Origin: Ypsolopha sequella
Taxonomy: Eukaryota > Arthropoda > Insecta > Lepidoptera > Ypsolophidae
Length of the DNA: 64,000 nucleotides
Direction: 5' to 3'
Assembly (NCBI GenBank): GCA_934047225.1
Contig: OW204011.1
Coordinates: 14,706,339-14,770,338, forward strand
Shown here: piece by piece, positions 1-64,000 of the stretch
Numbering within the stretch: the stretch's first letter is position 1
Layout of the letters: each line of letters opens with the position of its first letter
Translations under genes and position numbers: made by a program
The notes under the pieces: generated by a model
Databases searched by the model: none
What the model was told of the DNA's origin: nothing
What the model saw: only the letters and a program-made list of their open reading frames with translations

Positions 1-429
1 GTATTAAATTATAAAATGCATTTAAAATGTAATCTCGTTACTTATTGAGTTATTTGAAATGTTACTACAAGTTGTTTACTTAAATTTAAGTTGTAATAAT
101 AATAACCTTACAATTAACGTTATCTTGCAATATAAAAGCAAGGTTCACTTCATCACTATTCTTAACATTATGGAATAATTATAATGATGGAGTTGTGTGA
201 AGCTTAATTATAGTTGCAGCTTTGTGTTTATTAGGTCATATTTAATTAAATTTTTTTTTTAAATCCAATCATACAATATTTACATACTCATTACTCAATA
301 TTTTTATTGCAAGCATAATGTACATACCTACAATGTTCATTTGTATATATACGTTATTTATATTTATTGTCTATAAGAATAAATATTGTGTTGTGAAAGT
401 CAAATTACTTATGTGGATTAGTTGACAGT
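1..429. other. AT-rich intergenic DNA
   Basis: Strongly AT-rich sequence with no coding signal, no tRNA-like promoter and no clear repeat. I see nothing I can name here. Confidence 0.5.
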
Positions 430-658
430 CTTAGGAGGATATGTCACGGTTGCAACGTTCATCGGTACTTAGGAGGATATGTCACGGTTGCAACGTTCAT
501 CGGTACTTAGGAGGATATGTCACGGTTGCAACGTTCATCGATACTTAGGAGGATATGTCACGGTTGCAACGTTCATCGGTACTTAGGAGGATATGTCACG
601 GTTGCAACGTTCATCGGTACTTAGGAGGATATGTCACGGTTGCAACGTTCATCGGTAC
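430..658. repeat. 38-bp minisatellite, six copies
   Basis: Six head-to-tail copies of a 38-bp unit beginning CTTAGGAGGATATGTCACGG. The copies are almost identical; one unit has CGATA where the others have CGGTA. There are no unique spacers between units, so this is a simple tandem array and not a CRISPR. The near-identity suggests recent expansion and probable length polymorphism. Confidence 0.95.
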
Positions 659-1009
659 TCGATGCGGAAAAAGTCGCAGTGTAAGAGGGACGGACTCCGG
701 AAGAACAGCGAAATTACAGTTCTAAATTAATATAAAATTAACTAAAAATACTGGCAAGTACATATAATAAAATATTATTAAGGCCAGCGTGTCATTCCTA
801 TTTGTCACAACTATGAGAAAAGTGTCGATAAAGACCTCATTTCAATAGTTATTTCTTCAATCGGAAACTAGGAAAATGTACCTAAAATTAATATACTTAT
901 TTATAAAACCGATGGCCTCTTCTGATAAGCAGGTAAACTATTTCAACCAGTGTTACCTCAGTGTCAGAGTCATAAATTGTACATGCTTGCCGCTAACCAG
1001 TTCATTCAA
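659..1009. other. Intergenic DNA, nothing recognised
   Basis: AT-rich sequence following the minisatellite. No convincing gene, RNA or repeat structure is visible. Confidence 0.4.
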
Positions 1010-1290
1010 CTGATTTTATCATACTTCATTCAAATACACTGTCATCATAAAATTTTCTTATTATTATTATTATATATATTCTTTTTTTTTGTTTGTCAAT
1101 GTCATAATAAAATTCTACCTCTCCCCACTGCTGTTCAGTATAAATTTTCCCCACAACACTTGTTGGCTGGAAGAAACCTCCTGTAAAGGTAAGCCCGCTT
1201 TTATGTATAAATATACATATATATATATATATTTTATTTTGTTGTCTTAGTTTATGTTTCTGTGTACAATAAAGGATATAAAATATGAAT
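1010..1290 (+). repeat. Interspersed repeat 3' end, copy 1
   Basis: The stretch TTGGCTGGAAGAAACCTC followed by a T-rich region and TGTACAATAAAGGAT resembles a second copy at 1930-2180, which has TTGTCTGGAAGAAATCTGTC and GTGCACAATAAAG. Both end in an AATAAA-type signal. They look like degenerate 3' ends of a SINE or LINE; the family cannot be named without a library. Confidence 0.4.
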
Positions 1291-1929
1291 GATTCGGTAT
1301 TTGTTAACAAATTAAAGATTCTACTTAAAAATTAACAATGCAAAACGAAAGGTTTACTTAAGGCGATTACTGTCGCCAAATTAGCAGCTCGATGTTTGTC
1401 GGTACAAATATCGACGGAAACAACATTAAAATAACGTTTATATAACATAGTGGCAATGCATAGTGGCTGTTGCGACGCTCGCTGCGTCCTTGATAGGGCG
1501 AAATAGGAGAAAATAATACTTTTCACATGGACGTGATTGTTTGATTGAATAATCCTATGTTATCTTTATAGCTATCAAGTTTATATCTATTTATCAAAGC
1601 ATAAATGTATTAAATAGGCTAAGCGTGGTTTGAAAAAGAAAAATGTTGCATGTTGTCTTAGTGTTGATAATTCATAATACATTTTTTCAATATTTTTGGT
1701 TGCACTATAAACTAGGAGTAAGCTTTGGAAGTACCTATTTGACTATACTAAGCCCCTTAAGTAATCTATATACATATTTATTTTATTTGTTTGTACCACA
1801 TACATTAAAACACATTCAATCAATCATTATAGATTGGTATGTATTTTGACATGTAGATAATTTAATATTTAGGTAACATAAGAAATAAGTTATTTATTAT
1901 ATTATAGTCACTGACTAAATTTAGCAGCG

Positions 1930-2180
1930 CCCTTACAGGGTCCTTGTTTGATACTTATTATTCGAGACACCTTTTGTACAACAAGAAAGCTAAATAAATT
2001 TTTATCTTATCTATTTTCTTTACACCACCTACGCACCATCCTCTATTTTACATTATCTATCACCCAAAGGTTGTCTGGAAGAAATCTGTCAAACAATAAG
2101 ACCACCCATTGTACCCTCTCTAACATATTTTATAACTTCTTTTGTTTCCGTGCACAATAAAGATAATAACAATAAATATG
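1930..2180 (+). repeat. Interspersed repeat 3' end, copy 2
   Basis: Second diverged copy of the repeat at 1010-1290, with the shared CTGGAAGAAA core and terminal CACAATAAAGATAAT. No protein-coding content is visible. Confidence 0.4.
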
Positions 2181-2304
2181 TTACATTATAGATTTATCAG
2201 TAGGATATATATATTCTTAAGCATTGTAGGCGTCCACAGGCTGCTTCAGTGCAGACAGAACTCTTCATGCTGCTATATGTAGTCGATGAAATATACTGTG
2301 CTCA

Positions 2305-2697
2305 CACACTAGGTGGTTCGGTCTCAGATTAATAAAATTCATGAAACATATACCGCGTTCACACACAATGTGAATCGGTCTCAGATTGATAAAATTCATG
2401 AAACATATACCGCGTTCACACACAATGTGAATCGGTCTCAGATTGATAAAATTCATGAAACATATACCGCGTTCACACACAATGTGAATCGGTCTCAGCT
2501 TGATAAAGTTCATGAAACATATACCGCGTTCGCACACAAGGTGGGTCGGTCTCAGATTGATAAAATTCATGAACCATATACCGCGTTCGCACACAAGGTG
2601 GGTCGGTCTCAGATTGATAAAATTCATTAAACATATACCGCGTTCGCACACAAGGTGGGTCGGTCTCAGATTGTAGTTGATGAAATACCGCTTTCAC
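2305..2697. repeat. 57-bp minisatellite, about 6-7 copies
   Basis: Head-to-tail 57-bp units built around CGGTCTCAGATTGATAAAAT and CATATACCGCGTTCRCACAC. Units near the right end share GGTGGGTCGG where units to the left have GTGAATCGG, so variants spread locally. Because 57 is a multiple of three, both strands stay open for more than 100 codons; these open frames are a by-product of the repeat and not genes. Confidence 0.93.
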
Positions 2698-3660
2698 ACT
2701 GTGAATCGGCCTCAGGCACCAACAGCAAAATCTAGTAAGAAAACAATCAATTACTTATACTGAACAGAGCTAAACCCTTAAACTTTTGCATCGTCCATCG
2801 CCTATATTTTATGTAAATATTTGTGTACCCAATATATGCTTCAAACCAACTTCCAATACTTTCATTCCTCACTCACCATTATTTTATTTATTTATTTTTA
2901 TTACAAGACATTTGCTACTGTTTGTTATATCATAACAGGTGAGTCAGCCATTAAAAGTTAACTTGAAATTACTTGTTGAAAGTGTAACTGTAGGGTCCAA
3001 AAGCATAACTTCCTTAACAAATACAAGGTTTACTGGTCCTCAATAAAGAATTAATCAATACAATGGATTAAAATCCATAGCCAGAATAATAATAATAAAG
3101 AATGGTATTACCTCACTCTTCCTTGTGCATTTGGACACACTAAGTTATGAAAATATAAATATATACCCATACCACCATGTCGTCTGGTCGGTTTCACATT
3201 GATTTACACATTTCTCAAAACCTTACTGTTTCCAATATTTGTACCTATTTTTGTTTACAGCTGTAACCCTCCTTGGCAGTACTTCAACAAAACTGAAAAT
3301 AATTTCCTGAAAGTAAACCCTGAAAGTATGATATTGTGCACTCCCTCTTTATTATTGAATTTCCTCGATTTCACTCTTATAATGTGCATTCAAATTCTGA
3401 AAAATTACAACTTAAAGCCAATATACTGAAAATAATCATTCTCAACTCCTTCACAGTGGTTAGTAGGAATTTCCTCCAATCAAAAACTCCATGCAGTTTT
3501 ATTTTACTGACATTAAGAAAAACCTGAAAGGTATTTCCTGCAAGTGTGATCCTTGCACCATAACTGTATATTATAAATTTCCATTTATCTTTTTCACTCT
3601 TATTTCATGTGTGTTCACATTATATATTAAATTGTAGCTTCTAGTCAATATCCTTATTTG
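2698..3660. other. Intergenic DNA, nothing recognised
   Basis: AT-rich unique-looking sequence. Short open frames occur by chance, with no splice signals or homology I recognise. Confidence 0.4.
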
Positions 3661-3891
3661 TTGTGTATCTCCAAAATTGTTTTCCAAGTAACATTATTGC
3701 ATAAACTTATGGTCACTGGCTCAATTATGTCCATGCATTTATTTCACCGAAGAAAATAAATATAATGATCAAACATTCCATGACATACAATCTCTGTATA
3801 ACACTCCTTTCAAAGACACAAGCCTAGTATTACTCGATCAATAAATTGATTCAGAATAATTTTCAGTAGGTATCACAGCATAATATCACAG
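3661..3891 (+). repeat. Direct duplication of about 231 bp, copy 1
   Basis: The segment starting TGTGTATCTCCAAAATTG is repeated nearly base for base at 3972-4203, with only a few substitutions (for example CATGACATAC versus CATTACATAC). The copies are separated by about 80 bp. This is a recent local tandem-type duplication. Confidence 0.9.
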
Positions 3892-3971
3892 CGTGAATAT
3901 ATTCCAGATTCCAGTCACAGATTTCCTTCAATACTCACTTGCTTAATAACTCATGTTTGTTTATTTATTTT

Positions 3972-4203
3972 TGTATGTGTATCTCCAAAATTGTTTTCCA
4001 AGTAACATTATTGCATAAACTTATGGTCACTGGCTCAATTATGTCCATGCATTTATTTCACCGAAGAAAATAAATATAATGATCAAACATTCCATTACAT
4101 ACAATCTCTGTATAACATTCCTTTCAAAGACACAAGCCTAGTGTTACTCGATCAGTAAATTGATTTAGAATAATTTTCAGTAGGTATCACAGCATAATAT
4201 CAC
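3972..4203 (+). repeat. Direct duplication of about 231 bp, copy 2
   Basis: Second copy of the segment at 3661-3891. It ends at the shared CAGCATAATATCACA, after which the two copies diverge. Confidence 0.9.
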
Positions 4204-4916
4204 ATTTTTCAGTTTTTCTTAGATACCAGCGTTCCGTAATCTAGAGTTTAGCCTCCATTTGTTTGTTTTTCCATCATTTTCTGAACATTTTTCCATTTCT
4301 TTCTGATGCAAATTGATAGTCCTGTAGCGGGGTCAATGACCGCTCTGGTTGTTTCACAATTTAAAGTAGATGAGGTTTAAGTACTTAATTACACTTAACT
4401 TTGTTTAAAAGTTATTGTTATCGTCTAATAGGGCTATGAAAAACTATTATTTCACTTTATGCAGCCCATTTTGATCTTGAAAACACAACTGAAAACGTCA
4501 CGCCACCATTTTACAACGCAATCTTTCTTTTTGTTTCTGAGCGGTTTTATTTGGGCTTTTAGGTATATTTATAGCACTTCTGAATTGATAATGTTCTCTA
4601 ATGATATACTATAAATAAGACAGATGGATAAGATATTTTGATATAGTTTTATTGGGGACACTATCACCTCTTACAGAGTCTTACAATAATACCGCCAAAA
4701 CTGCCAATTGACAGCTGAGTGTTGCTAGCTGTCTCACAATGAATATCCTTACTTGACTATGATTATTTAAAATAACAAATACATGTAATAAAAACCTGTA
4801 ATAGCTAACAATATAATTATAAATTAAAATAACCTACAAATAAATAGTAAATATGTATATCTAAATAAAAAAGCCCTAAAACATTATGACAAATAAAAAT
4901 ATAGGTACTAAGCCCC
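4204..4916. other. Intergenic DNA upstream of SP1
   Basis: AT-rich sequence between the local duplication and the conserved SP1 upstream block. I see no gene or named repeat. Confidence 0.4.
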
Positions 4917-5160
4917 AGCTCTTGGGTCAATAGGGCGTCGAAAAACGCGTCGACAGTTCGACAGTAGGGTTTCGACACCGAACGGCGCAAATATGTAGCC
5001 CTCTCCGAGAAAAGCATACTTGGGCCGTAGGTTTTCTGCTGACTCCACAGCCAAGCCAGCCCTGGCTAAGGTCACCTGAAGGGGGACGGGGTGACACTTC
5101 ATCAATGTACAGTTTTGACTTTGTTACGACCTGCATGCAGCCAGACACAAGGTAAATATT
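4917..5160 (+). other. Duplicated upstream block of SP1
   Basis: This block, from CAGCTCTTGGGTCAATAGGG to GCAGCCAGACACAAGG, is found in inverted orientation upstream of SP2 between about 33290 and 34030. The SP2 copy is interrupted by a GC-rich MITE. The match shows that the duplication creating SP1 and SP2 included their promoters and at least 350 bp of upstream DNA. It may contain shared regulatory sites, but none is recognised individually. Confidence 0.75.
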
Positions 5161-5217
5161 TAAATTGCCTTACATTTTCCAATATTTACATAACATTAAA
5201 ATCGATCTTCGAAAGAG

Positions 5218-5224
5218 TATATAA
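5218..5224 (+). promoter_or_regulatory. TATA box of SP1
   Basis: TATATAA lies 58 bp upstream of the SP1 start codon, leaving room for a 5' UTR of roughly 30 bases. The counterpart in SP2 (TATATAAA at 33225-33232, minus strand) has the same spacing, and the sequence between TATA box and ATG is conserved in both genes. Confidence 0.75.
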
Positions 5225-5281
5225 GAGCTGGCACTAAGCCTACAGCACTTTTAAAATTTGCCAAAAGTAATAATTGACAGA

Positions 5282-5317
5282 ATGAAGTCTCTGTTAGTCG
5301 CTTTTCTCATCGTCGTG
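5282..5317 (+). CDS. SP1 exon 1 (signal peptide start)
   Basis: Twelve codons, MKSLLVAFLIVV, followed by donor GTAAGTTA. Phase 0. It matches SP2 exon 1 at 33 of 36 bases, and intron sequence beyond the donor is also shared. Confidence 0.78.
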
Positions 5318-8300
5318 GTAAGTTATTAAACATTATATTTTTGGATTTTTGTCACAATTATTATGTTTTGTTTTTAAAATGCTGCTACTGCCTGTTATCA
5401 TACATTTTTCAGGTTTGCTAATCTCTCTACTAGATATAAAAATGTTTTAAGGAACTGATATACCGGTTTCGCAACAAAAAGTATTATTTTTTATTATTAT
5501 TTTTTTATTATATTATGTCTTAATGGTATCAAAAAAAACCGACACAATTTTTTTCATTTGCAAGTGGATATAGTTGTTTGTCCACGCCTCGTATGGGATG
5601 GGGACAGGTCCTCTAAAGGCCGTTTTACATGATTCATATTATGATTCTGTTCTAATGCCGTCTCTTTTGCACGCGTGAAAAACCTCTGACTCCATCCTAC
5701 TTTCAAATCATTTTATGATTCACCCAAGTCGGCCTTTTTAGATCCCATACGAGGCGCGGACAAAGAACTATCTACCTGCAAATGAAAAAAATTGTGTCGG
5801 TTTTTGTTGATACCATTAAGACATAATATAGTAAAAAATAATAAAGAATTTGAACATCACTTCCGTGATCGACTTCACGAAATAATTTTGCAGATCAAGG
5901 CTCTTCTGAGCCAGTCTTCAATAATTTATATCTTCGCTAGCTTTTGCCCGCGACTTCGTCCACGTGGGTTTTCGGTTATAAATTCAAGTCAGGTTTTCCC
6001 ATAGAATTTTAATACCCCGTCGTCGGGTCAGGCAAAACGATTATTCTTCAAAAAGTCACAACCTCGTAGATTTAAAGTTTAAAGTCGATAAACAAGGAAT
6101 GTCATTTTCTTTACAAACTTTTACAACCCGTTTCATTCTTTTAGGGGATGATTTTTTAAATATTGCATCTTTGTATGATAATAATTAATACCTATATTAT
6201 AAGTATGTTTTATAATTTTCATGTATTATTAACTAATTAATATTACACAATATAACTTTAAATATGTACAATAAATAAAAGAAAATTCAAAACTTGAAAT
6301 ATATTTCGGCCCTTAGTGGGCCGTCATCAGTCAAGTCAAGCCACTAAGGGCCGAAATGTATTTCAAGTTTTAAATTTTCTTTTATTTATTGTATATATTT
6401 AAAGTTATATTGTGTAATTCTAAATAAAAAGCTAATAGAGGCATATTATATATTTATTAACTAATTAATATGTATTATATTATATCTATTATATATAATT
6501 ATTATCTGTATTATATCTATCATAATTTATTTCATTATTACTGGCCTCATAATTGATTGATTGTAAGTACATAAGAAGTTTTTCCATTATCTTTTAAAAA
6601 ATATAATTATATTTTGTAGCCTTGTAAATTGATGTTTTTCTTGTTTAATTTAAATTTAATTCTCAGATTAATTTCTAAATTTGTAAATGTTTATTTTTAT
6701 TTACTCTTATTAGTGTATAAGGTAGAAACACTTTAGTACACCAAAGCCCATTGTTAAAAATTTTTGCTAATCGCTCTTAAGACGCCGCGGTTCAAGCTTG
6801 GCTTAGTTTGGGGTTTGTAACTAATTTAATAACGCTCAAATGAACAAGCTCCATTTTTTTTACAAAGTAATTTTATTTAAAACATTATTAAGAGTGCGAG
6901 ACTCACCGCGTTTATTTTTTATATTTTCCCGAATTTTATAATTTATTTATTAATTAATTTGTTAACAACAAGCTTCAAATTTAATTTTTCCATACAAACG
7001 TTTTCACCTCATTCTTAGGGATTTATTTTCGTTACATACCTTTTTTGAAATTTTTCAAAGGTGTTTCGAAATCGGTGCAAGTAAACTTAGCTAAACTGTA
7101 TATTTTTACAAAAGCGGTTTCGCAGCTGGATTGTGAAAAATCCGCCTTATTCTAATGAATCGAAACAGAACACTTATATTCAAAATTTACTCAAATAGTT
7201 ATTCAACAAAACCTTATTACCTATGTATTGTGTATGTTGTCATCGCAAAGTTTCCAATGGTTTCTGTAAATTATAAATTTCAAAAATTTTTTTTTTTTTT
7301 TAGTTATGTAGGTTGTCCATAATACTTTTTTAAGCAGTGGTAGCTCAGGTATAGAACGCTGGCCTCTCAATCTTGAGATCCAGGCTCGATCCCCGGTCGG
7401 GCATAAACCAATGAGTTTTTCGGAATTTATGTGTATATTTGTTCTTACTTACCACTTGCTGAACGATGAAGGAAAACATAGTAACCATACCTGCATGCCA
7501 TAGAAAGCGTGTATTTGTGCCCGGAGTACGGCGATAGGGCCTACCACCCATCAAGTTGGGATGTCAAATCTAGGCATCAGGTTTCATACTACCCTGCCGA
7601 AATTTCCATAATTCCATAATTTCCAGTTTAAACTTATTCTCTGACCTCCTTTAGAAGTTTGTTGTAAAATCTTATACCATGTCCTACGAAAGAGGTGCAC
7701 ACCTTGGCGAGTCTGATTTTTGGAAAAGCCAGATATGCTTATTTCTGGTTTCTTTACAGTGTTGCTGTTCTGAGTTGGTGACTAAGCCTTGTGTGCTTGG
7801 GAAAGACTGACATTTTTTTTCTGACAAATCTAAGAACTTTGTAAATAAATACACAAGTAACAGTTAATATGTTATATCACCTATCACCTATAACAGTTCA
7901 GTAGCTTCGTATCAACATTGATGAATGAACCTTGTTGTTCCACAGGTGGTGTTCTGCTCCTACACTCAGCAAGCAATGGCGCAATTCGGTAAGTACAGTT
8001 GACTCGTGCAAAGTTACACCCATTTTAAATAGACACATTCACATTATGAACTCTTCTATTCAGGGTACTTGAAATTTTGACTTGACTTGTCTTGAATTTT
8101 GGTCAACGACGACAATATACGACGTATCGAAAAAAAATATAATTTTTTTCGTTTACCGGTCACCAAAAATCCGTCTACGTCCAGCAGCCTGTATTGTATT
8201 CTATTGCTATTGCAGTGATGCAGTGCTGCTGAAAGTCAAACATGTTATTTTCGTAGGAAGCCGAAGTCAGAATAGAACCGAATCTGTTCGGTTCTGGCTT

Positions 8301-11300
8301 CGGCTACCTACGAAAATGCAGCAACACTGCATACGAAAATGCAGTAGCACTGCATACGCGCTGCAATAGAGAATAGAATAGAATATAGTTTATTTGCGTA
8401 ATTAGGTACATTACGCAAATAAACTATATTAGAATACTATAGAATACGGTAATGGAGCCGCTGCTGGCTGTGTGGTTCGAACGAGGTCTAATCTCAAATA
8501 ACTTGTTTTCTGGAGATTTAGGTTTTAAGACGAAAAGTCAGATAGTTGCTAAAACGATACTAAACAAGGGCCAGCCAGCCAGGTTGCCAAATAAAAAAAA
8601 AAAAAACTATAAATAAAAATATTTGGGGTACTTATTTATTTATTTATTAGAAAAGGCACATCAACAATGTAAACACATAACATCTATAATACACATGAAA
8701 AGTTCTAAAACTAATGTTTACATCTATAACAGATATGCACAACATTCATAATTAACGTGATACATAAATTAAATTTAACACAAAACTAAATACATTAAAA
8801 AACAAAAAATTAAACTGGCATGCAAGAAAGAAAAATTTAATTGGGATATATTGTTAATAATTTAGACTTAAAAAGAATTAAAACTTATTTTCCTTTTCAC
8901 CGCAGTTAGATAGGTTTGTTAGGGTGTCAACAAACTATAATGGAATTCTTAAAGAAATTCACTCTTATTCTATCATGTCATTGAAACATGGAGAAATAAT
9001 TAAGTTTACATTATAACACGCGTGCATTCACAGGTAATTTTCATAACATCAAACATGAGTAATCTGATCTGACACTGCAAGACCCTCGAATAAAATTTAA
9101 TTGGGACAAGACCGATTGCATTACATTGCATTTATACAAACTTATGTTCTAACTATTCCGAATAAGTTTCGTTCGGAGACGCGGCTCAGACACTTTACCT
9201 GGGTATCAAATACGAGATCAAGAAATAATTTTGTCCGGAAATGCGGCTCGGCCTTCGTCAGTCGAATATCATATATCAATATCAATATCAATATCGACTG
9301 ACGACGATCCCAAGTGGGTCGAGATATATACAAGGTGACTTTTTGATCATCGTCCAAATTCATACTGGTGGCTTGGTAAGTGATCAGTATTTTGGATCAG
9401 TAACAATTTTTGTGAAATTCGTAAAATGAAATTTCGGCTTCCCATATAAATTCAGTTCCAGTCCCGAGTGAATCACTATGGGGAGTCAAAATTTCATTTC
9501 ACGAATTTCACCAAAATTTTTATTGATGCATGATACTAATCACTTACCAAGCCACCAGTATGAATTTGAACGATGATCAAAAAGTCACCTTGTATATATC
9601 GAAAGTTTTCTTTTTTATTCAATTTATACTACAATATTCATAAAAGTCTGTATATTTAATATAAATAAATCAACAGGTGGTCTTCCTAGTCCTTCAAGCC
9701 TTCCGGTACCGGGTAAGTTTTTCATTCCTGCCTCTCAAAGGAGACTTTATGTGCATAGTATTTGTTCCTACTTACAGGCCCACAAAGTTATCTGACCCGG
9801 TGACGGCGCGTCGCTAGAGTCGAACCCAGTGTTGCCGTCAATTGAAAGTTGGCGATTTTTAGGTTACAATCAGTTCGGTCCGGTTCGGTTCCTTAAAAAA
9901 CTAGATTGACGTTGATAAAAATATTATGTAGTGGAGACTTTTCAAGGAAAATATGTAAATACATATTAAATAAACCACCTGTAAGGAAATCTTTAAAGGA
10001 AGTGTTTTAAGGAAATGTTTATAGGAAGTTTGAAGTTTTTAAGCATGAATAAAAAATTTAACACAAAAAAATTACCAATTATATTTTAATATTATAATTG
10101 TGATCAAGTAAACAATTTAATGGTTTAATTCCAGATATTCCCGAACCCGAATCACCTGTTTCATCATCCTCAGAATCGCTACTTTCACTTTCACTGTCAT
10201 TGTTCAAAGTAATGATGAACGGTTCATCTAAATAACCATCTTTATCTATATATTCGTTTTCAATTTTTTTCACATGTCCACAATGCTTTTGCCATTCTTC
10301 TGCCGATATTGCATTAAATCCATTTGAGATTAATTGCGGCATTTCTGAATCGATTTTTCCAATATTGTGGTCGGCAACATTCACAGAGTGACATATTCAA
10401 GATGGCGACTTTATTTCCTGTTTTCGCCACCGGTTCAGATAAGTTTGTAACGCTGTACCTATGAACCCCATAATTTATTTTGTGCCGGTTGATGGGCATG
10501 CACCAATGAGTTTTCCGGCATTTAAAATAAAACGTCGTAAGGAAACTGCAAGCCCTAAAAAGTGTGTATTTGTTCCTGAAGTACGTCGATAGGGCTCACC
10601 AGAGCTGTCATATGGACCAAATAAAAAGTCCGTAAAAGACCGAAAACGTATAAAAAGTCCTAAATCATCAAATAGGACTTTTTCAACCGTGAGCGAGTCC
10701 GCGGACCACGGACCGATCGGACTTTTTCGGGCTTCGGGTTAGTCCGTTCGGTCCGTTGGTCCGTTGCTGGTCCGTTGTGTGTAACGAAATGATTATGGAT
10801 GGTTTTATGCAAGTATAGCATGACAAAATAATGTTATTCGAAGGATGTGATGACGAGTTGACGACTAAGAATCGAAATATATGTTTTGCAGGTATGTATT
10901 CATTCATATTTTCGTCATATTGTCCATACTTAATTTTGTTTTGGTTTTGACTATATATAAAGCTACTACAAAACGGTAACTCACTGACTGACTGACTGAC
11001 ATGGTTGTTTAGTTTGAAGGAGTCTTTTGACATGGTAGTAATGTATGAAAACAATGTCAGTTGTCTAATACTGAGTGGGGAAAAACCTTGACATTTGACA
11101 TTTGACTTGGTTTTTTGACATTTTAGTGAGACGTGTCGTTGTATGGGAGTTTTGAAAAATTTTTCGAGTGAGTAGGCGAGCCCGAAGGGCGAGCCTACGA
11201 ACGAGCACGAACGAGCGAGCGAGCGAAGTTCGTAGTGATGTACCTGGGTACTAGGGATGGGAAAGATTGACAGTCTTGACAGAACGAGCCCGCGAGCGCG

Positions 11301-14300
11301 AAGCGCGAGCGGGCGAAGTTCGCCGGGACAAGTACGCGAGCGCGAAGCGCGAGCGTGCGCAGTTCCTAGGGATGTCCTCGATCACTAGGGATGGGAAAAA
11401 TTGCCTTTTTTTTTTAAGGGATGTACCGAAAAAAAAAATTGTTTTGGCCATATCTTCGGAACGGAAGGTGGTACATCCCTAGGGGTCGGACCATAGGGTG
11501 CCAAAAAAGTATTTTTTATTTTTTTTTAATGTCAAAACTTTAACCGCCCGTATCTCCTAGACGGCTTGAGTTAGACCCATGTTGATGGGTGTCTAAGAAA
11601 AGGTCTCGCCGAGATCTAGCCCCCCACAGTGTCAAAACTTTAACGGCCCGTATCTCCCAAACGGCTGAAGCTAGACCCATGTTCATGGTACTCTAAGAAA
11701 AGGGTTCGACGAGCTCTAACTGAAAATGAAAAAAAAAAAAAAAGTCGAAAAAAAAATATATTTTTGCCAAAACTTTGATCGGCTATATCTCCCGAACCGT
11801 AAGTCCTAGCGAGTTGCGGTTTCGACTTTAGTGATCGGTTTGCCGAGGGCTTTCCGACCGCATAAAAAAATTTGACATTTGACAGGTTTTGACATTTTTT
11901 TGACAGGTCCAAAAAAGTGCTCCGATTCGCTTGAAACTCGGTATCAAGGGGCAAATGGGGTCGGTGATTACGAATTCGTTGTTAAATTTGACACTTTTTG
12001 ACAACCGACAAGGATTTTGAAACTTTTTTGAAAAACATTTGATCGGACATTTCTTCGGATCTAATGGCGAGGCCGAAGGCCGAGCCTTCAAGTGTCTTTC
12101 TAGCGAGGCCGAAAAACGAGCATGTGAGGACGGAGAACGCGCCAGCGAGGCCGATTCCGATCAAATAATTTTTTTTCAAAAAAGTGTCAAAATCCTTGTC
12201 GGTTGTCAAAAAGTGTCAAATTTAACAATGAATTCGTAATCACCGACCCTACTTGCCCCTTGATACCGAGTTTCAAGCGAATCGGAGCACTTTTTTGGAC
12301 CTGTCAAAAAAATGTCAAAACCTGTCAAATGTCAAATTTTTTATGCGGTCAGGAAGCCCTCGGCAAATCGATCACTAAAGTCGAAACCGCAACTCGCTAG
12401 GACTTACGGTTCGGGAGATATAGCTGATCAAAGTTTTGGCAAAAATATATATTTTTTTTCGACTTTTTTTTTTTTTTCATTTTCAGTTAGAGCTCGTCGA
12501 GCCCTTTTCTTAGAGTACCATGAACATGGGTCTAGCTTCAGCCGTTTGGGAGATACGGGCCGTTAAAGTTTTGACACTGGGAGGGGCTAGATCTCGGCGA
12601 GACCTTTTCTTAGACACCCATCAACATGGGTCTAACTCAAGCCGTCTAGGAGATACGGGCGGTTAAAGATTTGACATTAAAAAAAAAATTGGCACCCTAT
12701 GGTCCGACCCCTAGGGATCACCTTCCGTTCCGAAGATATGGCCAAAAACTTATTGTGCTGGACGGAAATTAAAAAAAAGTTGCTAGGGTATGCCATCCTC
12801 TTAATCGAAGTTTTCAGGTATTTCAATATTATTCAATAAAATACACGACATTTTTTCGACTATTTATCAAATTGTAGCACAGCATTTATTGCATAACTCT
12901 ATTGAAGTAATCTAACGGACTGTTTCGTACCAACTCGGACCGGACCGGCTTTTTACCGAAATAGGGCTAGTCCGTTCGGTCCGCTGGAGTTTAGGGCTCA
13001 CCATAAAAGTCCATCGGACCAGGTCCGAGTCCTATTTGAACGGACCAACTTAGGGCTTATATTTGGTCCATGTGACAGCTCTGGGGCTCACCACCCATCT
13101 CGTTGGCACGTAATAATCGTCTGTTACACACGGGTGTACCGAGTGTGGACTGTGACTTGTATTTCACAGTTCACACTCGGAACACTTCTGATACCCCATC
13201 GGGGATTCATGTCGTGACGATATAATTTATTTAGTATCAAAGTTAGCCACAATTCATATAAAGTTTTTTTTTGTTTCGGAACCTTTAATTATTTACCCGT
13301 TCAACATGCAACTTTTCCGTGTTATGAAGTATTTAAAAGGAACTAAACTTTATTTCCAAAGACAAATTGACACGTAGGTATCTGAATACTAAATGGCACT
13401 ATGAGCTATACCATAAACTAAGTATTACTACGTATAGACCGACAACTCCCATACATCAAGGCGTAGCAAATTTTTTACGCGCCCTTACGTCACTAGGTGT
13501 CGCCAAGCGTTGCAAATATCCACAACAAGTAAACTCTCATAGTTACTAAGTAAACATGTGGCTGTAATAGCTTTGCTTAGAAAAGTTAGATGGCGCTAAG
13601 TCGAAGTGGGAATTATTTTTATGTTACGTGACATCGCTGTGCCACTAGCGTCACCAATGGGTCTTTTTTAGCATCGTGTTCGTTAGAGGATTTAGCAACG
13701 CCATCTAGATTTCGTTAGAATTTTACACTTTTTCTGTGGCTACAAACTGATGTATGGGAACTGCTAGTCTATACGTAGTAATACTTAGTCTATGGCTATA
13801 ATTTTAATATAAATAAATCTACACCAGATACCTCTGCTGTGTCGAATGCTGCTTCCGGTGCTGCTGCTTCGGGTAAGTTCTTCAGTCGATCCTGCCTGTG
13901 TATGTAGACAGAGTTTTTAGTTATGTTCTTATGTCTGCTGAGAGGTAAGTTGTACTCCTGTCTGTGTATGTAGACAGAGTTTTTAGTTATGTTCTTATGT
14001 CTGCTGAGAGGTAAGTTGTACTCCTGCCTGTGTATGTAGACAGAGTTTTTAGTTATGTTCTTATGTCTGCTGAGAGGTAAGTTGTACTCCTGCCTGTGTA
14101 TGTAGACAGAGTTTTTAGTTATGTTCTTATGTCTGCTGAGAGGTAAGTTGTACTCCTGCCTGTGTATGTACACAGAGTATTTAGTTATGTTCTTATGTCT
14201 GCTGAGAGGTAAGTTGTACTCCTGCCTGTGTATGTACACAGAGTATTTAGTTATGTTCTTCTGTCTGCTGAGAGGTAAGTTGTACTCCTGCCTTTGTATG

Positions 14301-14989
14301 TACACAGAGTTTTTAGTTATGTTTTTCTGTCTGCTGAGAGGTAAGTTGTACTCCTGCCTGTGTATGTAGACAGAGTTTTTAGTTATTTTCTTCTATCTGC
14401 TGAGAGGTAAGTTGTACTCCTGCCTGTGTGGCTGTGTATGTAGACATACTTTTTAGTTATGGTCTTCTATCTGCTGAGAGGTAAGTTGTACTCCTGCCTG
14501 TATATGTAGACAGAGTTTTTAGTTATTTTCTTCTGTCTGCTGAGAGGTAAGTTGTACGATGTTAGAAAATGTTAATAATTTTGGCAAGTGCAAGTCGGGA
14601 TTCCTTTTTTAGCTGGATTTTATTCAAAGGATTTAATTTTAGAAATATTAAGATTAAGAAATTTTAATAGATTTATTTATTATTTATTTTTTGTTTCACA
14701 AACAAAAAATAAATAATAAATAAATTTATTAAAATTTGTTTTATTATTTGTTGTTTTGTTTTCTTGGAGCAAAGGGTTCCGTACTACCACGCAATATGGG
14801 TAGGGAACCCTTAAAAATATTTTAGTTAGTAACAACAATATAGATGCCATAGCTACATCGAGGCGACAAAAACAAGGTTGACATACCAATATTCTCCTTA
14901 TTGTGTTGAACTCGGCGTTGTGCAACTGGCATTTGACTTGATTATTTTTAAATATGGTATCACATATAATATTATTTGTTACAGGTTAA
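5282..14989 (+). CDS. SP1: short secreted peptide, five micro-exons
   Basis: Coding exons are 5282-5317, 7946-7988, 9677-9712, 13828-13872 and 14985-14989, joined in phases 0, 1, 1, 1, and encode 54 residues. Exons 1-2 encode a hydrophobic signal peptide (MKSLLVAFLIVV then VVFCSYTQQAMA). Cleavage after AMA would leave a 30-residue mature peptide starting QFGG, rich in Gly, Ala, Ser and Pro with no cysteine. The last exon adds two bases to finish a Gly codon, then TAA. A TATA box, consensus donors and a polyadenylation signal fit a real transcript. The inverted paralog SP2 supports exons 1, 2 and 5 directly, and all internal acceptors are alike. I do not recognise the family; a secreted effector or structural peptide is only inference. 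Exon combinations are not proven without transcripts. Confidence 0.72.
5480..5845. mobile_element. Foldback MITE in SP1 intron 1
   Basis: Inverted arms of about 100 bp (CTTAATGGTATCAAAAAAAA and its complement TTGATACCATTAAG) enclose a short unique centre. One arm is also found at the equivalent place in SP2 intron 1 (about 32820-32960), so the insertion predates the gene duplication. No transposase is encoded. Confidence 0.75.
5846..6242. other. SP1 intron 1, no feature
   Basis: AT-rich intronic sequence with no further exon or repeat that I can support. Confidence 0.4.
6243..6417. repeat. 175-bp palindromic element
   Basis: Inverted arms of roughly 75-80 bp running from TTACACAATATAACTTTAAA to its complement, with centre CGTCATCAGTCAAGTCAAG. 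The arms are almost identical. It would form a strong RNA hairpin in SP1 pre-mRNA and is probably a small foldback element. Confidence 0.85.
7105..7325 (+). mobile_element. MITE family AGCGGTTTCGCAG, copy 1
   Basis: The element starts AAAGCGGTTTCGCAGCTGG and carries the body ACTTATATTCAAAATTTACT through CATCGCAAAGTTTCC. Related copies lie at 34028-34267 and about 63507-63760. The 34028 copy keeps both inverted ends; here the right end is lost. It sits in SP1 intron 1. Confidence 0.7.
7335..7590 (+). mobile_element. tRNA-derived SINE
   Basis: The 5' part resembles a tRNA gene: GTGGTAGCTCAGGTATAGAA (box A-like) and GGCTCGATCCC (box B-like). It continues into a non-tRNA body, CCAATGAGTTTTTCGGAATT, shared with the SINE near 10490. 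The body and the absence of a proper acceptor stem mark a SINE and not a functional tRNA. It lies in SP1 intron 1. Confidence 0.72.
7946..7988 (+). CDS. SP1 exon 2 (end of signal peptide)
   Basis: 43 bases after acceptor TTCCACAG encode VVFCSYTQQAMAQF plus the first base of a Gly codon; donor GTAAGTACAG. SP2 exon 2 is also 43 bases and matches at 34 of 43. The AMA motif gives a good signal-peptidase site. Confidence 0.78.
8247..8317. repeat. Hairpin in SP1 intron 2
   Basis: Inverted repeat ATTTTCGTAGGAAGCCGAAG with its near-complement CTTCGGCTACCTACGAAAAT around a short loop. There are a few mismatches or small gaps. Probably a MITE remnant. Confidence 0.65.
8382..8430. repeat. Perfect 20-bp-stem hairpin
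   Basis: AATATAGTTTATTTGCGTAA and its exact complement flank a nine-base loop. It lies 64 bp after the hairpin at 8247-8317, and both are in SP1 intron 2. Confidence 0.8.
9331..9592. mobile_element. CAAGGTGAC foldback MITE, copy 1
   Basis: Long inverted arms starting CAAGGTGACTTTTTGATCAT, flanked on both sides by TA, the target duplication of Tc1/mariner-type elements. Related copies occur at 17374-17608 and 24963-25228. No transposase is encoded. It is in SP1 intron 2, 84 bp before exon 3. Confidence 0.85.
9677..9712 (+). CDS. SP1 exon 3 (cassette)
   Basis: 36-base phase-1/phase-1 exon after the shared acceptor AATATAAATAAATCAACAG, encoding GGLPSPSSLPVP (first Gly completed from exon 2). 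Donor GGTAAGTTTTT. Skipping or including it preserves the frame. Confidence 0.65.
10079..10384 (-). pseudogene. Transposase-like C-terminal fragment (tentative)
   Basis: A minus-strand open frame of 101 codons resembles the tails of insect DDE-type transposon proteins: EEWQKHCGHVKKIENEYI followed by an acidic serine tail (NDDS-like ESESSDSEDDE). No catalytic domain is present upstream in frame. It lies inside SP1 intron 3. The family assignment is from pattern memory only and could be wrong. Confidence 0.35.
10485..10599 (+). mobile_element. SINE, left part, split by a hAT-type element
   Basis: SINE body beginning near GCATGCACCAATGAGTTTTC, related to the SINE at 7335, and ending in GGGCTCAC. 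The same SINE resumes at 13084 with a repeat of GGGCTCAC and continues CACCCATCTCG. The interruption is the element at 10600-13083. Confidence 0.75.
10600..13083. mobile_element. hAT-type non-autonomous element, 2.48 kb
   Basis: The terminal inverted repeats are CAGAGCTGTCATATGGACCA on the left and, at the right end read as its complement, CAGAGCTGTCACATGGACCA. An exact 8-bp duplication, GGGCTCAC, lies at 10592-10599 and 13084-13091. TIR type and 8-bp duplication are hAT hallmarks. Sub-terminal zones carry repeated CGGACC/GGTCCG motifs on both sides. No transposase is visible. The interior holds the palindrome at 11441-12749. Confidence 0.88.
11441..12749. repeat. 1.3-kb palindrome inside the hAT-type element
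   Basis: Two arms of about 600 bp (11441-12050 and 12148-12749) are near-exact reverse complements around a spacer of about 100 bp. Matching landmarks include GTTTTGGCCATATCTTCGGA against TCCGAAGATATGGCCAAAAA, and paired TTGATACCGAGTTTCAAGCG stretches. The preceding DNA (10955-11400) is related to 17612-18010. Open frames here mirror each other and are not genes. Confidence 0.9.
13084..13215 (+). mobile_element. SINE, right part
   Basis: Continuation of the SINE split at 10599: CACCCATCTCGTTGGCACG through CACGGGTGTACCGAGTGTGG to CGGGGATTCATGTCGTGACG. The same body occurs at 48560-48715 and 58090-58205. Confidence 0.75.
13265..13405. repeat. Cassette-flank block, SP1 copy
   Basis: Sequence upstream of SP1 exon 4, containing ACCCGTTCAACATGCAACTT and AAAGGAACTAAACTTTATTT. 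It is the reverse complement of blocks near 22830-22935, 26340-26460 and 29610-29690 of SP2, which also lie upstream of cassettes in gene orientation. It is therefore part of the duplicated exon unit. Confidence 0.65.
13828..13872 (+). CDS. SP1 exon 4 (cassette)
   Basis: 45-base phase-1/phase-1 exon after AATATAAATAAATCTACACC then AG. Together with the base from the previous exon it encodes DTSAVSNAASGAAAS, with the first Asp split across the junction. Donor GGTAAGTTCTTCAG. SP2 exons 4-6 occupy the equivalent place and share the donor context. Confidence 0.7.
13890..14560 (+). repeat. 66-bp minisatellite with ten splice-donor motifs
   Basis: About ten head-to-tail units, mostly 66 bp (one 74 bp), lie directly downstream of the exon 4 donor. 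Each contains CTGCTGAGAGGTAAGTTGTA. The GTAAGT motifs start at 13945, 14011, 14077, 14143, 14209, 14275, 14341, 14407, 14481 and 14547. A single copy of this motif follows each SP2 cassette, so the array is an expansion of an ancestral intron element. The open minus-strand frame is a by-product of the unit length. Confidence 0.95.
14561..14984 (+). other. SP1 last intron
   Basis: Contains AAATAATAAATAAATTTATT-type palindromic AT sequence near 14680-14730. A block (CATCGAGGCGACAAAAACAA) has counterparts in SP2 introns near 25975 and 27330. The last 100 bp closely match the last intron of SP2, ending ATAATATTATTTGTTACAG. Confidence 0.6.
14985..14989 (+). CDS. SP1 exon 5 (two bases plus stop)
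   Basis: After acceptor ATTTGTTACAG the exon supplies GT, completing a Gly codon, then TAA. The remainder, CCATCGCTCCGCTACAAATA and onward, is 3' UTR and is conserved with SP2. Confidence 0.72.
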
Positions 14990-15048
14990 CCATCGCTCCG
15001 CTACAAATACAATATTATATAAATGTAAACTGTTTTTGACGATGCTGC

Positions 15049-15054
15049 AATAAA
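15049..15054 (+). terminator. SP1 polyadenylation signal
   Basis: AATAAA lies 60 bp after the stop codon, in GCTGCAATAAAGTTTATG. Cleavage is expected 10-30 bp downstream. Confidence 0.7.
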
Positions 15055-15289
15055 GTTTATGTATTGATTATTCTGACTTTTATTTCTTCATCACTAACAA
15101 TATGAACTATTCTTTAACGTCGTCGTACGTAATTCATTAGTGGAGGGGGGGGGGGGGGGCTGTAAAATATCTAGACTTTTTTTGTGGCGTCTGGCAACCA
15201 GTGACGACTGCAGGCTCAAAGAACAGGTGGTGCACTTTATAGTTTATTTAACGATAGGTATTTTAAATTGATTCTTCGTAAGTTCGCAA

Positions 15290-15610
15290 GGTAGGTAGGT
15301 AGGTTCATCCATCCATCCATCAGCCTAGTTCGTCCACTGCTGGACATAAGCCTTTCCAGAACTTTGCCACTCCCGGCGGTCATCCTGGAAGAATTGCTCA
15401 TACTCACACACGCTGGGCAAACGGGTTGGTAAACGCGGTGCCGGAACCCTCGCACCAGTCTGTTCCATATAAGGCCCGGCTATTAGGGATGAATATACTG
15501 CCATCCATCGGTTCAAGGCATGATGGTGTTGGGGAAACCACCAACTAAATCCTTTGGCTCCGTCGTGGTTGTGGAAACCGCCAACCCAATCCACTTCCGG
15601 CTCCGTAGGG
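15290..15610 (+). repeat. Interspersed repeat GTCCACTGCTGGACAT, copy 1
   Basis: CATCAGCCTAGTTCGTCCAC through CCCGGCTATTAGGGATG. A second copy at 23385-23620 is about 90% alike by eye. This GTCCACTGCTGGACATAAG motif is widespread in lepidopteran genomes; here it is likely a non-LTR element fragment. Confidence 0.6.
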
Positions 15611-16579
15611 GGTCGACACTGTCGATGGCAGCGTCGTAGTTTCCCGCAGTCGATTGTAATGTCCGGAGGACTGTCTTGAGGCGATTAGATGGCTCAATTT
15701 GTGCTCATTCTAATAAAATTTTTTAAGAAACTATGAGGCCTCTCCTTTAAATAAAATTTGTGTTCACTAATAAGGGTCTAATAGACATATTAACTTGGAA
15801 ATAATTGTATTTTTGCAAACCCCCTTTTGTTATTGCATTATTTCTCCAAAATGGTACAAACGATCAAGTTAGTTCTTACATACTAAAAATTGTACTTCAA
15901 AAACCAATTTATTAACTTGAGAGTTTTATTTTTAGCTGTCACTTACACTTTAATACTGATTTTTTCATAAACTCAAAGTCATACCTCGCGAGTTTGCCTG
16001 CTCCGCCACCCTGTAATCCCCCGCGAGCTCTGCCGCAGCAGTCAGTTTCAGGCTTTTGCCAAGGGTGGATGGCGCGTCGGTGTCTAAGCGATTCGGGTAA
16101 AATTTATCACCGTATTTGAAAACTTTGAGCATATTTGGGTACAAATTAATAGTAAACCCTTAGTTTAATGACAAATAAAAAATAAATAAAAGTAAATAAA
16201 AGATAATTTATTTGTCTTACAAATGTGCTAATACATATACACAAAACAATAAATACAAAAGTGAAAAGACAAAAAGGTCTAAGCTCGGCATACAGCTAGC
16301 TACACATGCAGACAGCCGCCGATTTTCAGCTCAGCCTTGTAATACTACATGATGAAACACATATTAGATTAAATTAAAGTAACTACAATAAATATTAACT
16401 ACAAAATAAATTGAAAAAAGAAAAAAAAAAAGCCTACAAAGTTTTTTGAAACCAAAGAACAAAATAAAAATAATAATAAAAAAAAAAAAGAATAAAAAAA
16501 AAAATAATGTTTAGTTAATTTAATTAATTTTTTATATAATTTATACTGTAAGGTGTGACTCCTTGATGGAACTTCATTC
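15611..16579. other. Intergenic DNA between SP1 and SP2
   Basis: Mixed AT-rich sequence with an A-rich tract at about 16390-16510. I see no gene. The intact repeats that follow are listed separately. Confidence 0.4.
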
Positions 16580-16766
16580 TAACACTAGTTAAAGTCTTCT
16601 TGTACGAGTTCCACTATTTTATTTCTTTAATTATTGCGACTAGTTTCGTCTATTTGAACATTAACCTATTCCAATCAGCCCGACGATGTCAAATAGACGA
16701 AACTAGTCGCAATAATTAAAGAAATAAAATAGTGGAACTCGTACAAGAAGACTTTAACTAGTGTTA
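16580..16766. mobile_element. Near-perfect 187-bp palindrome
   Basis: Arms of about 79 bp, from TAACACTAGTTAAAGTCTTC to its complement, with no visible mismatch over most of their length. The loop is CATTAACCTATTCCAATCAG plus a few bases. A perfect foldback of this size implies a very recent origin. Confidence 0.85.
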
Positions 16767-17025
16767 ATAATGTTTAGTTTTAGGAGGGAACACGTAGAGC
16801 CTGAGACTGCTTCAAGAGTAGCCATCTGCTACACTTAGTGCGGAAAGAGCCTAATGACTCGACATTACATATTGGTGCTTTGAAAAATATTATTATTAAT
16901 ATTTTATTTTGAGAAGCAATCATAGAACACGCAAAGAGACACTGCCGCGCCCGCCTTAGAAATAAGATGACATACCTATCTAACTCAAAGTTTGGGTTTT
17001 TTGGGAAATCAGCCCTGTGGGTCTA

Positions 17026-17150
17026 CCGCGTAATTCTCATTTACATCAACATCAACTTGAGATTGAAATTTGACGTGCGTGCGACGACGCCCGCCTAACA
17101 TGCCATCTCTTTGCTTGAAGTTGATACAAATGAGAATTACGCGGTAGAGC
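17026..17150. mobile_element. Foldback repeat related to 45462-45560
   Basis: Inverted ends GGTCTACCGCGTAATTCTCA and TGAGAATTACGCGGTAGAGC. The left arm and centre (GACGTGCGTGCGACGACGCC, ATGCCATCTCTTTGC) also occur in reverse orientation at 45462-45560 inside TM4-B intron 3. Confidence 0.7.
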
Positions 17151-17373
17151 CCCTGGTGCTTCTGAAAATTTATTCGTTGAAGAGTTGTGCCATTTGAAGC
17201 GGCGACATGCCAAAATATAAAAAAAAGTATCTGAAAAAGACTATTGGTCAATTACAGAAGTATTGAAGTAAAAAACTTTTTCATAGTTCCTAGTTGAATT
17301 GTTGAATGGAATTGTTGAATTGTTGTTGAATTGAATATTTTAGAATTGATTGATTGATGGTTGATTGAATATA

Positions 17374-17608
17374 CAAGGTGACTTTTTGACCATCGTCCAA
17401 ATTCATACTAGAGGCTTGGTAAGTGATTGGCATCATGAACCGATAACGATTTTTGTGAAATTTGTATAACGAAATTTTGACTTCTCATAGTGATTAGGAA
17501 GTCGAAATTTCATTTTATGAATTTTACAAAAATCGTTACTGGTTCATGATGCTGATCACTTATCAACGCTCAAGTATGAATTTGGACGATGTTCACAAAT
17601 TCACCTTG
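17374..17608. mobile_element. CAAGGTGAC foldback MITE, copy 2
   Basis: Ends CAAGGTGACTTTTTGACCAT and, at the right, AATTCACCTTG, flanked by TA on both sides. Related to the copies at 9331 and 24963. Confidence 0.83.
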
Positions 17609-17611
17609 TAT

Positions 17612-18010
17612 ATAAAGCTACATAACGGTAACTGACTCACTCACTGACTGACATGGTAGTTTAGTTTGAAAGAGTGGTTTGACATTGTAGTGATGTATTT
17701 TTGAAAACAACAATACGACAAAATCGAAAATTTGTAATTTTTTGACATTTGACATGGTTTTTTGTCATTTTTCCGAGATCTGTCGTTGTATTTGTATGGG
17801 ATTTTGTATGGGAGTCACGAAGCGCGAGCGTGCGAAGTTCGTAGTGATGTACTTTGACATTAGGGATGGGAAAAATTTACATTTTTCAGAACGAGCCCGC
17901 GAGCGCAAAATGCGAGCGGACGAAGTTCGTCGGTACAAGCACGCAAGCGCAAAGCGCGAGCGTGCGCAGTTCCTAGGGATGTTCCCGATCACTAGGGATG
18001 GGAAAAAATA
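17612..18010 (+). repeat. Partial copy of the 10955-11400 repeat
   Basis: Shares TATAAAGCTACATAACGGTA, a CTGACTGACATGG segment and GCGCAGTTCCTAGGGATG with the interior of the 2.5-kb hAT-type element. It stops before the palindrome arms. Confidence 0.7.
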
Positions 18011-18056
18011 TTGTATTTTACCGATATAAACCGTGTATTTTGTTAGAGAACGCAAT

Positions 18057-18930
18057 GTTATTTAACATTTAACGAAATGTACAGAGATTTCGATACAATA
18101 TGTCTAATATAATCGGACATTTAAGCAGCATAAAAATTGCATACTATCACAAATTATTTATATGTGTTCTTTATTGCTCTAAAAATTCTTTTGAGACATA
18201 AAGTCGACAGAGGCGACTCGTAAGTAGATATTTACGTTCATATTGTCTCTGATGAAATAAACAAGTGAGGATTGTTTATACATATTTTGTTGTACAAAGG
18301 AGAGAGCTCAATTTAATAGATCTGTGTAAATCTGTCGTTCGAATCGACGGATTATTTTATTTATAAAGATAGACACAGTGATCATGTCCCAGTTATGCGA
18401 TATGTTCTATACTGGTGATGTAAACAAGTAAGGCTTGCTTAATACATATATTGTTATACAAAGAGAGTTCAGTTCGATTCTGAATCATGAAATCGTTTAA
18501 AGAAATAAATGTATGGTTGTGTGTTCGTAGCGTAAATATTGTCTCACTGGTGATGTAAACAAGTAGGCTTGTTTAATACATATATTGTTATACAAAGAAT
18601 AATTCAGTTCGATTCTGAATCTTGAAGTCGTTTAAAGAAATAAATGTATAGTTGTCTTAATAATCTAATTCTTATGTACTAGATAAACTATAGATAATAA
18701 GGCCAAAGGGGTTTTTTGTAGTCGTTGTCTTTCCTCTTTATTAAATTCATTTTGGGCCAATTTTGAGAACAACGACAAAAAATTCATTAAATTATAGAGT
18801 CTTTAAAGCGTATGTCGGTGTTTATCTTCTTACCCTTTCCTTTTATGGCTTAGATATCTTGAATCAAGGAAATAATAGCATATTAACTTAATCGATTAAT
18901 ATATATCCGATATCAACAACATGGTATCAG
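18057..18930 (+). mobile_element. Possible copia-type LTR remnant with primer-binding site
   Basis: The sequence ends ATCAACAACA directly followed by TGGTATCAG (18922-18930), the initiator-Met-tRNA-type primer-binding site common in copia elements. A possible start is TGTTATTTAACATTTAACG at 18057. Internally it holds three diverged repeats with AAACAAGTAAGGCTTG-like and ATATTGTTATACAAAG cores (18240, 18415, 18545). No gag-pol follows. The start is uncertain and there is no second LTR, so this is tentative. Confidence 0.35.
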
Positions 18931-19022
18931 TTCAATCACAATGGGAAAAGTAATTCAATAGTCAAGTCCGAGTCTAGACTTTCATGGTTAGAACCTGCAC
19001 GGATGTGGATGTATATGTATGT

Positions 19023-19076
19023 ATAGGCGCCAATACATATATATATATATACATATATATATGTATTGGCGCCTAT
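19023..19076. repeat. Palindrome able to form a cruciform
   Basis: ATAGGCGCCAATACATATAT and its complement meet around an alternating TA centre. The outer 16 or so bases match exactly. The AT-rich core makes a cruciform plausible; it may be an expanded AT microsatellite between MITE ends. Confidence 0.75.
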
Positions 19077-19806
19077 ATATATATATAGCTATGTTCATGT
19101 AAGGGGCAGTTGGGGCGCGGGCGAGTTCCCGGCGAGCCATCTCAGTACGGCACCCTAATAATATAAACTAACCGCTGTATTCATTCGTAGGAAAATTTCC
19201 GCACTTTACGTTAAAAATTTCCACTCCATTTTTTTGAAATCACACTGTGTTGGTTCATCTTGCAAGACAACGTAATGCTTTGAAGTCGCGGAGACAACTG
19301 ATATTTTTTGAGAATGCCTCTAAAGATTTCAAATATTCTTGTAGGACATAAATCACGCCTTCAGCTCTGAACTACAGCCTTTTGGTCTTGGTTTTCACCA
19401 TGCACTCCTAATTTGTTTGCCGAGACAACTTTTGTACAGCCTAAAGGGTTAAGGTAGGTTTTAGAAATAACTTCTAAGTAATTTCAACATTCCATAACTT
19501 TGTAGTTATATCTAGGTTAAAAATTTAACCTTAAGATCTCACTTAAGCATAATGCTAGCCTTTCCAGAACCTAATCACGAGTCTACAACAACTGTAAGAT
19601 CCTAGGACTATATAGTCGTGAAACATAAGTCAAAATAACGTTAATTTAAACTCTTGTCAACAGCTTTAGAACTTAATAATCATTCTCAAGTACTTAATAT
19701 GCCTAGATAGAAAAGCATTAACCTTTTTGCGACCCTTATACAAATTAAAGGCAGTTTTCACAACCTAGGCCCAAATGAATTGTTACTTGGGCTATCTTAT
19801 ATTGTA

Positions 19807-19917
19807 CAGTGGAGACCGCATCAAGTTAGACACATTGAACTTTGTACCTATCTTATATTCTTCTTTGTATGAGCTAATGTTGTACTGCAAGTGTTTAGCT
19901 TGATGTGGTCTCCACTG
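19807..19917. mobile_element. 111-bp TA-flanked MITE
   Basis: Inverted ends CAGTGGAGACCGCATCAAGT and, at the right, its near-complement CTTGATGTGGTCTCCACTG, with TA on both sides. A small mariner-type MITE without coding capacity. Confidence 0.85.
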
Positions 19918-20058
19918 TACAAGTCTATGATAGCTTAAGACAGCCCTTAATATATACAATTTGACGCACTTTTAACAGATTGCATTCCCTGTAAAGGGTC
20001 CTGTATCATATTGACAGGATATGTCTTAATAATATTAGTTACGCGGATGACATGGTGC

Positions 20059-20681
20059 CAGAGGCGTAGCTAGGCAGACAAGGGCCCCGGTGCATGGAGA
20101 AAATATCGCCCCCCCCCTCTCTTTCCACGTGGCTTAAACTTATATTAGCCGGACTAATAATGTAGCCCTTAAACTTATAGATAGGGATACGATGAGAATA
20201 CAGTGAAATACACTCATGCCTAGTAGGATAATAGTCCATAATTCACTTGTATAATGAAATGAATGAGGTGTAAAATCACTATCTAAGTATCTACGTGTTT
20301 AGCAAAAGTGAATAAAAATATTTATTATACAGACATCTGCCTAATAAACAACAGTAAATTACTTGAAATAGTTAACGATGAAAGGAAATACCTTCGTTGC
20401 TAAAACTTTGCACTCCAGATCAGATTTTGCAACAGGAAACTGAACAACCCGTAATTTTTACGCCTTGTTTCTCTTGACGGTCGCGTTGTCAGATTGCGTT
20501 TGGCAATTGGTCTAGCACAACTGGTTTTATATAACAGCTTTTCTATTCCTGACAGAACAAAAAACTGAAAAATGTTGAACGTCACTCAGGTTCCTTCTAA
20601 AAATCTTCAAAATAAAGGGCCCCTTGAGCTTTGGGGCCCTGGTGCACTGCACCACCTTGCCATATGATAGCTACGCCACTG
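20059..20681. mobile_element. hAT-type MITE splitting the LINE YADD region
   Basis: Inverted ends CAGAGGCGTAGCTAGGCAG and TAGCTACGCCACTG enclose 623 bp. An exact 8-bp duplication, CATGGTGC, lies at 20051-20058 and 20682-20689. The interior is non-coding; GGGGCCC-rich sequence lies near each end. Confidence 0.9.
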
Positions 20682-21188
20682 CATGGTGCTGCGGAGTGCC
20701 TCTGTCTGTGGTCTCAACAAGCTGTTAGGCATTTGTGAAAAATATGCTACAAGCGATGGCCTGAAGTATTATGAAAATAAGAGCGAATGCATTGTGTTTC
20801 AGGCAGGGAGCAAATGTCCATCTAATGTTCCACCAATAAAATTGAATGGACGCCCACTAAAAATGGTGGAACAGTTTAAATATCTAGGTCATATAATAAC
20901 ATCCGATCTGAAGGACAATGTAGATATTGAAAGGGAGCGCAGGGCGTTGTCTGTCAGAGCGAACATGATAGCTCGCAGATTTGCTCGTTGTTCCACTGAA
21001 GCTAAGATCACTCTTTTTAGAGCTTATTGTACATCCTTTTACACGAGCAGTCTGTGGGTCGACTATACGCAAAGACAGTACAGCGCTCTGCGCGTTCAAT
21101 ATAACAACGCGTTCAGGATGCTGATGGGGCTTCCCCGGTTCTGCAGTGCGTCGGGAATGTTCGCGGAAGGGCGAGTAGATTGCTTCTA

Positions 21189-21224
21189 CGCGTACAACGA
21201 CATTCTATAATGTCGTTGTACGCG
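21189..21224. repeat. Perfect 14-bp-stem hairpin
   Basis: CGCGTACAACGACA and its exact complement around TTCTATAA, in the LINE remnant. Confidence 0.8.
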
Positions 21225-21310
21225 ACCATGCGCAAACGGTGCGTATCCCTGGTAGGCAGAGTTCGGGCCAGTACCAATAGCATCCTGAGCATGTTCGCGA
21301 GCAGGTTTGA

Positions 21311-21354
21311 TTTTCAGTACATGAACCATTGTACGATGATTCATGTACTGAAAA
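21311..21354. repeat. Perfect 15-bp-stem hairpin
   Basis: TTTTCAGTACATGAA and its exact complement around a 14-base loop, close to the end of the LINE fragment. Confidence 0.78.
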
Positions 21355-21365
21355 ATAAAAATATG

Positions 21366-22135
21366 CAAATATAGGTTTATGTTACTAACAATAGGTTAAG
21401 CAGTTTTATTTTTCTTGCTAACACTATTGTAGATACTGTGTGTGTGTTATATGGCTTTATGGTGGCCGAAATAAATTAATTATTAAGGAAATGAGGATCC
21501 AATTTATGAATAAAACTTCTGTGCTAATAAATATACGAAAACTACCGAATGAGATAATGAAAATTCCAAAAACTACTGTCAGCTATTTTTATCGTAGATC
21601 TCCAAATAAAATACTTTGTTTTTTGTATGTCATGAATTCTGTTAAAACTAGTGACCTCGCCTCGCTCCGTTCCGCTTCGCTCGGCTCCTTATTTTATCTT
21701 ACATGTAAACCTAACACGCTCCTCCTCGCTACGCTCGTCGTCGCACCTATTTTTGACTTTTGGTTCATAAGTTCTTTCGGAAGTTCAGTAATTTATTCGG
21801 AGGTTCATTATTTAAACCAGGAAGTCGCAAGAAATTTTAGTTTGCTATGTTTAATTTATTTTGTCGGTAGATGTTACACAGTTAAATTAGTATATTTTTC
21901 GACAACTAATTTTGCCGCTGCTCAAACAGTATAACAGTGTGCAGCAGTTCGCTTGGATTTAATTTGTTTTTCGGAGGCTTTATTATCATCCATAATTAAT
22001 TACGACATCTCCAAGGTGTGGACCCGGGATTGTTTGTGATGAAGAAGTAAAACCCACAACAATCAAAACATGAACTATATTGTACCATTGTCATGTTAAT
22101 ATTTATATAATATTGTATTTGTAGCGGAGAGACGG
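21366..22135. other. Region between the LINE fragment and SP2 3' end
   Basis: Holds the probable SP2 3' UTR (about 22040-22135 on the minus strand, conserved with the SP1 UTR). An open frame at 21440-21934 on the plus strand has no recognisable domain and is probably chance. No AATAAA is obvious for SP2. Confidence 0.45.
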
Positions 22136-22140
22136 TTAAT
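22136..22140 (-). CDS. SP2 exon 7 (two bases plus stop)
   Basis: Acceptor ATTTGTTACAG, then AT completing an Asp codon, then TAA. The UTR CCGTCTCTCCGCTACAAATA matches SP1. Confidence 0.7.
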
Positions 22141-25100
22141 CTGTAACAAATAATATTATACGTGATACCATATTGTAAAAATAAACAAGTCAAGTGCGAG
22201 TTGCACATCGTCGACGGTTCAATACAATAAGAACAATATTGGTATGTTAACACTAGTTGTTTGTACACACATATGATAAAGGAATCAAGAATTACAACCA
22301 TTGCCGCTATGTCCCGCCGATCAATTTAGAGAACAACAAATACAATCTGCATCGATGTCAGGATGACATCGATGCAGATGGTATTGGTGGTCGGACCGTT
22401 CGACCACCAATACCTTCTGCATCGATGTCATCCCGAGCCCTGCGAGCCGCAGCCCGCAGTGTGAGGCGTAACGTCATCGCGTAAACGTCTTCACTCGCCC
22501 AGATGAAGGCGGTCTAAACTGCTGAAACTGGTCGGCTTTCCCGATCATAACACGTATTGAGGTGAGCCGTTTTAATATAAATTATTAATATTTTCTTATA
22601 TCGTATCTCTCTTTAACTCTATACACAGCAGGAGTACAATTTACCTGTCAGCAGATAGAAGAAAATAACTAAAAACTCTGTCTGCATACATACACAAGCA
22701 AGATGGACTTAAGAACTTACCCGAATAGCCCGAAGTAGATGAACTCACGCTGTATTCATCAGCCATATCTGTTAATTTATTTATATTAAATTTATTAAGC
22801 TCATAGTGCCACCTGTATTCAGATACGTATCAATTTGTCTTTGGAAATAAAGTTTAGTTCCTTTTGAACACAAAATAATGCTGTTTCATTAAATCGAAAC
22901 TCGAAAAAGTTGCATTTTGAACGGGTAATAAAAAGGGTGCCGAAGAGAAAAGGAGAATGCTCACGAAGTATGGAGAAAAAACCCAGGCCCGGCGCAAATG
23001 AAATGTATCTCAGATTGTTCATAGAAATGGGTGATAAAATAATATGATAAAATAAAATAATGGTGATATCTCAAAATTACCCCTGCCATCAAACAAATAG
23101 CAATTTCTTACATTTAGCCATCGATATCGATGATGAAAAATATGTGGTATTTCATTACATATTTATACTCAAAATATGAGATATATTTCATTGGCGGTTT
23201 TTTTGAGCATTCACCTTTCCTGTGACTTAATAATAATAACATAAAACACAGATAAATGCAGATTACAATTAAGAGAAAAACAGGGCAAAGGCGGACTTAT
23301 TATATCGGATATCGGATATACGTTTTAATGCAATTTAATAAAATATTTTTTTTTCTGTTGGTTTTATATAATAAATAATATTATGGGGATCCATCCATCA
23401 GCTTGTTCGTCCACTGCTGGACATAAGCCTTTCCAGGACTTTGCCACTCCCGGCGGTCATCCTGGAAGAATTGCCCATACTCACACAAGCTGGGCAGGCG
23501 GGTTGGTGAGCGCGGTGCCGGAACCCTCGCACCAGTGACGCTGCTGCCCGTCACCAGTCTGTTCCATATAAGGCCCGGCTATTAAGGATGGATATACCGC
23601 CATCCATCGGTCCCAGGCCTGGTGGGCCACCTGGTTTTTTGCCTGTGAGCTGTCCTCTTACTCTCCCCCGAAATACTTCGAGGGGGTCTCCATGTAAGAT
23701 GGTGGTACCTCCACAGTCGAGCCCGGCATCGGGTGGCGTGCACAGAACTTTTTGCTAGAAAAGCAAACAATTGGTAAAGATAAAAAAAATAATTAAATAT
23801 TTAAATATCACTTTGAAAAAAAAAAATTGTATGACGCCAGGGTAGACAATGTCTACCCTAGAGTGAAAACTTCCCATACAAACTTTTTTTTCAAAGTGAT
23901 ATTTAAATTTTTTGATATTTTTTTTATTGTTATTCTTGACCAATTGCTTGCTTTCCCAGCAAAAAGTTCTGTGCACGCCACTCTACCACCTGTTCCGTAA
24001 CCGTATTGAGTGGTGGTACGGAACCCTTTAGGCCCGAATCCGATTAGCACGTATCTCTTTAATTCTATATATACACAGACAGTAGTACAACTTACCTCTC
24101 AGGAAATAGAAGAATAGTAGTTTATGCTACAAGGGCGCAAAGGAATAAATTACGAGGACGATTTAAAACACGAGCGTAGCGAGTGTTTTAAACGTAACCG
24201 AGTAATTTATTGCTCTTACGCCCGTGTATCATACTACGTTTTTCAATGCATAGTGTGAGGAAATAAAACAATTATAATTTTGTGAACTTTACATTGTAAT
24301 TGGCTCAAAAGGACTGTATCCAAAGCCGTTAAACAGTGGAAAAAAAAGTATGACATTTATGGTACACAGGAAAGGCTGCAGGTTAGCCAACCATTGTAAA
24401 TAAATTAAAAAATAATAATAATAATAAAGCCCTAGGGCAAAATAATCGACTTTCTATTCGGTTTTGATGCATAAAAAGTGGGCCTTTACGAGCACATGCA
24501 TTGAAAAATAATTAAAAACTCTGTCTGCATACACAAGCAGGATGGACTGAAGAACTTACCCGAATAGTTATAAGTCGGAGTAGTAGTAAACACGCTAGAT
24601 TCTTCTGTTGATTTATAAATATTAAATTTATTAAGGCGATATGCGAAAATTTTCTGTGTATTTCATAAAAAAAAAAAAATAAAAAAAAAAAATCATTTAT
24701 TTCAGAACTGGGTCCCAAAAAAACACAACATATTACACAGAAAAGAAAAATACAAAAATGTCACAAACAGTATGTCAATAAAATAAAATAAAATGTCAAT
24801 AAAATTAAAATTAAAATTAAAACTCATAGAAAATCAGGATAAAACAATTTCGATGATTAAACATTATTTAACGTGTAGTGTCCTCCAGTGCTGGCTGATC
24901 TGATAGGACACCCGCACATACACAGAAAAATGTAAGTTTCTGGTATATGCATCTTGACTATACAAGGTGACTTTTTGATCATCGTCCAAATTTATACTGG
25001 AGGCTTGGTAAGTGATCGGCATCATGATTCGATAACAATTTTTGTAAAATTCGTCTAACGAAATTTCGACTTCCCATAGTAATTCACTCCCAGTCCTGAG

Positions 25101-28100
25101 TGAATCACTATGGGGCTATGGGGAGTCGAAATTTCATCTTGTGAATTTTACAAAAATCGTTATTGGTTTATGATGCTGTTCACTTACCAAGGCTCAAGAA
25201 TTTGGACGATGTTTGCAAATTCACCTTGTATAATCTAGGGTTTTGAAATTGGAAAACATGTTTGGATAAATTTTCCTCGATAGAAATAATTGTTGAAATA
25301 CAGGGCAAAGGCGGACTTATTTCTGAAAGAAATTTCTTCCAGTCGACCATAAATGACAGAGATGAAGAAAAATTATACATTGGCTTATTTAAATTTAAAT
25401 TGAGTACATAAAGAGCGATATGAATATGTATGTAACTGTTTTAAATATAATAGTCTACATACACTATTGTGTATATCATTTCATTTCATTTCAGATAACC
25501 ACATAGTGAATTGTGGCTAACTTAACTGAAATATATTTATTTATGTAACGTTGGTATATCGGATACACTTATAACAGGTCTGTTTTAATGCAATATGATT
25601 AAATAATCTATGTCTGTAGGTTTAAAATAATAAATAATAATATTGGGAAATACAAAAGGAAATAATAAGATTAGGTTTACTTAAATTTAATAAGAAAATG
25701 CACTTGAATAAAACAAAAATATATGAATAAGGAATTAATAATATTATAAATATTTGCAATGCATATAATAAATATATGCTAACTCCTTCCATTCGATTAG
25801 TCTTGCTAAGAAGAAGGGCAAGAAACCTAGCAATATCATGTCTTTTTTTTCATAATATTAGTTACAAACAAATAAATATATAAAAAGTAATCCTATACTT
25901 TAGTTTAACAAAGAGATAAAAAAATACAAAATAGGAGAAAATTGCGTCATGGCGCTACCATTTTAACAACTTGTTTTTGTCGCCTCAATGTTGCTCTGGC
26001 ATCTATATTGTTGTTATTAACTATAATATTTTTAGGGTATCGTACACGTATTGAGTGGTGGTACGGAATCCTTTGTGAACAAGTCCGATTTGCACTTGCC
26101 CAAATTATATTTTCTTATATCGTATCTCTCTTTAAATCTATACACAGCAGTAGTACAACTTACCTCTCAGCAGACATAAGAAAATAACTAAAAAGTATGT
26201 CTACATGTCTACATACACAGGCAGGATTGACTGAAGAACTTACCCGAATAGATGGCAGTAGTAGTACTCACGCTGTATTCTGTTGATTTATTTATATTAA
26301 ATTTATTAAGCTCATAGTGTCATCTGTATTCAGATACGTATTAATTTGTTTTTGGAAAAAAGTTTAGTTCATTTTGAACACAAGATAACAATGTTTCATC
26401 AACCCGAAACTCGAAACTCGAAAAAGTTGCATTTTTAACGGGTAATAAAAAGTGTTGCGGACAACAAGCAAGCGGCTGAATAAACCAAAAGGAAGCTGGC
26501 CAGCGGACCAAGGGAGGGAGCGACAAGATAGAGCGAGAACACATCATGTTGACTCGCGTCCAGGCTGGCTTACCTCAGGCGTCGTTCTTCTCGCTTCACC
26601 TCCCCGCGCTCTGTAGACATCGCGCCTATCGTGCACTATGTAACAGGGGCGGGGTAAAATAAAAACCCCTTAGACTAAAAAACAATAATTGTGTGACATA
26701 AGTATGCAGTTTTATTCGTAATGACTTTACGAACAATAAATTTTGAATAGTGGCTTTTTATTATAATCGGTGCAAATAATAAGCCACCGAGAATGACAAT
26801 ACTGAGATTTCGTTACGGTTTTAAAAGCTTTGTTATTCATTGATTTTTATAAAATTGCAAGTTTAAATTTTCGATAATGTGAAGCAAACTTAAAATAAAT
26901 AATTTTCTGGAAATAATTTTCGAAAAGATAAGTGTAAAAGTGTAAAGTTATATTTTTGTTAAATTTTGCGTCACTTGACCGTATGAGTTTTCGGGTATAA
27001 AACGCCGTCAATTTTATGATATCGATATGAACAGCACTGGCTGAAAAGTGGCAACATTTTGCTTTTCGAGTTGTCAAAGGAGTTCCTCGAATTAAAAACT
27101 CTACTTTAGTAGGTATTTATAGCAGTACCTATTTATTCAGTATTTGAGAACAGCTTTACATTTAAATTATTTGGCGGAGGTTTTATTACTTCCCTTTTTA
27201 CCGTGATAACGCCCCCCCCCCTTATTTCCGAAACAAGACGACCGAAAAATATGAAAAAATCATTGTAATAAGGTGACAAAAGTATTTATTTATATACAGG
27301 TGCTACCTACCATTTTAGAGGCTTGTTTTTGTCACCTAAATGATGTTGTTATTAAACATAATATTTTTAGGGTTCCGTAACCGTATTTTGTGGTGGTACG
27401 GATTCCTTTGTACGTGACTCTGACTAGAACTTGCCCAAATTATTTATATTTTCTTATATCGTATCTCTCTTCAATTCTATAAACAGGCAGGAGTACAATT
27501 TACCTTTCAGTAGACAGAAAAAAAAACTCTCTTTCTCCTTTCACAGGCAGGAATGAAGAACTTACCTGGTGTCGAAGGGCTTGCAGAATCACGGCGAAAG
27601 AAGGGAAATCCACGGAAACCATCTGTTGATTTATTTATATTAAAAGTATAGCTCACAGTGCCATCTGTATTCAGATACGTGTAAATTTCATGTCTTTTTA
27701 AATAAAGTGTAGTATGTATGTATGTAAATACTTTATTGCACAAAATAAATTTACAATGCACAAAGGCGAACTTAATGCTAATTAGCATTCTCTGCCAGTT
27801 AACCTTTGGTGATGTAGAAAGTTTTGAGGGTAGTGCCAGATAAGTTGATAACTATAATCAATTCAATCAAGAAATATAATTTTTTATAGCACAAGTGCGG
27901 AAATGCCGACTTTACGCACGCGCAGCGTGCGTAAAGCGGTCATTTTACGCACGGTGTGCTATAAACATATTTTCATAGATACTATATATATTAAATTTAA
28001 TTAGAATTAAATAAATATTGTACTGGGTGTTTTTGTTAAAGGTATAGAACTTTGAAATGGAATAAAACAAAGATGATTTTTTTTATTGATATGAAATTGA

Positions 28101-31100
28101 TTTTATTCGAAAGACAATCTTCTGGCATTATAATTTAAATATGACTTCTGGCATATGTTCGCCACGGCTGGCTCGGACGTAGTCTAATCTGGAGGTCCAA
28201 TTTTCGATGACATTTTCCAACATTTGTGGCCGTATATCGGCAATAACTCGCCCAATGTTGTCCTCCAAGTGGTCAATCGTTTCGGGCTTATCGGCGTAGA
28301 CTTGCGACTTCACATATCCTCATAGAAAATAGTCAAGTGGCGTTAAATCGCAAGATCTTGGAGGCCAATTCACGGGTCCGAAACGTGAAACTATGCGGTT
28401 ACCAAACGTTTCCTTCAATACATGTGTGACATGTTGCGCCGTCTTGTTGAAACCACAACTCTTGCACAATTGATTTATTAAAGAAAACGTTTGGTAACCG
28501 CATAGTTTCACGTTTCGGACCCGTGAATTGGCCTCCAAGATCGTGCGATTTAACGCCACTTGACTATTTTCTGTGGGGATATGTGAAGTCGCAAGTCTAC
28601 GCCGATAAGCCCGAAACGATTGACCACTTGGAGGACAACATTGGGCGAGTTATTGCCGATATACGGCCACAAATGTTGGAAAAAGTCATCGAAAATTGGA
28701 CCTCCAGATTAGACTACGTCCGAGCTAGCCGTGGCGGACATATGCCAGAAGTCATATTTTAATTATAATGCCAGAAGATTGTCTTTCGAATAAAATAAAT
28801 TTCATATCAATAAAAAAAATCATCTTTGATTTATTCCATTTCAAAGTTCTATACCTCTAAAAAAAACACCCTTTACAATAATATACATATATTATAGATA
28901 ACAATACATAGGTAATTACGAGAAGGACAATGACTCAGGGGGATATGTGAAAATTACAAGTTTTATGACTGATTCTGTAGCTGTAGATAGTGTTGATAGT
29001 TTTGAAGGTAGAGATAAAGGGGGACTGACGGATATTAAGAGGAGGACTATTCCACAGGCGGATTGCTGACACTGTAAAAGAATTTGTATACATATTGGTG
29101 CTGTGTTCGGGAAATCGGAGGAGCATAGCTCTGCTTGGTCGCTGAAGCCGGCCAAAGGATTCAATAGGGGCAAACCGGTCTCGAAGATAAAAAATGGGCT
29201 ATTGAGAGCATTATAGAGAAGTGAGACGATGTGTGAGTTCCTTCGGTAGCGGATATTAAGCCAGTTTAGCTGGAGACGAAATTGAGAGGCATGATCGTAT
29301 TTGCGCAATCCGAAGATGTATATATCTGATACAGAGATTTAGGAGACGATCTAACTTGTTTAAAAGTTCTTGTGTTAGATCAAGATAACTCACACCAGCG
29401 TTATCTATAATAGAAAGCAAAAGAGAATTGACTAATGTAACCTTGGCAGAGTATGGAATAAATTTTTGCATGCGTTTTAGTGAGTGCATTGAGGCAAATA
29501 TCTTCTTGCTGATTTGTGCAAACTGCAAGTCCCATGACATATTATTAGAAATGTGAAGCCCCAAATTTTTGACAGATTTGCAGTACGTAAGTGTACGTAC
29601 GTACATTTTGAACACTAGATAACTCTGTTTCATTAACTCGAAACTCAATAAAGTTGCATTATTAACGGGTAATAATAAAGATGCCGAAAAAAAAACTTCC
29701 TGTGAATTGTGGCTAACTGAAAACAACAAGGCACCAGGCGAAGATGGCATCACAACCGAATTTCCGAAAGCTGGTAGGTTATCCTATACTCAGACAGCTA
29801 CAGGTCTTCTTTAACGCCATCATTCGCACTGGAACTATGCCAAAGGTGTGGAGCAGGAGACTGCTAATTTTGTTCTTTAAAAAATGGGACAAACCCACAA
29901 GCTGTTAACAAGAGTTATCACGAATCGTCTCGCCCATCGATTCGACGACTTCAACCTCCAGAGGACGCTGGGTTTCGTAAAGGCTGCAGCACCGTAGACT
30001 ACATTCACACGCTAAGGAAGATTATACAAAAATCCCAAGAGTATAATCAGCCCTTATGTCTACCGTTTGTGGACTACGAGAAAGCCTTCAACTCCATCGA
30101 AACTTGGTCTATTCTGCAGTCGATGCAGTGATGCCAAGTTGACTGGCGTTACGTGGAGATGCTGAGATGTCTGTATGACTCGATACACCTTCAGCGTGGC
30201 GTGAGACAGGTTGATTTTCCAAAAACTGTTTACCGCCGCGCCGTGCTAGAGGACGTCTTTAAAACACTAGTAGAATGGACGAGGCATAAACGTGAACGTA
30301 GAACATACATATCACATCTTCGCTTTGCCGATGACATCATCGTGATAATGGCTGAATCGCTACAAGAACTGGAGGGAATGCTGTGCAGCCTAAGCGATTC
30401 TTCCAGACGAGTGGACCTGTGGATGAATTTGGACAAGACTAAGTTCATGTTCAACTGTCATGTCATCAAAAGGCCAATAACCATCAACAATGTCAGCATC
30501 AAAGTTGTTCAAAAATATGTTTATCAAATATATGTTGTTCAAAAATGAGTTCATAATGTGAATGTGTAGCTATATAAAATATGTGTAACTTTGCACGAGT
30601 CAACTGTACTTACCCCTCTGCGCCATTACTTGACGATTGTAGGAGCAGAACACTACCTGTGGAATACATGCAAAATTCATCAATTTTAAGGCACAGCTTA
30701 GTGGTGGCGTCTGTCGAGGATGATAGGCCGCATCATTTCTAGGGACTGCGTTCGATGCCCCAATGTGACCTGGTACTCGCAGGATGTCATCTTCCATCAC
30801 TGGATCTAGTTTGTATAGTCGGCTCGCTCTAGGGCGGGCTAACTTAAGTCTCTGCGGTTCGGCATGAAAACTGTCTTCTTGTACGCGCCTCATTATATGT
30901 TTTCGTTTAGCGCGCTCAATATGTGTATTTTCCAGGCGTACTGCTCGGTGCCGACAGATGTCGATGAAAGCCAGCACGCGCGCGGCCGTTTGCATCAGCG
31001 TTTCATATTTCAAGAATTGTGTGGGTTCAGGCAGCCAGTCGTCTTGACACTTATTCTGCTGCTCATGTGCAGAGCTTCCTCGTTGTCTTCAGCGGGAGCT

Positions 31101-33162
31101 CGTTCAATGAGCCAGTTTTTCTCCGGCTCATGTAAGAATCTGGGTCCCTGGAACCACCGATCGCCTGTATTGATTGGCGCATGGTAGTTCCGTGTAGCAT
31201 CGTCAGCCACGTTCTGTTTTGTAGGCAGCCATCGCCACTCAGTCTTGTGTGTGAGTTCTGCGATCTCTCCCAGTTGGTGTGGGACGAAAGGAATGTACCG
31301 CCATGCGTCGTTACGCACCCAATAGACCACGGTTGAGGAGTCGGTCCAGTAGGTAGTACTCGTGATGTCGACGCGGTGTTCTCGCTTGATGACACCAGTG
31401 AGTCTCCCACCAATAACCGTCGTCTGTAGTTCCAGGCGTGGAATGCTCTGTGCGTGTCTTGGTGCCACCTTAGCTTTGGCGGCGACCAAGGCAATCTTCA
31501 TGCTGCCGTCGTAGTATATGGACCTCCAGTAGACCACCGTCACGTATGCTTGTACGCTAGCATCGCATAGCACGTGTATTTCTACCTGCTTGTGGCTCTC
31601 TAGTGCGTTACTTCGGTGCAGACGTAGGAGGGTGACGTCACCGGGATTGGCTAGTCCCATTATATTTGGAGACGCCACAGGCTCCGGAATATCTTCACCC
31701 AGATTGTATACTGGCTGAGCAGACCCAGTGGGTCATATATAGACATCACCGCGCTGATATGTTCATCGGATTCATGCGCAGCCAGTTATCAACCTTGTGA
31801 AAGTTGGTCATGCGACCTGCATAGCCAGATGCTTCTGAAACAACTCGGCCTCCAGTTCCAGCTTCTTTAGTAACGCTGTCTTTTCGGCTGCGGCCAGTTC
31901 TGCCACTCGCAACCTCGTGGTCATGTTCGCAGTAGATCGATGTGACCGGTGCAAGTGTGGTGACCTTGGTCGTTGTCGTGTGACTGGCACGTGCTCCGTG
32001 ATGGTACCATGAGCGGTGTTTGCAGCTGAAAGTGATACTGGTTTGTCTCGTTCAAGCCTTCTGATACGTTCCTGCTCGATCTGGCGTTCCTCTTCCAGGC
32101 GCCTCTGCTCCTCTTTCCAGCGCAGATTTCCAGTTCTGCAGCATCATCCTGGCTCCAAGTGACCACCATCATGATTGGACGATAGGTAGCAACTGAAGAA
32201 ACGTCGGTTTCGAAGAGAAGGTGGTTCCAACGGTATGGTTCAGGTTTCAAATCTGGCTTGTTGTGGACAAACGATTGTTGTGGACTGTTTAGTTCTTTAT
32301 TAATGTTCATGCTGCTCGACTATGAAACCGTGAACCTGAATCCGTCCAAGTCTGTCGTACCTTAAACTTCTTTAAATTTAAACTTAAAGCTCACTACTTT
32401 ACTGAGCTTAACTCTTAACTGATTCATTATTTATTCTTGTGCATTCCATAGAAAACTATCCGTGGTTTATTATATATGTGAAAATTCATATATTTATTTA
32501 TGTATGTCTATTTTTTTTATACTACTATAATTATTGTGGACTGTATTTACTGTTGACGTTTACTTTTCTTTAATAATGTTCCTTATAAGGATCGCTGAAG
32601 TAAACTGTACATTTTGGGATTCTTCCTCTTATACCATTAATTTTGCACGCGGCACTAACAATTTTTGTACACGACCCTAATTTTTATTAGCTCTTAAATT
32701 CTAAACAGGCCCGGCACTCCCAAAAAGATTCGGTCGATCGTTTATCGTTAGACCATATGTCCATCTCTGACGCACGCATAAAAAGTATGATAGAGATATA
32801 CGACCGAACGATATTCGATCGAATTTTGTCACCTCGGAGTAGGCCCTCAGGTGATCAGGTCCCCATTCCATACGAAGCGCGAACAAAGATGTATCCACTT
32901 CAAAATAATAAAAATTGTGTCGGTTTTGTTTTTGACACCATTAAGATATAATATAATTTACTTTTTGGTTTCGAAACCGGTATACAAGTTCCTTATAACA
33001 TTTTCATTTCTAGAGGGAGAGAGATTTGCAAATCCCAATAATGTATGATAGCAGGCAGTAGCAGCATTTAAAAAAAAACAAAATAGTTCTGACAAAAATC
33101 CAACAATATAATGTTTAATAACTTACCACGGCGATGAGAAAAGCGACTAACGGAGTCTTCAT
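22136..33162 (-). CDS. SP2: short secreted peptide, seven micro-exons
   Basis: Coding exons (minus strand) are 33127-33162, 30614-30656, 27566-27622, 26244-26279, 24560-24604, 22721-22768 and 22136-22140, joined in phase 0 then phase 1, giving 89 residues. Exons 1-2 encode the signal peptide (MKTPLVAFLIAV then VVFCSYNRQVMA), with cleavage after VMA leaving QR at the mature start. Four cassettes follow: a basic aromatic one (GFRGFPFFRR...) and three Ser/Thr/Tyr-rich ones. The last codon is split, GAT, then TAA. It is the inverted paralog of SP1: promoter, exons 1, 2 and 7 and intron edges match, but the mature peptide is almost unrelated. No cysteines occur in the mature part. Any subset of cassettes would stay in frame. 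Function is unknown. Confidence 0.72.
22345..22414. repeat. Two adjoining perfect hairpins
   Basis: ATCTGCATCGATGTCA and its exact complement form a 16-bp stem with a 3-base loop (22345-22379). Starting at the next base, GGTATTGGTGGTCG and its exact complement form a 14-bp stem (22380-22414). A third direct copy of CTGCATCGATGTCATCC follows. They lie in the last SP2 intron. Confidence 0.85.
22721..22768 (-). CDS. SP2 exon 6 (cassette)
   Basis: 48-base phase-1/phase-1 exon encoding DMADEYSVSSSTSGYS, with Asp split at the junction. Acceptor AATATAAATAAATTAACAG, donor GGTAAGTTCTTAAG. A motif CTGACAG|GTAAATTGT lies downstream of the donor. Confidence 0.68.
23385..23620 (+). repeat. Interspersed repeat GTCCACTGCTGGACAT, copy 2
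   Basis: Second copy of the repeat at 15290, with CAGGACTTTGCCACTCCCGG and CCCGGCTATTAAGGATGG shared. It lies in SP2 intron 5. Confidence 0.6.
23733..23981. mobile_element. 249-bp foldback element
   Basis: Outer arms GTGGCGTGCACAGAACTTTT and complement; inner arms ATATCACTTTGAAAAAAAAA and complement; centre GGGTAGACAATGTCTACCC. Nearly symmetrical along its length. It lies in SP2 intron 5. Confidence 0.85.
24302..24510 (+). repeat. SINE tail family, copy 1
   Basis: CCGTTAAACAGTGGAAAAAA, GGCTGCAGGTTAGCCAACCA, an AATA-rich tract, AAAGCCCTAGGGCAAAATAA and GTGGGCCTTTACGAGCAC. The same tail is at 36412-36545, where it follows a tRNA-like head, and at 49080-49285. Confidence 0.7.
24560..24604 (-). 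CDS. SP2 exon 5 (cassette)
   Basis: 45-base phase-1/phase-1 exon encoding EESSVFTTTPTYNYS (first Glu split at the junction). The acceptor region has AATATTTATAAATCAACAG; donor GGTAAGTTCTTCAG. A CCTGAGAG|GTAAGTTGT motif lies downstream. Confidence 0.68.
24963..25228. mobile_element. CAAGGTGAC foldback MITE, copy 3
   Basis: Ends CAAGGTGACTTTTTGATCAT and AATTCACCTTG with TA on both sides. It is inserted into a further repeat whose flanks (CATCTTGACTA and ATCTAGGGTTTTGAAA) match 62905-62945. It lies in SP2 intron 4. Confidence 0.83.
25229..25940. other. SP2 intron 4 remainder
   Basis: AT-rich intronic sequence. No additional cassette with the shared acceptor and donor is visible. Confidence 0.4.
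26244..26279 (-). CDS. SP2 exon 4 (cassette)
   Basis: 36-base phase-1/phase-1 exon encoding EYSVSTTTAIYS (Glu split). Acceptor AATATAAATAAATCAACAG, donor GGTAAGTTCTTCAG. An exact CTGAGAG|GTAAGTTGT motif lies downstream near 26160. Similar to exon 6 (both EYSVS). Confidence 0.7.
26340..26460 (-). repeat. Cassette-flank block, SP2
   Basis: Upstream flank of exon 4 in gene orientation, including CTCGAAAAAGTTGCATTTTT and AACGGGTAATAAAAAG. It matches 22830-22935, 29610-29690 and the SP1 block at 13265-13405. Confidence 0.68.
27566..27622 (-). CDS. SP2 exon 3 (cassette)
   Basis: 57-base phase-1/phase-1 exon encoding DGFRGFPFFRRDSASPSTP (Asp split). The N-terminal part is basic and aromatic. Acceptor AATATAAATAAATCAACAG; donor CCAG|GTAAGTTCTTC. 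A CTGAAAG|GTAAATTGT motif lies downstream. Confidence 0.68.
27714..29605 (-). pseudogene. CR1-like LINE, 5'-truncated, in SP2 intron 2
   Basis: The 3' end lies at the left: minus-strand TTGTGCAATAAAGTATTTAC followed by TACATACATAC repeats, typical of lepidopteran CR1-type tails. RT C-terminal coding lies at about 28910-29590 (minus) with VKNLGLHISNNMSWD and YSAKVTLVNSLLLS; it is frameshifted. It interrupts the exon-3 cassette flank: sequence left of 27714 and right of 29605 joins into one block matching 22850-22900. A mariner-type foldback is nested at 28023-28873. Confidence 0.72.
28023..28873. mobile_element. Mariner-type foldback made of two transposase ends
   Basis: TA-flanked termini GGGTGTTTTTGTTAAAGG (left) and, read inward, GGGTGTTTTTTTTAGAGG (right). 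Both arms (about 28023-28412 and 28488-28873) carry the same Tc1/mariner-type transposase C-terminal coding in opposite directions: RSCDLTPLDYFLWGY, then QVYADKPETIDHLEDN. In Tc1/mariner proteins the third catalytic acid lies in the PxDYFL-type region. The left arm has a stop in that region. The N-terminal half is absent from both arms, so the element is non-autonomous. Confidence 0.88.
29718..30545 (+). pseudogene. RTE-type LINE fragment
   Basis: Reverse-transcriptase pieces in shifting frames: NNKAPGEDGI near 29720, VDYEKAFNSIETWS near 30075, then 30153-30548 with HLRFADDIIVIMAESLQELE and the DLWMNLDKTKFM segment. These are typical of RTE-clade LINEs. Frameshifts and stops show it is dead. 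It lies in SP2 intron 2, just upstream (genomically) of exon 2. Confidence 0.82.
30614..30656 (-). CDS. SP2 exon 2 (end of signal peptide)
   Basis: 43 bases after acceptor ATTCCACAG encode VVFCSYNRQVMAQR plus one base. Donor GTAAGTACAGTTGACTCGTG continues into intron sequence identical to SP1 for over 20 bases. Confidence 0.77.
30690..32330 (-). pseudogene. Degraded BEL/Pao retrotransposon
   Basis: The minus strand encodes RNase H-region sequence (HVLCDASVQAYVTVVYW, YWTDSSTVVYWV) at 31010-31678. Next come the pre-integrase linker (TAARVLAFIDICRH, ASRLYKLDPVMED) at 30600-31013 and gag-like pieces with TWSQDDAAELE and SQDD-type sequence near 32000-32310. It is clearly related to the intact element at 36841-43416 but internally deleted: protease, most of RT and the integrase are missing. 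It lies in SP2 intron 1. Confidence 0.85.
32331..32759. other. SP2 intron 1, possible BEL remnant end
   Basis: AT-rich sequence between the BEL remnant and the conserved intron block. It may include a decayed LTR, but I cannot align it to the LTRs of the intact element. Confidence 0.3.
32820..32960. mobile_element. Half of a foldback MITE shared with SP1 intron 1
   Basis: CCATACGAAGCGCGAACAAA and TTGTGTCGGTTTTG...CACCATTAAGATATAA match one arm of the MITE at 5480-5845, at the corresponding intron position. Confidence 0.65.
33127..33162 (-). CDS. SP2 exon 1 (signal peptide start)
   Basis: Twelve codons MKTPLVAFLIAV, then donor GTAAGTTATTAAACATTATA, shared with SP1. Confidence 0.78.
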
Positions 33163-33224
33163 TCTGTCAATTATTACTTGACAAATTTTAAAAGTGCTGT
33201 AGAATCTATGAGTTTGGGCCAGCT

Positions 33225-33232
33225 TTTATATA
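33225..33232 (-). promoter_or_regulatory. TATA box of SP2
   Basis: TATATAAA on the minus strand, in the same context (AAGCTGGC downstream) and distance to the ATG as in SP1. Confidence 0.75.
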
Positions 33233-33566
33233 TTCTTCAGAATATCGATTTTAAAGCTGTGTAAATATACTAAAAAGTGTAATGCATCTTGTGTCTGGCT
33301 GTATGCAGGTCGTAACAAAGTCGAAACTGTATAATTATGTTGTAGTGTGGTAGGTAGGTAGGTATAGAATAAGGATAAACAATGAAATATGAGATAGAAT
33401 TTTAAAACCTATTAATATGAGTGCTGATACACTCATCCCGTCCCACCTACAGGCGTCCGCAGCCAGGGCTGGTGGGGCTGCGGAATCAGCAGAAAACCTT
33501 AAGCGGCCCAAGTATGCGTTCCTCGAAGAGGTATATGTATATTTGCGCCGTTCGGTGTCGAAACCC

Positions 33567-33945
33567 TGGCCCCTCGGCCATAGCTTCAGGCTTCTGGCGG
33601 CGCTTCTTGTTGCGCTTCCAGGCGGTTTCTGCGACGGGCTTTGCCCTGCCACGACACCCGTCGGCGCCTTCCACCGCATCGGATGTATAGCGCGCTCGCT
33701 CGCTCAAAGCGCTCGTCACTAGGTTCGTCCTGTTCCCTCGATCACTGGCGCGGCTCCCCGCCTCCCCGCACACCGTCGTCGAGAGAGCGCAAGCGCAAGT
33801 CACATGAAGCCGGACTTATGCGCGCGAGCGGCGACTCATGGCCGACCCTATACAACTTCATACATTTGTTCTCTCCGCCGGCGCCGTCGCAAGAAGAACC
33901 GCTTGGCGCGCCTCTCGAAGCCTGAAGCTATGGCCGACCGGTGGG
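33567..33945. mobile_element. GC-rich MITE (TCGGCCATAGC), copy 1
   Basis: About 380 bp, strikingly GC-rich against its AT-rich surroundings. Inverted ends GGCCATAGCTTCAGGCTTC and GAAGCCTGAAGCTATGGCC. Copies 2-4 at 45671, 46290 and 61042 have TTA target duplications. This copy splits the upstream block shared with SP1, so it arrived after the gene duplication. Open frames with RRRRRKKNRLARLSKPEA are by-products. Confidence 0.82.
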
Positions 33946-34027
33946 GCCGTGGAGTCCGAGCACGCGGCACCTTTTCAAAGAACTGTCGACGCGTTTGATC
34001 AACGCCCCTAGTGACCCAAGAGCTGGG

Positions 34028-34267
34028 GTTAAGAGCGGTTTCGCAGATGGATAGTGAAAAACCCACCTTTTTTTAATTCAAATTTTTTTAAATTCTAATT
34101 TACAGGTTTACAGAAACCAACGGAAACTTTGCGATGGAAACATATACAATACATAGGTAATGATTTTGTTGAATAACTATTGAGTAAATTTTGAATTTAA
34201 GTGTTCTGTTCCGGTTAATTAGAAAAAGGCAGGTTTTTAACAATCCGGCTGCGAAACAGCTCTTAAC
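34028..34267. mobile_element. MITE family AGCGGTTTCGCAG, copy 2
   Basis: Inverted ends GTTAAGAGCGGTTTCGCAG and CTGCGAAACAGCTCTTAAC. The body is related to 7105-7325 and 63507-63760. It lies at the outer edge of the SP duplication block. Confidence 0.8.
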
Positions 34268-34689
34268 ATCGGCCAGAGGATCAGTCTGGTGATCCAGCGG
34301 GGTAATGCTGCTAGTCTTTTGGGCACCCCACAAGACGGCAACGGCTTAGACTTTATTATTTATTTGTTATAATGTTTTACGGCTTTTTAATTTTAGATGT
34401 ACATATATTTACTGGTAGGTTATTTTAATTTATAATTAGTTTAGTAAGGCACATAATAATATTCTTTGTCATTTACTTAAGTTGTTTTTGTTTTTATGAA
34501 CCGAATTTATTTAATATTCATGAAATACAACGAGTCAATAACGTGTTCAAATTCAATAGAAATACTTTGATATGTAAGAAAAATATATGTGAAAATGAAG
34601 CTAGCACTCGAAATCTTTGATTTTCTATTTTTCATTGCAGATGATGCTCAACAGTAGAGGATATTAAATAAAAATTGTGACTAAACAGA
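34268..34689. other. Intergenic DNA upstream of SP2
   Basis: AT-rich sequence in which I see no gene, RNA or complete repeat. Confidence 0.4.
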
Positions 34690-34757
34690 TATAACCTCAG
34701 ACATGGCTGTATGGGCTTAGTTCCTTTTGCCTTCGTAAATTTACCGATGTGCTAGAG
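34690..34757 (+). mobile_element. SINE head, split by a hAT-type element
   Basis: The region up to GATGTGCTAGAG is the start of a tRNA-like SINE that resumes at 36317 with a repeat of TGCTAGAG. Confidence 0.55.
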
Positions 34758-36316
34758 CAGGGGTCTCCAAAGTTTTTGGCCTAAATAATAATAATAATAA
34801 ATCATTTATTTCGGACATACATCCATAAAGTGTTAGTAACAATTTACTTATACCTATGTTGGTGTACAAAAACAAACTATTTACAAATAATATATTTACA
34901 ACATTTTTATTTAGCTGCCCTGTTGGAGGGCAGCACATGCGTGGCGGTGTAATGCCTGATGATATGACCATCCATCTTTTCAGCAACAGTGACCAGGAGA
35001 CTATTGGCGCTGGCGCGCACCCGCTGCATCAGAGAAGCGCTTCGTTTCCTCATGATGGCCTGGAAGCCATCCGTGCACGCATTCGCGAACATCTCCGATG
35101 CGCTGCAGTAGCGCGGCAGCCCCAACAGCGCCCTAAATCCATTGTTGTACTGAACACGCAGAGCGTTGTAGGCTTTTTGAGTAACTATAGTTGGTCCATA
35201 GGCTGCAAGTGTAAAATGATTGGCAGTAAGCCCTAAACAAGGTGATCTTCACACTACTCGTACACTTCGCAAACCTACGGATCAACATATTACTTCTCAC
35301 CGCCAACGCCCTGCGCTCCCTCTTTATGTCCATGTCATCTTTATGTGATGCGACGACCCAGTGCCCCAAATATTTAAATTCAGATACCAGTGCCGCCCTG
35401 AATCTTCCACTAAGACCCGAGGACCAATACCTAGATAGCTCATCATTTCAAAATACCAATTGGCATAGATTAAATTATGTTAAGCTTTCATTCGAAAACC
35501 ATTTCAAGATTTAGGTTTAATAAGCCGTATTTTCGAAGTTTTGGTCTAAAAAACCTCATGATGATGAATATTTTTACGAAAAGGCTGCAACTTCCATTTG
35601 CCCTCGTGTGACGTCACTCGAGTAATGGCTGTTTAGAAATGTATCCTTTGCTATCAAGATAAATTTATAATCATTTGCTTCAGACTAATAAAACAGCTAG
35701 ATGACAGATGAGTAGACAGACAGAGACAGACCACTTTTTTTATAAGCAACCACACATCGCAATCAGTATAATGTCTAAAATTCTCAAGTGATAAGGTCAT
35801 CATTATGAATCAAAATAATGAAAACTATGTCCTAAAATGGCGTATATTCTATGAAAAAAAAAAATTTAAAAGTCTTTTAAAAATTAAGCTATGGGAATTG
35901 TAGTTTTGACGCGCAAATTTTTGTATTGGGACCAGTCGGTCAGTGAAATATCTTTTGTGCAGGGCGCAGGAGTGTACTTCGCTCCGTTCACGATTTCGAT
36001 CGATACTTAGGGCGAGTGTCAAGGACAATAACCATGCGATGGTGTCAGCCGAAGCGTGTGCTGTGCACTTTGAAATAAAGTTATGAATAACATTCTTATG
36101 ACGCTACTTTTAGACAAATACGCATGATATCGTTTCTATTAATATCGGTTGTGAGTTTTGATATAATAAATCATAAATATCATTACGTTATTATTATGAG
36201 TTTGTGAGTTTTAAATAAAAAAAATAAACCGGGCATGTCCGGCCAGCGACCGCGGGCCGGATTGGTGGTGCTCGCGGGCCGGTCTTGGCCCGCGGGCCGT
36301 AGTTTGGAGACCCCTG
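34758..36316. mobile_element. hAT-type element, 1.56 kb, with LINE inside
   Basis: Inverted ends CAGGGGTCTCCAAAGTTTTT and its partner AGTTTGGAGACCCCTG, flanked by the exact 8-bp duplication TGCTAGAG (34750-34757 and 36317-36324). The right end has GCGGGCC repeats. No transposase is seen. A LINE fragment occupies 34775-35430. Confidence 0.88.
34775..35430 (-). pseudogene. LINE RT fragment, minus strand
   Basis: Encodes KDDMDIKRERRALAVRSNML and LFRAYCQSFYTCSLW, then MGLPRYCSASEMFANAC and MRKRSASLMQRVRASANS in another frame. It is the same LINE family as 19990-21365. The 3' end is an AATAATAATAATAAATCATT tract at the left. Confidence 0.8.
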
Positions 36317-36545
36317 TGCTAGAGCAATCTCCCGGTAAGCGAGAGGTCTCGGGTTCAAATCCCGGTTCAGAGCTCCTCACATCTAGACATACTATTCCAG
36401 AGCCGCTAAACTGCGTCCAGAGCCGCTAAACAGTGAAAAAAAAGAATAACATTTATGGTACACAGGAAAGGCTGCAGGTTAGCCAACCATTGCAAATAAA
36501 TAAAAAAAAAATAATAATAATAAAGCCCTAGGGCAAAATAATCGA
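36317..36545 (+). mobile_element. tRNA-derived SINE, right part
   Basis: TGCTAGAGCAATCTCCCGG (box A region), GGGTTCAAATCCCGG (box B region), then the tail family AAAGGCTGCAGGTTAGCCAA to AAAGCCCTAGGGCAAAATAA. This links the tRNA-like head to the tails at 24302 and 49080. Confidence 0.75.
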
Positions 36546-36840
36546 CATTATTATCTCCACAATGCTAAATATCAATTTTGCATTGGATTCAGTTCCGTCA
36601 ATGTAGATGGCAAAAATAAAAAAAAAATACGGCGAGTTTTTTGACTCAAGACGATCATTAATTACACTTTATAAATAAACATACTTTCAATCCTCTTTAA
36701 ATTGTAATACTTTTAAAAAAGCATAAATTTCACGACAAAAGCGATTCAGTTTCCATATTTCAAAACCGATTGAAACGAAACCAACACACGCAGATACTAA
36801 TAAGAAGAAAATCATCTTTATTACATAAAGAAATTATAGT

Positions 36841-37382
36841 TGTTATGGACTCGTCGATAATTGAAACAACTCTTCGATGTTTATAGTAGGACTGTATTTT
36901 TCGGAATGAATTTGCTGCGGGATCGGTCCGCCTTTTATATCTGCCGTTTTGCACACGGCACTACTCTTTATTGCTATCTCTATCTCACATATCTCTGCGT
37001 CCCTCTCTTGGAGTTGCAGTTACAAAAATCGATATAACTCTAATATTATTAAAACTCGCGTGAGCTGACATACTAAATTATTATTTATAATAATATATTG
37101 GTTGGCATATAGTCAACAACAATCACACGTGAGTGTTCAAGCCGTATGTAATAATAATTTCGATATAACTCTTTTATTCTTACAGCTAGACATACATAAT
37201 GTATTGTGATTGTTCTAAATGTTATTCCTAATCAAATTACATATAATTACTTATTCTAAACTAATTATTCGAGGCTATAAAATACAAAAACTGTTTCGCG
37301 CGTCTCGACGGTAATGCCGCCGTGATGGGTCTCTGTTGCCTCAAATCGCCGTCAGGTGTCGCTTGGCTCGGCGTCCACAACA
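36841..37382 (-). repeat. BEL/Pao 3' LTR (with insertion)
   Basis: 542 bp, TGTTATGGACTCGTCGATAA to GTCCACAACA on the plus strand. It matches the 412-bp LTR at 43005-43416 except for about 119 extra bases at 37041-37159. These are bounded by a 12-bp direct repeat TCGATATAACTC (37029-37040 and 37160-37171). Other differences are few. The extra DNA looks like a small insertion with its own target duplication. Confidence 0.93.
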
Positions 37383-40300
37383 GCTCTCCCCTCGACGCAG
37401 CCTCGCGTAGTCTCTTCTTCCATGAGGACGGCGAGCTTGCTGACTGGACGTCTGAAGATGCCCGTTTTCGTCTTCACGTCAGCCACTCGAACACCGCCGT
37501 CTGGTCCAGTGTAGATGCGCTCGATCCTCCCAAGGGGCCAGACGTTTCTGGGCAGCGTGTGGTCGACCACCACCACGATGTCGCCAACCTGCAGCTGTCT
37601 TCTGGTGCTTGTGGGCTCTCCACGCGGGACCAGTACTGGGAGATACTCTCGTATCCAGCGCCGCCAGAAGTTGTCAGCAAGCGCCTGGCTAGCTCTCCAT
37701 GCTCGTCGGTCAGCCTCATCACAGGGGCCAGTGGTTGGCAGGCCCATCGAAGATCCCAGAAGAAAGTGGTTGGGTGTGAGCGCCTCAGGATCGTGTGGGC
37801 TCACACTCACGTGGGTCAGGGGCCGGGCGTTGATTGAAAACTCAGCCTCTGTCATCAGTGTCTGAAGGATTTCCTCGCGGGGCGCCTTCTCTCGTAGCGT
37901 CGCACGGAGCGCAGTCTTCACCGAGCGCACCATTCTTTCCCAGCAGCCTCCTTGGTTCGGAGCCCCTGGAGCGATGAAGCGCCACTCCATGCGATGCAGC
38001 ATCCCCTCTTCTCTTAGGGCGGGTGCCCATTCAGCGTAGGCGGTCTTCAGCTCCTGGTCTGACCCTCGGAAGTTTGTAGCGTTGTCAGAGTACATCATCC
38101 GAGGCCAGCCACGGCGAGCAGCCATCCTTCGTAGCGCCATCAGTGCAGAGTCCGTGGAGAGTGAAGCGGCGATCTCCAAGTGTATGGCGCGAGTGGTGAG
38201 GCACGTAAAGAGGGCACCCCACCTTTTCTCATGGCGTCGCCCCACCTTGACAATCATAGGCCCGAAATAATCCACGCCACAGTTTGTGAATGGTCGGTGG
38301 AACGGGTCAAGGCGGGCGGGCGGCAGGTCTCCGGTCGCCGGTGTTCTTGGTTTCGCTCTTCGTACTATGCAGAGAGCACAGTTGCGTTCGATGGCACGTA
38401 CTGTCGGTCGCAGGTGTATTATCCAATACCGCTGTCTCAAATCGTTCGTCACGCGCTCCCTGTTGGCGTGACCGGCAGTACTGTGTTCTCTCAGTACTAG
38501 GAGTTTGGTGATGGGGTGTCTTCCGTCCAAAATAATTGGTCGCTTCATCTCTTGGGGCACGTTCGATGCGCCGATGCGACCTCGTACTCGTAGAAGGTTG
38601 TCTTCCATCACTGGATCCAACTTGTATAGACGGCTCGCCCTAGGGATTGGGCGGGCCGACTTGATTCTCTTTATCTCGGCTCCAAAGCTGTCTTCTTGGG
38701 CGCGCCTCATCAGAGCTCGTTCGGCGCGTTCCACGTGTCTATGTTCAACACGTGCTGCTCGGCGTCGACAGATATCCGTGAAAGCCAGTACGCGTGCGGT
38801 TGCTCGCACCAGTATCTCGTACTTCGAGAATCGGGAGGGGTCGGGCAGCCAGTCATCTTGACGCTCGTTCTCTTCGCTCGTGTGAAGAACTTCTTCATTA
38901 TCTTCGTTGAGAACTCGTTCGGTAGGCCATTGTTCCTCGGGCTCTTGTAAGAAGCTGGGCCCTTGAAACCAGCGATCGCCTCTAGTGATTGGCGTATGAT
39001 AGTTTCGTGTCGCGTCGTCGGCTACGTTATGATCTGTAGGCAGCCATCGCCACTCCATCTTGTGTGTGAGTTCTGCGATTTCCCCCAGCCGGTGTGCGAC
39101 GAAAGGAGTGTACCGCCGTGCGTCGTTGCGAACCCAGTGGACCACAGTTGAGGAGTCGGTCCAGTAGGCGGTTCTCTGGATCTCAACGCGGTGTTCCCGC
39201 TTGATGACGTCGGCAAGCCTCGCGCCAATAACCGCCGCTTGGAGTTCAAGCCGTGGGATGCTCTGTGCGCGTCTTGGTGCCACCTTAGCTTTGGCAGCGA
39301 CCAAAGCAGTCTTCACGCTGCCGTCGTGGTACGTGGCCCTCCAGTAGGCCACCGTCGCGTACGCCTGTTCGCTAGCATCGCATAGCACGTGTAGTTCAAC
39401 GTGCTTGTGGCCTTCTAGTGCGTAGCTTCGGTGCAAGCGTAGCCGGGTGACGTCGCTGAGTTGCTGCAGCCACACCGCGAGGAGTTCTGCTTCCTCTGCT
39501 GGGATCGGTTCGTCCCATGATATTTGGAGACGCCAAAGACTCTGGAGTACTATCTTCGCCCGAATTGTGTACTGGCTGAGTAATCCCAGCGGGTCATATA
39601 TAGACATCACCGCGCTGAGAGCTTCCCTCTTTGTTGGCGCTCGGATCTGGGCGCGCACCTGGGCTGGGACTCGGTTCATTGTGGTGTTGAAACCGAGTTC
39701 ATCTTCTTCGGGATTCCAGCAGAGCCCAAGGATCTTGCTCTCAGGGCCCCCAGCTCCCAGTTGGGTGGGCGTGGTCGCTCGCAGTTCCTCTGGTACATCT
39801 CGTAGCACGTTCATGTTATTGGCGTTCCAACTTCGTAATTCGAAGCCAGCGACCGCGTGTACCTCCCTGAGTTCTCGGATGGTACATCGGGCTTCCTCTT
39901 CATCATCGTAGCTGTCCACCAGATCGTCCATGTAGTGGCTCTTTGTTATAGCCACCAGAGCGCGCGGATGTGTCTGTGCGTGCGCGTGTGCGTTATGATT
40001 GCGCACACTATGAGCCATGAAGGGGGAGCTGGCCGCGCCAAAGATCATGCTCGTCATCTTGAAATGGCCGGGTGGCTTGACTCGTTCTTGGCCCCTCCAT
40101 AGAAACTGCTGGGCTGGCTGGTCTTCCGGGCGGATCTTCACTTGTAAGAACATTTCTCGAATGTCCGCCGTGACTGCGATCGGTTTCTCTCTAAAGCGGA
40201 AAAGAATCCCTTGCAGTGAGAGCAGCAGGTCTGGTCCCTCCAGCAGTTGGTCGTTCAAGCTAACACCTCGTGATCGGTGCGCTGCGTCAAACACGAGCCT

Positions 40301-42961
40301 CTTCTTGCCGGGCTTGTTCGGATTCTGTACTGCGAAGTGAGGCAGGTACCAACAAACAGTGCTTTGTTGTTCTGTGCCGTCACATGGTACTGCGTAGCCC
40401 TTGGTCAGCAAGTTCTCGATTTGTGTCGAGTATTCTCTGGCGAAGCTCGGGTCAGCATCCATCTTGCGTTCTATGCCCTTGAGACGGCGCAACGTTGTCT
40501 CATAGCTTGAAGGCATGACTACATTGTCATGTTTCCATGGCAGCCCGACTTCATAGCCGCCGTCGATCCTCTTCATAGTGTTCTCGACGATGTTCATTGC
40601 TCGCTTGTTCTTGTCGCTCACATGGTCTTTGAGAGCGACCCCGAGCGCGTCGATGCGGAAGTGCGCCTCAACAAGTTCATGTAGGCGCTCGTCGTGCTGT
40701 CTGTTCTCATGTAAGCGCTGATCGGGTGCGTATACATGAAGCACGCTCTCCTCAGTGTGATAGATCAAGCTGCGTGGCACGGTTCCGTGTACCACCCAGC
40801 CGAGCTGTGTTCTAGATGCGGCTGGCTGATCGGGGGCGCCAATCCGCAGCTCTCTGGTCACGATCATTTCCCAATGGTCGGTGCCAATTAGGATGCCTGG
40901 GCGAGCTAGTTCGTAGCTGATCTCCTCCTGCAGCAGGTCTCGCAGGTGGTCGTGGTCCAGCAGTTTCTTCGGTAGGGACTGCTGGTGAAGCCTCAGGTCT
41001 CGAATAGTTCGTGCTCGAACTGTGTGTTGTGTTTTCTCTCTCTTTCCTCTGAGATGTACTGTGACGGTCTTGCTCTGCTCGTCACGTCGCGACATGTTGA
41101 CGCCGTGTAAGTTCAACGGCTGAGTAGGACCTTCTGCGCCGATGTTCCTTGCTAGTTCTTCATCGATCAGGGTTATGGTCGCACCCTCGTCTAGCAGCGC
41201 GTAAGTTGGTACTTCTCCAAGTGGTCCGGAGATAACCACTGGACACATCTTCAGGAGTACAGCCTTGGGGCCGGTAGCGTGTAGGGATGCTACCGACAGG
41301 ACTGCCTCCGTGTTGTTCTGCGCTGGTGATGCAGGTGGTGCAGCAGGTTGCCTTTGTTCCTCATGTAGCGTAGCGTGATGTGGGCGGCGGCATTGGTTAA
41401 CGCCACACGGCTTTGCTTTGCAGTGAAAGCGTCGGTGCTTCTTCTCAATACAACGGAAGCAGATTTTCTTCTCTTTGACCAGGTACCATCGCTGTGCCAC
41501 ACTCAGTGCCTTATAGGTCGGGCACTGGTGTAGTGCATGGTTCTTGTCGCAGCTGGGGCACAAGTCAATCTGTTCAGATTGATTGACTTGCTCTGGTTCG
41601 TTGGTGGCGTAGACTGCGCTTGCTCTCTTCTTATTGGTTGCTGCTATGGGTTTCTGTTCTTTCTTCATAGCGGCTGTAGAAGTGATAGCGGACGCCGGCG
41701 TATATGTGAATCGTAGGGCTATGTCTGCCTCACGCATCAGGAAGTGTGAAAGCGTGACGATCTCTGGATCTGAAGTCCCTTCTTGTTCGCAGGCGTAGTC
41801 GCACCAGCGTGACTTGATGTGTGGGCTGAGCTTTTCTAACACCTCCCGGGCTAGCAGAGGGTTATATAGGTAGCCCCTCTTATCGATGTTCTTCAAGACG
41901 CAGACGGTGTTCTGGATTTTGACCGCGAAGGTATTGAGTTCTGCAGCTGATGATCCCAGCTTTGGCAACCTCTTGAGTTCTTCCATTGCTTTATCTATGA
42001 TGATCTCTGGTCTGCCGAAGCTCTGTTCTAGCGTCTTCATAATGATGTCGGGATTGGTGGCTGTGTGTAATAGTGCAGCTACTGCGTTGCGTGCATCTCC
42101 CTTCAGGCAGGATCTCAGTCGCTGTAAGTTCTCAGCGGCTGACAGACTATAGAGAGTAGTGGCGTCTCTCATAGCAGCTTGGAATGGCAGCCACTCATCT
42201 GGAGCTCCGGAGAATGACGGTAGCTCGCTGACGTAACGTGGTCTGGGTCTCGACATCTTCTCGATTGCAACTGCTAACTGTTCAATGGCTCCATCTGTTC
42301 TGGTTGGAGGTGATGCGAAGCGTGCTCTTCGTTCTTCACGTGGCTTTTCTGTAGTAGCCCTCTCTCGTTCAGTGCGTGAAGTGGTCAGGGTATCCATGCG
42401 CTCCCCCCGTGTGTTCATCGGGTTCGTGCGCAGCCAGTCGTCAACTTTGTGAAAGTTAGTTGACAGGGGCTCGTCATGCACGCTCTCTTCTTCGTGGATG
42501 CTTGCGATTTGTACAGCCAGTCGCTTCTGGATCAACTCGGCCTCCAGTGCTAGCTCCTTCCTTTTCAGTTCCGCGAATTTTTCAGCTGCCTCCAGTTCTG
42601 CCAATCGTAACCTCGCAGTCATGCTCGCAGTAGATCTATGTGAGCGGTGCGAGTGCGCTGGCGACCTTGATCGTGGTCGTATGGACGGCCCTGGCTCCAT
42701 GGTGACGCCAGGGGCTGTGTTCGCAGCTGAAGGTGACGCCGGAGGGTCTCGTTCCAGCCTTCGGAGTCGTTCCTGTTCGATGCGCTCCAGTTCCAGGCGC
42801 TCCTGTTCCGGACGTTCCTCTTCCCGGCGCCTTTGTTCCTCTAGGCGCCTCTGTTCCTCCAGTTCTGCAGCATCACCCTGGCTCCGGGTAATGACCATCG
42901 TGATCGGACGATGGGTAGCAGATGAACAGCTGGCCGGGAGCAGTGGGTCGAGGTCTTCCAA
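37352..42961 (-). CDS. BEL/Pao gag-pol polyprotein, 1869 aa
   Basis: Makes the capsid, protease, reverse transcriptase, RNase H and integrase for retrotransposition. Coiled, Glu/Arg-rich N-terminus (30-70, 115-160) and gag domain (about 240-430). CCHC zinc knuckle C501-C504-H509-C514. Aspartic protease centred on LLDEGAT (D591), where the usual D[S/T]G is DEG. RT with TADIREMF (931-938) and YMDD (1010-1013). RNase H acids at D1195, E1239 and D1269. Integrase HHCC zinc site H1493, H1498, C1528, C1531, and DDE residues D1564, D1626, E1675. DUF5641-like tail (about 1750-1850). No stops or frameshifts; the stop lies 30 bases inside the 3' LTR. Full length for the family. Confidence 0.95.
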   Translation of the reverse strand: MEDLDPLLPASCSSATHRPITMVITRSQGDAAELEEQRRLEEQRRREEERPEQERLELERIEQERLRRLERDPPASPSAANTAPGVTMEPGPSIRPRSRSPAHSHRSHRSTASMTARLRLAELEAAEKFAELKRKELALEAELIQKRLAVQIASIHEEESVHDEPLSTNFHKVDDWLRTNPMNTRGERMDTLTTSRTERERATTEKPREERRARFASPPTRTDGAIEQLAVAIEKMSRPRPRYVSELPSFSGAPDEWLPFQAAMRDATTLYSLSAAENLQRLRSCLKGDARNAVAALLHTATNPDIIMKTLEQSFGRPEIIIDKAMEELKRLPKLGSSAAELNTFAVKIQNTVCVLKNIDKRGYLYNPLLAREVLEKLSPHIKSRWCDYACEQEGTSDPEIVTLSHFLMREADIALRFTYTPASAITSTAAMKKEQKPIAATNKKRASAVYATNEPEQVNQSEQIDLCPSCDKNHALHQCPTYKALSVAQRWYLVKEKKICFRCIEKKHRRFHCKAKPCGVNQCRRPHHATLHEEQRQPAAPPASPAQNNTEAVLSVASLHATGPKAVLLKMCPVVISGPLGEVPTYALLDEGATITLIDEELARNIGAEGPTQPLNLHGVNMSRRDEQSKTVTVHLRGKREKTQHTVRARTIRDLRLHQQSLPKKLLDHDHLRDLLQEEISYELARPGILIGTDHWEMIVTRELRIGAPDQPAASRTQLGWVVHGTVPRSLIYHTEESVLHVYAPDQRLHENRQHDERLHELVEAHFRIDALGVALKDHVSDKNKRAMNIVENTMKRIDGGYEVGLPWKHDNVVMPSSYETTLRRLKGIERKMDADPSFAREYSTQIENLLTKGYAVPCDGTEQQSTVCWYLPHFAVQNPNKPGKKRLVFDAAHRSRGVSLNDQLLEGPDLLLSLQGILFRFREKPIAVTADIREMFLQVKIRPEDQPAQQFLWRGQERVKPPGHFKMTSMIFGAASSPFMAHSVRNHNAHAHAQTHPRALVAITKSHYMDDLVDSYDDEEEARCTIRELREVHAVAGFELRSWNANNMNVLRDVPEELRATTPTQLGAGGPESKILGLCWNPEEDELGFNTTMNRVPAQVRAQIRAPTKREALSAVMSIYDPLGLLSQYTIRAKIVLQSLWRLQISWDEPIPAEEAELLAVWLQQLSDVTRLRLHRSYALEGHKHVELHVLCDASEQAYATVAYWRATYHDGSVKTALVAAKAKVAPRRAQSIPRLELQAAVIGARLADVIKREHRVEIQRTAYWTDSSTVVHWVRNDARRYTPFVAHRLGEIAELTHKMEWRWLPTDHNVADDATRNYHTPITRGDRWFQGPSFLQEPEEQWPTERVLNEDNEEVLHTSEENERQDDWLPDPSRFSKYEILVRATARVLAFTDICRRRAARVEHRHVERAERALMRRAQEDSFGAEIKRIKSARPIPRASRLYKLDPVMEDNLLRVRGRIGASNVPQEMKRPIILDGRHPITKLLVLREHSTAGHANRERVTNDLRQRYWIIHLRPTVRAIERNCALCIVRRAKPRTPATGDLPPARLDPFHRPFTNCGVDYFGPMIVKVGRRHEKRWGALFTCLTTRAIHLEIAASLSTDSALMALRRMAARRGWPRMMYSDNATNFRGSDQELKTAYAEWAPALREEGMLHRMEWRFIAPGAPNQGGCWERMVRSVKTALRATLREKAPREEILQTLMTEAEFSINARPLTHVSVSPHDPEALTPNHFLLGSSMGLPTTGPCDEADRRAWRASQALADNFWRRWIREYLPVLVPRGEPTSTRRQLQVGDIVVVVDHTLPRNVWPLGRIERIYTGPDGGVRVADVKTKTGIFRRPVSKLAVLMEEETTRGCVEGRAVVDAEPSDT

Positions 42962-43004
42962 TTTCGTGGTTCAGAGCTTCCAATCCGGTTCGAAGAACCA
43001 AAAC

Positions 43005-43416
43005 TGTTATGGACTCGTCGATAATTGAAACAACTCTTCGATGTTTATAGTAGGACTGTATTTTTCGGAATGAATTTGCTGCGGGATCGGTCCGCCTTTT
43101 ATATCTGCCGTTTTGCACACGGCACTACTCTTTATTGCTATCTCTATCTCACATATCTCTGCGTCCCTCTCTTGGAGTTGCAGTTACAAAAATCGATATA
43201 ACTCTTTTATTCTTACAGCTAGACATAATATAATGTATTGTGATTGTTCTAAATGTTATTCCTAATCAAATTACATATAATTACTTATTCTAAACTAATT
43301 ATTCGAGGCTATAAAATACAAAAACTGTTTCGCGCGTCTCGACGGTAATGCCACCGTGATGGGTCTCTGTTGCCTCAAATCGCCGTCAGGTGTCGCTTGG
43401 CTCGGCGTCCACAACA
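43005..43416 (-). repeat. BEL/Pao 5' LTR
   Basis: 412 bp, uninterrupted version of the LTR. In element orientation it begins TGTTGTGGACGCCGAGCCAA and ends GAGTCCATAACA. Confidence 0.93.
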
Positions 43417-43421
43417 ATAGT

Positions 43422-44010
43422 TAATGTCCTAATGTAGCCGCGATTTCAAAATAACTGAAGTTTTGCGTGTGCGGTATCTGATTAGAGCAGGATAGACAGT
43501 TAAAAAACAAAAGCGTTAGAGCAAGACAGAATTTTAGCATTGTACAGCCCCTTAAAACAGTTTCTAACATAATTCAAATTGTGAGGTGAGAGTCCAGCTC
43601 CAGGGGGAGGGGGGGGGCAGCTTCCCTCTGCTCCCGTACGCCCAAGGACGTAACCATTATTCAAGTTACAACTAACTGAAAAATCCTTTCAATTCGGCTG
43701 TGGCTAAATGCTGATGACTGATTTTCTTGGTCCGCTTGAATAAAGCGACCGATCTTGTCGACTCTTCCAGATAAAAACTTACGAACTATTCCTAATTTCA
43801 ACCCCCTTTGCCAAAAAATTCCTAATTTGCCCCCCACCCCCCCACCAGGGCAAAAAAAATACTGATTTGTACACCCTAGGCCGACACATTCCTGATTTGC
43901 TCCCCCGTAGGCTAAAAGCTGGGCACGCCCATGGTTACGTTAATATAAAAACAAAATCAAACATTGACTTTTACTTAACCAATATAATAAAGATTTCATT
44001 ATTGTATTAA
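43422..44010. other. Intergenic DNA with short degenerate repeats
   Basis: Around 43785-43920 there are three degenerate repeats of ATTCCTAATTTGCCCCCC type. C/G homopolymers occur near 43600. No gene is seen. Confidence 0.4.
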
Positions 44011-44922
44011 CCGAGTCAATAGACCTTGGAAATAGAAATTGCCGCCCGCTCTTGCTGTAGGTACTGTCAACACTCCTCACATTTATTTTACGTCACACAC
44101 AGTATGGGATTTGATCCATCGACAATTTACACTGACTGCTATTGTTTTTAATACTACCTATCTGTAATGAGCGTTTTTCCTTATGTCAAATTTAGTGTTC
44201 AATAAGTTTCCTAGATGGCACTGTCTATACTTTAGCAACATAAACACAAAATTTGCACAAAAACCACTGACTTTGACATTGATTGCTACCAAACATATTT
44301 TATCTATGGTGACATGGACAGCGACATCTGGAGGAATGCTAAGTACCAAGAAAAAAAAAAAAACGAGAAAAACGCTCATTTCATGTGCGAATATAGACGG
44401 AGATGGTGTAAGTGATACCGTGCTACAAGGCTCTTTTGGCGCGTGGATTGGTTGTGTCCATAGACAATACAGCAGCCCAGAAAGACGTCTATTGTTCAAC
44501 ATCTTGCGTACAAATAATTCTGTCTACAATCGAAACGGGATACTGCAATCCTATTGGCTCTTCCAATCTTACGTATAGCGCCACAAACTTATCTTTCCCG
44601 AAGACGAAGACTGTAACATAAGGAATATAGAAGCCATTTTGGTTTGGCCTACCAAAACATATACTTAGTTTTGGAGTGGCAAATTAAATCTGCTGGTTCA
44701 GTCAGATGTGTTGACAGAAATCGGTCGCCTGTTATGAGGAGTCTGTAGGCTGTATTCGTCTATGTTTGTGTCCAAAATCGGAACTAACGCCGCTACCATA
44801 CTCCTTGTTTCACAGATGCATCCCCCTGTCTGTCACTGTCACCCACGCGCCAAAAGAGCCTCGTCGCAATTATAGAACGGTTGCCATTTTTATTCCCAAG
44901 TTCTATTGACTCGACCAATATA
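44011..44922. mobile_element. TIR element containing a nested MITE
   Basis: Inverted ends CGAGTCAATAGACCTTGG and CCAAGTTCTATTGACTCG. Inner inverted pair GGCTCTTTTGGCGCGTG (near 44430) and CACGCGCCAAAAGAGCC (near 44850). The interior is interrupted by the MITE at 44459-44764. Its right end lies about 40 bp from the last exon of TM4-B. Confidence 0.72.
44459..44764. mobile_element. hAT-type MITE (CATAGACAATACAGC), copy 1
   Basis: Inverted ends CATAGACAATACAGC and GCTGTATTCGTCTATG. Flanks GTTGTGTC and TTTGTGTC match at 7 of 8. Copies 2 and 3 at 51894 and 60292 support the 8-bp duplication. Confidence 0.88.
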
Positions 44923-44963
44923 AAATAAAACGAAAATGATTGCTGCTGTCTTTCTGGCGCCGG

Positions 44964-45016
44964 TTATGGTTCCAGTACTCCATAGGAATTGACATAAACA
45001 ATAAAAAAAGGATTAC
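44964..45016 (-). CDS. TM4-B exon 4
   Basis: Starts in phase 1 after TTTTTTCAG and encodes NPFFIVYVNSYGVLEP then TAA. The first 36 or so bases nearly match TM4-A exon 4. Confidence 0.72.
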
Positions 45017-48000
45017 CTGAAAAAAGAAATAGTGAATATTTAGTGAACTAAACTACGAGGGATGGTTTGGTGAGGACATCAACGTGTTAAGGGGACTACT
45101 ACTGCTGGTGACCTTAAGGACATCAACGTATTAAGGGGACTACTACTGCTGGTGACCTTGAAAAGCCGTGATAAGGTCCGATTTAATTCAGATGTTATGT
45201 TATAAAAGTATATGGCTCTCATTCTTTACTTCCATCCGTACAAAATGTTTGTGTAATATAAGTAACTAAAGATAACATTATATTATTGCAGTAAAGAAAC
45301 CTAGAAAGAAAAGTAAATCTGGATGTGAGGAGCTCAGATTTACTTTTCTTTCTGCGTTTCTTTACTGCTGTTCGGGCCAATACTTCAACGGTACCGTAAA
45401 GAGTCCCTGAATACTTGTCACAAACACCATCACCAGACATTTTGGTCCTTCGAATGCAAAAGAGATGGCATGTTAGGCGGGCGTCGTCGCACGCACGTCA
45501 AATTTCAATCTCAAGTTGATGTTGATGAAAATAAGAATTACGCGGTAGACCCGCAAGTCCCTAGCTCTGCTTGTGGTACTTTCTGGTACTATTGTACACC
45601 GCTACCATTATCCTTGTTTCACAGCTGTCATTGTCATACACGCGCTATCCAGATCCTTATAGCACTGTTAAGCCAGGGCCACAGCTTCAGGCTTCTGGTG
45701 GCGCTTCTTGCTGCGCTTCCAGGCGGTTTTTGCGACGGGCTTTGCCCTGCCACGACACCCGTCGTCGGCGCCTCGATCGCGCTCGCTCGCTCAAAGCGCT
45801 CGACACAAGGTTCATCCTGTGCGCTCGATCACTTTTTCAACCACCCGCCCCGCACACCGCCGTCCCGAGAGCGCAAGTCACTCGAAGCCGGTCAAGACGC
45901 GCGAGCGGCGACCCATGGCCGGCTCTATACAACTTCATACATTTGTTCTCTTCGCCGGCGCCGTCGCAAGAAGAACCGCTTGGCGCGCCTCTCGAAGCCT
46001 GAAGCTGTGGCCGACCGGTTACGTCTTCCCCCTCCCCCTTCCAATTGAACTTACATATGAGTCCAATACTTGAAAAGGCCATCACGTAAGATATGCCCGG
46101 AAAAGCGCACGTGTCCCAGCGCATTGACTTGTAAATCGTATTCATTATTATGAACTGCACTAACAATATTAATGAAAATACCCATTGTACTATAAATATA
46201 ATATTGATGGCATCAGTCCACATCAACCGGTTCTGAAACAAAAATAAAAATACCCATTGTAATAACAACAATACAAACAGGTGGCCTTACGCCAGGGCCA
46301 CAATTTCAGGCTTCTGGCGGCGCTTCTTGCTGCGCTTCCAGGCGGTTTTTGCGACGGGCTTTGCCCGCCCACGACACCCGTCGGCGGGCGCCTTCTACCG
46401 CATCGGATGTATAGCGCGCTCGCTCGCTCAAAGCGCTCGACACTAGGTTCGTCCTGTGCGCTCGATCACTGTTTCAACCGCCCGCCTCCCCGCACACCGC
46501 CATCCCAGAGCGCAAGTCACTCGAAGCCGGACAAGACGCGCGAGCGGCGACCCATGGCCGGCTCTATACAGCTTCAAACATTTGTTCTCTCCGCCGGCGC
46601 CGTCGCAAGAAGAACCGCTTGGCACGCCTCTCGAAGCCTTAAGCTGTGGCTGACCGGTTATCGCTTGAAGCGATCTTTTCCACACAACCAACCAGCACTT
46701 TCACCGCGAGTGTCGTTTTAGGACGACGAGACGTTCAGCGTCTTTGTCAAACGCCCACTGAACGAGCAGTTGGCATGTAATGAATAGTTACAACACTTCA
46801 GTGTAAGGGCGTTTTCAGACGAGTCACCGCACGACCAGTGATGTATTTTGAGATTTACGTGTAAGGTTTGACGCCCCATAAAATAACGAAAAAAAAAAGC
46901 AAAATACTATCAATTATAAAATATAATGAAATCCAACTGTGTGTTGATGTGGGCTAATGGTGATAATGAATGAATCTCTAACTTTAAGCTATGGATTTGA
47001 AGGAGCGAGGTCTTCTGGAACAAGTATTTCTATACTTAAAAGAAGGCCCCAGCATTGTAATTTAATGTACTTATAACTGGTTATTGAATTAACATTTTTT
47101 TCATTTTCATTTCATTTCGTTTAATTTTCAATGAAAAAACTAAAAAGGCCATGAGGTCACCATTTATTCAATATTTACATTTTCCATTTTTTCTGGTGGC
47201 AAAATTAGTTAAGCTAATTCTTAATTGCTTGCGCCGCCCCTCGCAGCCTGCCGCCCCGCGCCATGGCCCTGTTGGCCCTAGGGTAAATACGCCACTGCGC
47301 ACGACACGATAAAATGCGGTAAAGACTAGAAATTCCCACAAAGTTTCCGTGTAAACACCCGTTTGGGAAAATATTCGGGTGTTTTCATTTTGACATTTTG
47401 TTTTAATATAATTTGAAATAAAAGCCATCCACCATGGCAAATAAGTAGATTTGCCGTATGGTAGCTAAATGACAGAAAGTTCTTCTTTACTTGACAGTAT
47501 CATTGTTTTCTCTATACAATTTTTTTTTTCTCAGAAATTAATGCATATTTCAGAAAAAAACTTTATCAGTAAAAGGTGTTTGTAATAGCGTCAGCAGTCT
47601 ATCACAATATAAAAAATAATTCGGTTAGTTACCCTTATAATGAAATATTTTGAAGTGTATGTAGTTTCCAAAGCGCATATTTTCGCAGTTAAATGTCAGG
47701 AAATAAAATGTTGGCTGTGACTTCCTCTATCATCTGCAGTAAGTTTCATTTTAAGTTTCATAGTATTTGTGAAGAAAAATGAAAAACCCACCGATTGGGA
47801 ATTTTCCCCGATAAGCACCGGGAATTTTCCCGAACGGGAATTAACCCGGGAATTTTCCCGATTGGAATTTTCCCGCGCCCATTTCTAGTAACATTTGTGT
47901 GAAAATATGTCGTGCTGTTTGGCGTCGTTGCGTGCGTAAACGGTTCATACAAATGTATGTCGTCCGGAGACGTCAACGCATTGTATCGTGTCGTGCGGTG

Positions 48001-49870
48001 ACCCGTCTGAAAACGCCCTAAAATTCAAAATATTTTAGGATGGCAGCTTGAAAGAAACTTACCACAGCTGCTGCTCGAAAGGCGAAATTTGTTAGTATTG
48101 CTATAGAAAAATACATGGCAATAAAACATAGTTGGATAAAGAAGTGGACATTCAGTTCTGTGTAGTCACAGTTTACTGTCTTCTCGGGAGACGCCAAGTG
48201 AACAGCGACACAAATAGCATACGCGACACCCTCTATCTGAAAAAAATAATAATTTTTAAACACGTTTCAAAATGCGCGTAGTACAATGATCTTTGCCACT
48301 CTTGAAGAACACTCGTTCATGAACCTCGGGTGTGTCCTCTGGTAATGCTGCCTTTAGGGCCAATCAGAAGCCACAAGGATAATGGGGCGTGGCTTAATAA
48401 ATAAGGACGGGACTTATTTATTTTCACTGTTGTTGACTGGCTCTCTGGCGTAGTTGTTATAATAAATTGGGCAAATCACAGCGCAGCAACGCGCTGGCAC
48501 AGGGATTTTTTTCAAATTCTTGTCTTTGGATTTGTTTCTGATTGATATTTTCTAGTTTGCAGTGCACTCTAGTACAGCCATAGGGCTCACGTTGGGACGT
48601 AATAATCGACGGGAAACACGGGTGTACCGAGTGTGGACTGTGACTTGCATTTCACATTTCACACTCGGAACACCTCTGACAACCCTTCGGGGATTCATTC
48701 GTGACGATACATATACATACAGGTGCTTGGTAATTCGACCTATTCCTTTATTTCCAACAAATAATGCCTATCAACTAGGGGTCGAAAATAATAATTTTTT
48801 TTCAAGTAAAACACGTCGATATTCCAAAAATTACAAAATAAAAATGGTTAAAAAAAAGGAAAGAATTCTACTTAAGACCTTTTAATTCTGAGATTATGGG
48901 AATTCAGGGCACGTATTTTTTTTGTAAATGATCACTCATCTATCATTGATTAGAAATATAATAAATAAGTGCTGAGAGAGGAATAGTTATTTTAAATTAT
49001 TTATTTTTGTTTATTAGTCTGAAAGTTTGAAAAATAATATAAAAACCTTCGTAACTCGGAGACCATTCATTTTTTGGACTGTATCTGTATTTAGAGCCGT
49101 TAAACAGTGGAAAAAAAGGAATAACATTTATGGTACACAGGAAAGGTTGCAGGTTAGCCAACTTCTCGTAAATAAATAAAAAAAAAATAATAATAAAGCC
49201 CTAGGGCAAAATAATCGACTTTCTGTTCGGTTTTGATGCATAAAAAGTGGGCCTTTACGAGTACTTGCATTGAAAAAATATCAAGGCGAATGGTTACGCC
49301 AACTGCAATTTAGAACTGTTTTTGAAGGCCTACTCCTCCCACACGGGTGGTCCAAAAACTTTCATAAAAATATATGATAGGCATTATAGAGTCAAAAATT
49401 AATTTCAAGTTTCATAAACTGTTTTTCTATTGTAAGTTTTGACAAAATAAAATCGAAAGTCATCGAAAGTTTCACATAATTAACACAATAATTCTCTTAC
49501 TCCTTCCAAACGCCTGAAGCGATTTTAATTATTATTTCACCAAATTATAGGAAATTTTTAGATCTAAAAAATTTAAGTTCAAAATTTTTTTTTTCGTTCG
49601 TGGCGTCCATGTGAAAAGTATTATTTTCTCATATTTTGCGCTAGCCGGAGACGCAGTGGTTGTCCAGCCACTTTTCAAGGCACGCTGAAATGAACATTAT
49701 TTCAATGTCGTTTCCGTTGATATTTGTACCGATCTATCTTAAATAGATTTATTCTAAAATATTTTATAGATACAACTAACCAAATTAAGGGCTGCAATGA
49801 ACATTAATAACGCTTTAATGGACCCAATATCAACATTATCTCTTACTGGCAGGAAACTAAAAATACCCAT
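44964..49870 (-). CDS. TM4-B: four-transmembrane protein, four exons
   Basis: Minus-strand exons 49781-49870, 48063-48236, 46055-46232 and 44964-45016 (junction phases 0, 0, 1) encode 164 residues. TM1 is at the exon 1/2 junction (KALLMFIAALNL and on), TM2 in exon 2 (FFIQLCFIAMYFSIAIL), TM3 in exon 3 (IIFIVQWVFSLILLVQFII), and TM4 across exons 3/4 (YVMAFSSIGLI, then NPFFIVYVNSYG). Loop cysteines are in VNCDY and RWDTCAF. It ends at VLEP, much shorter than TM4-A. Length, topology and a cysteine per loop resemble small insect tetraspan families such as DUF4728 (pasiflora type), but that is inference. Neighbour TM4-A is a tandem paralog about 8 kb away. Transcript support is needed for the exact ends. 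Confidence 0.72.
45288..45368. ncRNA. 81-nt near-perfect hairpin (possible small-RNA precursor)
   Basis: Arms of 34 nt pair except for one 3-base internal mismatch: GCAGTAAAGAAAC, CTA, GAAAGAAAAGTAAATCTG against its complement, with a 13-base loop GATGTGAGGAGCT. Size and shape resemble a pre-miRNA, but a tiny MITE would look the same. It lies in TM4-B intron 3. No seed family is recognised. Confidence 0.4.
45462..45560. repeat. Repeat related to 17026-17150
   Basis: AGAGATGGCATGTTAGGCGG, GTCGTCGCACGCACGTCAAA and GAATTACGCGGTAGACCC match the element at 17026 in reverse orientation. Confidence 0.7.
45671..46018. mobile_element. GC-rich MITE, copy 2
   Basis: Begins AGCCAGGGCCACAGCTTCAG and ends GAAGCTGTGGCCGACCGG, flanked by TTA on both sides (45668-45670, 46019-46021). 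The three-base TTA fits the PIF/Harbinger type. It ends 36 bp from TM4-B exon 3. Confidence 0.83.
46055..46232 (-). CDS. TM4-B exon 3
   Basis: 178 bases after TTTGTTTCAG, ending in phase 1 before GTAAGTTC. It encodes NRLMWTDAIN..., a hydrophobic segment, then RWDTCAFPGISYV. TM4-A exon 3 has the same donor context and matching CAF motif. Confidence 0.75.
46290..46657. mobile_element. GC-rich MITE, copy 3
   Basis: Begins CGCCAGGGCCACAATTTCAG and ends AAGCTGTGGCTGACCGG, with flanking TTA at 46287-46289 and 46658-46660. Same orientation as copy 2; TM4-B exon 3 lies between the two. Confidence 0.83.
46807..48018. mobile_element. PIF/Harbinger-type element, 1.2 kb, non-autonomous
   Basis: Inverted ends GGGCGTTTTCAGACGAGTCA and, read inward at the right, GGGCGTTTTCAGACGGGTCA, with TAA duplicated at 46804-46806 and 48019-48021. 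TSD and TIR type suggest PIF/Harbinger. No transposase is visible. It ends 44 bp from TM4-B exon 2. Confidence 0.8.
47797..47875. repeat. Cluster of GGGAATTTTCCC motifs
   Basis: Five copies or near-copies of the palindrome GGGAATTTTCCC within 79 bp (starting near 47797, 47820, 47836, 47848 and 47864). It lies inside the Harbinger-type element. The motif equals an ideal Rel/NF-kappaB site, but here it may simply be repeat sequence. Confidence 0.75.
48063..48236 (-). CDS. TM4-B exon 2
   Basis: 174 bases, phase 0 to phase 0, after TTTTTTTCAG and before GTAAGTTTC. It encodes IEGVAYAICVAV, a loop with VNCDY, and HFFIQLCFIAMYF. The FFxQLCFI core is shared with TM4-A. Confidence 0.75.
48455..48715 (+). 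mobile_element. SINE in TM4-B intron 1
   Basis: CAAATTCTTGTCTTTGGATT, TAGTTTGCAGTGCACTCTAG, CACGGGTGTACCGAGTGTGG and CTTCGGGGATTCATTCGTGA. Same family as 13084-13215 and 57960-58205. Confidence 0.7.
49080..49285 (+). repeat. SINE tail family, copy 3
   Basis: GCCGTTAAACAGTGGAAAAA, GGTTGCAGGTTAGCCAAC, AAAGCCCTAGGGCAAAATAA, GTGGGCCTTTACGAGTAC. In TM4-B intron 1. Confidence 0.7.
49781..49870 (-). CDS. TM4-B exon 1
   Basis: Thirty codons starting MGIFSFLPVRDNVDIG and ending at AALNL, donor GTTAGTTG (GT with a weaker +3). TM4-A exon 1 begins MGIFGFIPVKQHVG and ends IAIVNL, which supports this start. Confidence 0.75.
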
Positions 49871-50224
49871 TCTTAAATGTCCGTTTTTCTTCCTCTCTTG
49901 CAAATAAAAATATTTTGAATTAGATGTGGCAAAATCCTGAAACGAAAATCCTTGAATTACAGAAGGAAGGTACAAGTTAAGAGGCCGGCGCAAAATTAAT
50001 TGTCCATACAAACCTAATACCAAAATCATTTGCAATTCGAGTATATTTCAACCATATTATGCTGTTATTCTGATTAAGACATTATTTTTATAGGTTCATG
50101 TTAATGTTTCCTTCCAAAATACTAACCTGAAACGAAATGTCAGCGATTTGCAATTCGCACATTTTTACACCGTAAATTACCCGTTTTCTTCTTATTTGTT
50201 TTGTATTAACAACAACAACAAAAC
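49871..50224. other. Upstream of TM4-B
   Basis: AT-rich; should contain the TM4-B promoter and 5' UTR. No TATA box stands out. Confidence 0.4.
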
Positions 50225-50700
50225 GTACACGAAAGAAAAATCGTCAGTTTTAGAACTTGCATATCTACTTCAGTAAAAACTATATTATTTTGATTAAATA
50301 TTATATTATTTTTTGGATATTTTCCAGGAATCTGTTTTTAGGAAGTAATTTATAAAATAACACATCTTTGCTAGAGAAGCTTAATTATCAGACAGGGGAT
50401 TCGTTTGAACAAATTCGGACTCTCCTAGTATTGAAAAAAATACATTTGATTTGTTGATCTTTTATCTAGGGATTCTACTAATATGATTAAAACTTGCGAT
50501 TGTCGGCACTTGGTGAAACTTGGATAACAACATGATGAATAAATACACTTGCACTCGTTTCACAGTTTATAAGCTTATTTAAGGCACTACGACAAAAAAA
50601 TCGACACTTTAAGGACTTGCATATCTACTTCAGTAAATAATGTATTATTTTGATAAAATAGTATATTATTTTTGGATTCTTTTTCTAGGGATCTGTTAAA
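50225..50700. repeat. Pair of direct repeats of about 110 bp
   Basis: AACTTGCATATCTACTTCAG at 50257 and GGACTTGCATATCTACTTCA at 50610 begin two diverged copies. Both continue with a TATTATTTTGAT stretch, TTTTTGGAT and an ATCTGTT ending. Possibly the two ends of a decayed element. Confidence 0.6.
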
Positions 50701-51000
50701 ACAGAAACGCGATTGGAGAAATTCGGCTCAATAGAAATATTTATTGAAATGAGGTCCTTTTCGACACCAATTCTCTTGGTTTGATGATTTAGAATGCAAT
50801 TTAGACTGCAACTTTATTAGGTGTGTTTTAACAGTATCTAGGACCTGGTTAAACGAAATTTTGATAGCAACTTTAGTACATTTTATATAAAAAAAAAACG
50901 ACTTTTTGCTACTTTTTCACGAATCCGTCCCTCTCGCACTGAAGATTTTTTCGCATATGGAGTAACAGGGAGTAAAACTTTTACATATCGCCTTAACCCG
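50700..51000. mobile_element. Diverged relative of 62818-63247 element
   Basis: Shares GAAATGAGGTC, TAGGTGTGTTT-AACA and TCTCTCGCACT segments with the TM4-A intron element, and ends with ATATCGCCTTAA. Confidence 0.5.
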
Positions 51001-51084
51001 ACCGGTTTCGGTTTTACACCATCATCAAGGGTTTAGTTAGACTGATTGGATGTTATTTCGTGCAATAAATGATATAGATATCTA

Positions 51085-51341
51085 CAAGGTTTAACAGAAA
51101 GGTGTAACCATATTTGAAGAGCTTATTCAGGCAATGGTATAGAACAACTTTTACTATGGAGCCAATCCTGAAATCTCAAAAAAAATCTGCCCTTCCATAC
51201 ATTTCAGCCGAACGGCATTGCATTTCTCTATAAAAAAAATTTTTTTTTCTGCATACAGGGTTTGTTCCATAGTAAAAGTTGTTCTATACCATTAACTGAA
51301 TAAGCTCTTCAAATATGGTTACACCTTTCTGTTACACGTTG
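51085..51341. mobile_element. TA-flanked foldback MITE
   Basis: Inverted arms of about 46 bp, GTAACCATATTTGAAGAGCT and complement, then an inner inverted pair GGTATAGAACAACTTTTACT. TA on both sides. Confidence 0.85.
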
Positions 51342-51893
51342 TATATCAAGATAGATAATATATATTCCACTTATAAACAATGTATTAAGTATTTATACTT
51401 TTGTAAAAAAAAAACAAAAGCTTTCCACCCTCTTTTTTTATTTTCAAACGTTCGTTTCAAGAACGCGGTTAAGAGCTCAACTTGATTTTTTTTCTTCATA
51501 AAATAGTTATTATAAACATGAAGGGATTCTATTTCAATCCAATATTTTTTTTCCTACAAAATATTTCAGTATTAGGTAAAAAACCTTGGACGAATAAACC
51601 AGCTAAAAACACACCAATTTATTGTTTCGCTGCGTGATCATTAGTATTACGCGTCCAAGAAAAAGAGGCCAATGAGCCAACATATAATCGTCTTTATCAA
51701 AATCTTTGCCAATGGACTTATTATGTGCTGGACGGGTAATAAAAAAAGTTACTAGGGTAGGCCACCCTCTTAAGCTGTTGTCGCGTTATACCATAAATCA
51801 CATTTAGTTAATACTTTTCAGTCAAAAATAATGAAAACAATAATAAAATATGCGTTTGGGAACGAAAACTGACGCAACCACCTTGATCACAAA

Positions 51894-52194
51894 CATAGAC
51901 AATACAGCCCAGAAAGACGTCTATTGTTAAACATCTTGCGTACAAATAATTCTGTCAACAGACGAAACGGGATACTGCAATCCTATTGGCTCTTCCAATC
52001 TTACGTATAGCGCCATAAACTTATCTTTCCCGAAGAAGAAGACTCTAACGTAATGAATATAGAAGCCATTTTGATTTGGCCAACCAAAACATATAATTTA
52101 TTGGAGTGGCGAATTATATCTGCTGGTTCAGTCAGATGTGTTCACAGAAATCGGTCGCCTGTTATGACGAGTCTGTAGGCTGTATTCGTCTACG
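51894..52194. mobile_element. hAT-type MITE (CATAGACAATACAGC), copy 2
   Basis: Full copy with an exact 8-bp duplication ATCACAAA (51886-51893 and 52195-52202), which fixes the element ends. Confidence 0.92.
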
Positions 52195-52469
52195 ATCACA
52201 AAATACCGTAGAAGTAAATAATACTTACTATAATACGTAGTATAAAATTATATGTAGTAGCAATAATATCATGAATGAATGAGGACCATGTTCGATAGCC
52301 GTGTTCAAGGAAACTCACTCGAACATCTAGTTTTCTCTCCGTAGTCTAACTTTGAATTTTTGAAGGTAAAAATCTGGAACAAAGTTGTTCTATCATAATA
52401 ATAAATTATATTATTAATAATTCATTTATTTCGACCAACAAAAGTCATATTCATCATAACACAGACTAT

Positions 52470-52635
52470 GTAACCGATTCTGAAGGCTTTAATTTTAGTT
52501 TTAGTGCTGTCAAACTTAAAATTATTCCAAAGTAATTTAGATTCTGTTGCTAACTTATAAGGGCTATTTTGCAATGAACGTAATTTAGTTTTGACAGCAC
52601 TAAAACTAAAATTAAAGCCTTTAGAATCGGCTTTA
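52470..52635. mobile_element. Foldback element
   Basis: Arms CCGATTCTGAAGGCTTTAAT and TTTTAGTTTTAGTGCTGTCA with their complements (CCGATTCTAAAGGC). About 42-bp arms and a roughly 80-bp centre. Confidence 0.8.
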
Positions 52636-53682
52636 GTATCAACAACAATGTTAGTAGGTAATATCTCTCCGGATAGCGCAAAATAGGCGCTTAAAAATAT
52701 TTAAAAACTTGAAAAAATTATTGTAGCTAAAATTCTTCAAAAATAATCAATGGACTCATTTGTTGTTATAATATCGTCAATTAGACTAAGTTTCAATTTG
52801 TTTCTTTGCACACTTAATTAATTAAATCGGACCTCTGTATTAAATTGGAGCCTTTTGTTAAATTATAGATAAAAAGTTTGAATTCTAATCAATGCACATC
52901 ATTCCACATCATCTTTAGTATATCATATATTTATATATATATATATTTTACTAATTTAACATCTGTGTAGAACTTGATCTTAATTGTGGCTTTCTCGGTC
53001 ACCAGTATGAACCACCTTGACTCGCTCCTCCTCGCTTCGCTCGTTATTGCATCCATTTTTGACTTTTACATGCGGTTGGGTTGGGTGGGCAAATTCGGTA
53101 CTTGATGCACAAGGTCCTATCCTAACACTCTTACAGCATTTAGAACTGATATAATTATACTTACGTACAAAGCTGGGCAACAAGGTGGCCTAATGGTGGA
53201 AGCGCACAATCTCTATTTGGTGGACCGAAGCGCGAAACTCGCGTGCCAACTTTTTCCCAATAAGCCGCCCTTTTGTTCAAGTTGTTTGCCCAGGGCGTGT
53301 CGTTGTACCTACAAAATCATTATAGGTATCACAGAACAGAGCACAGGAGAGAACTAGCATAGAGGGGAACGATTGTCGTTTCGCCCCAGTGTGATGGCTA
53401 CCAGTGTAGCGGCTACCAGTTCAAATATCTTAGCTTTACGTTTATAATTTATTTCGTTTGTTGGTACCTACTTCAAAATATATTGATATACAATTTTGGT
53501 TAACTTTGGAAACGTAAATGACCAAGAAGTTTAAACTTCTTGTAAATGACACTTTAAGAATCCATAGTGATCTATCATGAAATGGAAGTAGGTCAAACAC
53601 AAGCAGTTTATATACTTATAATAAGTTTCTTGGTCACCAGATACACAAAATAGATACTACCAGAAGGCTGACTCGACGACGG
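52636..53682. other. Intergenic DNA
   Basis: No gene seen. AAGAAGTTTAAACTTCTTG near 53529 and a GTTTCTTGGTCACC match near 53630 suggest another decayed inverted-repeat element. Confidence 0.4.
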
Positions 53683-53814
53683 AGCGAAAACAGACGCACA
53701 CATGCATAGACGCGTACGTATGATGATCTCGGCAAAATTTCGTATTGGCATTCACCCGAGTATCTCGAGATTGTCGTACGTACGCGTCTATGTGTGCGTG
53801 TGCCTGTTTTCGCT
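53683..53814. mobile_element. Foldback element with ACGCGTACGTA arms
   Basis: AGCGAAAACAGACGCACACA and TAGACGCGTACGTA pair with TACGTACGCGTCTATGTGTG and TGTTTTCGCT. Centre about 60 bp. Confidence 0.8.
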
Positions 53815-54487
53815 AGTTATGCGGAGTAAACCTTCTGTAAGTGGTTATTTTGTGCCAGAGAGTTCAAACGTAGTACTACATCCATAGACTAATGATAATA
53901 TCGGGTACGGTCATCAGATCACAATAAATGACTATTTTCCACTATAAACACCCACGATTCGGTCATATACACTCAACAAACGTCAAAAATCGTGGGGTAA
54001 AATTGGCTGTCACACGTGATTGTGCAGCTAACTTCAGGCCACTATAAACCACCATGGTATGTACTATTTTGAATATCTGTGTATAACTAGACTTAGGATA
54101 GTATATCCTAAGTTTATGGTGTATAACATAGAAGAGATTGGTCCTCTATGGTGCATAACAAGGAACTTCTAATCTATTTATCTATTTCCGTTAGAAGTTC
54201 ATTTGTTTATATCACTGACCTCTAGCAATACAATACATGGACATGTTTTGAGAAACAAAATTACAGTTCTTTTATGTGCCAATTCAAAGTGAACGTACCG
54301 GGAACTAAAATTGACAATTGTGATAGTAGATAACGACATTTTCTCATCTTTATCGAGTACGCACACGTGATGTCGATATGTCGATAATCTCATAATTATC
54401 TGATCGTCAATAACCAGCGTAGCTACTTTCATTACTATAGAGGTTAGTTGTTTATTCGGATTCCATAGTCTATGGTAGGTACGGATT
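53815..54487. other. Intergenic DNA
   Basis: No supported feature. Confidence 0.35.
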
Positions 54488-54588
54488 CCATACACATTGG
54501 GAAGCTATACACAGGATTTTGAGAAGTTTACCTTGTCTACGGTATCCGATAAGCTGTGGGGCTGTGTATAGCCTCCCAATGTGTATGG
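54488..54588. repeat. Inverted repeat
   Basis: CCATACACATTGGGAAGCTA with complement TAGCCTCCCAATGTGTATGG around a 47-base centre. Confidence 0.75.
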
Positions 54589-55110
54589 GGTCCATATAGA
54601 AGTGAAATAGATAGCCGCCATGCTGATGTTTGCTATCTCTCTTTCTCTTGAGCAAAGGATATGAAGTTACTGAACAATTTGCAGCGTTCTTAATTCTAAA
54701 CATTTTTTTTCACTGAGTGAGCAAATTCGACTTTTGCTCACCAGTTTTAAGCAACAAAGGCTCGCTTTTCAAACTAGGGAGGTGAGAAAATAATGATTCA
54801 CGTGCCATATTCGCGTAGTTATATTCTTATTTGTCAAATAAATGACCATGCCATCAAAGCAACAGGAAAGCGAATGACTAGGATGGCATTAGAGAAATAC
54901 ACTAAGTGGAAATGAGATGCACACATACAAGACTTTTATCCAAGACGTTTGTCCAGTGTAACTTGACCTCTTGAGAAATTCAAGTACCTAAATTCTTTTT
55001 ATCGATTATTTTACTTACCGGAGGAAGGTAATTCCATCTTCTTTACAGCTGAACGGTTTTTTCCCACACTATTTTATAGAGAAGTAGCTCATTTTGATTG
55101 CATGTACGTA
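54589..55110. other. Intergenic DNA
   Basis: No supported feature. Near-repeats of TTTTGCTCACC type occur by 54735. Confidence 0.35.
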
Positions 55111-55560
55111 CAGGGCGTAGCCACGGTGGGGCAGGGTGAGGCCACAGGGGGATATTGGGGTGTTGGCGGATACAGGGGGGGCTTTGGGGGCCATGGCCCC
55201 CTCCAAAACACCCAGGAATTCCATATATTTGATTATTTGAAAGAAAGAAAGAAAGAAAAAAGCTTTATTATCAAGATAAAAAAAAAACAAAACACGACAA
55301 AAAACATTGTACAAAACTATGCAAAAAATATATATATAAGAAATAGAATTACCCTGATAAATGGACGTAGCTCAGCTGTGTGCTACCAAAAAAAAAAAGT
55401 TTTTAGATAGCGCTGATTTTCAGCTACATTTGACTCGACTTTTCGATTCGATTTGGGTGCAATTTTACACAGCATAGGTATTATTATATGAGTTATAGAT
55501 AGGTTTGCCAAAAATACCTTAAGGCTTAAGGCTTAAGGCGCCAAAAATCTTCAATTTTTT

Positions 55561-57145
55561 TACAGTGATCAACCTTACTGTCTCTGTTCCTCTTCTTGTG
55601 GATAAACTGAGAACCGCTGGCATACGTGGTATTTCTCTCAAACTTTTTACCAGCTACCTAACACACAGAACTCAGTGTGTCAAGATTGGTCAGCATATAA
55701 GCAATGACTTGCCCGTCTCTTTTGGTGTACCTCAGGGAAGTATCCTTGGTCCCACTCTGTTTCTAGTTTATATTAATGATTTATGTGCCTTGACAATTGA
55801 TGGTAGCTTGATTTCCTATGCGGATGACACAGCTTTATTGTTTGCTGAGGATACTTGGGAGGATACTTTTAGATCTGCACAGCAAGGACTAAATAAAGTA
55901 TCGCTTTGGCTATCTCAAAATATTCTCACCATTAATCCTAGTAAAACTAAATATATTTCTTTTTCGATTAGAAATCATACCCAACCTGGAAATCAGTATA
56001 AACTAAGTGTCCACACACCAAATTGCTCTCTTGGGACTCCGTGTACTTGTGTTAGCCTGGAAAGATGTCCCATAATTAAATACTTGGGTGTCGTAATTGA
56101 CCAGAATCTCAGTTTTAGATCACACATTGAACATCTCTGTGGAAGAATAAGAAAACTTATTTATATATTTAAACAACTAAGACAAGTTATGAAAATTGAA
56201 TTGCTTTTACGAGTTTATTGTGCCCTTGGTGAGAGTGTGCTTTCTTTCTGTATATCGTCATGGGGAGGTACACATAAAACCATCTTACTTAACTTAGAAA
56301 TAGCACAAAGGGCGCTATTAAAAGTGCTAACTCATAAACCTTTTAGATTTGGTACGACACTTCTGTATGAGTTAACCAAAGTACTGACTGTAAGAAAATT
56401 GTTTGTATTAGAAGCTGTCCGACTTCAACACGAAATTACACCTTTAGACCAAAATTTACAGCTAAAACGTAGAGCTGATATAGTCTGTGTCAAAAAAAAG
56501 TTTAATACTTCATTCAGTAGATGTTTTTTTCCTTTTCTTGGTCCTTTTCTTTATAATTCTTTTAATAAATTTCTTGAAATTCATGGCTTAAATAAAAATG
56601 ACTGTAAGCAAAAAGTCAAATCCTGGCTACTGATGAAAGACTACAACGAAACTGAGGCATTTCTTAAACCAGTATGCTGATTTTCTCATGTTTTATTATG
56701 TCACTCGAGTTATTATAACCACGGTTGAACATATACCACTACAGACACTTACATACAACTACCAACAAACACACCCTCTTAGACACCCTCACACACAAAC
56801 TCGCAAACACTACATGTGCATATTGGTATTAACTTTATATTATATTCTTTCTTTTGCCATAATTTACATTTGATTATTACATGTAATTTAGTAAATTAGT
56901 AAAAATAAGTTTTAAATCAACATATTTTTTTATAAACATGCAATACAAGATGTTACAGTAATATTGTGTTAGCTAGCTAAGTCACCTATTTTTCGGGTTG
57001 AGCAGTACTACTTATCCTAAGACTACAGGGCTATGCCCTTTTTTAGGGAGTAGGGCACTCAAAATTGTTTTGTGTACACTCTTTTAATCTGTGTATGATC
57101 TAGTATGTAAGTTTATAAATGTACACATTTATATGGAATAAACTC

Positions 57146-57176
<31 letters not shown>
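55561..57176 (+). mobile_element. 5'-truncated LINE with (ATT)n tail
   Basis: The RT fragment, a non-coding 3' region of about 450 bp, AATAAA near 57138 and a terminal ATT microsatellite tail form the 3' part of a non-LTR retrotransposon. Confidence 0.8.
55565..56680 (+). CDS. LINE reverse transcriptase, C-terminal 371 aa
   Basis: Contains GVPQGSILGP (about 54-63), YADDTALLF (about 85-93) and the following LNPSKT-type segment (TINPSKTKYI), then the thumb/C-terminal region to PVC-stop. This is the jockey/CR1-like RT arrangement. The N-terminal fingers and the endonuclease are missing, so the fragment is inactive. The frame is open to its natural end. Confidence 0.85.
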   Translation: MINLTVSVPLLVDKLRTAGIRGISLKLFTSYLTHRTQCVKIGQHISNDLPVSFGVPQGSILGPTLFLVYINDLCALTIDGSLISYADDTALLFAEDTWEDTFRSAQQGLNKVSLWLSQNILTINPSKTKYISFSIRNHTQPGNQYKLSVHTPNCSLGTPCTCVSLERCPIIKYLGVVIDQNLSFRSHIEHLCGRIRKLIYIFKQLRQVMKIELLLRVYCALGESVLSFCISSWGGTHKTILLNLEIAQRALLKVLTHKPFRFGTTLLYELTKVLTVRKLFVLEAVRLQHEITPLDQNLQLKRRADIVCVKKKFNTSFSRCFFPFLGPFLYNSFNKFLEIHGLNKNDCKQKVKSWLLMKDYNETEAFLKPVC

Positions 57177-57700
57177 CAGAATGCCCCGCCCCCAAATCAA
57201 ATCCTGAATCCGCCCTTCGGTGAGGCGCTTGCCCCACCCTGGCTCTGACCTGTAAAGTACCTAGCCAAATCTAAAAAAAATAAGTTATCAAGGTACCAAG
57301 AAAGTTCACACTTCACAATCCACATTCGGAAATACCTCTGAAACCCCCTCGGGGGTTCATGTCGTGTATTTTGCACATCATGTGGCTAGCACGCGCCAAC
57401 CTAGGGTTCCGTATTGTGGATGATAAATTTAATTTTTTTTCGTGAATTTCTCAACCGCTTTATTTTGCCTGTAATCTTTACGTAAACACATATTTTTTGG
57501 CTTACCAGTTTTGGAGATAAGGGGGGGTGACATACATTTTTTATGGTTTTTCAAGGATTTCTCGAAATAGATTCAATTAAATATAGTCAAATACACCGGT
57601 AAACAAAATTTTATAAAATAAAACAAACAGAAATAACGTTAACAATTATTATATTTATAAGCGATTTCCTAATAGCGGTTTTGGCAAAAATTCAACAGAA
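57177..57700. other. 3' flank of TM4-A
   Basis: Includes a SINE fragment (CCACATTCGGAAATACCTCT, CTCGGGGGTTCATGTCGTG) at about 57305-57370 and the GGGTTCCGTA motif at 57403. Otherwise AT-rich. Confidence 0.5.
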
Positions 57701-57861
57701 TCATTTGTGCGTATGCGTTTCGGTTTTTTTATAGACTTTTTTTTCTTTTGGTGGTTTTGGTTCGGAGGCTGCGGTAGTGATCGCGATAACGGGGGCACCG
57801 GCTACACTGCCAGGAAGAGGTTCTCCGAAAGAGTTTACGTAAACAATAAAGAATGGATTAC
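57701..57861 (-). CDS. TM4-A exon 4
   Basis: Phase-1 start after TTTATTTCAG; NPFFIVYVNSFGEPLPG then a Pro/Lys-rich tail, ending KTETHTHK and TGA. TM4-B stops after VLEP at the homologous point. Confidence 0.75.
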
Positions 57862-60800
57862 CTGAAATAAAGAAACAAGGGTGAATTAGCGCTTTTTCGT
57901 GAAAAAGCAGTTAAAAGTATCTAAGATTATGTTTATTTTGCGAAATCCATCGCTATGAATACTCTAAATATTATTAGAGTGCATTACAAACTAGAAAAGA
58001 TCAATCAGAAACAAACCCAAAGACAAGAATTTGAAAAATTCCCCGGACCAGGATTCGAACCTGCGACCTCTTGTTATCAAACAACTAATCGTCGGTTATC
58101 ACCGACTAATCGTCGGTGAAACGCGGGTGCACCGACTGTGGACTTTCACAGTTCACACTCGGAACACTTCTGACACCCCCTCGGGGATTCATGTCGTGAA
58201 GATATATAAATAAAAAAATATATATGGATATGAACTTACTAACGATCGCGCTAGCAAAGGGCAGCATGTAGGACATGTTCTGAAAGGCGCATGTCGACCA
58301 CTGCCAAGACTCGTTGCTAAACTTTGTTACTATGAACTGCGCCAATAATGCAAATGATAGGGCAGATTGTACTATAAGCAAAACAATCACAATATCCGTA
58401 CAGAATTGTCGTTTCTAAAACAAAAATTATAATATACAATAATCTAGGACATATACTGAACAACTCTTCCAAAGAAACATAAAAGCAAAGACATACAGAG
58501 AACTCTACTCGGTGCGCGTTAGTATGGCGATATCGGTCATTCACCCCTTTTGTACTGTCGTCACAGAATAAAATACTACTGTCGTACTAAAGTAGCGGCC
58601 ATATTGGGCAGCCATATTGGCCCCGCTACTATAGTACGCTTAGAGACAGTACTTCCGCATGTTACGCGTAACATATGGAAGTATCGCTCCCGCAAAAACG
58701 AGTACAGTGGTAGAAGGTGTGAAACTGTGAATGACCGCTACCGCCATGCTAATGCGCATTTATTATTAGACTGTGCACTACGACACGAAAAACGAGCCGA
58801 GCGAGAAGGGCGCAAGCACTCGTTTGTCCCTTTTTTACTAAATGACCACATGTTTAGCACTTGATTATATAGTTATATTGGCAACTTGCTAAACAAGGAC
58901 ACACGAGTGGCGAGTGCGTCTCTCGCTCGGCTCATTTTTCGCTTAATATGTTATCATAACAATAACGACCTTATTTGTAAGACAATAAAATCTAATTTAG
59001 TTGAACAGACATTGGACAGAGCACAGTCTAGTTCTCTGTATAACGTATTTGCATAAAAGCGCAAAAGATATGTCAGCAGTGATGTTGGCCCAATCGCTCA
59101 CAGGGTATTTTTTTTTCGTCATTCCGTTCAGATGTGAATTAACTTATCTAGAATAATAACAAATAATGAACGATTAAAATCTGTAATAAGAATTCAAAAC
59201 CCTTCGTTAAAAATAACTGTATAATGAAGTCAAAAAAGATCTTATCCTAAAGTTCTTTTCACGAAAGAACTCCCGTGTCAAAGTGCGTTTATTATCAAGT
59301 ACTAAATGCGAAAACGCCTTGATCTGCGGGACTTCTTTCGTGAAATTCGTTCCGGAAGTGACGTACAAGTTCTGAACAGGGTCACTTTACGACAAGTGAA
59401 CATAGAAGTATCTACTTCAAAATAATATTGGTCTGCAATAACGTTTTTATATTTTACGAACTTCGATCAAATAACCCTAGATGTTGAAAAAAAGCGCCTC
59501 CGAAAACTGATGCTAAATTAAATTTTTGGCATTCGTTTACGTCATTCGGTGCGCGACCGCTGTGAAGGAACAATGCCGAAGTTTTCTACCTAAATGCATT
59601 AATTTAAAGCTGAAAGATATGAAACAGAATAATCACTAAACTCTTTATTCACTAGCTGGTTGATATGGTTTTACGAGTTTTTACTATTGTAAAGACTAAT
59701 TCTTGGTAACTGTTCCACTTTTTTTCCGGTTTCGTTAAAATAACATCTCAGGCTTCAGACTTTTTACTAGTTTTTACGAGCTACTAAAGCAAAATAGAAT
59801 TTGTCTTAAAATGGATCGTGCAAAACAAATCTCATGAAAGTGCGGACAAGGTTTATTTTCGAAAAATAATAACTTAGCTCTTATGTTATTGTTGTTTTAT
59901 TGCGATGCATAGATAAAACTACAATTGTATAACATACTTGGACCATGATTTCGAACTGATTTTGTATGGAATAATAGATCTAGGGTTTATTTGATCGAAG
60001 TTTACAACATTAGAGACGTCACCTTCAATAAATTCAAGAAAAAAATTAAAAATTGTCTTGGACATACTTACCTCAACATAAAAAGCGATGGATAGTAATA
60101 CTCCAATGATTAAGTACAAACCAATAAAACATAATTGGAAAAATAGATAAGCCTGGATTTCAGTTGAGAAGTCACACTTTCTTACTTTTTCTATGCCTTG
60201 TGCTAGTAAATCATTGGCAAATGTAAGGGCGTACGCGAGTCCCATCACCTGGGGAAAATAACAATTTTATATTATTTTTATTACTCCTATACTTAGACAA
60301 TACAGCCCAGAAAGACGTCTATTGTTCAACATCTTGCGTACAAATAATTCTGTCAACAATCGAAACGGGATACTGCAATCCTATTGGCTCTTCCCATCTT
60401 ACGTATAGCGCCACAAACTTATCGTTCCCGAAGACGAAGTCTCTAACGTAATGAATATAGAAGCCATTTTGGTTTGGCCTACCGAAACATAATTTTGGAG
60501 TGGCGAATTGTATCTGCTGGTTCAGTCAGATGTGTTGACAGAAATCGGTCGCCTGTTATGAGGAGTCTGTAGGCTGTATTCGTCTATGCTCCCATACCAT
60601 ATTATATGGACAAATTCATGCTATTTTTGTGCTAAAAGTTATGAGGCTGTGACATACGGACGGACAAAGGGCGGACAACAGCGTCTCATCACAATGTTAC
60701 TTTTGTACCCTCTCTCTAGGAGTACCTAGTAGTAACGGAACCCTAAAAAACAAAAACTTAACATGCATTCGAACCACCAACAATTCGATACCGGAAGGGA

Positions 60801-63345
60801 CGAATTAAGGGTATGGCATAGGCTATGAAAAAAAATCCTACCCGTCCAACACAATAAGTTAGGTACCTACTAACTTTTGATAGAGAAGATTATTGGTTGG
60901 CTCATTTGCCCATTTGTCTTTGACGGGTAATATTAGGACAGAAAAAATTAATAGGATTGGAGTTGATTCACTTCATATTCACACGCGGCAGCATGTCCAC
61001 CCACGGCCGAGTTCGAAAAAGAAAAGGCGCACCAGTCATTACCCCTCGGCTCGGCCATAGCTTCAGGCTTTTGGCGGCGGGCTTTACCCTGCCACGACAC
61101 CCGTCGGCGCCTTCCACCGTATCGGATATATAGCGCGCTCGCTCGCTCAAAGCGCTCGACACTAGGTTCGTCCTCGTGCGCTCGGTCGCTGGCGTGGCTC
61201 CCCGCCTCCCCGCACACCGCCGTCGAGAGAGCGCAAGTCACTCGAAGCCGGACAAGACGCGTGGGCGGCAACCCATGGCCGGCCCTATACAACTTCATAC
61301 ATTTGTTCTCTCCGCCGGCGCCGTCGCAAGAAGAACCGCTTGGCGCGCCTCTCGAAGCCTGAAGCTATTGCCGACCGGTTAGGGGGCGTTGATTTGGCCA
61401 GCAAATTTTGTCACATGGTAGGTTTGGTTCACTATACTGATGACGAAAAAAATACTGAAAACACCTTTTTTTTTTTCGATATTTTGTGGTGGTTTAAAAC
61501 GCCTATAGTGTACGACACACACAATGATGAAAATGACTCAGCACTGGTGGAGAGGCGGCAGGGTGCGTTGGGGCTAGGGTTGCCAACTTTTTTTTAGAAG
61601 AAATATAGTATATCTGATTTTAGGGAAGGTAAATAAAAAGTACGGTCCTTTAAAAAAAAGTATCCTTTATTCGAGGATGTTCAAAATTTTTCTGAAACAT
61701 ATATCAATACAGCGGACGGTAGGAACTAGGAAGGGCAGGCTTGAAATCCTTTTATGAAACTGTATTTTTTGTGCTCTTTGCACAAACACAAACGCACAAC
61801 TCATACATTTTTCCTCGGATTTCTTTACGGCTGTGTTTTCGCTGGCTGGTGTTTTCAGTTTATGTCTAATTTTACAAAGATTGAAATAAAGTATTTTCAT
61901 GTACTTTAATGGTATTCGAAAGTATAAAGTACAGAGACCCAAAATAACAAAAGATACTTTATTTTAAAGTACGGTTGGACCCTATTTGGGGCACCCAAGT
62001 ATGTCGGTAGTAGCACTTCGTGCCGCAGTGACGGTTTGTCAAAACAATTTTAGTACAAATAAAAAAGGCATAGGTATCTTCTTGTTTATGTGGTATTTTT
62101 TTTGTATGCCATTTTTTGGAATGAGCGTCGTGAACACAACCTAACTTGTGACGGAAGTTTCTGACCAAATCAACACCATGTATATCGTCTGAACAATTTG
62201 GAGCTACTTTTGAGCACCCCATAACTCTAATTTCCTATTGGACCTACGAAGTTTCAATACCCCGCGAGTACCTAAAATCCTAAATTTCATAAATGAAACT
62301 CTAGCAGGCTTGATATAATCCCTATTATTATTACTGACTCACTCACTCACTCACTCATATAAAACCTAAACCAATTCCAGAAACGTTTTAGGGTTCCGTA
62401 GTACCTAAAAGGTACAAAAGGAACCTTATGGTGAGACTCCTTTGTCCGTCCGTCTGTATGTTATGTCACAGCCTCATAACTTTAGCACCTTTAATGATAA
62501 AGACATGAAATTTGGCACAAAAATAGCATTAATTTGCCCACATATGGTGTGAAAAAAATATGAAAAATTTGAAATTGTTCAAAATATTTCCAAAACAAAA
62601 GTGAGAAAAATAAAAAGTATTATCCTAAAAATAAAATATGGGTACTAAATTGTAGATATTAAAAATCTGATTGTAAAAATATGTACCTTTACTATATTTA
62701 CTGGCACTGGTTTCGAGAAATCTTTAAAAAACCACAAAAATATGTTTGTCCCCTACTAATTTTGGTGTTCACTGCTACTTTATCTGGTGGTCAGTTAAAA
62801 ACAAGCCGAATAAAATAGCTAAGGCGATATGCGAAAAAAATACGGGTGTTCCTTTTCTATATATTTCATGAAATACACGGATAATTTCAATACATTTCTG
62901 GTATTTGCATTTTGACTATATAATATAGGGTTTTAAAAATCAGAAAACATGTTGTTGATAGAAATAATTGTTGAAATGAGGTCTTCACTTCACACACACT
63001 TTTTCTCCTCGTTTGACGAATAGGAACCATATACAGAACTCAAACAAACTCAAACAAACAGAACTCAAATTACTAGGTGTGTTTCAACAATATCTAGAGA
63101 TATGTAATTTTGCTAGCTATTTTAGTTTTTTTTTAAAAATAAAAAAAAACAATTTTTTCCCTTTTGCCCTGAATCCGCCTCTCTCGCACTGCGCGACTTT
63201 TCACTTGGAGTGACAGTGACAAAAATAAAATTCGCATAGCCTCTTAACTTACCAAATTAACGATAGCTATCACCATTACCAATATTTTTAGAGACCACAA
63301 CTTGCCGACATGTTGTTTAACTGGGATGAATCCGAAAATACCCAT
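57701..63345 (-). CDS. TM4-A: four-transmembrane protein, four exons
   Basis: Minus-strand exons 63253-63345, 60072-60248, 58240-58414 and 57701-57861 (junction phases 0, 0, 1) encode 201 residues. TM1 spans exons 1/2 (LKILVMVIAIVNL then VMGLAYALTFA), TM2 is in exon 2 (FFQLCFIGLYLIIGVLLSIA), TM3 in exon 3 (IVIVLLIVQSALSFALLA), and TM4 across exons 3/4 (MLPFASAIV then NPFFIVYVNSF). Loops carry one cysteine each: VRKCDF and WSTCAF. The C-terminal tail is cytoplasmic in a four-pass model and lysine-rich (EPKPPKEKKVYKK). TM4-B is the downstream tandem paralog, about one third identical by eye, with the strongest match in exon 4. A DUF4728-like septate-junction role is a guess from topology only. 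All four splice pairs are canonical. Confidence 0.75.
57960..58215 (-). mobile_element. SINE, rearranged, in TM4-A intron 3
   Basis: Minus-strand tRNA-like part (box B as GGTTCGAATCCTGG) with CAAATTCTTGTCTTTGGGTT lies left. A plus-strand tail (CGGGTGCACCGACTGTGGAC to GGGGATTCATGTCGTGAAG) lies right. The two halves are in opposite orientation, so this is either an inversion or two insertions. Confidence 0.65.
58240..58414 (-). CDS. TM4-A exon 3
   Basis: 175 bases after TTGTTTTAG, donor GTAAGTTC in phase 1. Encodes KRQFCTDIVIVLLIVQ, then NESWQWSTCAFQNMSYM. Confidence 0.77.
58500..58960. mobile_element. Foldback complex in TM4-A intron 2
   Basis: GCGCGTTAGTATGGCGATAT pairs with ATCGCTACCGCCATGC-type sequence near 58735. 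GTACTAAAGTAGCGGCCATA pairs with CCGCTACTATAGTAC. ACGAGCCGAGCGAGAAGGGC pairs with TCTCGCTCGGCTC. Several short hairpins are stacked; element boundaries are unclear. Confidence 0.55.
58961..60071 (-). other. TM4-A intron 2 remainder
   Basis: AT-rich intronic sequence. Open frames here lack splice context. Confidence 0.4.
60072..60248 (-). CDS. TM4-A exon 2
   Basis: 177 bases, phase 0 to phase 0, after TTTTCCCCAG, donor GTAAGTATG. Encodes VMGLAYALTFAND, the VRKCDF loop and LFFQLCFIGLYLIIG. Confidence 0.77.
60292..60588. mobile_element. hAT-type MITE (CATAGACAATACAGC), copy 3
   Basis: Ends CTTAGACAATACAGC and GCTGTATTCGTCTATG. The flanks CTCCTATA and CTCCCATA match at 7 of 8. It lies 43 bp upstream of TM4-A exon 2, in intron 1. 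Confidence 0.85.
60589..60755 (-). repeat. GGGTTCCGT-type repeat, copy 1
   Basis: Minus strand TTAGGGTTCCGTTACTACTA and TGTCACAGCCTCATAACTTT match the plus-strand copy at 62384-62600. Confidence 0.65.
61042..61378. mobile_element. GC-rich MITE, copy 4
   Basis: Begins CCCCTCGGCTCGGCCATAGC and ends GAAGCTATTGCCGACCGG, flanked by TTA (61039-61041, 61379-61381). Slightly shorter than the other copies because of a deletion near 61075. In TM4-A intron 1. Confidence 0.83.
61379..62383 (-). other. TM4-A intron 1, unassigned
   Basis: AT-rich sequence. The direct and inverted near-matches AAAGTATCTTTTGTTATTTT and AAAAGTACGGTCCTTTAAAA suggest decayed repeats. No exon supported. Confidence 0.35.
62384..62790 (+). 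repeat. GGGTTCCGT-type repeat, copy 2
   Basis: TTAGGGTTCCGTAGTACCTA, GGAACCTTATGGTGAGACTC, ATGTCACAGCCTCATAACTT and a long A/T-rich body. It is preceded by a CACT microsatellite (62335-62357). Related body sequence (TTTGGCTTACCAGTTTTGGA and GTTTTTCAAGGATTTCTCG) occurs at 57400-57570. Confidence 0.6.
62818..63247. mobile_element. TIR element adjoining TM4-A exon 1
   Basis: Left end CTAAGGCGATATGCGAAAAA and right end, read inward, TTAAGAGGCTATGCGAATTT. Related sequence is at 50700-51000 and in SP2 intron 4 (from about 24632). Its right end is only 5 bp from the exon 1 donor. Confidence 0.7.
63253..63345 (-). CDS. TM4-A exon 1
   Basis: Thirty-one codons starting MGIFGFIPVKQHVG and ending VIAIVNL; donor GTAAGTTAAG. 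Start chosen by the match to TM4-B exon 1. Confidence 0.76.
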
Positions 63346-63506
63346 TTTGAAATATTTATTATTATTTATATAATTTTTTGTGAGTATAATAAATTTGAAT
63401 TATCTGCTTGATAAAAATCTGAAACAATTTATTTTTATATCAGATTACTTTTGTTTATACAATGTGTTAAGATGAAGTTGCGGAAGCCGGAAACTGGTGA
63501 AAACAT

Positions 63507-63760
63507 ACCGGTTAAGAGCGGTTTTACGACCGGATTGTAAAAAAACCCGCCTTTTTCTAATTATCAATCGAAACAGAACACTTAAAATCAAAATTCACTT
63601 AATAGTTATTCAACAAAACCTTATTACCTATGTATTGTGTATGCTGCCATCGCAAAGTGTTCATTTGTTTCCGTAAGTTAGAAATTCAAAATTTATTAAT
63701 TTAAAAAAAAATTCAATTCTAATTTACAGACACCAATAGAAACTTTGCGATGGCAGCATA
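63507..63760. mobile_element. MITE family AGCGGTTTCGCAG, copy 3
   Basis: Starts CGGTTAAGAGCGGTTTTACG and carries ATAGTTATTCAACAAAACCT and a CATCGCAAAGTG / CTTTGCGATGGCAGC inverted pair. It lies about 160 bp upstream of TM4-A exon 1, in the probable promoter region. Confidence 0.75.
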
Positions 63761-64000
63761 CACAATACTTTAAGAATATGACATAGCCAAAACAAAAACC
63801 AGTTCCGGGCGTGGCTTATTCTATTTTACGATAGCGCGTGGGGGGAAATTCGTCCCGGTCTCTAAGTTCGCGTCACCATAGCAAAAATACGAATAGAGTG
63901 GACGAGGCAGGGTCAAAAGTAATACGTATTTTATTTTATCTAATTTATTACTGTATTTCGATCATCGTCACACGGCATTGATCCTACTTGCTATCACGTC
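63761..64000. other. Window end
   Basis: Moderately GC-rich sequence with no gene or repeat I can support. Confidence 0.35.

Follow-up and report, generated by a model that had tools for sequence, protein, structure and literature searches.

The window (the whole 64,000-nucleotide stretch of DNA that was analysed) carries two predicted genes, SP1 on the plus strand and SP2 on the minus strand, which are inverted paralogues. SP1 comprises five exons (two for the signal peptide, two short cassettes and one that supplies the stop codon) and SP2 seven (two, four and one, respectively), and on re-reading the sequence all of them were found where the initial annotation had placed them. In SP1, the shared promoter holds TATTTAC (5183..5189), which we take to be a forkhead-like site and use as a lead only, and a TATA box (TATATAA, 5218..5224) supported by promoter comparison. 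It is followed by exon 1 (5282..5317; signal peptide MKSLLVAFLIVV), which has homologues in the gene cluster described below, and by exon 2 (7946..7988, recovered in a genome search with exon 2), which completes the signal peptide with an apparent cleavage, judged by eye, between AMA and Q. Then come cassettes c1 (9677..9712; GGLPSPSSLPVP) and c2 (13828..13872; DTSAVSNAASGAAAS), and a terminal exon (14985..15075, putative 3' end) that resembles the terminal exons of relatives and contains the stop TAA (14987-14989) and AATAAA (15049-15054). SP2, read on the minus strand, has TATTTAC at 33261..33267, TATATAA at 33226..33232 (again supported by promoter comparison), exon 1 at 33127..33162 (signal peptide MKTPLVAFLIAV), exon 2 with the remainder of the signal peptide at 30614..30656 (same genome search), cassettes c1 (27566..27622; DGFRGFPFFRRDSASPSTP), c2 (26244..26279; EYSVSTTTAIYS; backed by a genome search with its unit), c3 (24560..24604; EESSVFTTTPTYNYS) and c4 (22721..22768; DMADEYSVSSSTSGYS), and a terminal exon at 22040..22140 (putative 3' end) with the stop TAA at 22138-22136. 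The predicted mature products, of 30 (SP1) and 65 (SP2) residues, are cysteine-free. Cassettes account for 49% (81/165 nt) of the SP1 and 69% (186/270 nt) of the SP2 coding sequence, are separated by introns of 1.3-4.1 kb, and carry nearly the whole predicted mature peptide.

The six cassettes are as first described: 36-57 nt long, each a multiple of three, in phase 1/1 and free of stops, with GTAAGTT next to each; indels in their flanks are mostly not multiples of three. The near-identical acceptor was also confirmed, with AATATAAATAAATCAACAG occurring 6 times in the window at ≤3 mismatches (0.09 expected from shuffles). Its exact form occurs at 3 places in the 867-Mb genome, all within the window, and a genome search with the SP2 c2 unit gave 14 matches, only in this window, which disfavours the acceptor as part of a mobile element; by contrast, a 22-base version is common when 3 mismatches are allowed, with 522 genome places versus 279 for a reversed control. 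On the other hand, the special conservation claimed for the splice flanks had to be rejected: likeness spans the whole duplicated unit rather than the splice sites, and ordinary duplication explains the 75-87% identity of the aligned flanks in the five related units (~165-435 aligned bases per pair). The flanks are ordinary duplicated intron, and therefore it is the exons that are the odd part. The encoded peptides, said to differ completely, do so only in part: SP2 c2, c3 and c4 are clearly related to one another (shuffle z 6.8, 7.6 and 4.4), while SP1 c1 with SP2 c1 (z 3.1) and SP1 c2 with SP2 c2-c4 (z 2.1-3.1) show weak kinship, as scored by score-based z and codon alignments (identity per aligned column being inflated by gaps). 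The genes, and in SP1 and SP2 the cassettes, have expanded in number through duplication, introns included.

A genome search with the SP1 promoter and exon 1 returned 14 places, all on contig C28 at 13.92-14.88 Mb and none elsewhere, and one with exon 2 returned 12, all on C28. SP1 and SP2 sit in one cluster at 13.9-14.9 Mb of this contig. Via splice-consistent sites, nine relatives (A, B, C, E, F, G1, G2, G3 and H) were followed exon by exon. Exon-1 places outside the nine lie at 14.082 (D), 14.134 and 14.226 Mb, none with an exon-2 match alongside in the genome search. Two more, at 14.104 and 14.246 Mb, are partial, and another two, at 14.035 and 14.050 Mb, are weak; an exon-2 copy at C28:14913859-14913952 was set aside since it looks degenerate when read. 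SP1, SP2 and the nine make 11 predicted genes readable from start to cassette, of roughly 40-90 residues, with cassette exons of 31-57 bp that are often kilobases apart, and automatic annotation easily misses genes this small. As read from the sequence, the family plan consists of a shared TATA promoter, two signal exons, one or more cassettes entered in phase 1, and a terminal exon.

Among 12 promoters examined, all had TATWTAA ~64-78 bases upstream of the ATG and 11 had TATTTAC; those of SP1 and SP2 are identical at 148 of 167 bases. The SP1 and SP2 N-termini are hydrophobic with an AxA-type site, as judged by eye. Predicted mature peptides begin with Q in SP1 and SP2 and with SP- in seven of the nine relatives. 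Conservation of the signal peptide, as initially claimed, is real in that exon 1 is identical at 33 of 36 bases between SP1 and SP2, but the divergence proceeds at the intron rate: all three differences are replacements, pN and pS over exons 1 and 2 are 0.16 and 0.14, and identity of the adjacent non-coding DNA is 0.77-0.95. Moreover, ten pairs among five relatives gave pN of 0.02-0.16 and pS of 0.05-0.16 for the signal, so the signal peptide appears to be under no strong constraint in this family.

One cassette was found in each of the nine relatives, and in eight it ends in its own stop codon; the terminal exon, which gives the stop in SP1 and SP2, would serve as 3' UTR in those eight. The cassette peptides are NSEKDPYRWPPLSLG (A), YCTQNPDACYPPY (B), FCESFPAECD (C), FCEVFPEEC (E), YCDPEEEDCS (F), LCGGWPPLC (G1), LSGGWRPPFW (G2), LCKAYPEAC (G3) and DCDENPDQC (H). 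Seven of the nine genes predict a peptide of 14-20 residues with a single C-x6-C ring, which in six of the seven is C-x3-P-x2-C. The reading frame is supported because the two cysteines keep their spacing in these seven while the residues between them change. The cluster supplies a set of defined predicted peptides for synthesis. In A the in-cassette stop is lost and the frame reads through into the terminal exon (...PPLSLGNKPSPPQ), the same step as we propose below for the SP1/SP2 branch; such stop loss may offer a stepwise route from single-cassette to modular peptides.

Every subset of cassettes leaves the frame open, as initially pointed out, and the 22-base acceptors of the six cassettes contain 8-11 pyrimidines, against 12-13 for the exon-2 and terminal acceptors, and could thus be weak. 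Alternative inclusion of cassettes, giving many peptides per SP1 or SP2 gene as in schistosome micro-exon genes, would fit both traits. However, since the cassettes duplicate one another, their frame neutrality comes with the copying and is no evidence for skipping, and with one cassette found per relative, eight of nine ending in their own stop, combinatorial use does not look family-wide. We consider it unlikely.

The initial annotation had proposed that exons diverge while introns are conserved, resembling the accelerated evolution of venom or immune peptides. The mature exon does outpace the intron in places (A/B, F/H and seven pairs in the window), but not everywhere. Between A and B, 155 of 4,510 aligned bases differ (five blocks, gaps uncounted), while the cassette differs at 16 of 44, so that 44 coding bases differ ~10x more than the surrounding DNA. 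The only 44-base windows with 16 differences are the cassette exon itself and two shifted by 1-2 bases, and no window clear of the cassette exceeds 6. Over the first nine codons pN is 10/22.7 and pS 0/4.3. Between F and H (p values here and below are uncorrected and come from non-independent pairs), the exon differs at 9/31 and the flanks at 13/170 (p 0.002), with cassette pN of 10.5/23.3 and pS of 2.5/3.7. In the window, seven of 15 pairs, joining SP1 c2 or SP2 c1 to other cassette types, gave p 1.7e-3 to 3.4e-9, for example SP1 c2 with SP2 c2 (exon 20/36, flanks 22/200, p 1e-8) and SP2 c1 with SP2 c4 (28/48, 30/200, p 3e-9). Pairing SP1 c1 with each of the other five gave only a weak signal (p 0.02-0.33) because its own flanks are divergent, and the exon excess was not significant in the SP2 c2/c3/c4 pairs (p 0.08-0.42), in C/E (p 0.11) or in G1/G2 (p 0.59). 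Among the nine relatives, 20 of 36 non-independent pairs reached uncorrected p <0.05 and 16 lay above. Divergence of several cassettes has thus run well ahead of that of the adjacent introns, and exon-restricted divergence is not universal in the family.

We therefore favour, as the probable reading of these sequence comparisons, a clustered lepidopteran family of secreted peptides under diversifying selection, with SP1 and SP2 as an atypical multi-cassette branch. Cassette divergence would be driven by diversifying selection acting repeatedly on the mature peptide, and the typical product would be 14-20 residues long, with a single disulfide closing the C-x6-C ring. The SP1/SP2 branch may have lost both this ring and the stop within the cassette; translation would then have continued into what had been a 3' UTR exon, and duplication of cassettes in frame would have yielded longer, cysteine-free, Ser/Thr/Ala/Pro-rich peptides. 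As guesses, the source may be an exocrine gland of the silk/labial type that is controlled by forkhead, and the peptides may take part in an interaction with a partner that itself changes fast, whether predator, microbe, host plant or mate. Should silk, labial, defensive or reproductive glands secrete them, they would be candidates for a moth arms-race arsenal.

A more doubtful account is relaxed constraint with repeat slippage, in which the SP1 and SP2 cassettes would be disordered low-complexity filler whose differences come from trinucleotide slippage and in-frame indels, not from selection. SP2 c2-c4 and SP1 c2 contain ACT/GCT runs and differ in length by multiples of three, exon divergence among SP2 c2, c3 and c4 is close to flank level, and SP2 grazes the Drosophila New_glue model (PF21827; E 0.0025, 17.9 bits versus a curated cut-off of 31), in which we rejected its membership because the score is below that cut-off. 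Relaxed constraint alone, however, should stay at or below the intron rate, whereas the A/B cassette holds 16 gap-free substitutions in 44 bases over a background of 3.4%, and cysteine spacing is kept in seven of nine relatives.

Exon-aimed mutation is less probable still: a diverged donor would supply the changes through non-allelic conversion, or error-prone recombination linked to the minisatellite would generate them, and selection would only filter them. The edges of A/B divergence are very sharp at the splice sites, which selection equally predicts. The high F/H pS would be expected of mutation or conversion, but A/B pS is zero. Directly 3' of the SP1 c2 donor lies a 66-bp minisatellite of 10 copies (13890..14557, plus strand) whose consensus unit contains a GTAAGTT, and 66- or 76-bp arrays of 9-54 copies occupy the post-cassette intron of SP1 c2, A, B, E, G1 and G2; yet the array lies ~5 kb from the cassette in A, and the scan listed none in C or G3. 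Moreover, none of the other eight cassettes read closely resembles that of A, the exons differing by 0.23-0.42 in gapped alignment. The cluster offers a clean natural test between diversifying selection and targeted mutation. That the exons are not real, being decayed cluster duplicates whose splice sites survive through recency, would suit the degenerate-looking exon-2 copy and the three exon-1 places without an exon-2 match, but is very improbable given that eleven genes each retain a start, a signal, the splice sites and the phase, along with a cassette that is either stop-free or properly ended, despite flank divergence, with cysteine spacing invariant in seven.

Protein searches with SP1, SP2 and E found no homologue at E 1 or better, and SP1 matched no Pfam family. 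Viral contigs scanned with the acceptor-cassette-donor pattern or an exon-1 19-mer gave 0 loci. In literature searches, no description of such a family was recognised among the best-ranked titles, and an Ostrinia 'microexon' lead was dropped since the word came from a reference title about Drosophila.

Conotoxin-type superfamilies combine a shared signal exon, a fast-evolving mature region with fixed cysteines, and duplicated genes. The diversifying family proposed here resembles such precursors in that the mature exon outpaces its flanking intron (A/B, F/H, seven window pairs and 20 of 36 relative pairs), with C/E, G1/G2 and SP2 c2-c4 lacking the excess; it differs in its one-ring peptides and gene layout, the comparison being by description and from predicted genes. 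Allatostatin C, as far as the cited source describes it, has one disulfide (Cys7-Cys14) and a C-terminal PISCF, giving C-x3-P-x2-C (PMC3510462). Six of nine relatives share this ring geometry, but, unlike that neuropeptide, none of the nine has PISCF, the other ring residues vary, and mature SP1 and SP2 have no cysteine. It is conceivable, though very unlikely, that these form a moth-lineage superfamily of gland peptides with one C-x3-P-x2-C ring, which might target receptors of the somatostatin/allatostatin-C type in enemies or hosts, with only the peptide micro-exon diversified by a local targeted process beside the intronic minisatellite and SP1 and SP2 gone combinatorial. Caterpillar venom peptides (PMC11187147) are set beside the family by description only, within the part of that source drawn on here.

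Lepidopteran seroins are small, secreted and modular; splice variants have been reported for them, and one variable module contains Pro. Their charged B modules and their mature length of up to 250 residues, in the portion of the source considered (PMC6405961), set them apart by description from mature peptides of 30 (SP1), 65 (SP2) and 14-20 (seven relatives) residues. Aphid bicycle genes share with SP1 and SP2 small same-phase internal exons, (predicted) signal peptides and divergent products; according to the excerpted account (PMC9168663), nearly all their internal exons are in phase 2, they average ~17 exons (minimum 5) and they encode CYC motifs, whereas all six cassettes here are in phase 1, in genes of 5 and 7 exons. 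Schistosome micro-exon genes (MEGs), in the passages cited, encode secreted, fast-evolving proteins with a signal peptide, have short symmetric exons between long introns, and comprise 10-20 exons with splice variants (PMC5825161, PMC10526429), more than the five and seven exons of SP1 and SP2. About 80% of MEG coding sequence lies in symmetric exons of 6-36 bp (PMC5825161), above the 49% and 69% in the 36-57-bp cassettes. SP1 and SP2 share the short symmetric exons between long introns (1.3-4.1 kb) and have an N-terminus that, judged by eye, may be a signal peptide, and their cassettes fall within the 3-81 bp given for MEG exons (PMC10526429).

Both gene models of the initial annotation, SP1 (forward strand) and SP2 (reverse strand), could be reconstructed from the window sequence. 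The two predicted secreted-peptide genes are inverted, convergent copies, identical at 148/167 promoter positions, 33/36 in exon 1, 34/43 in exon 2 and 60/71 in the last exon plus 3' part. The rebuilt proteins are MKSLLVAFLIVV-VVFCSYTQQAMAQF-GGLPSPSSLPVP-DTSAVSNAASGAAAS-G (SP1, 54 aa) and MKTPLVAFLIAV-VVFCSYNRQVMAQR- followed by four cassettes (SP2, 89 aa), the cassettes being short phase-1/1 internal exons (c1-c2 in SP1, c1-c4 in SP2). The predicted signal peptide is divided between exons 1 and 2, with apparent cleavage, judged by eye, after AMA (SP1) or VMA (SP2), each followed by Q; thus the cassettes would encode nearly the whole mature, presumably secreted, peptide.

The two genes belong to a cluster. 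In the 867 Mb genome (window at C28:14706339-14770338), the SP1 promoter plus exon 1 matched at least 14 places, all at C28 13.92-14.88 Mb, the same region of relative E recovered at least these 14 plus two partial copies and one promoter fragment, and two further, weaker exon-1 places were found within the 200 kb read. Exon 2 had at least 12 matches, all on C28, and matches to the SP-type cassette unit were confined to the window (these counts are lower bounds, and a missing match does not prove absence). An exon-2-like copy at C28:14913859-14913952 lacks the usual donor and is probably a decayed gene. The genome also holds eight matches above cut-off to the gloverins, a lepidopteran family, versus none in any of 14 control genomes.

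Exon 1, exon 2 and a single cassette are present in nine relatives (A, B, C, E, F, G1, G2, G3 and H), read from stretches of 200 kb, 30 kb and small pieces. Their signals end VVFCS..QLVMA or close to it. Between signal and cassette lies a short tail of variable sequence, in many cases acidic (SPD, SPDEFD, SPDDDDDDYG, SPDEWEDQEYE, SPKNIA, SPKDDA, SPGP, CHLKKPM or RPD). As to the claim of a conserved signal peptide, signal exons of five relatives had 0.02-0.16 replacement (pN) and 0.05-0.16 silent (pS) differences per site, hence slow change in absolute terms but no strong constraint relative to silent sites. Seven of the nine cassettes retain C-x6-C, two Cys predicted to close a disulfide ring, with Pro at ring position 5 in six (B, C, E, G1, G3 and H) and position 3 in F; A (C28:13913919-13913962) and G2 (about 14874632-14874668) have lost both, each with Ser in place of the first Cys and Trp in place of the second. 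A stop codon lies within the cassette in eight of the nine, while in A the frame continues into the terminal exon. SP1/SP2-like terminal exons occur in A-E by profile search (D being a further exon-1 copy, at 14.082 Mb) and also in G1 and G2. On the SP1/SP2 branch, the in-cassette stop would have been lost first, and the cassette would then have been duplicated in frame.

Relatives A and B, recent duplicates, are the cleanest comparison for exon-restricted divergence. They differ at 155 of 4,510 aligned bases (3.4%; five collinear blocks outside the minisatellite, gaps not counted), and a 44-base window slid over 4,290 positions counts most differences (16) at three of them, the cassette exon itself and the same window shifted by 1 or 2 bases, versus a maximum of 6 off the cassette. 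Local flanks differ at 2/95 upstream and 10/57 downstream positions (exon excess p 1.5e-5), and the first nine cassette codons have pN 10/22.7 and pS 0/4.3. F/H likewise shows an excess (exon 9/31 vs flanks 13/170, p 0.002). No significant exon excess was found in C/E (4/31 vs 8/158, p 0.11) or G1/G2 (3/34 vs 14/164, p 0.59; all three cassette substitutions of G1/G2 count as replacements). Across the 36 pairs of nine relatives, p for an exon excess was below 0.05 in 20 and not in 16 (uncorrected, pairs non-independent).

Among the 15 window cassette pairs, which have sequences in common so that the tests are not independent, exon and flank differences were counted on codon alignments favouring similarity. 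SP1 c2 differs from SP2 c1, c2, c3 and c4 at 26/45, 20/36, 23/45 and 22/45 exon versus 33/200, 22/200, 25/133 and 22/200 flank positions, and SP2 c1 from c2, c3 and c4 at 18/36, 24/45 and 28/48 versus 30/200, 36/131 and 30/200 (p 1.7e-3 to 3.4e-9 in these seven). The excess was not significant for SP2 c2/c3 (7/36 vs 22/133), c2/c4 (7/36 vs 19/200) and c3/c4 (11/39 vs 22/133; p 0.08-0.42 in these three). Pairs that involve SP1 c1, five in number, have p 0.02-0.33 and also count against a general excess. The proposal of hypervariable exons beside conserved introns is supported in seven window pairs, A/B and F/H, and not supported in SP2 c2-c4, C/E or G1/G2. Diversifying selection has probably acted on the cassettes.

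The proposed conserved splice flanks are borne out in one respect: the shared cassette acceptor occurs six times in the window versus 0.09 expected, and its exact form at three places in the whole genome, all within the window (at three mismatches the 22-mer is not distinctive, with 522 genome places versus 279 for the reversed control). However, similarity is not special to the splice sites. With intronic insertions omitted from the aligned units, identity is 75-87% per flank in the ten pairs among SP1 c2 and SP2 c1-c4 (the SP2 c3 upstream flank covering only about 36 bases) and 56-87% for the short, diverged flanks of SP1 c1. Since similarity extends through the flanks, it is the exon that needs explaining.

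Every cassette subset keeps the frame, as had been noted, and cassette acceptors hold fewer pyrimidines than the other acceptors of SP1 and SP2; neither feature demonstrates skipping, and splicing of the two genes into cassette subsets seems unlikely. As to tissue, 11 of 12 promoters carry, upstream of the TATA box, the motif TATTTAC, which resembles a site for forkhead proteins, of which SGF1 is one. SGF1 is described as a silk-gland regulator in Bombyx (PMC8584736). A silk-gland-type tissue is our guess from this site; for promoters of common ancestry, an AT-rich stretch of 7 bases points only faintly to forkhead control or to a tissue.

The cluster shares its style with schistosome MEGs and bicycle genes, but lacks features of both that were tested here. 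Allatostatin C (Cys7-Cys14 ring, PISCF; PMC3510462) has the ring geometry of the C-x3-P-x2-C seen in six relatives, but only three positions are in common and the other ring residues vary. Thus we file the cluster as a fast-evolving secreted precursor family, member of no named family; for seroins the comparison was by description only.

A minisatellite lies in the intron after the cassette in SP1 (after c2; 66 bp x 10, window 13890-14557) and in A, B, E, G1 and G2 (76 bp, x 9-54; C28:13906844-13908458, 13968381-13972482, 14089692-14090374, 14864555-14866722 and 14874703-14876543), and its start is at most about 60 bases from the cassette donor in all but A, where the distance is about 5 kb; the scan listed no such array for C or G3 (the stretches read of F and H being too short to judge). 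The SP1 c1-c2 intron contains nested inverted repeats (window 11519-12687; 354- and 176-base arms, 96-97% complementary), and the SP2 intron before c1 an inverted repeat (28016-28880; 408-base arms, 96% complementary, 49 bases apart) that looks like a folded-back transposon copy. A fragment carrying the Pao peptidase domain (31010-31732) lies within SP2 intron 1. Elsewhere in the window, one reading frame runs for 1,872 codons without a stop and encodes Pao/BEL retrotransposon domains (37352-42970, reverse strand); another, of 385 codons, is a reverse-transcriptase frame (RVT_1; 55523-56680, forward strand).
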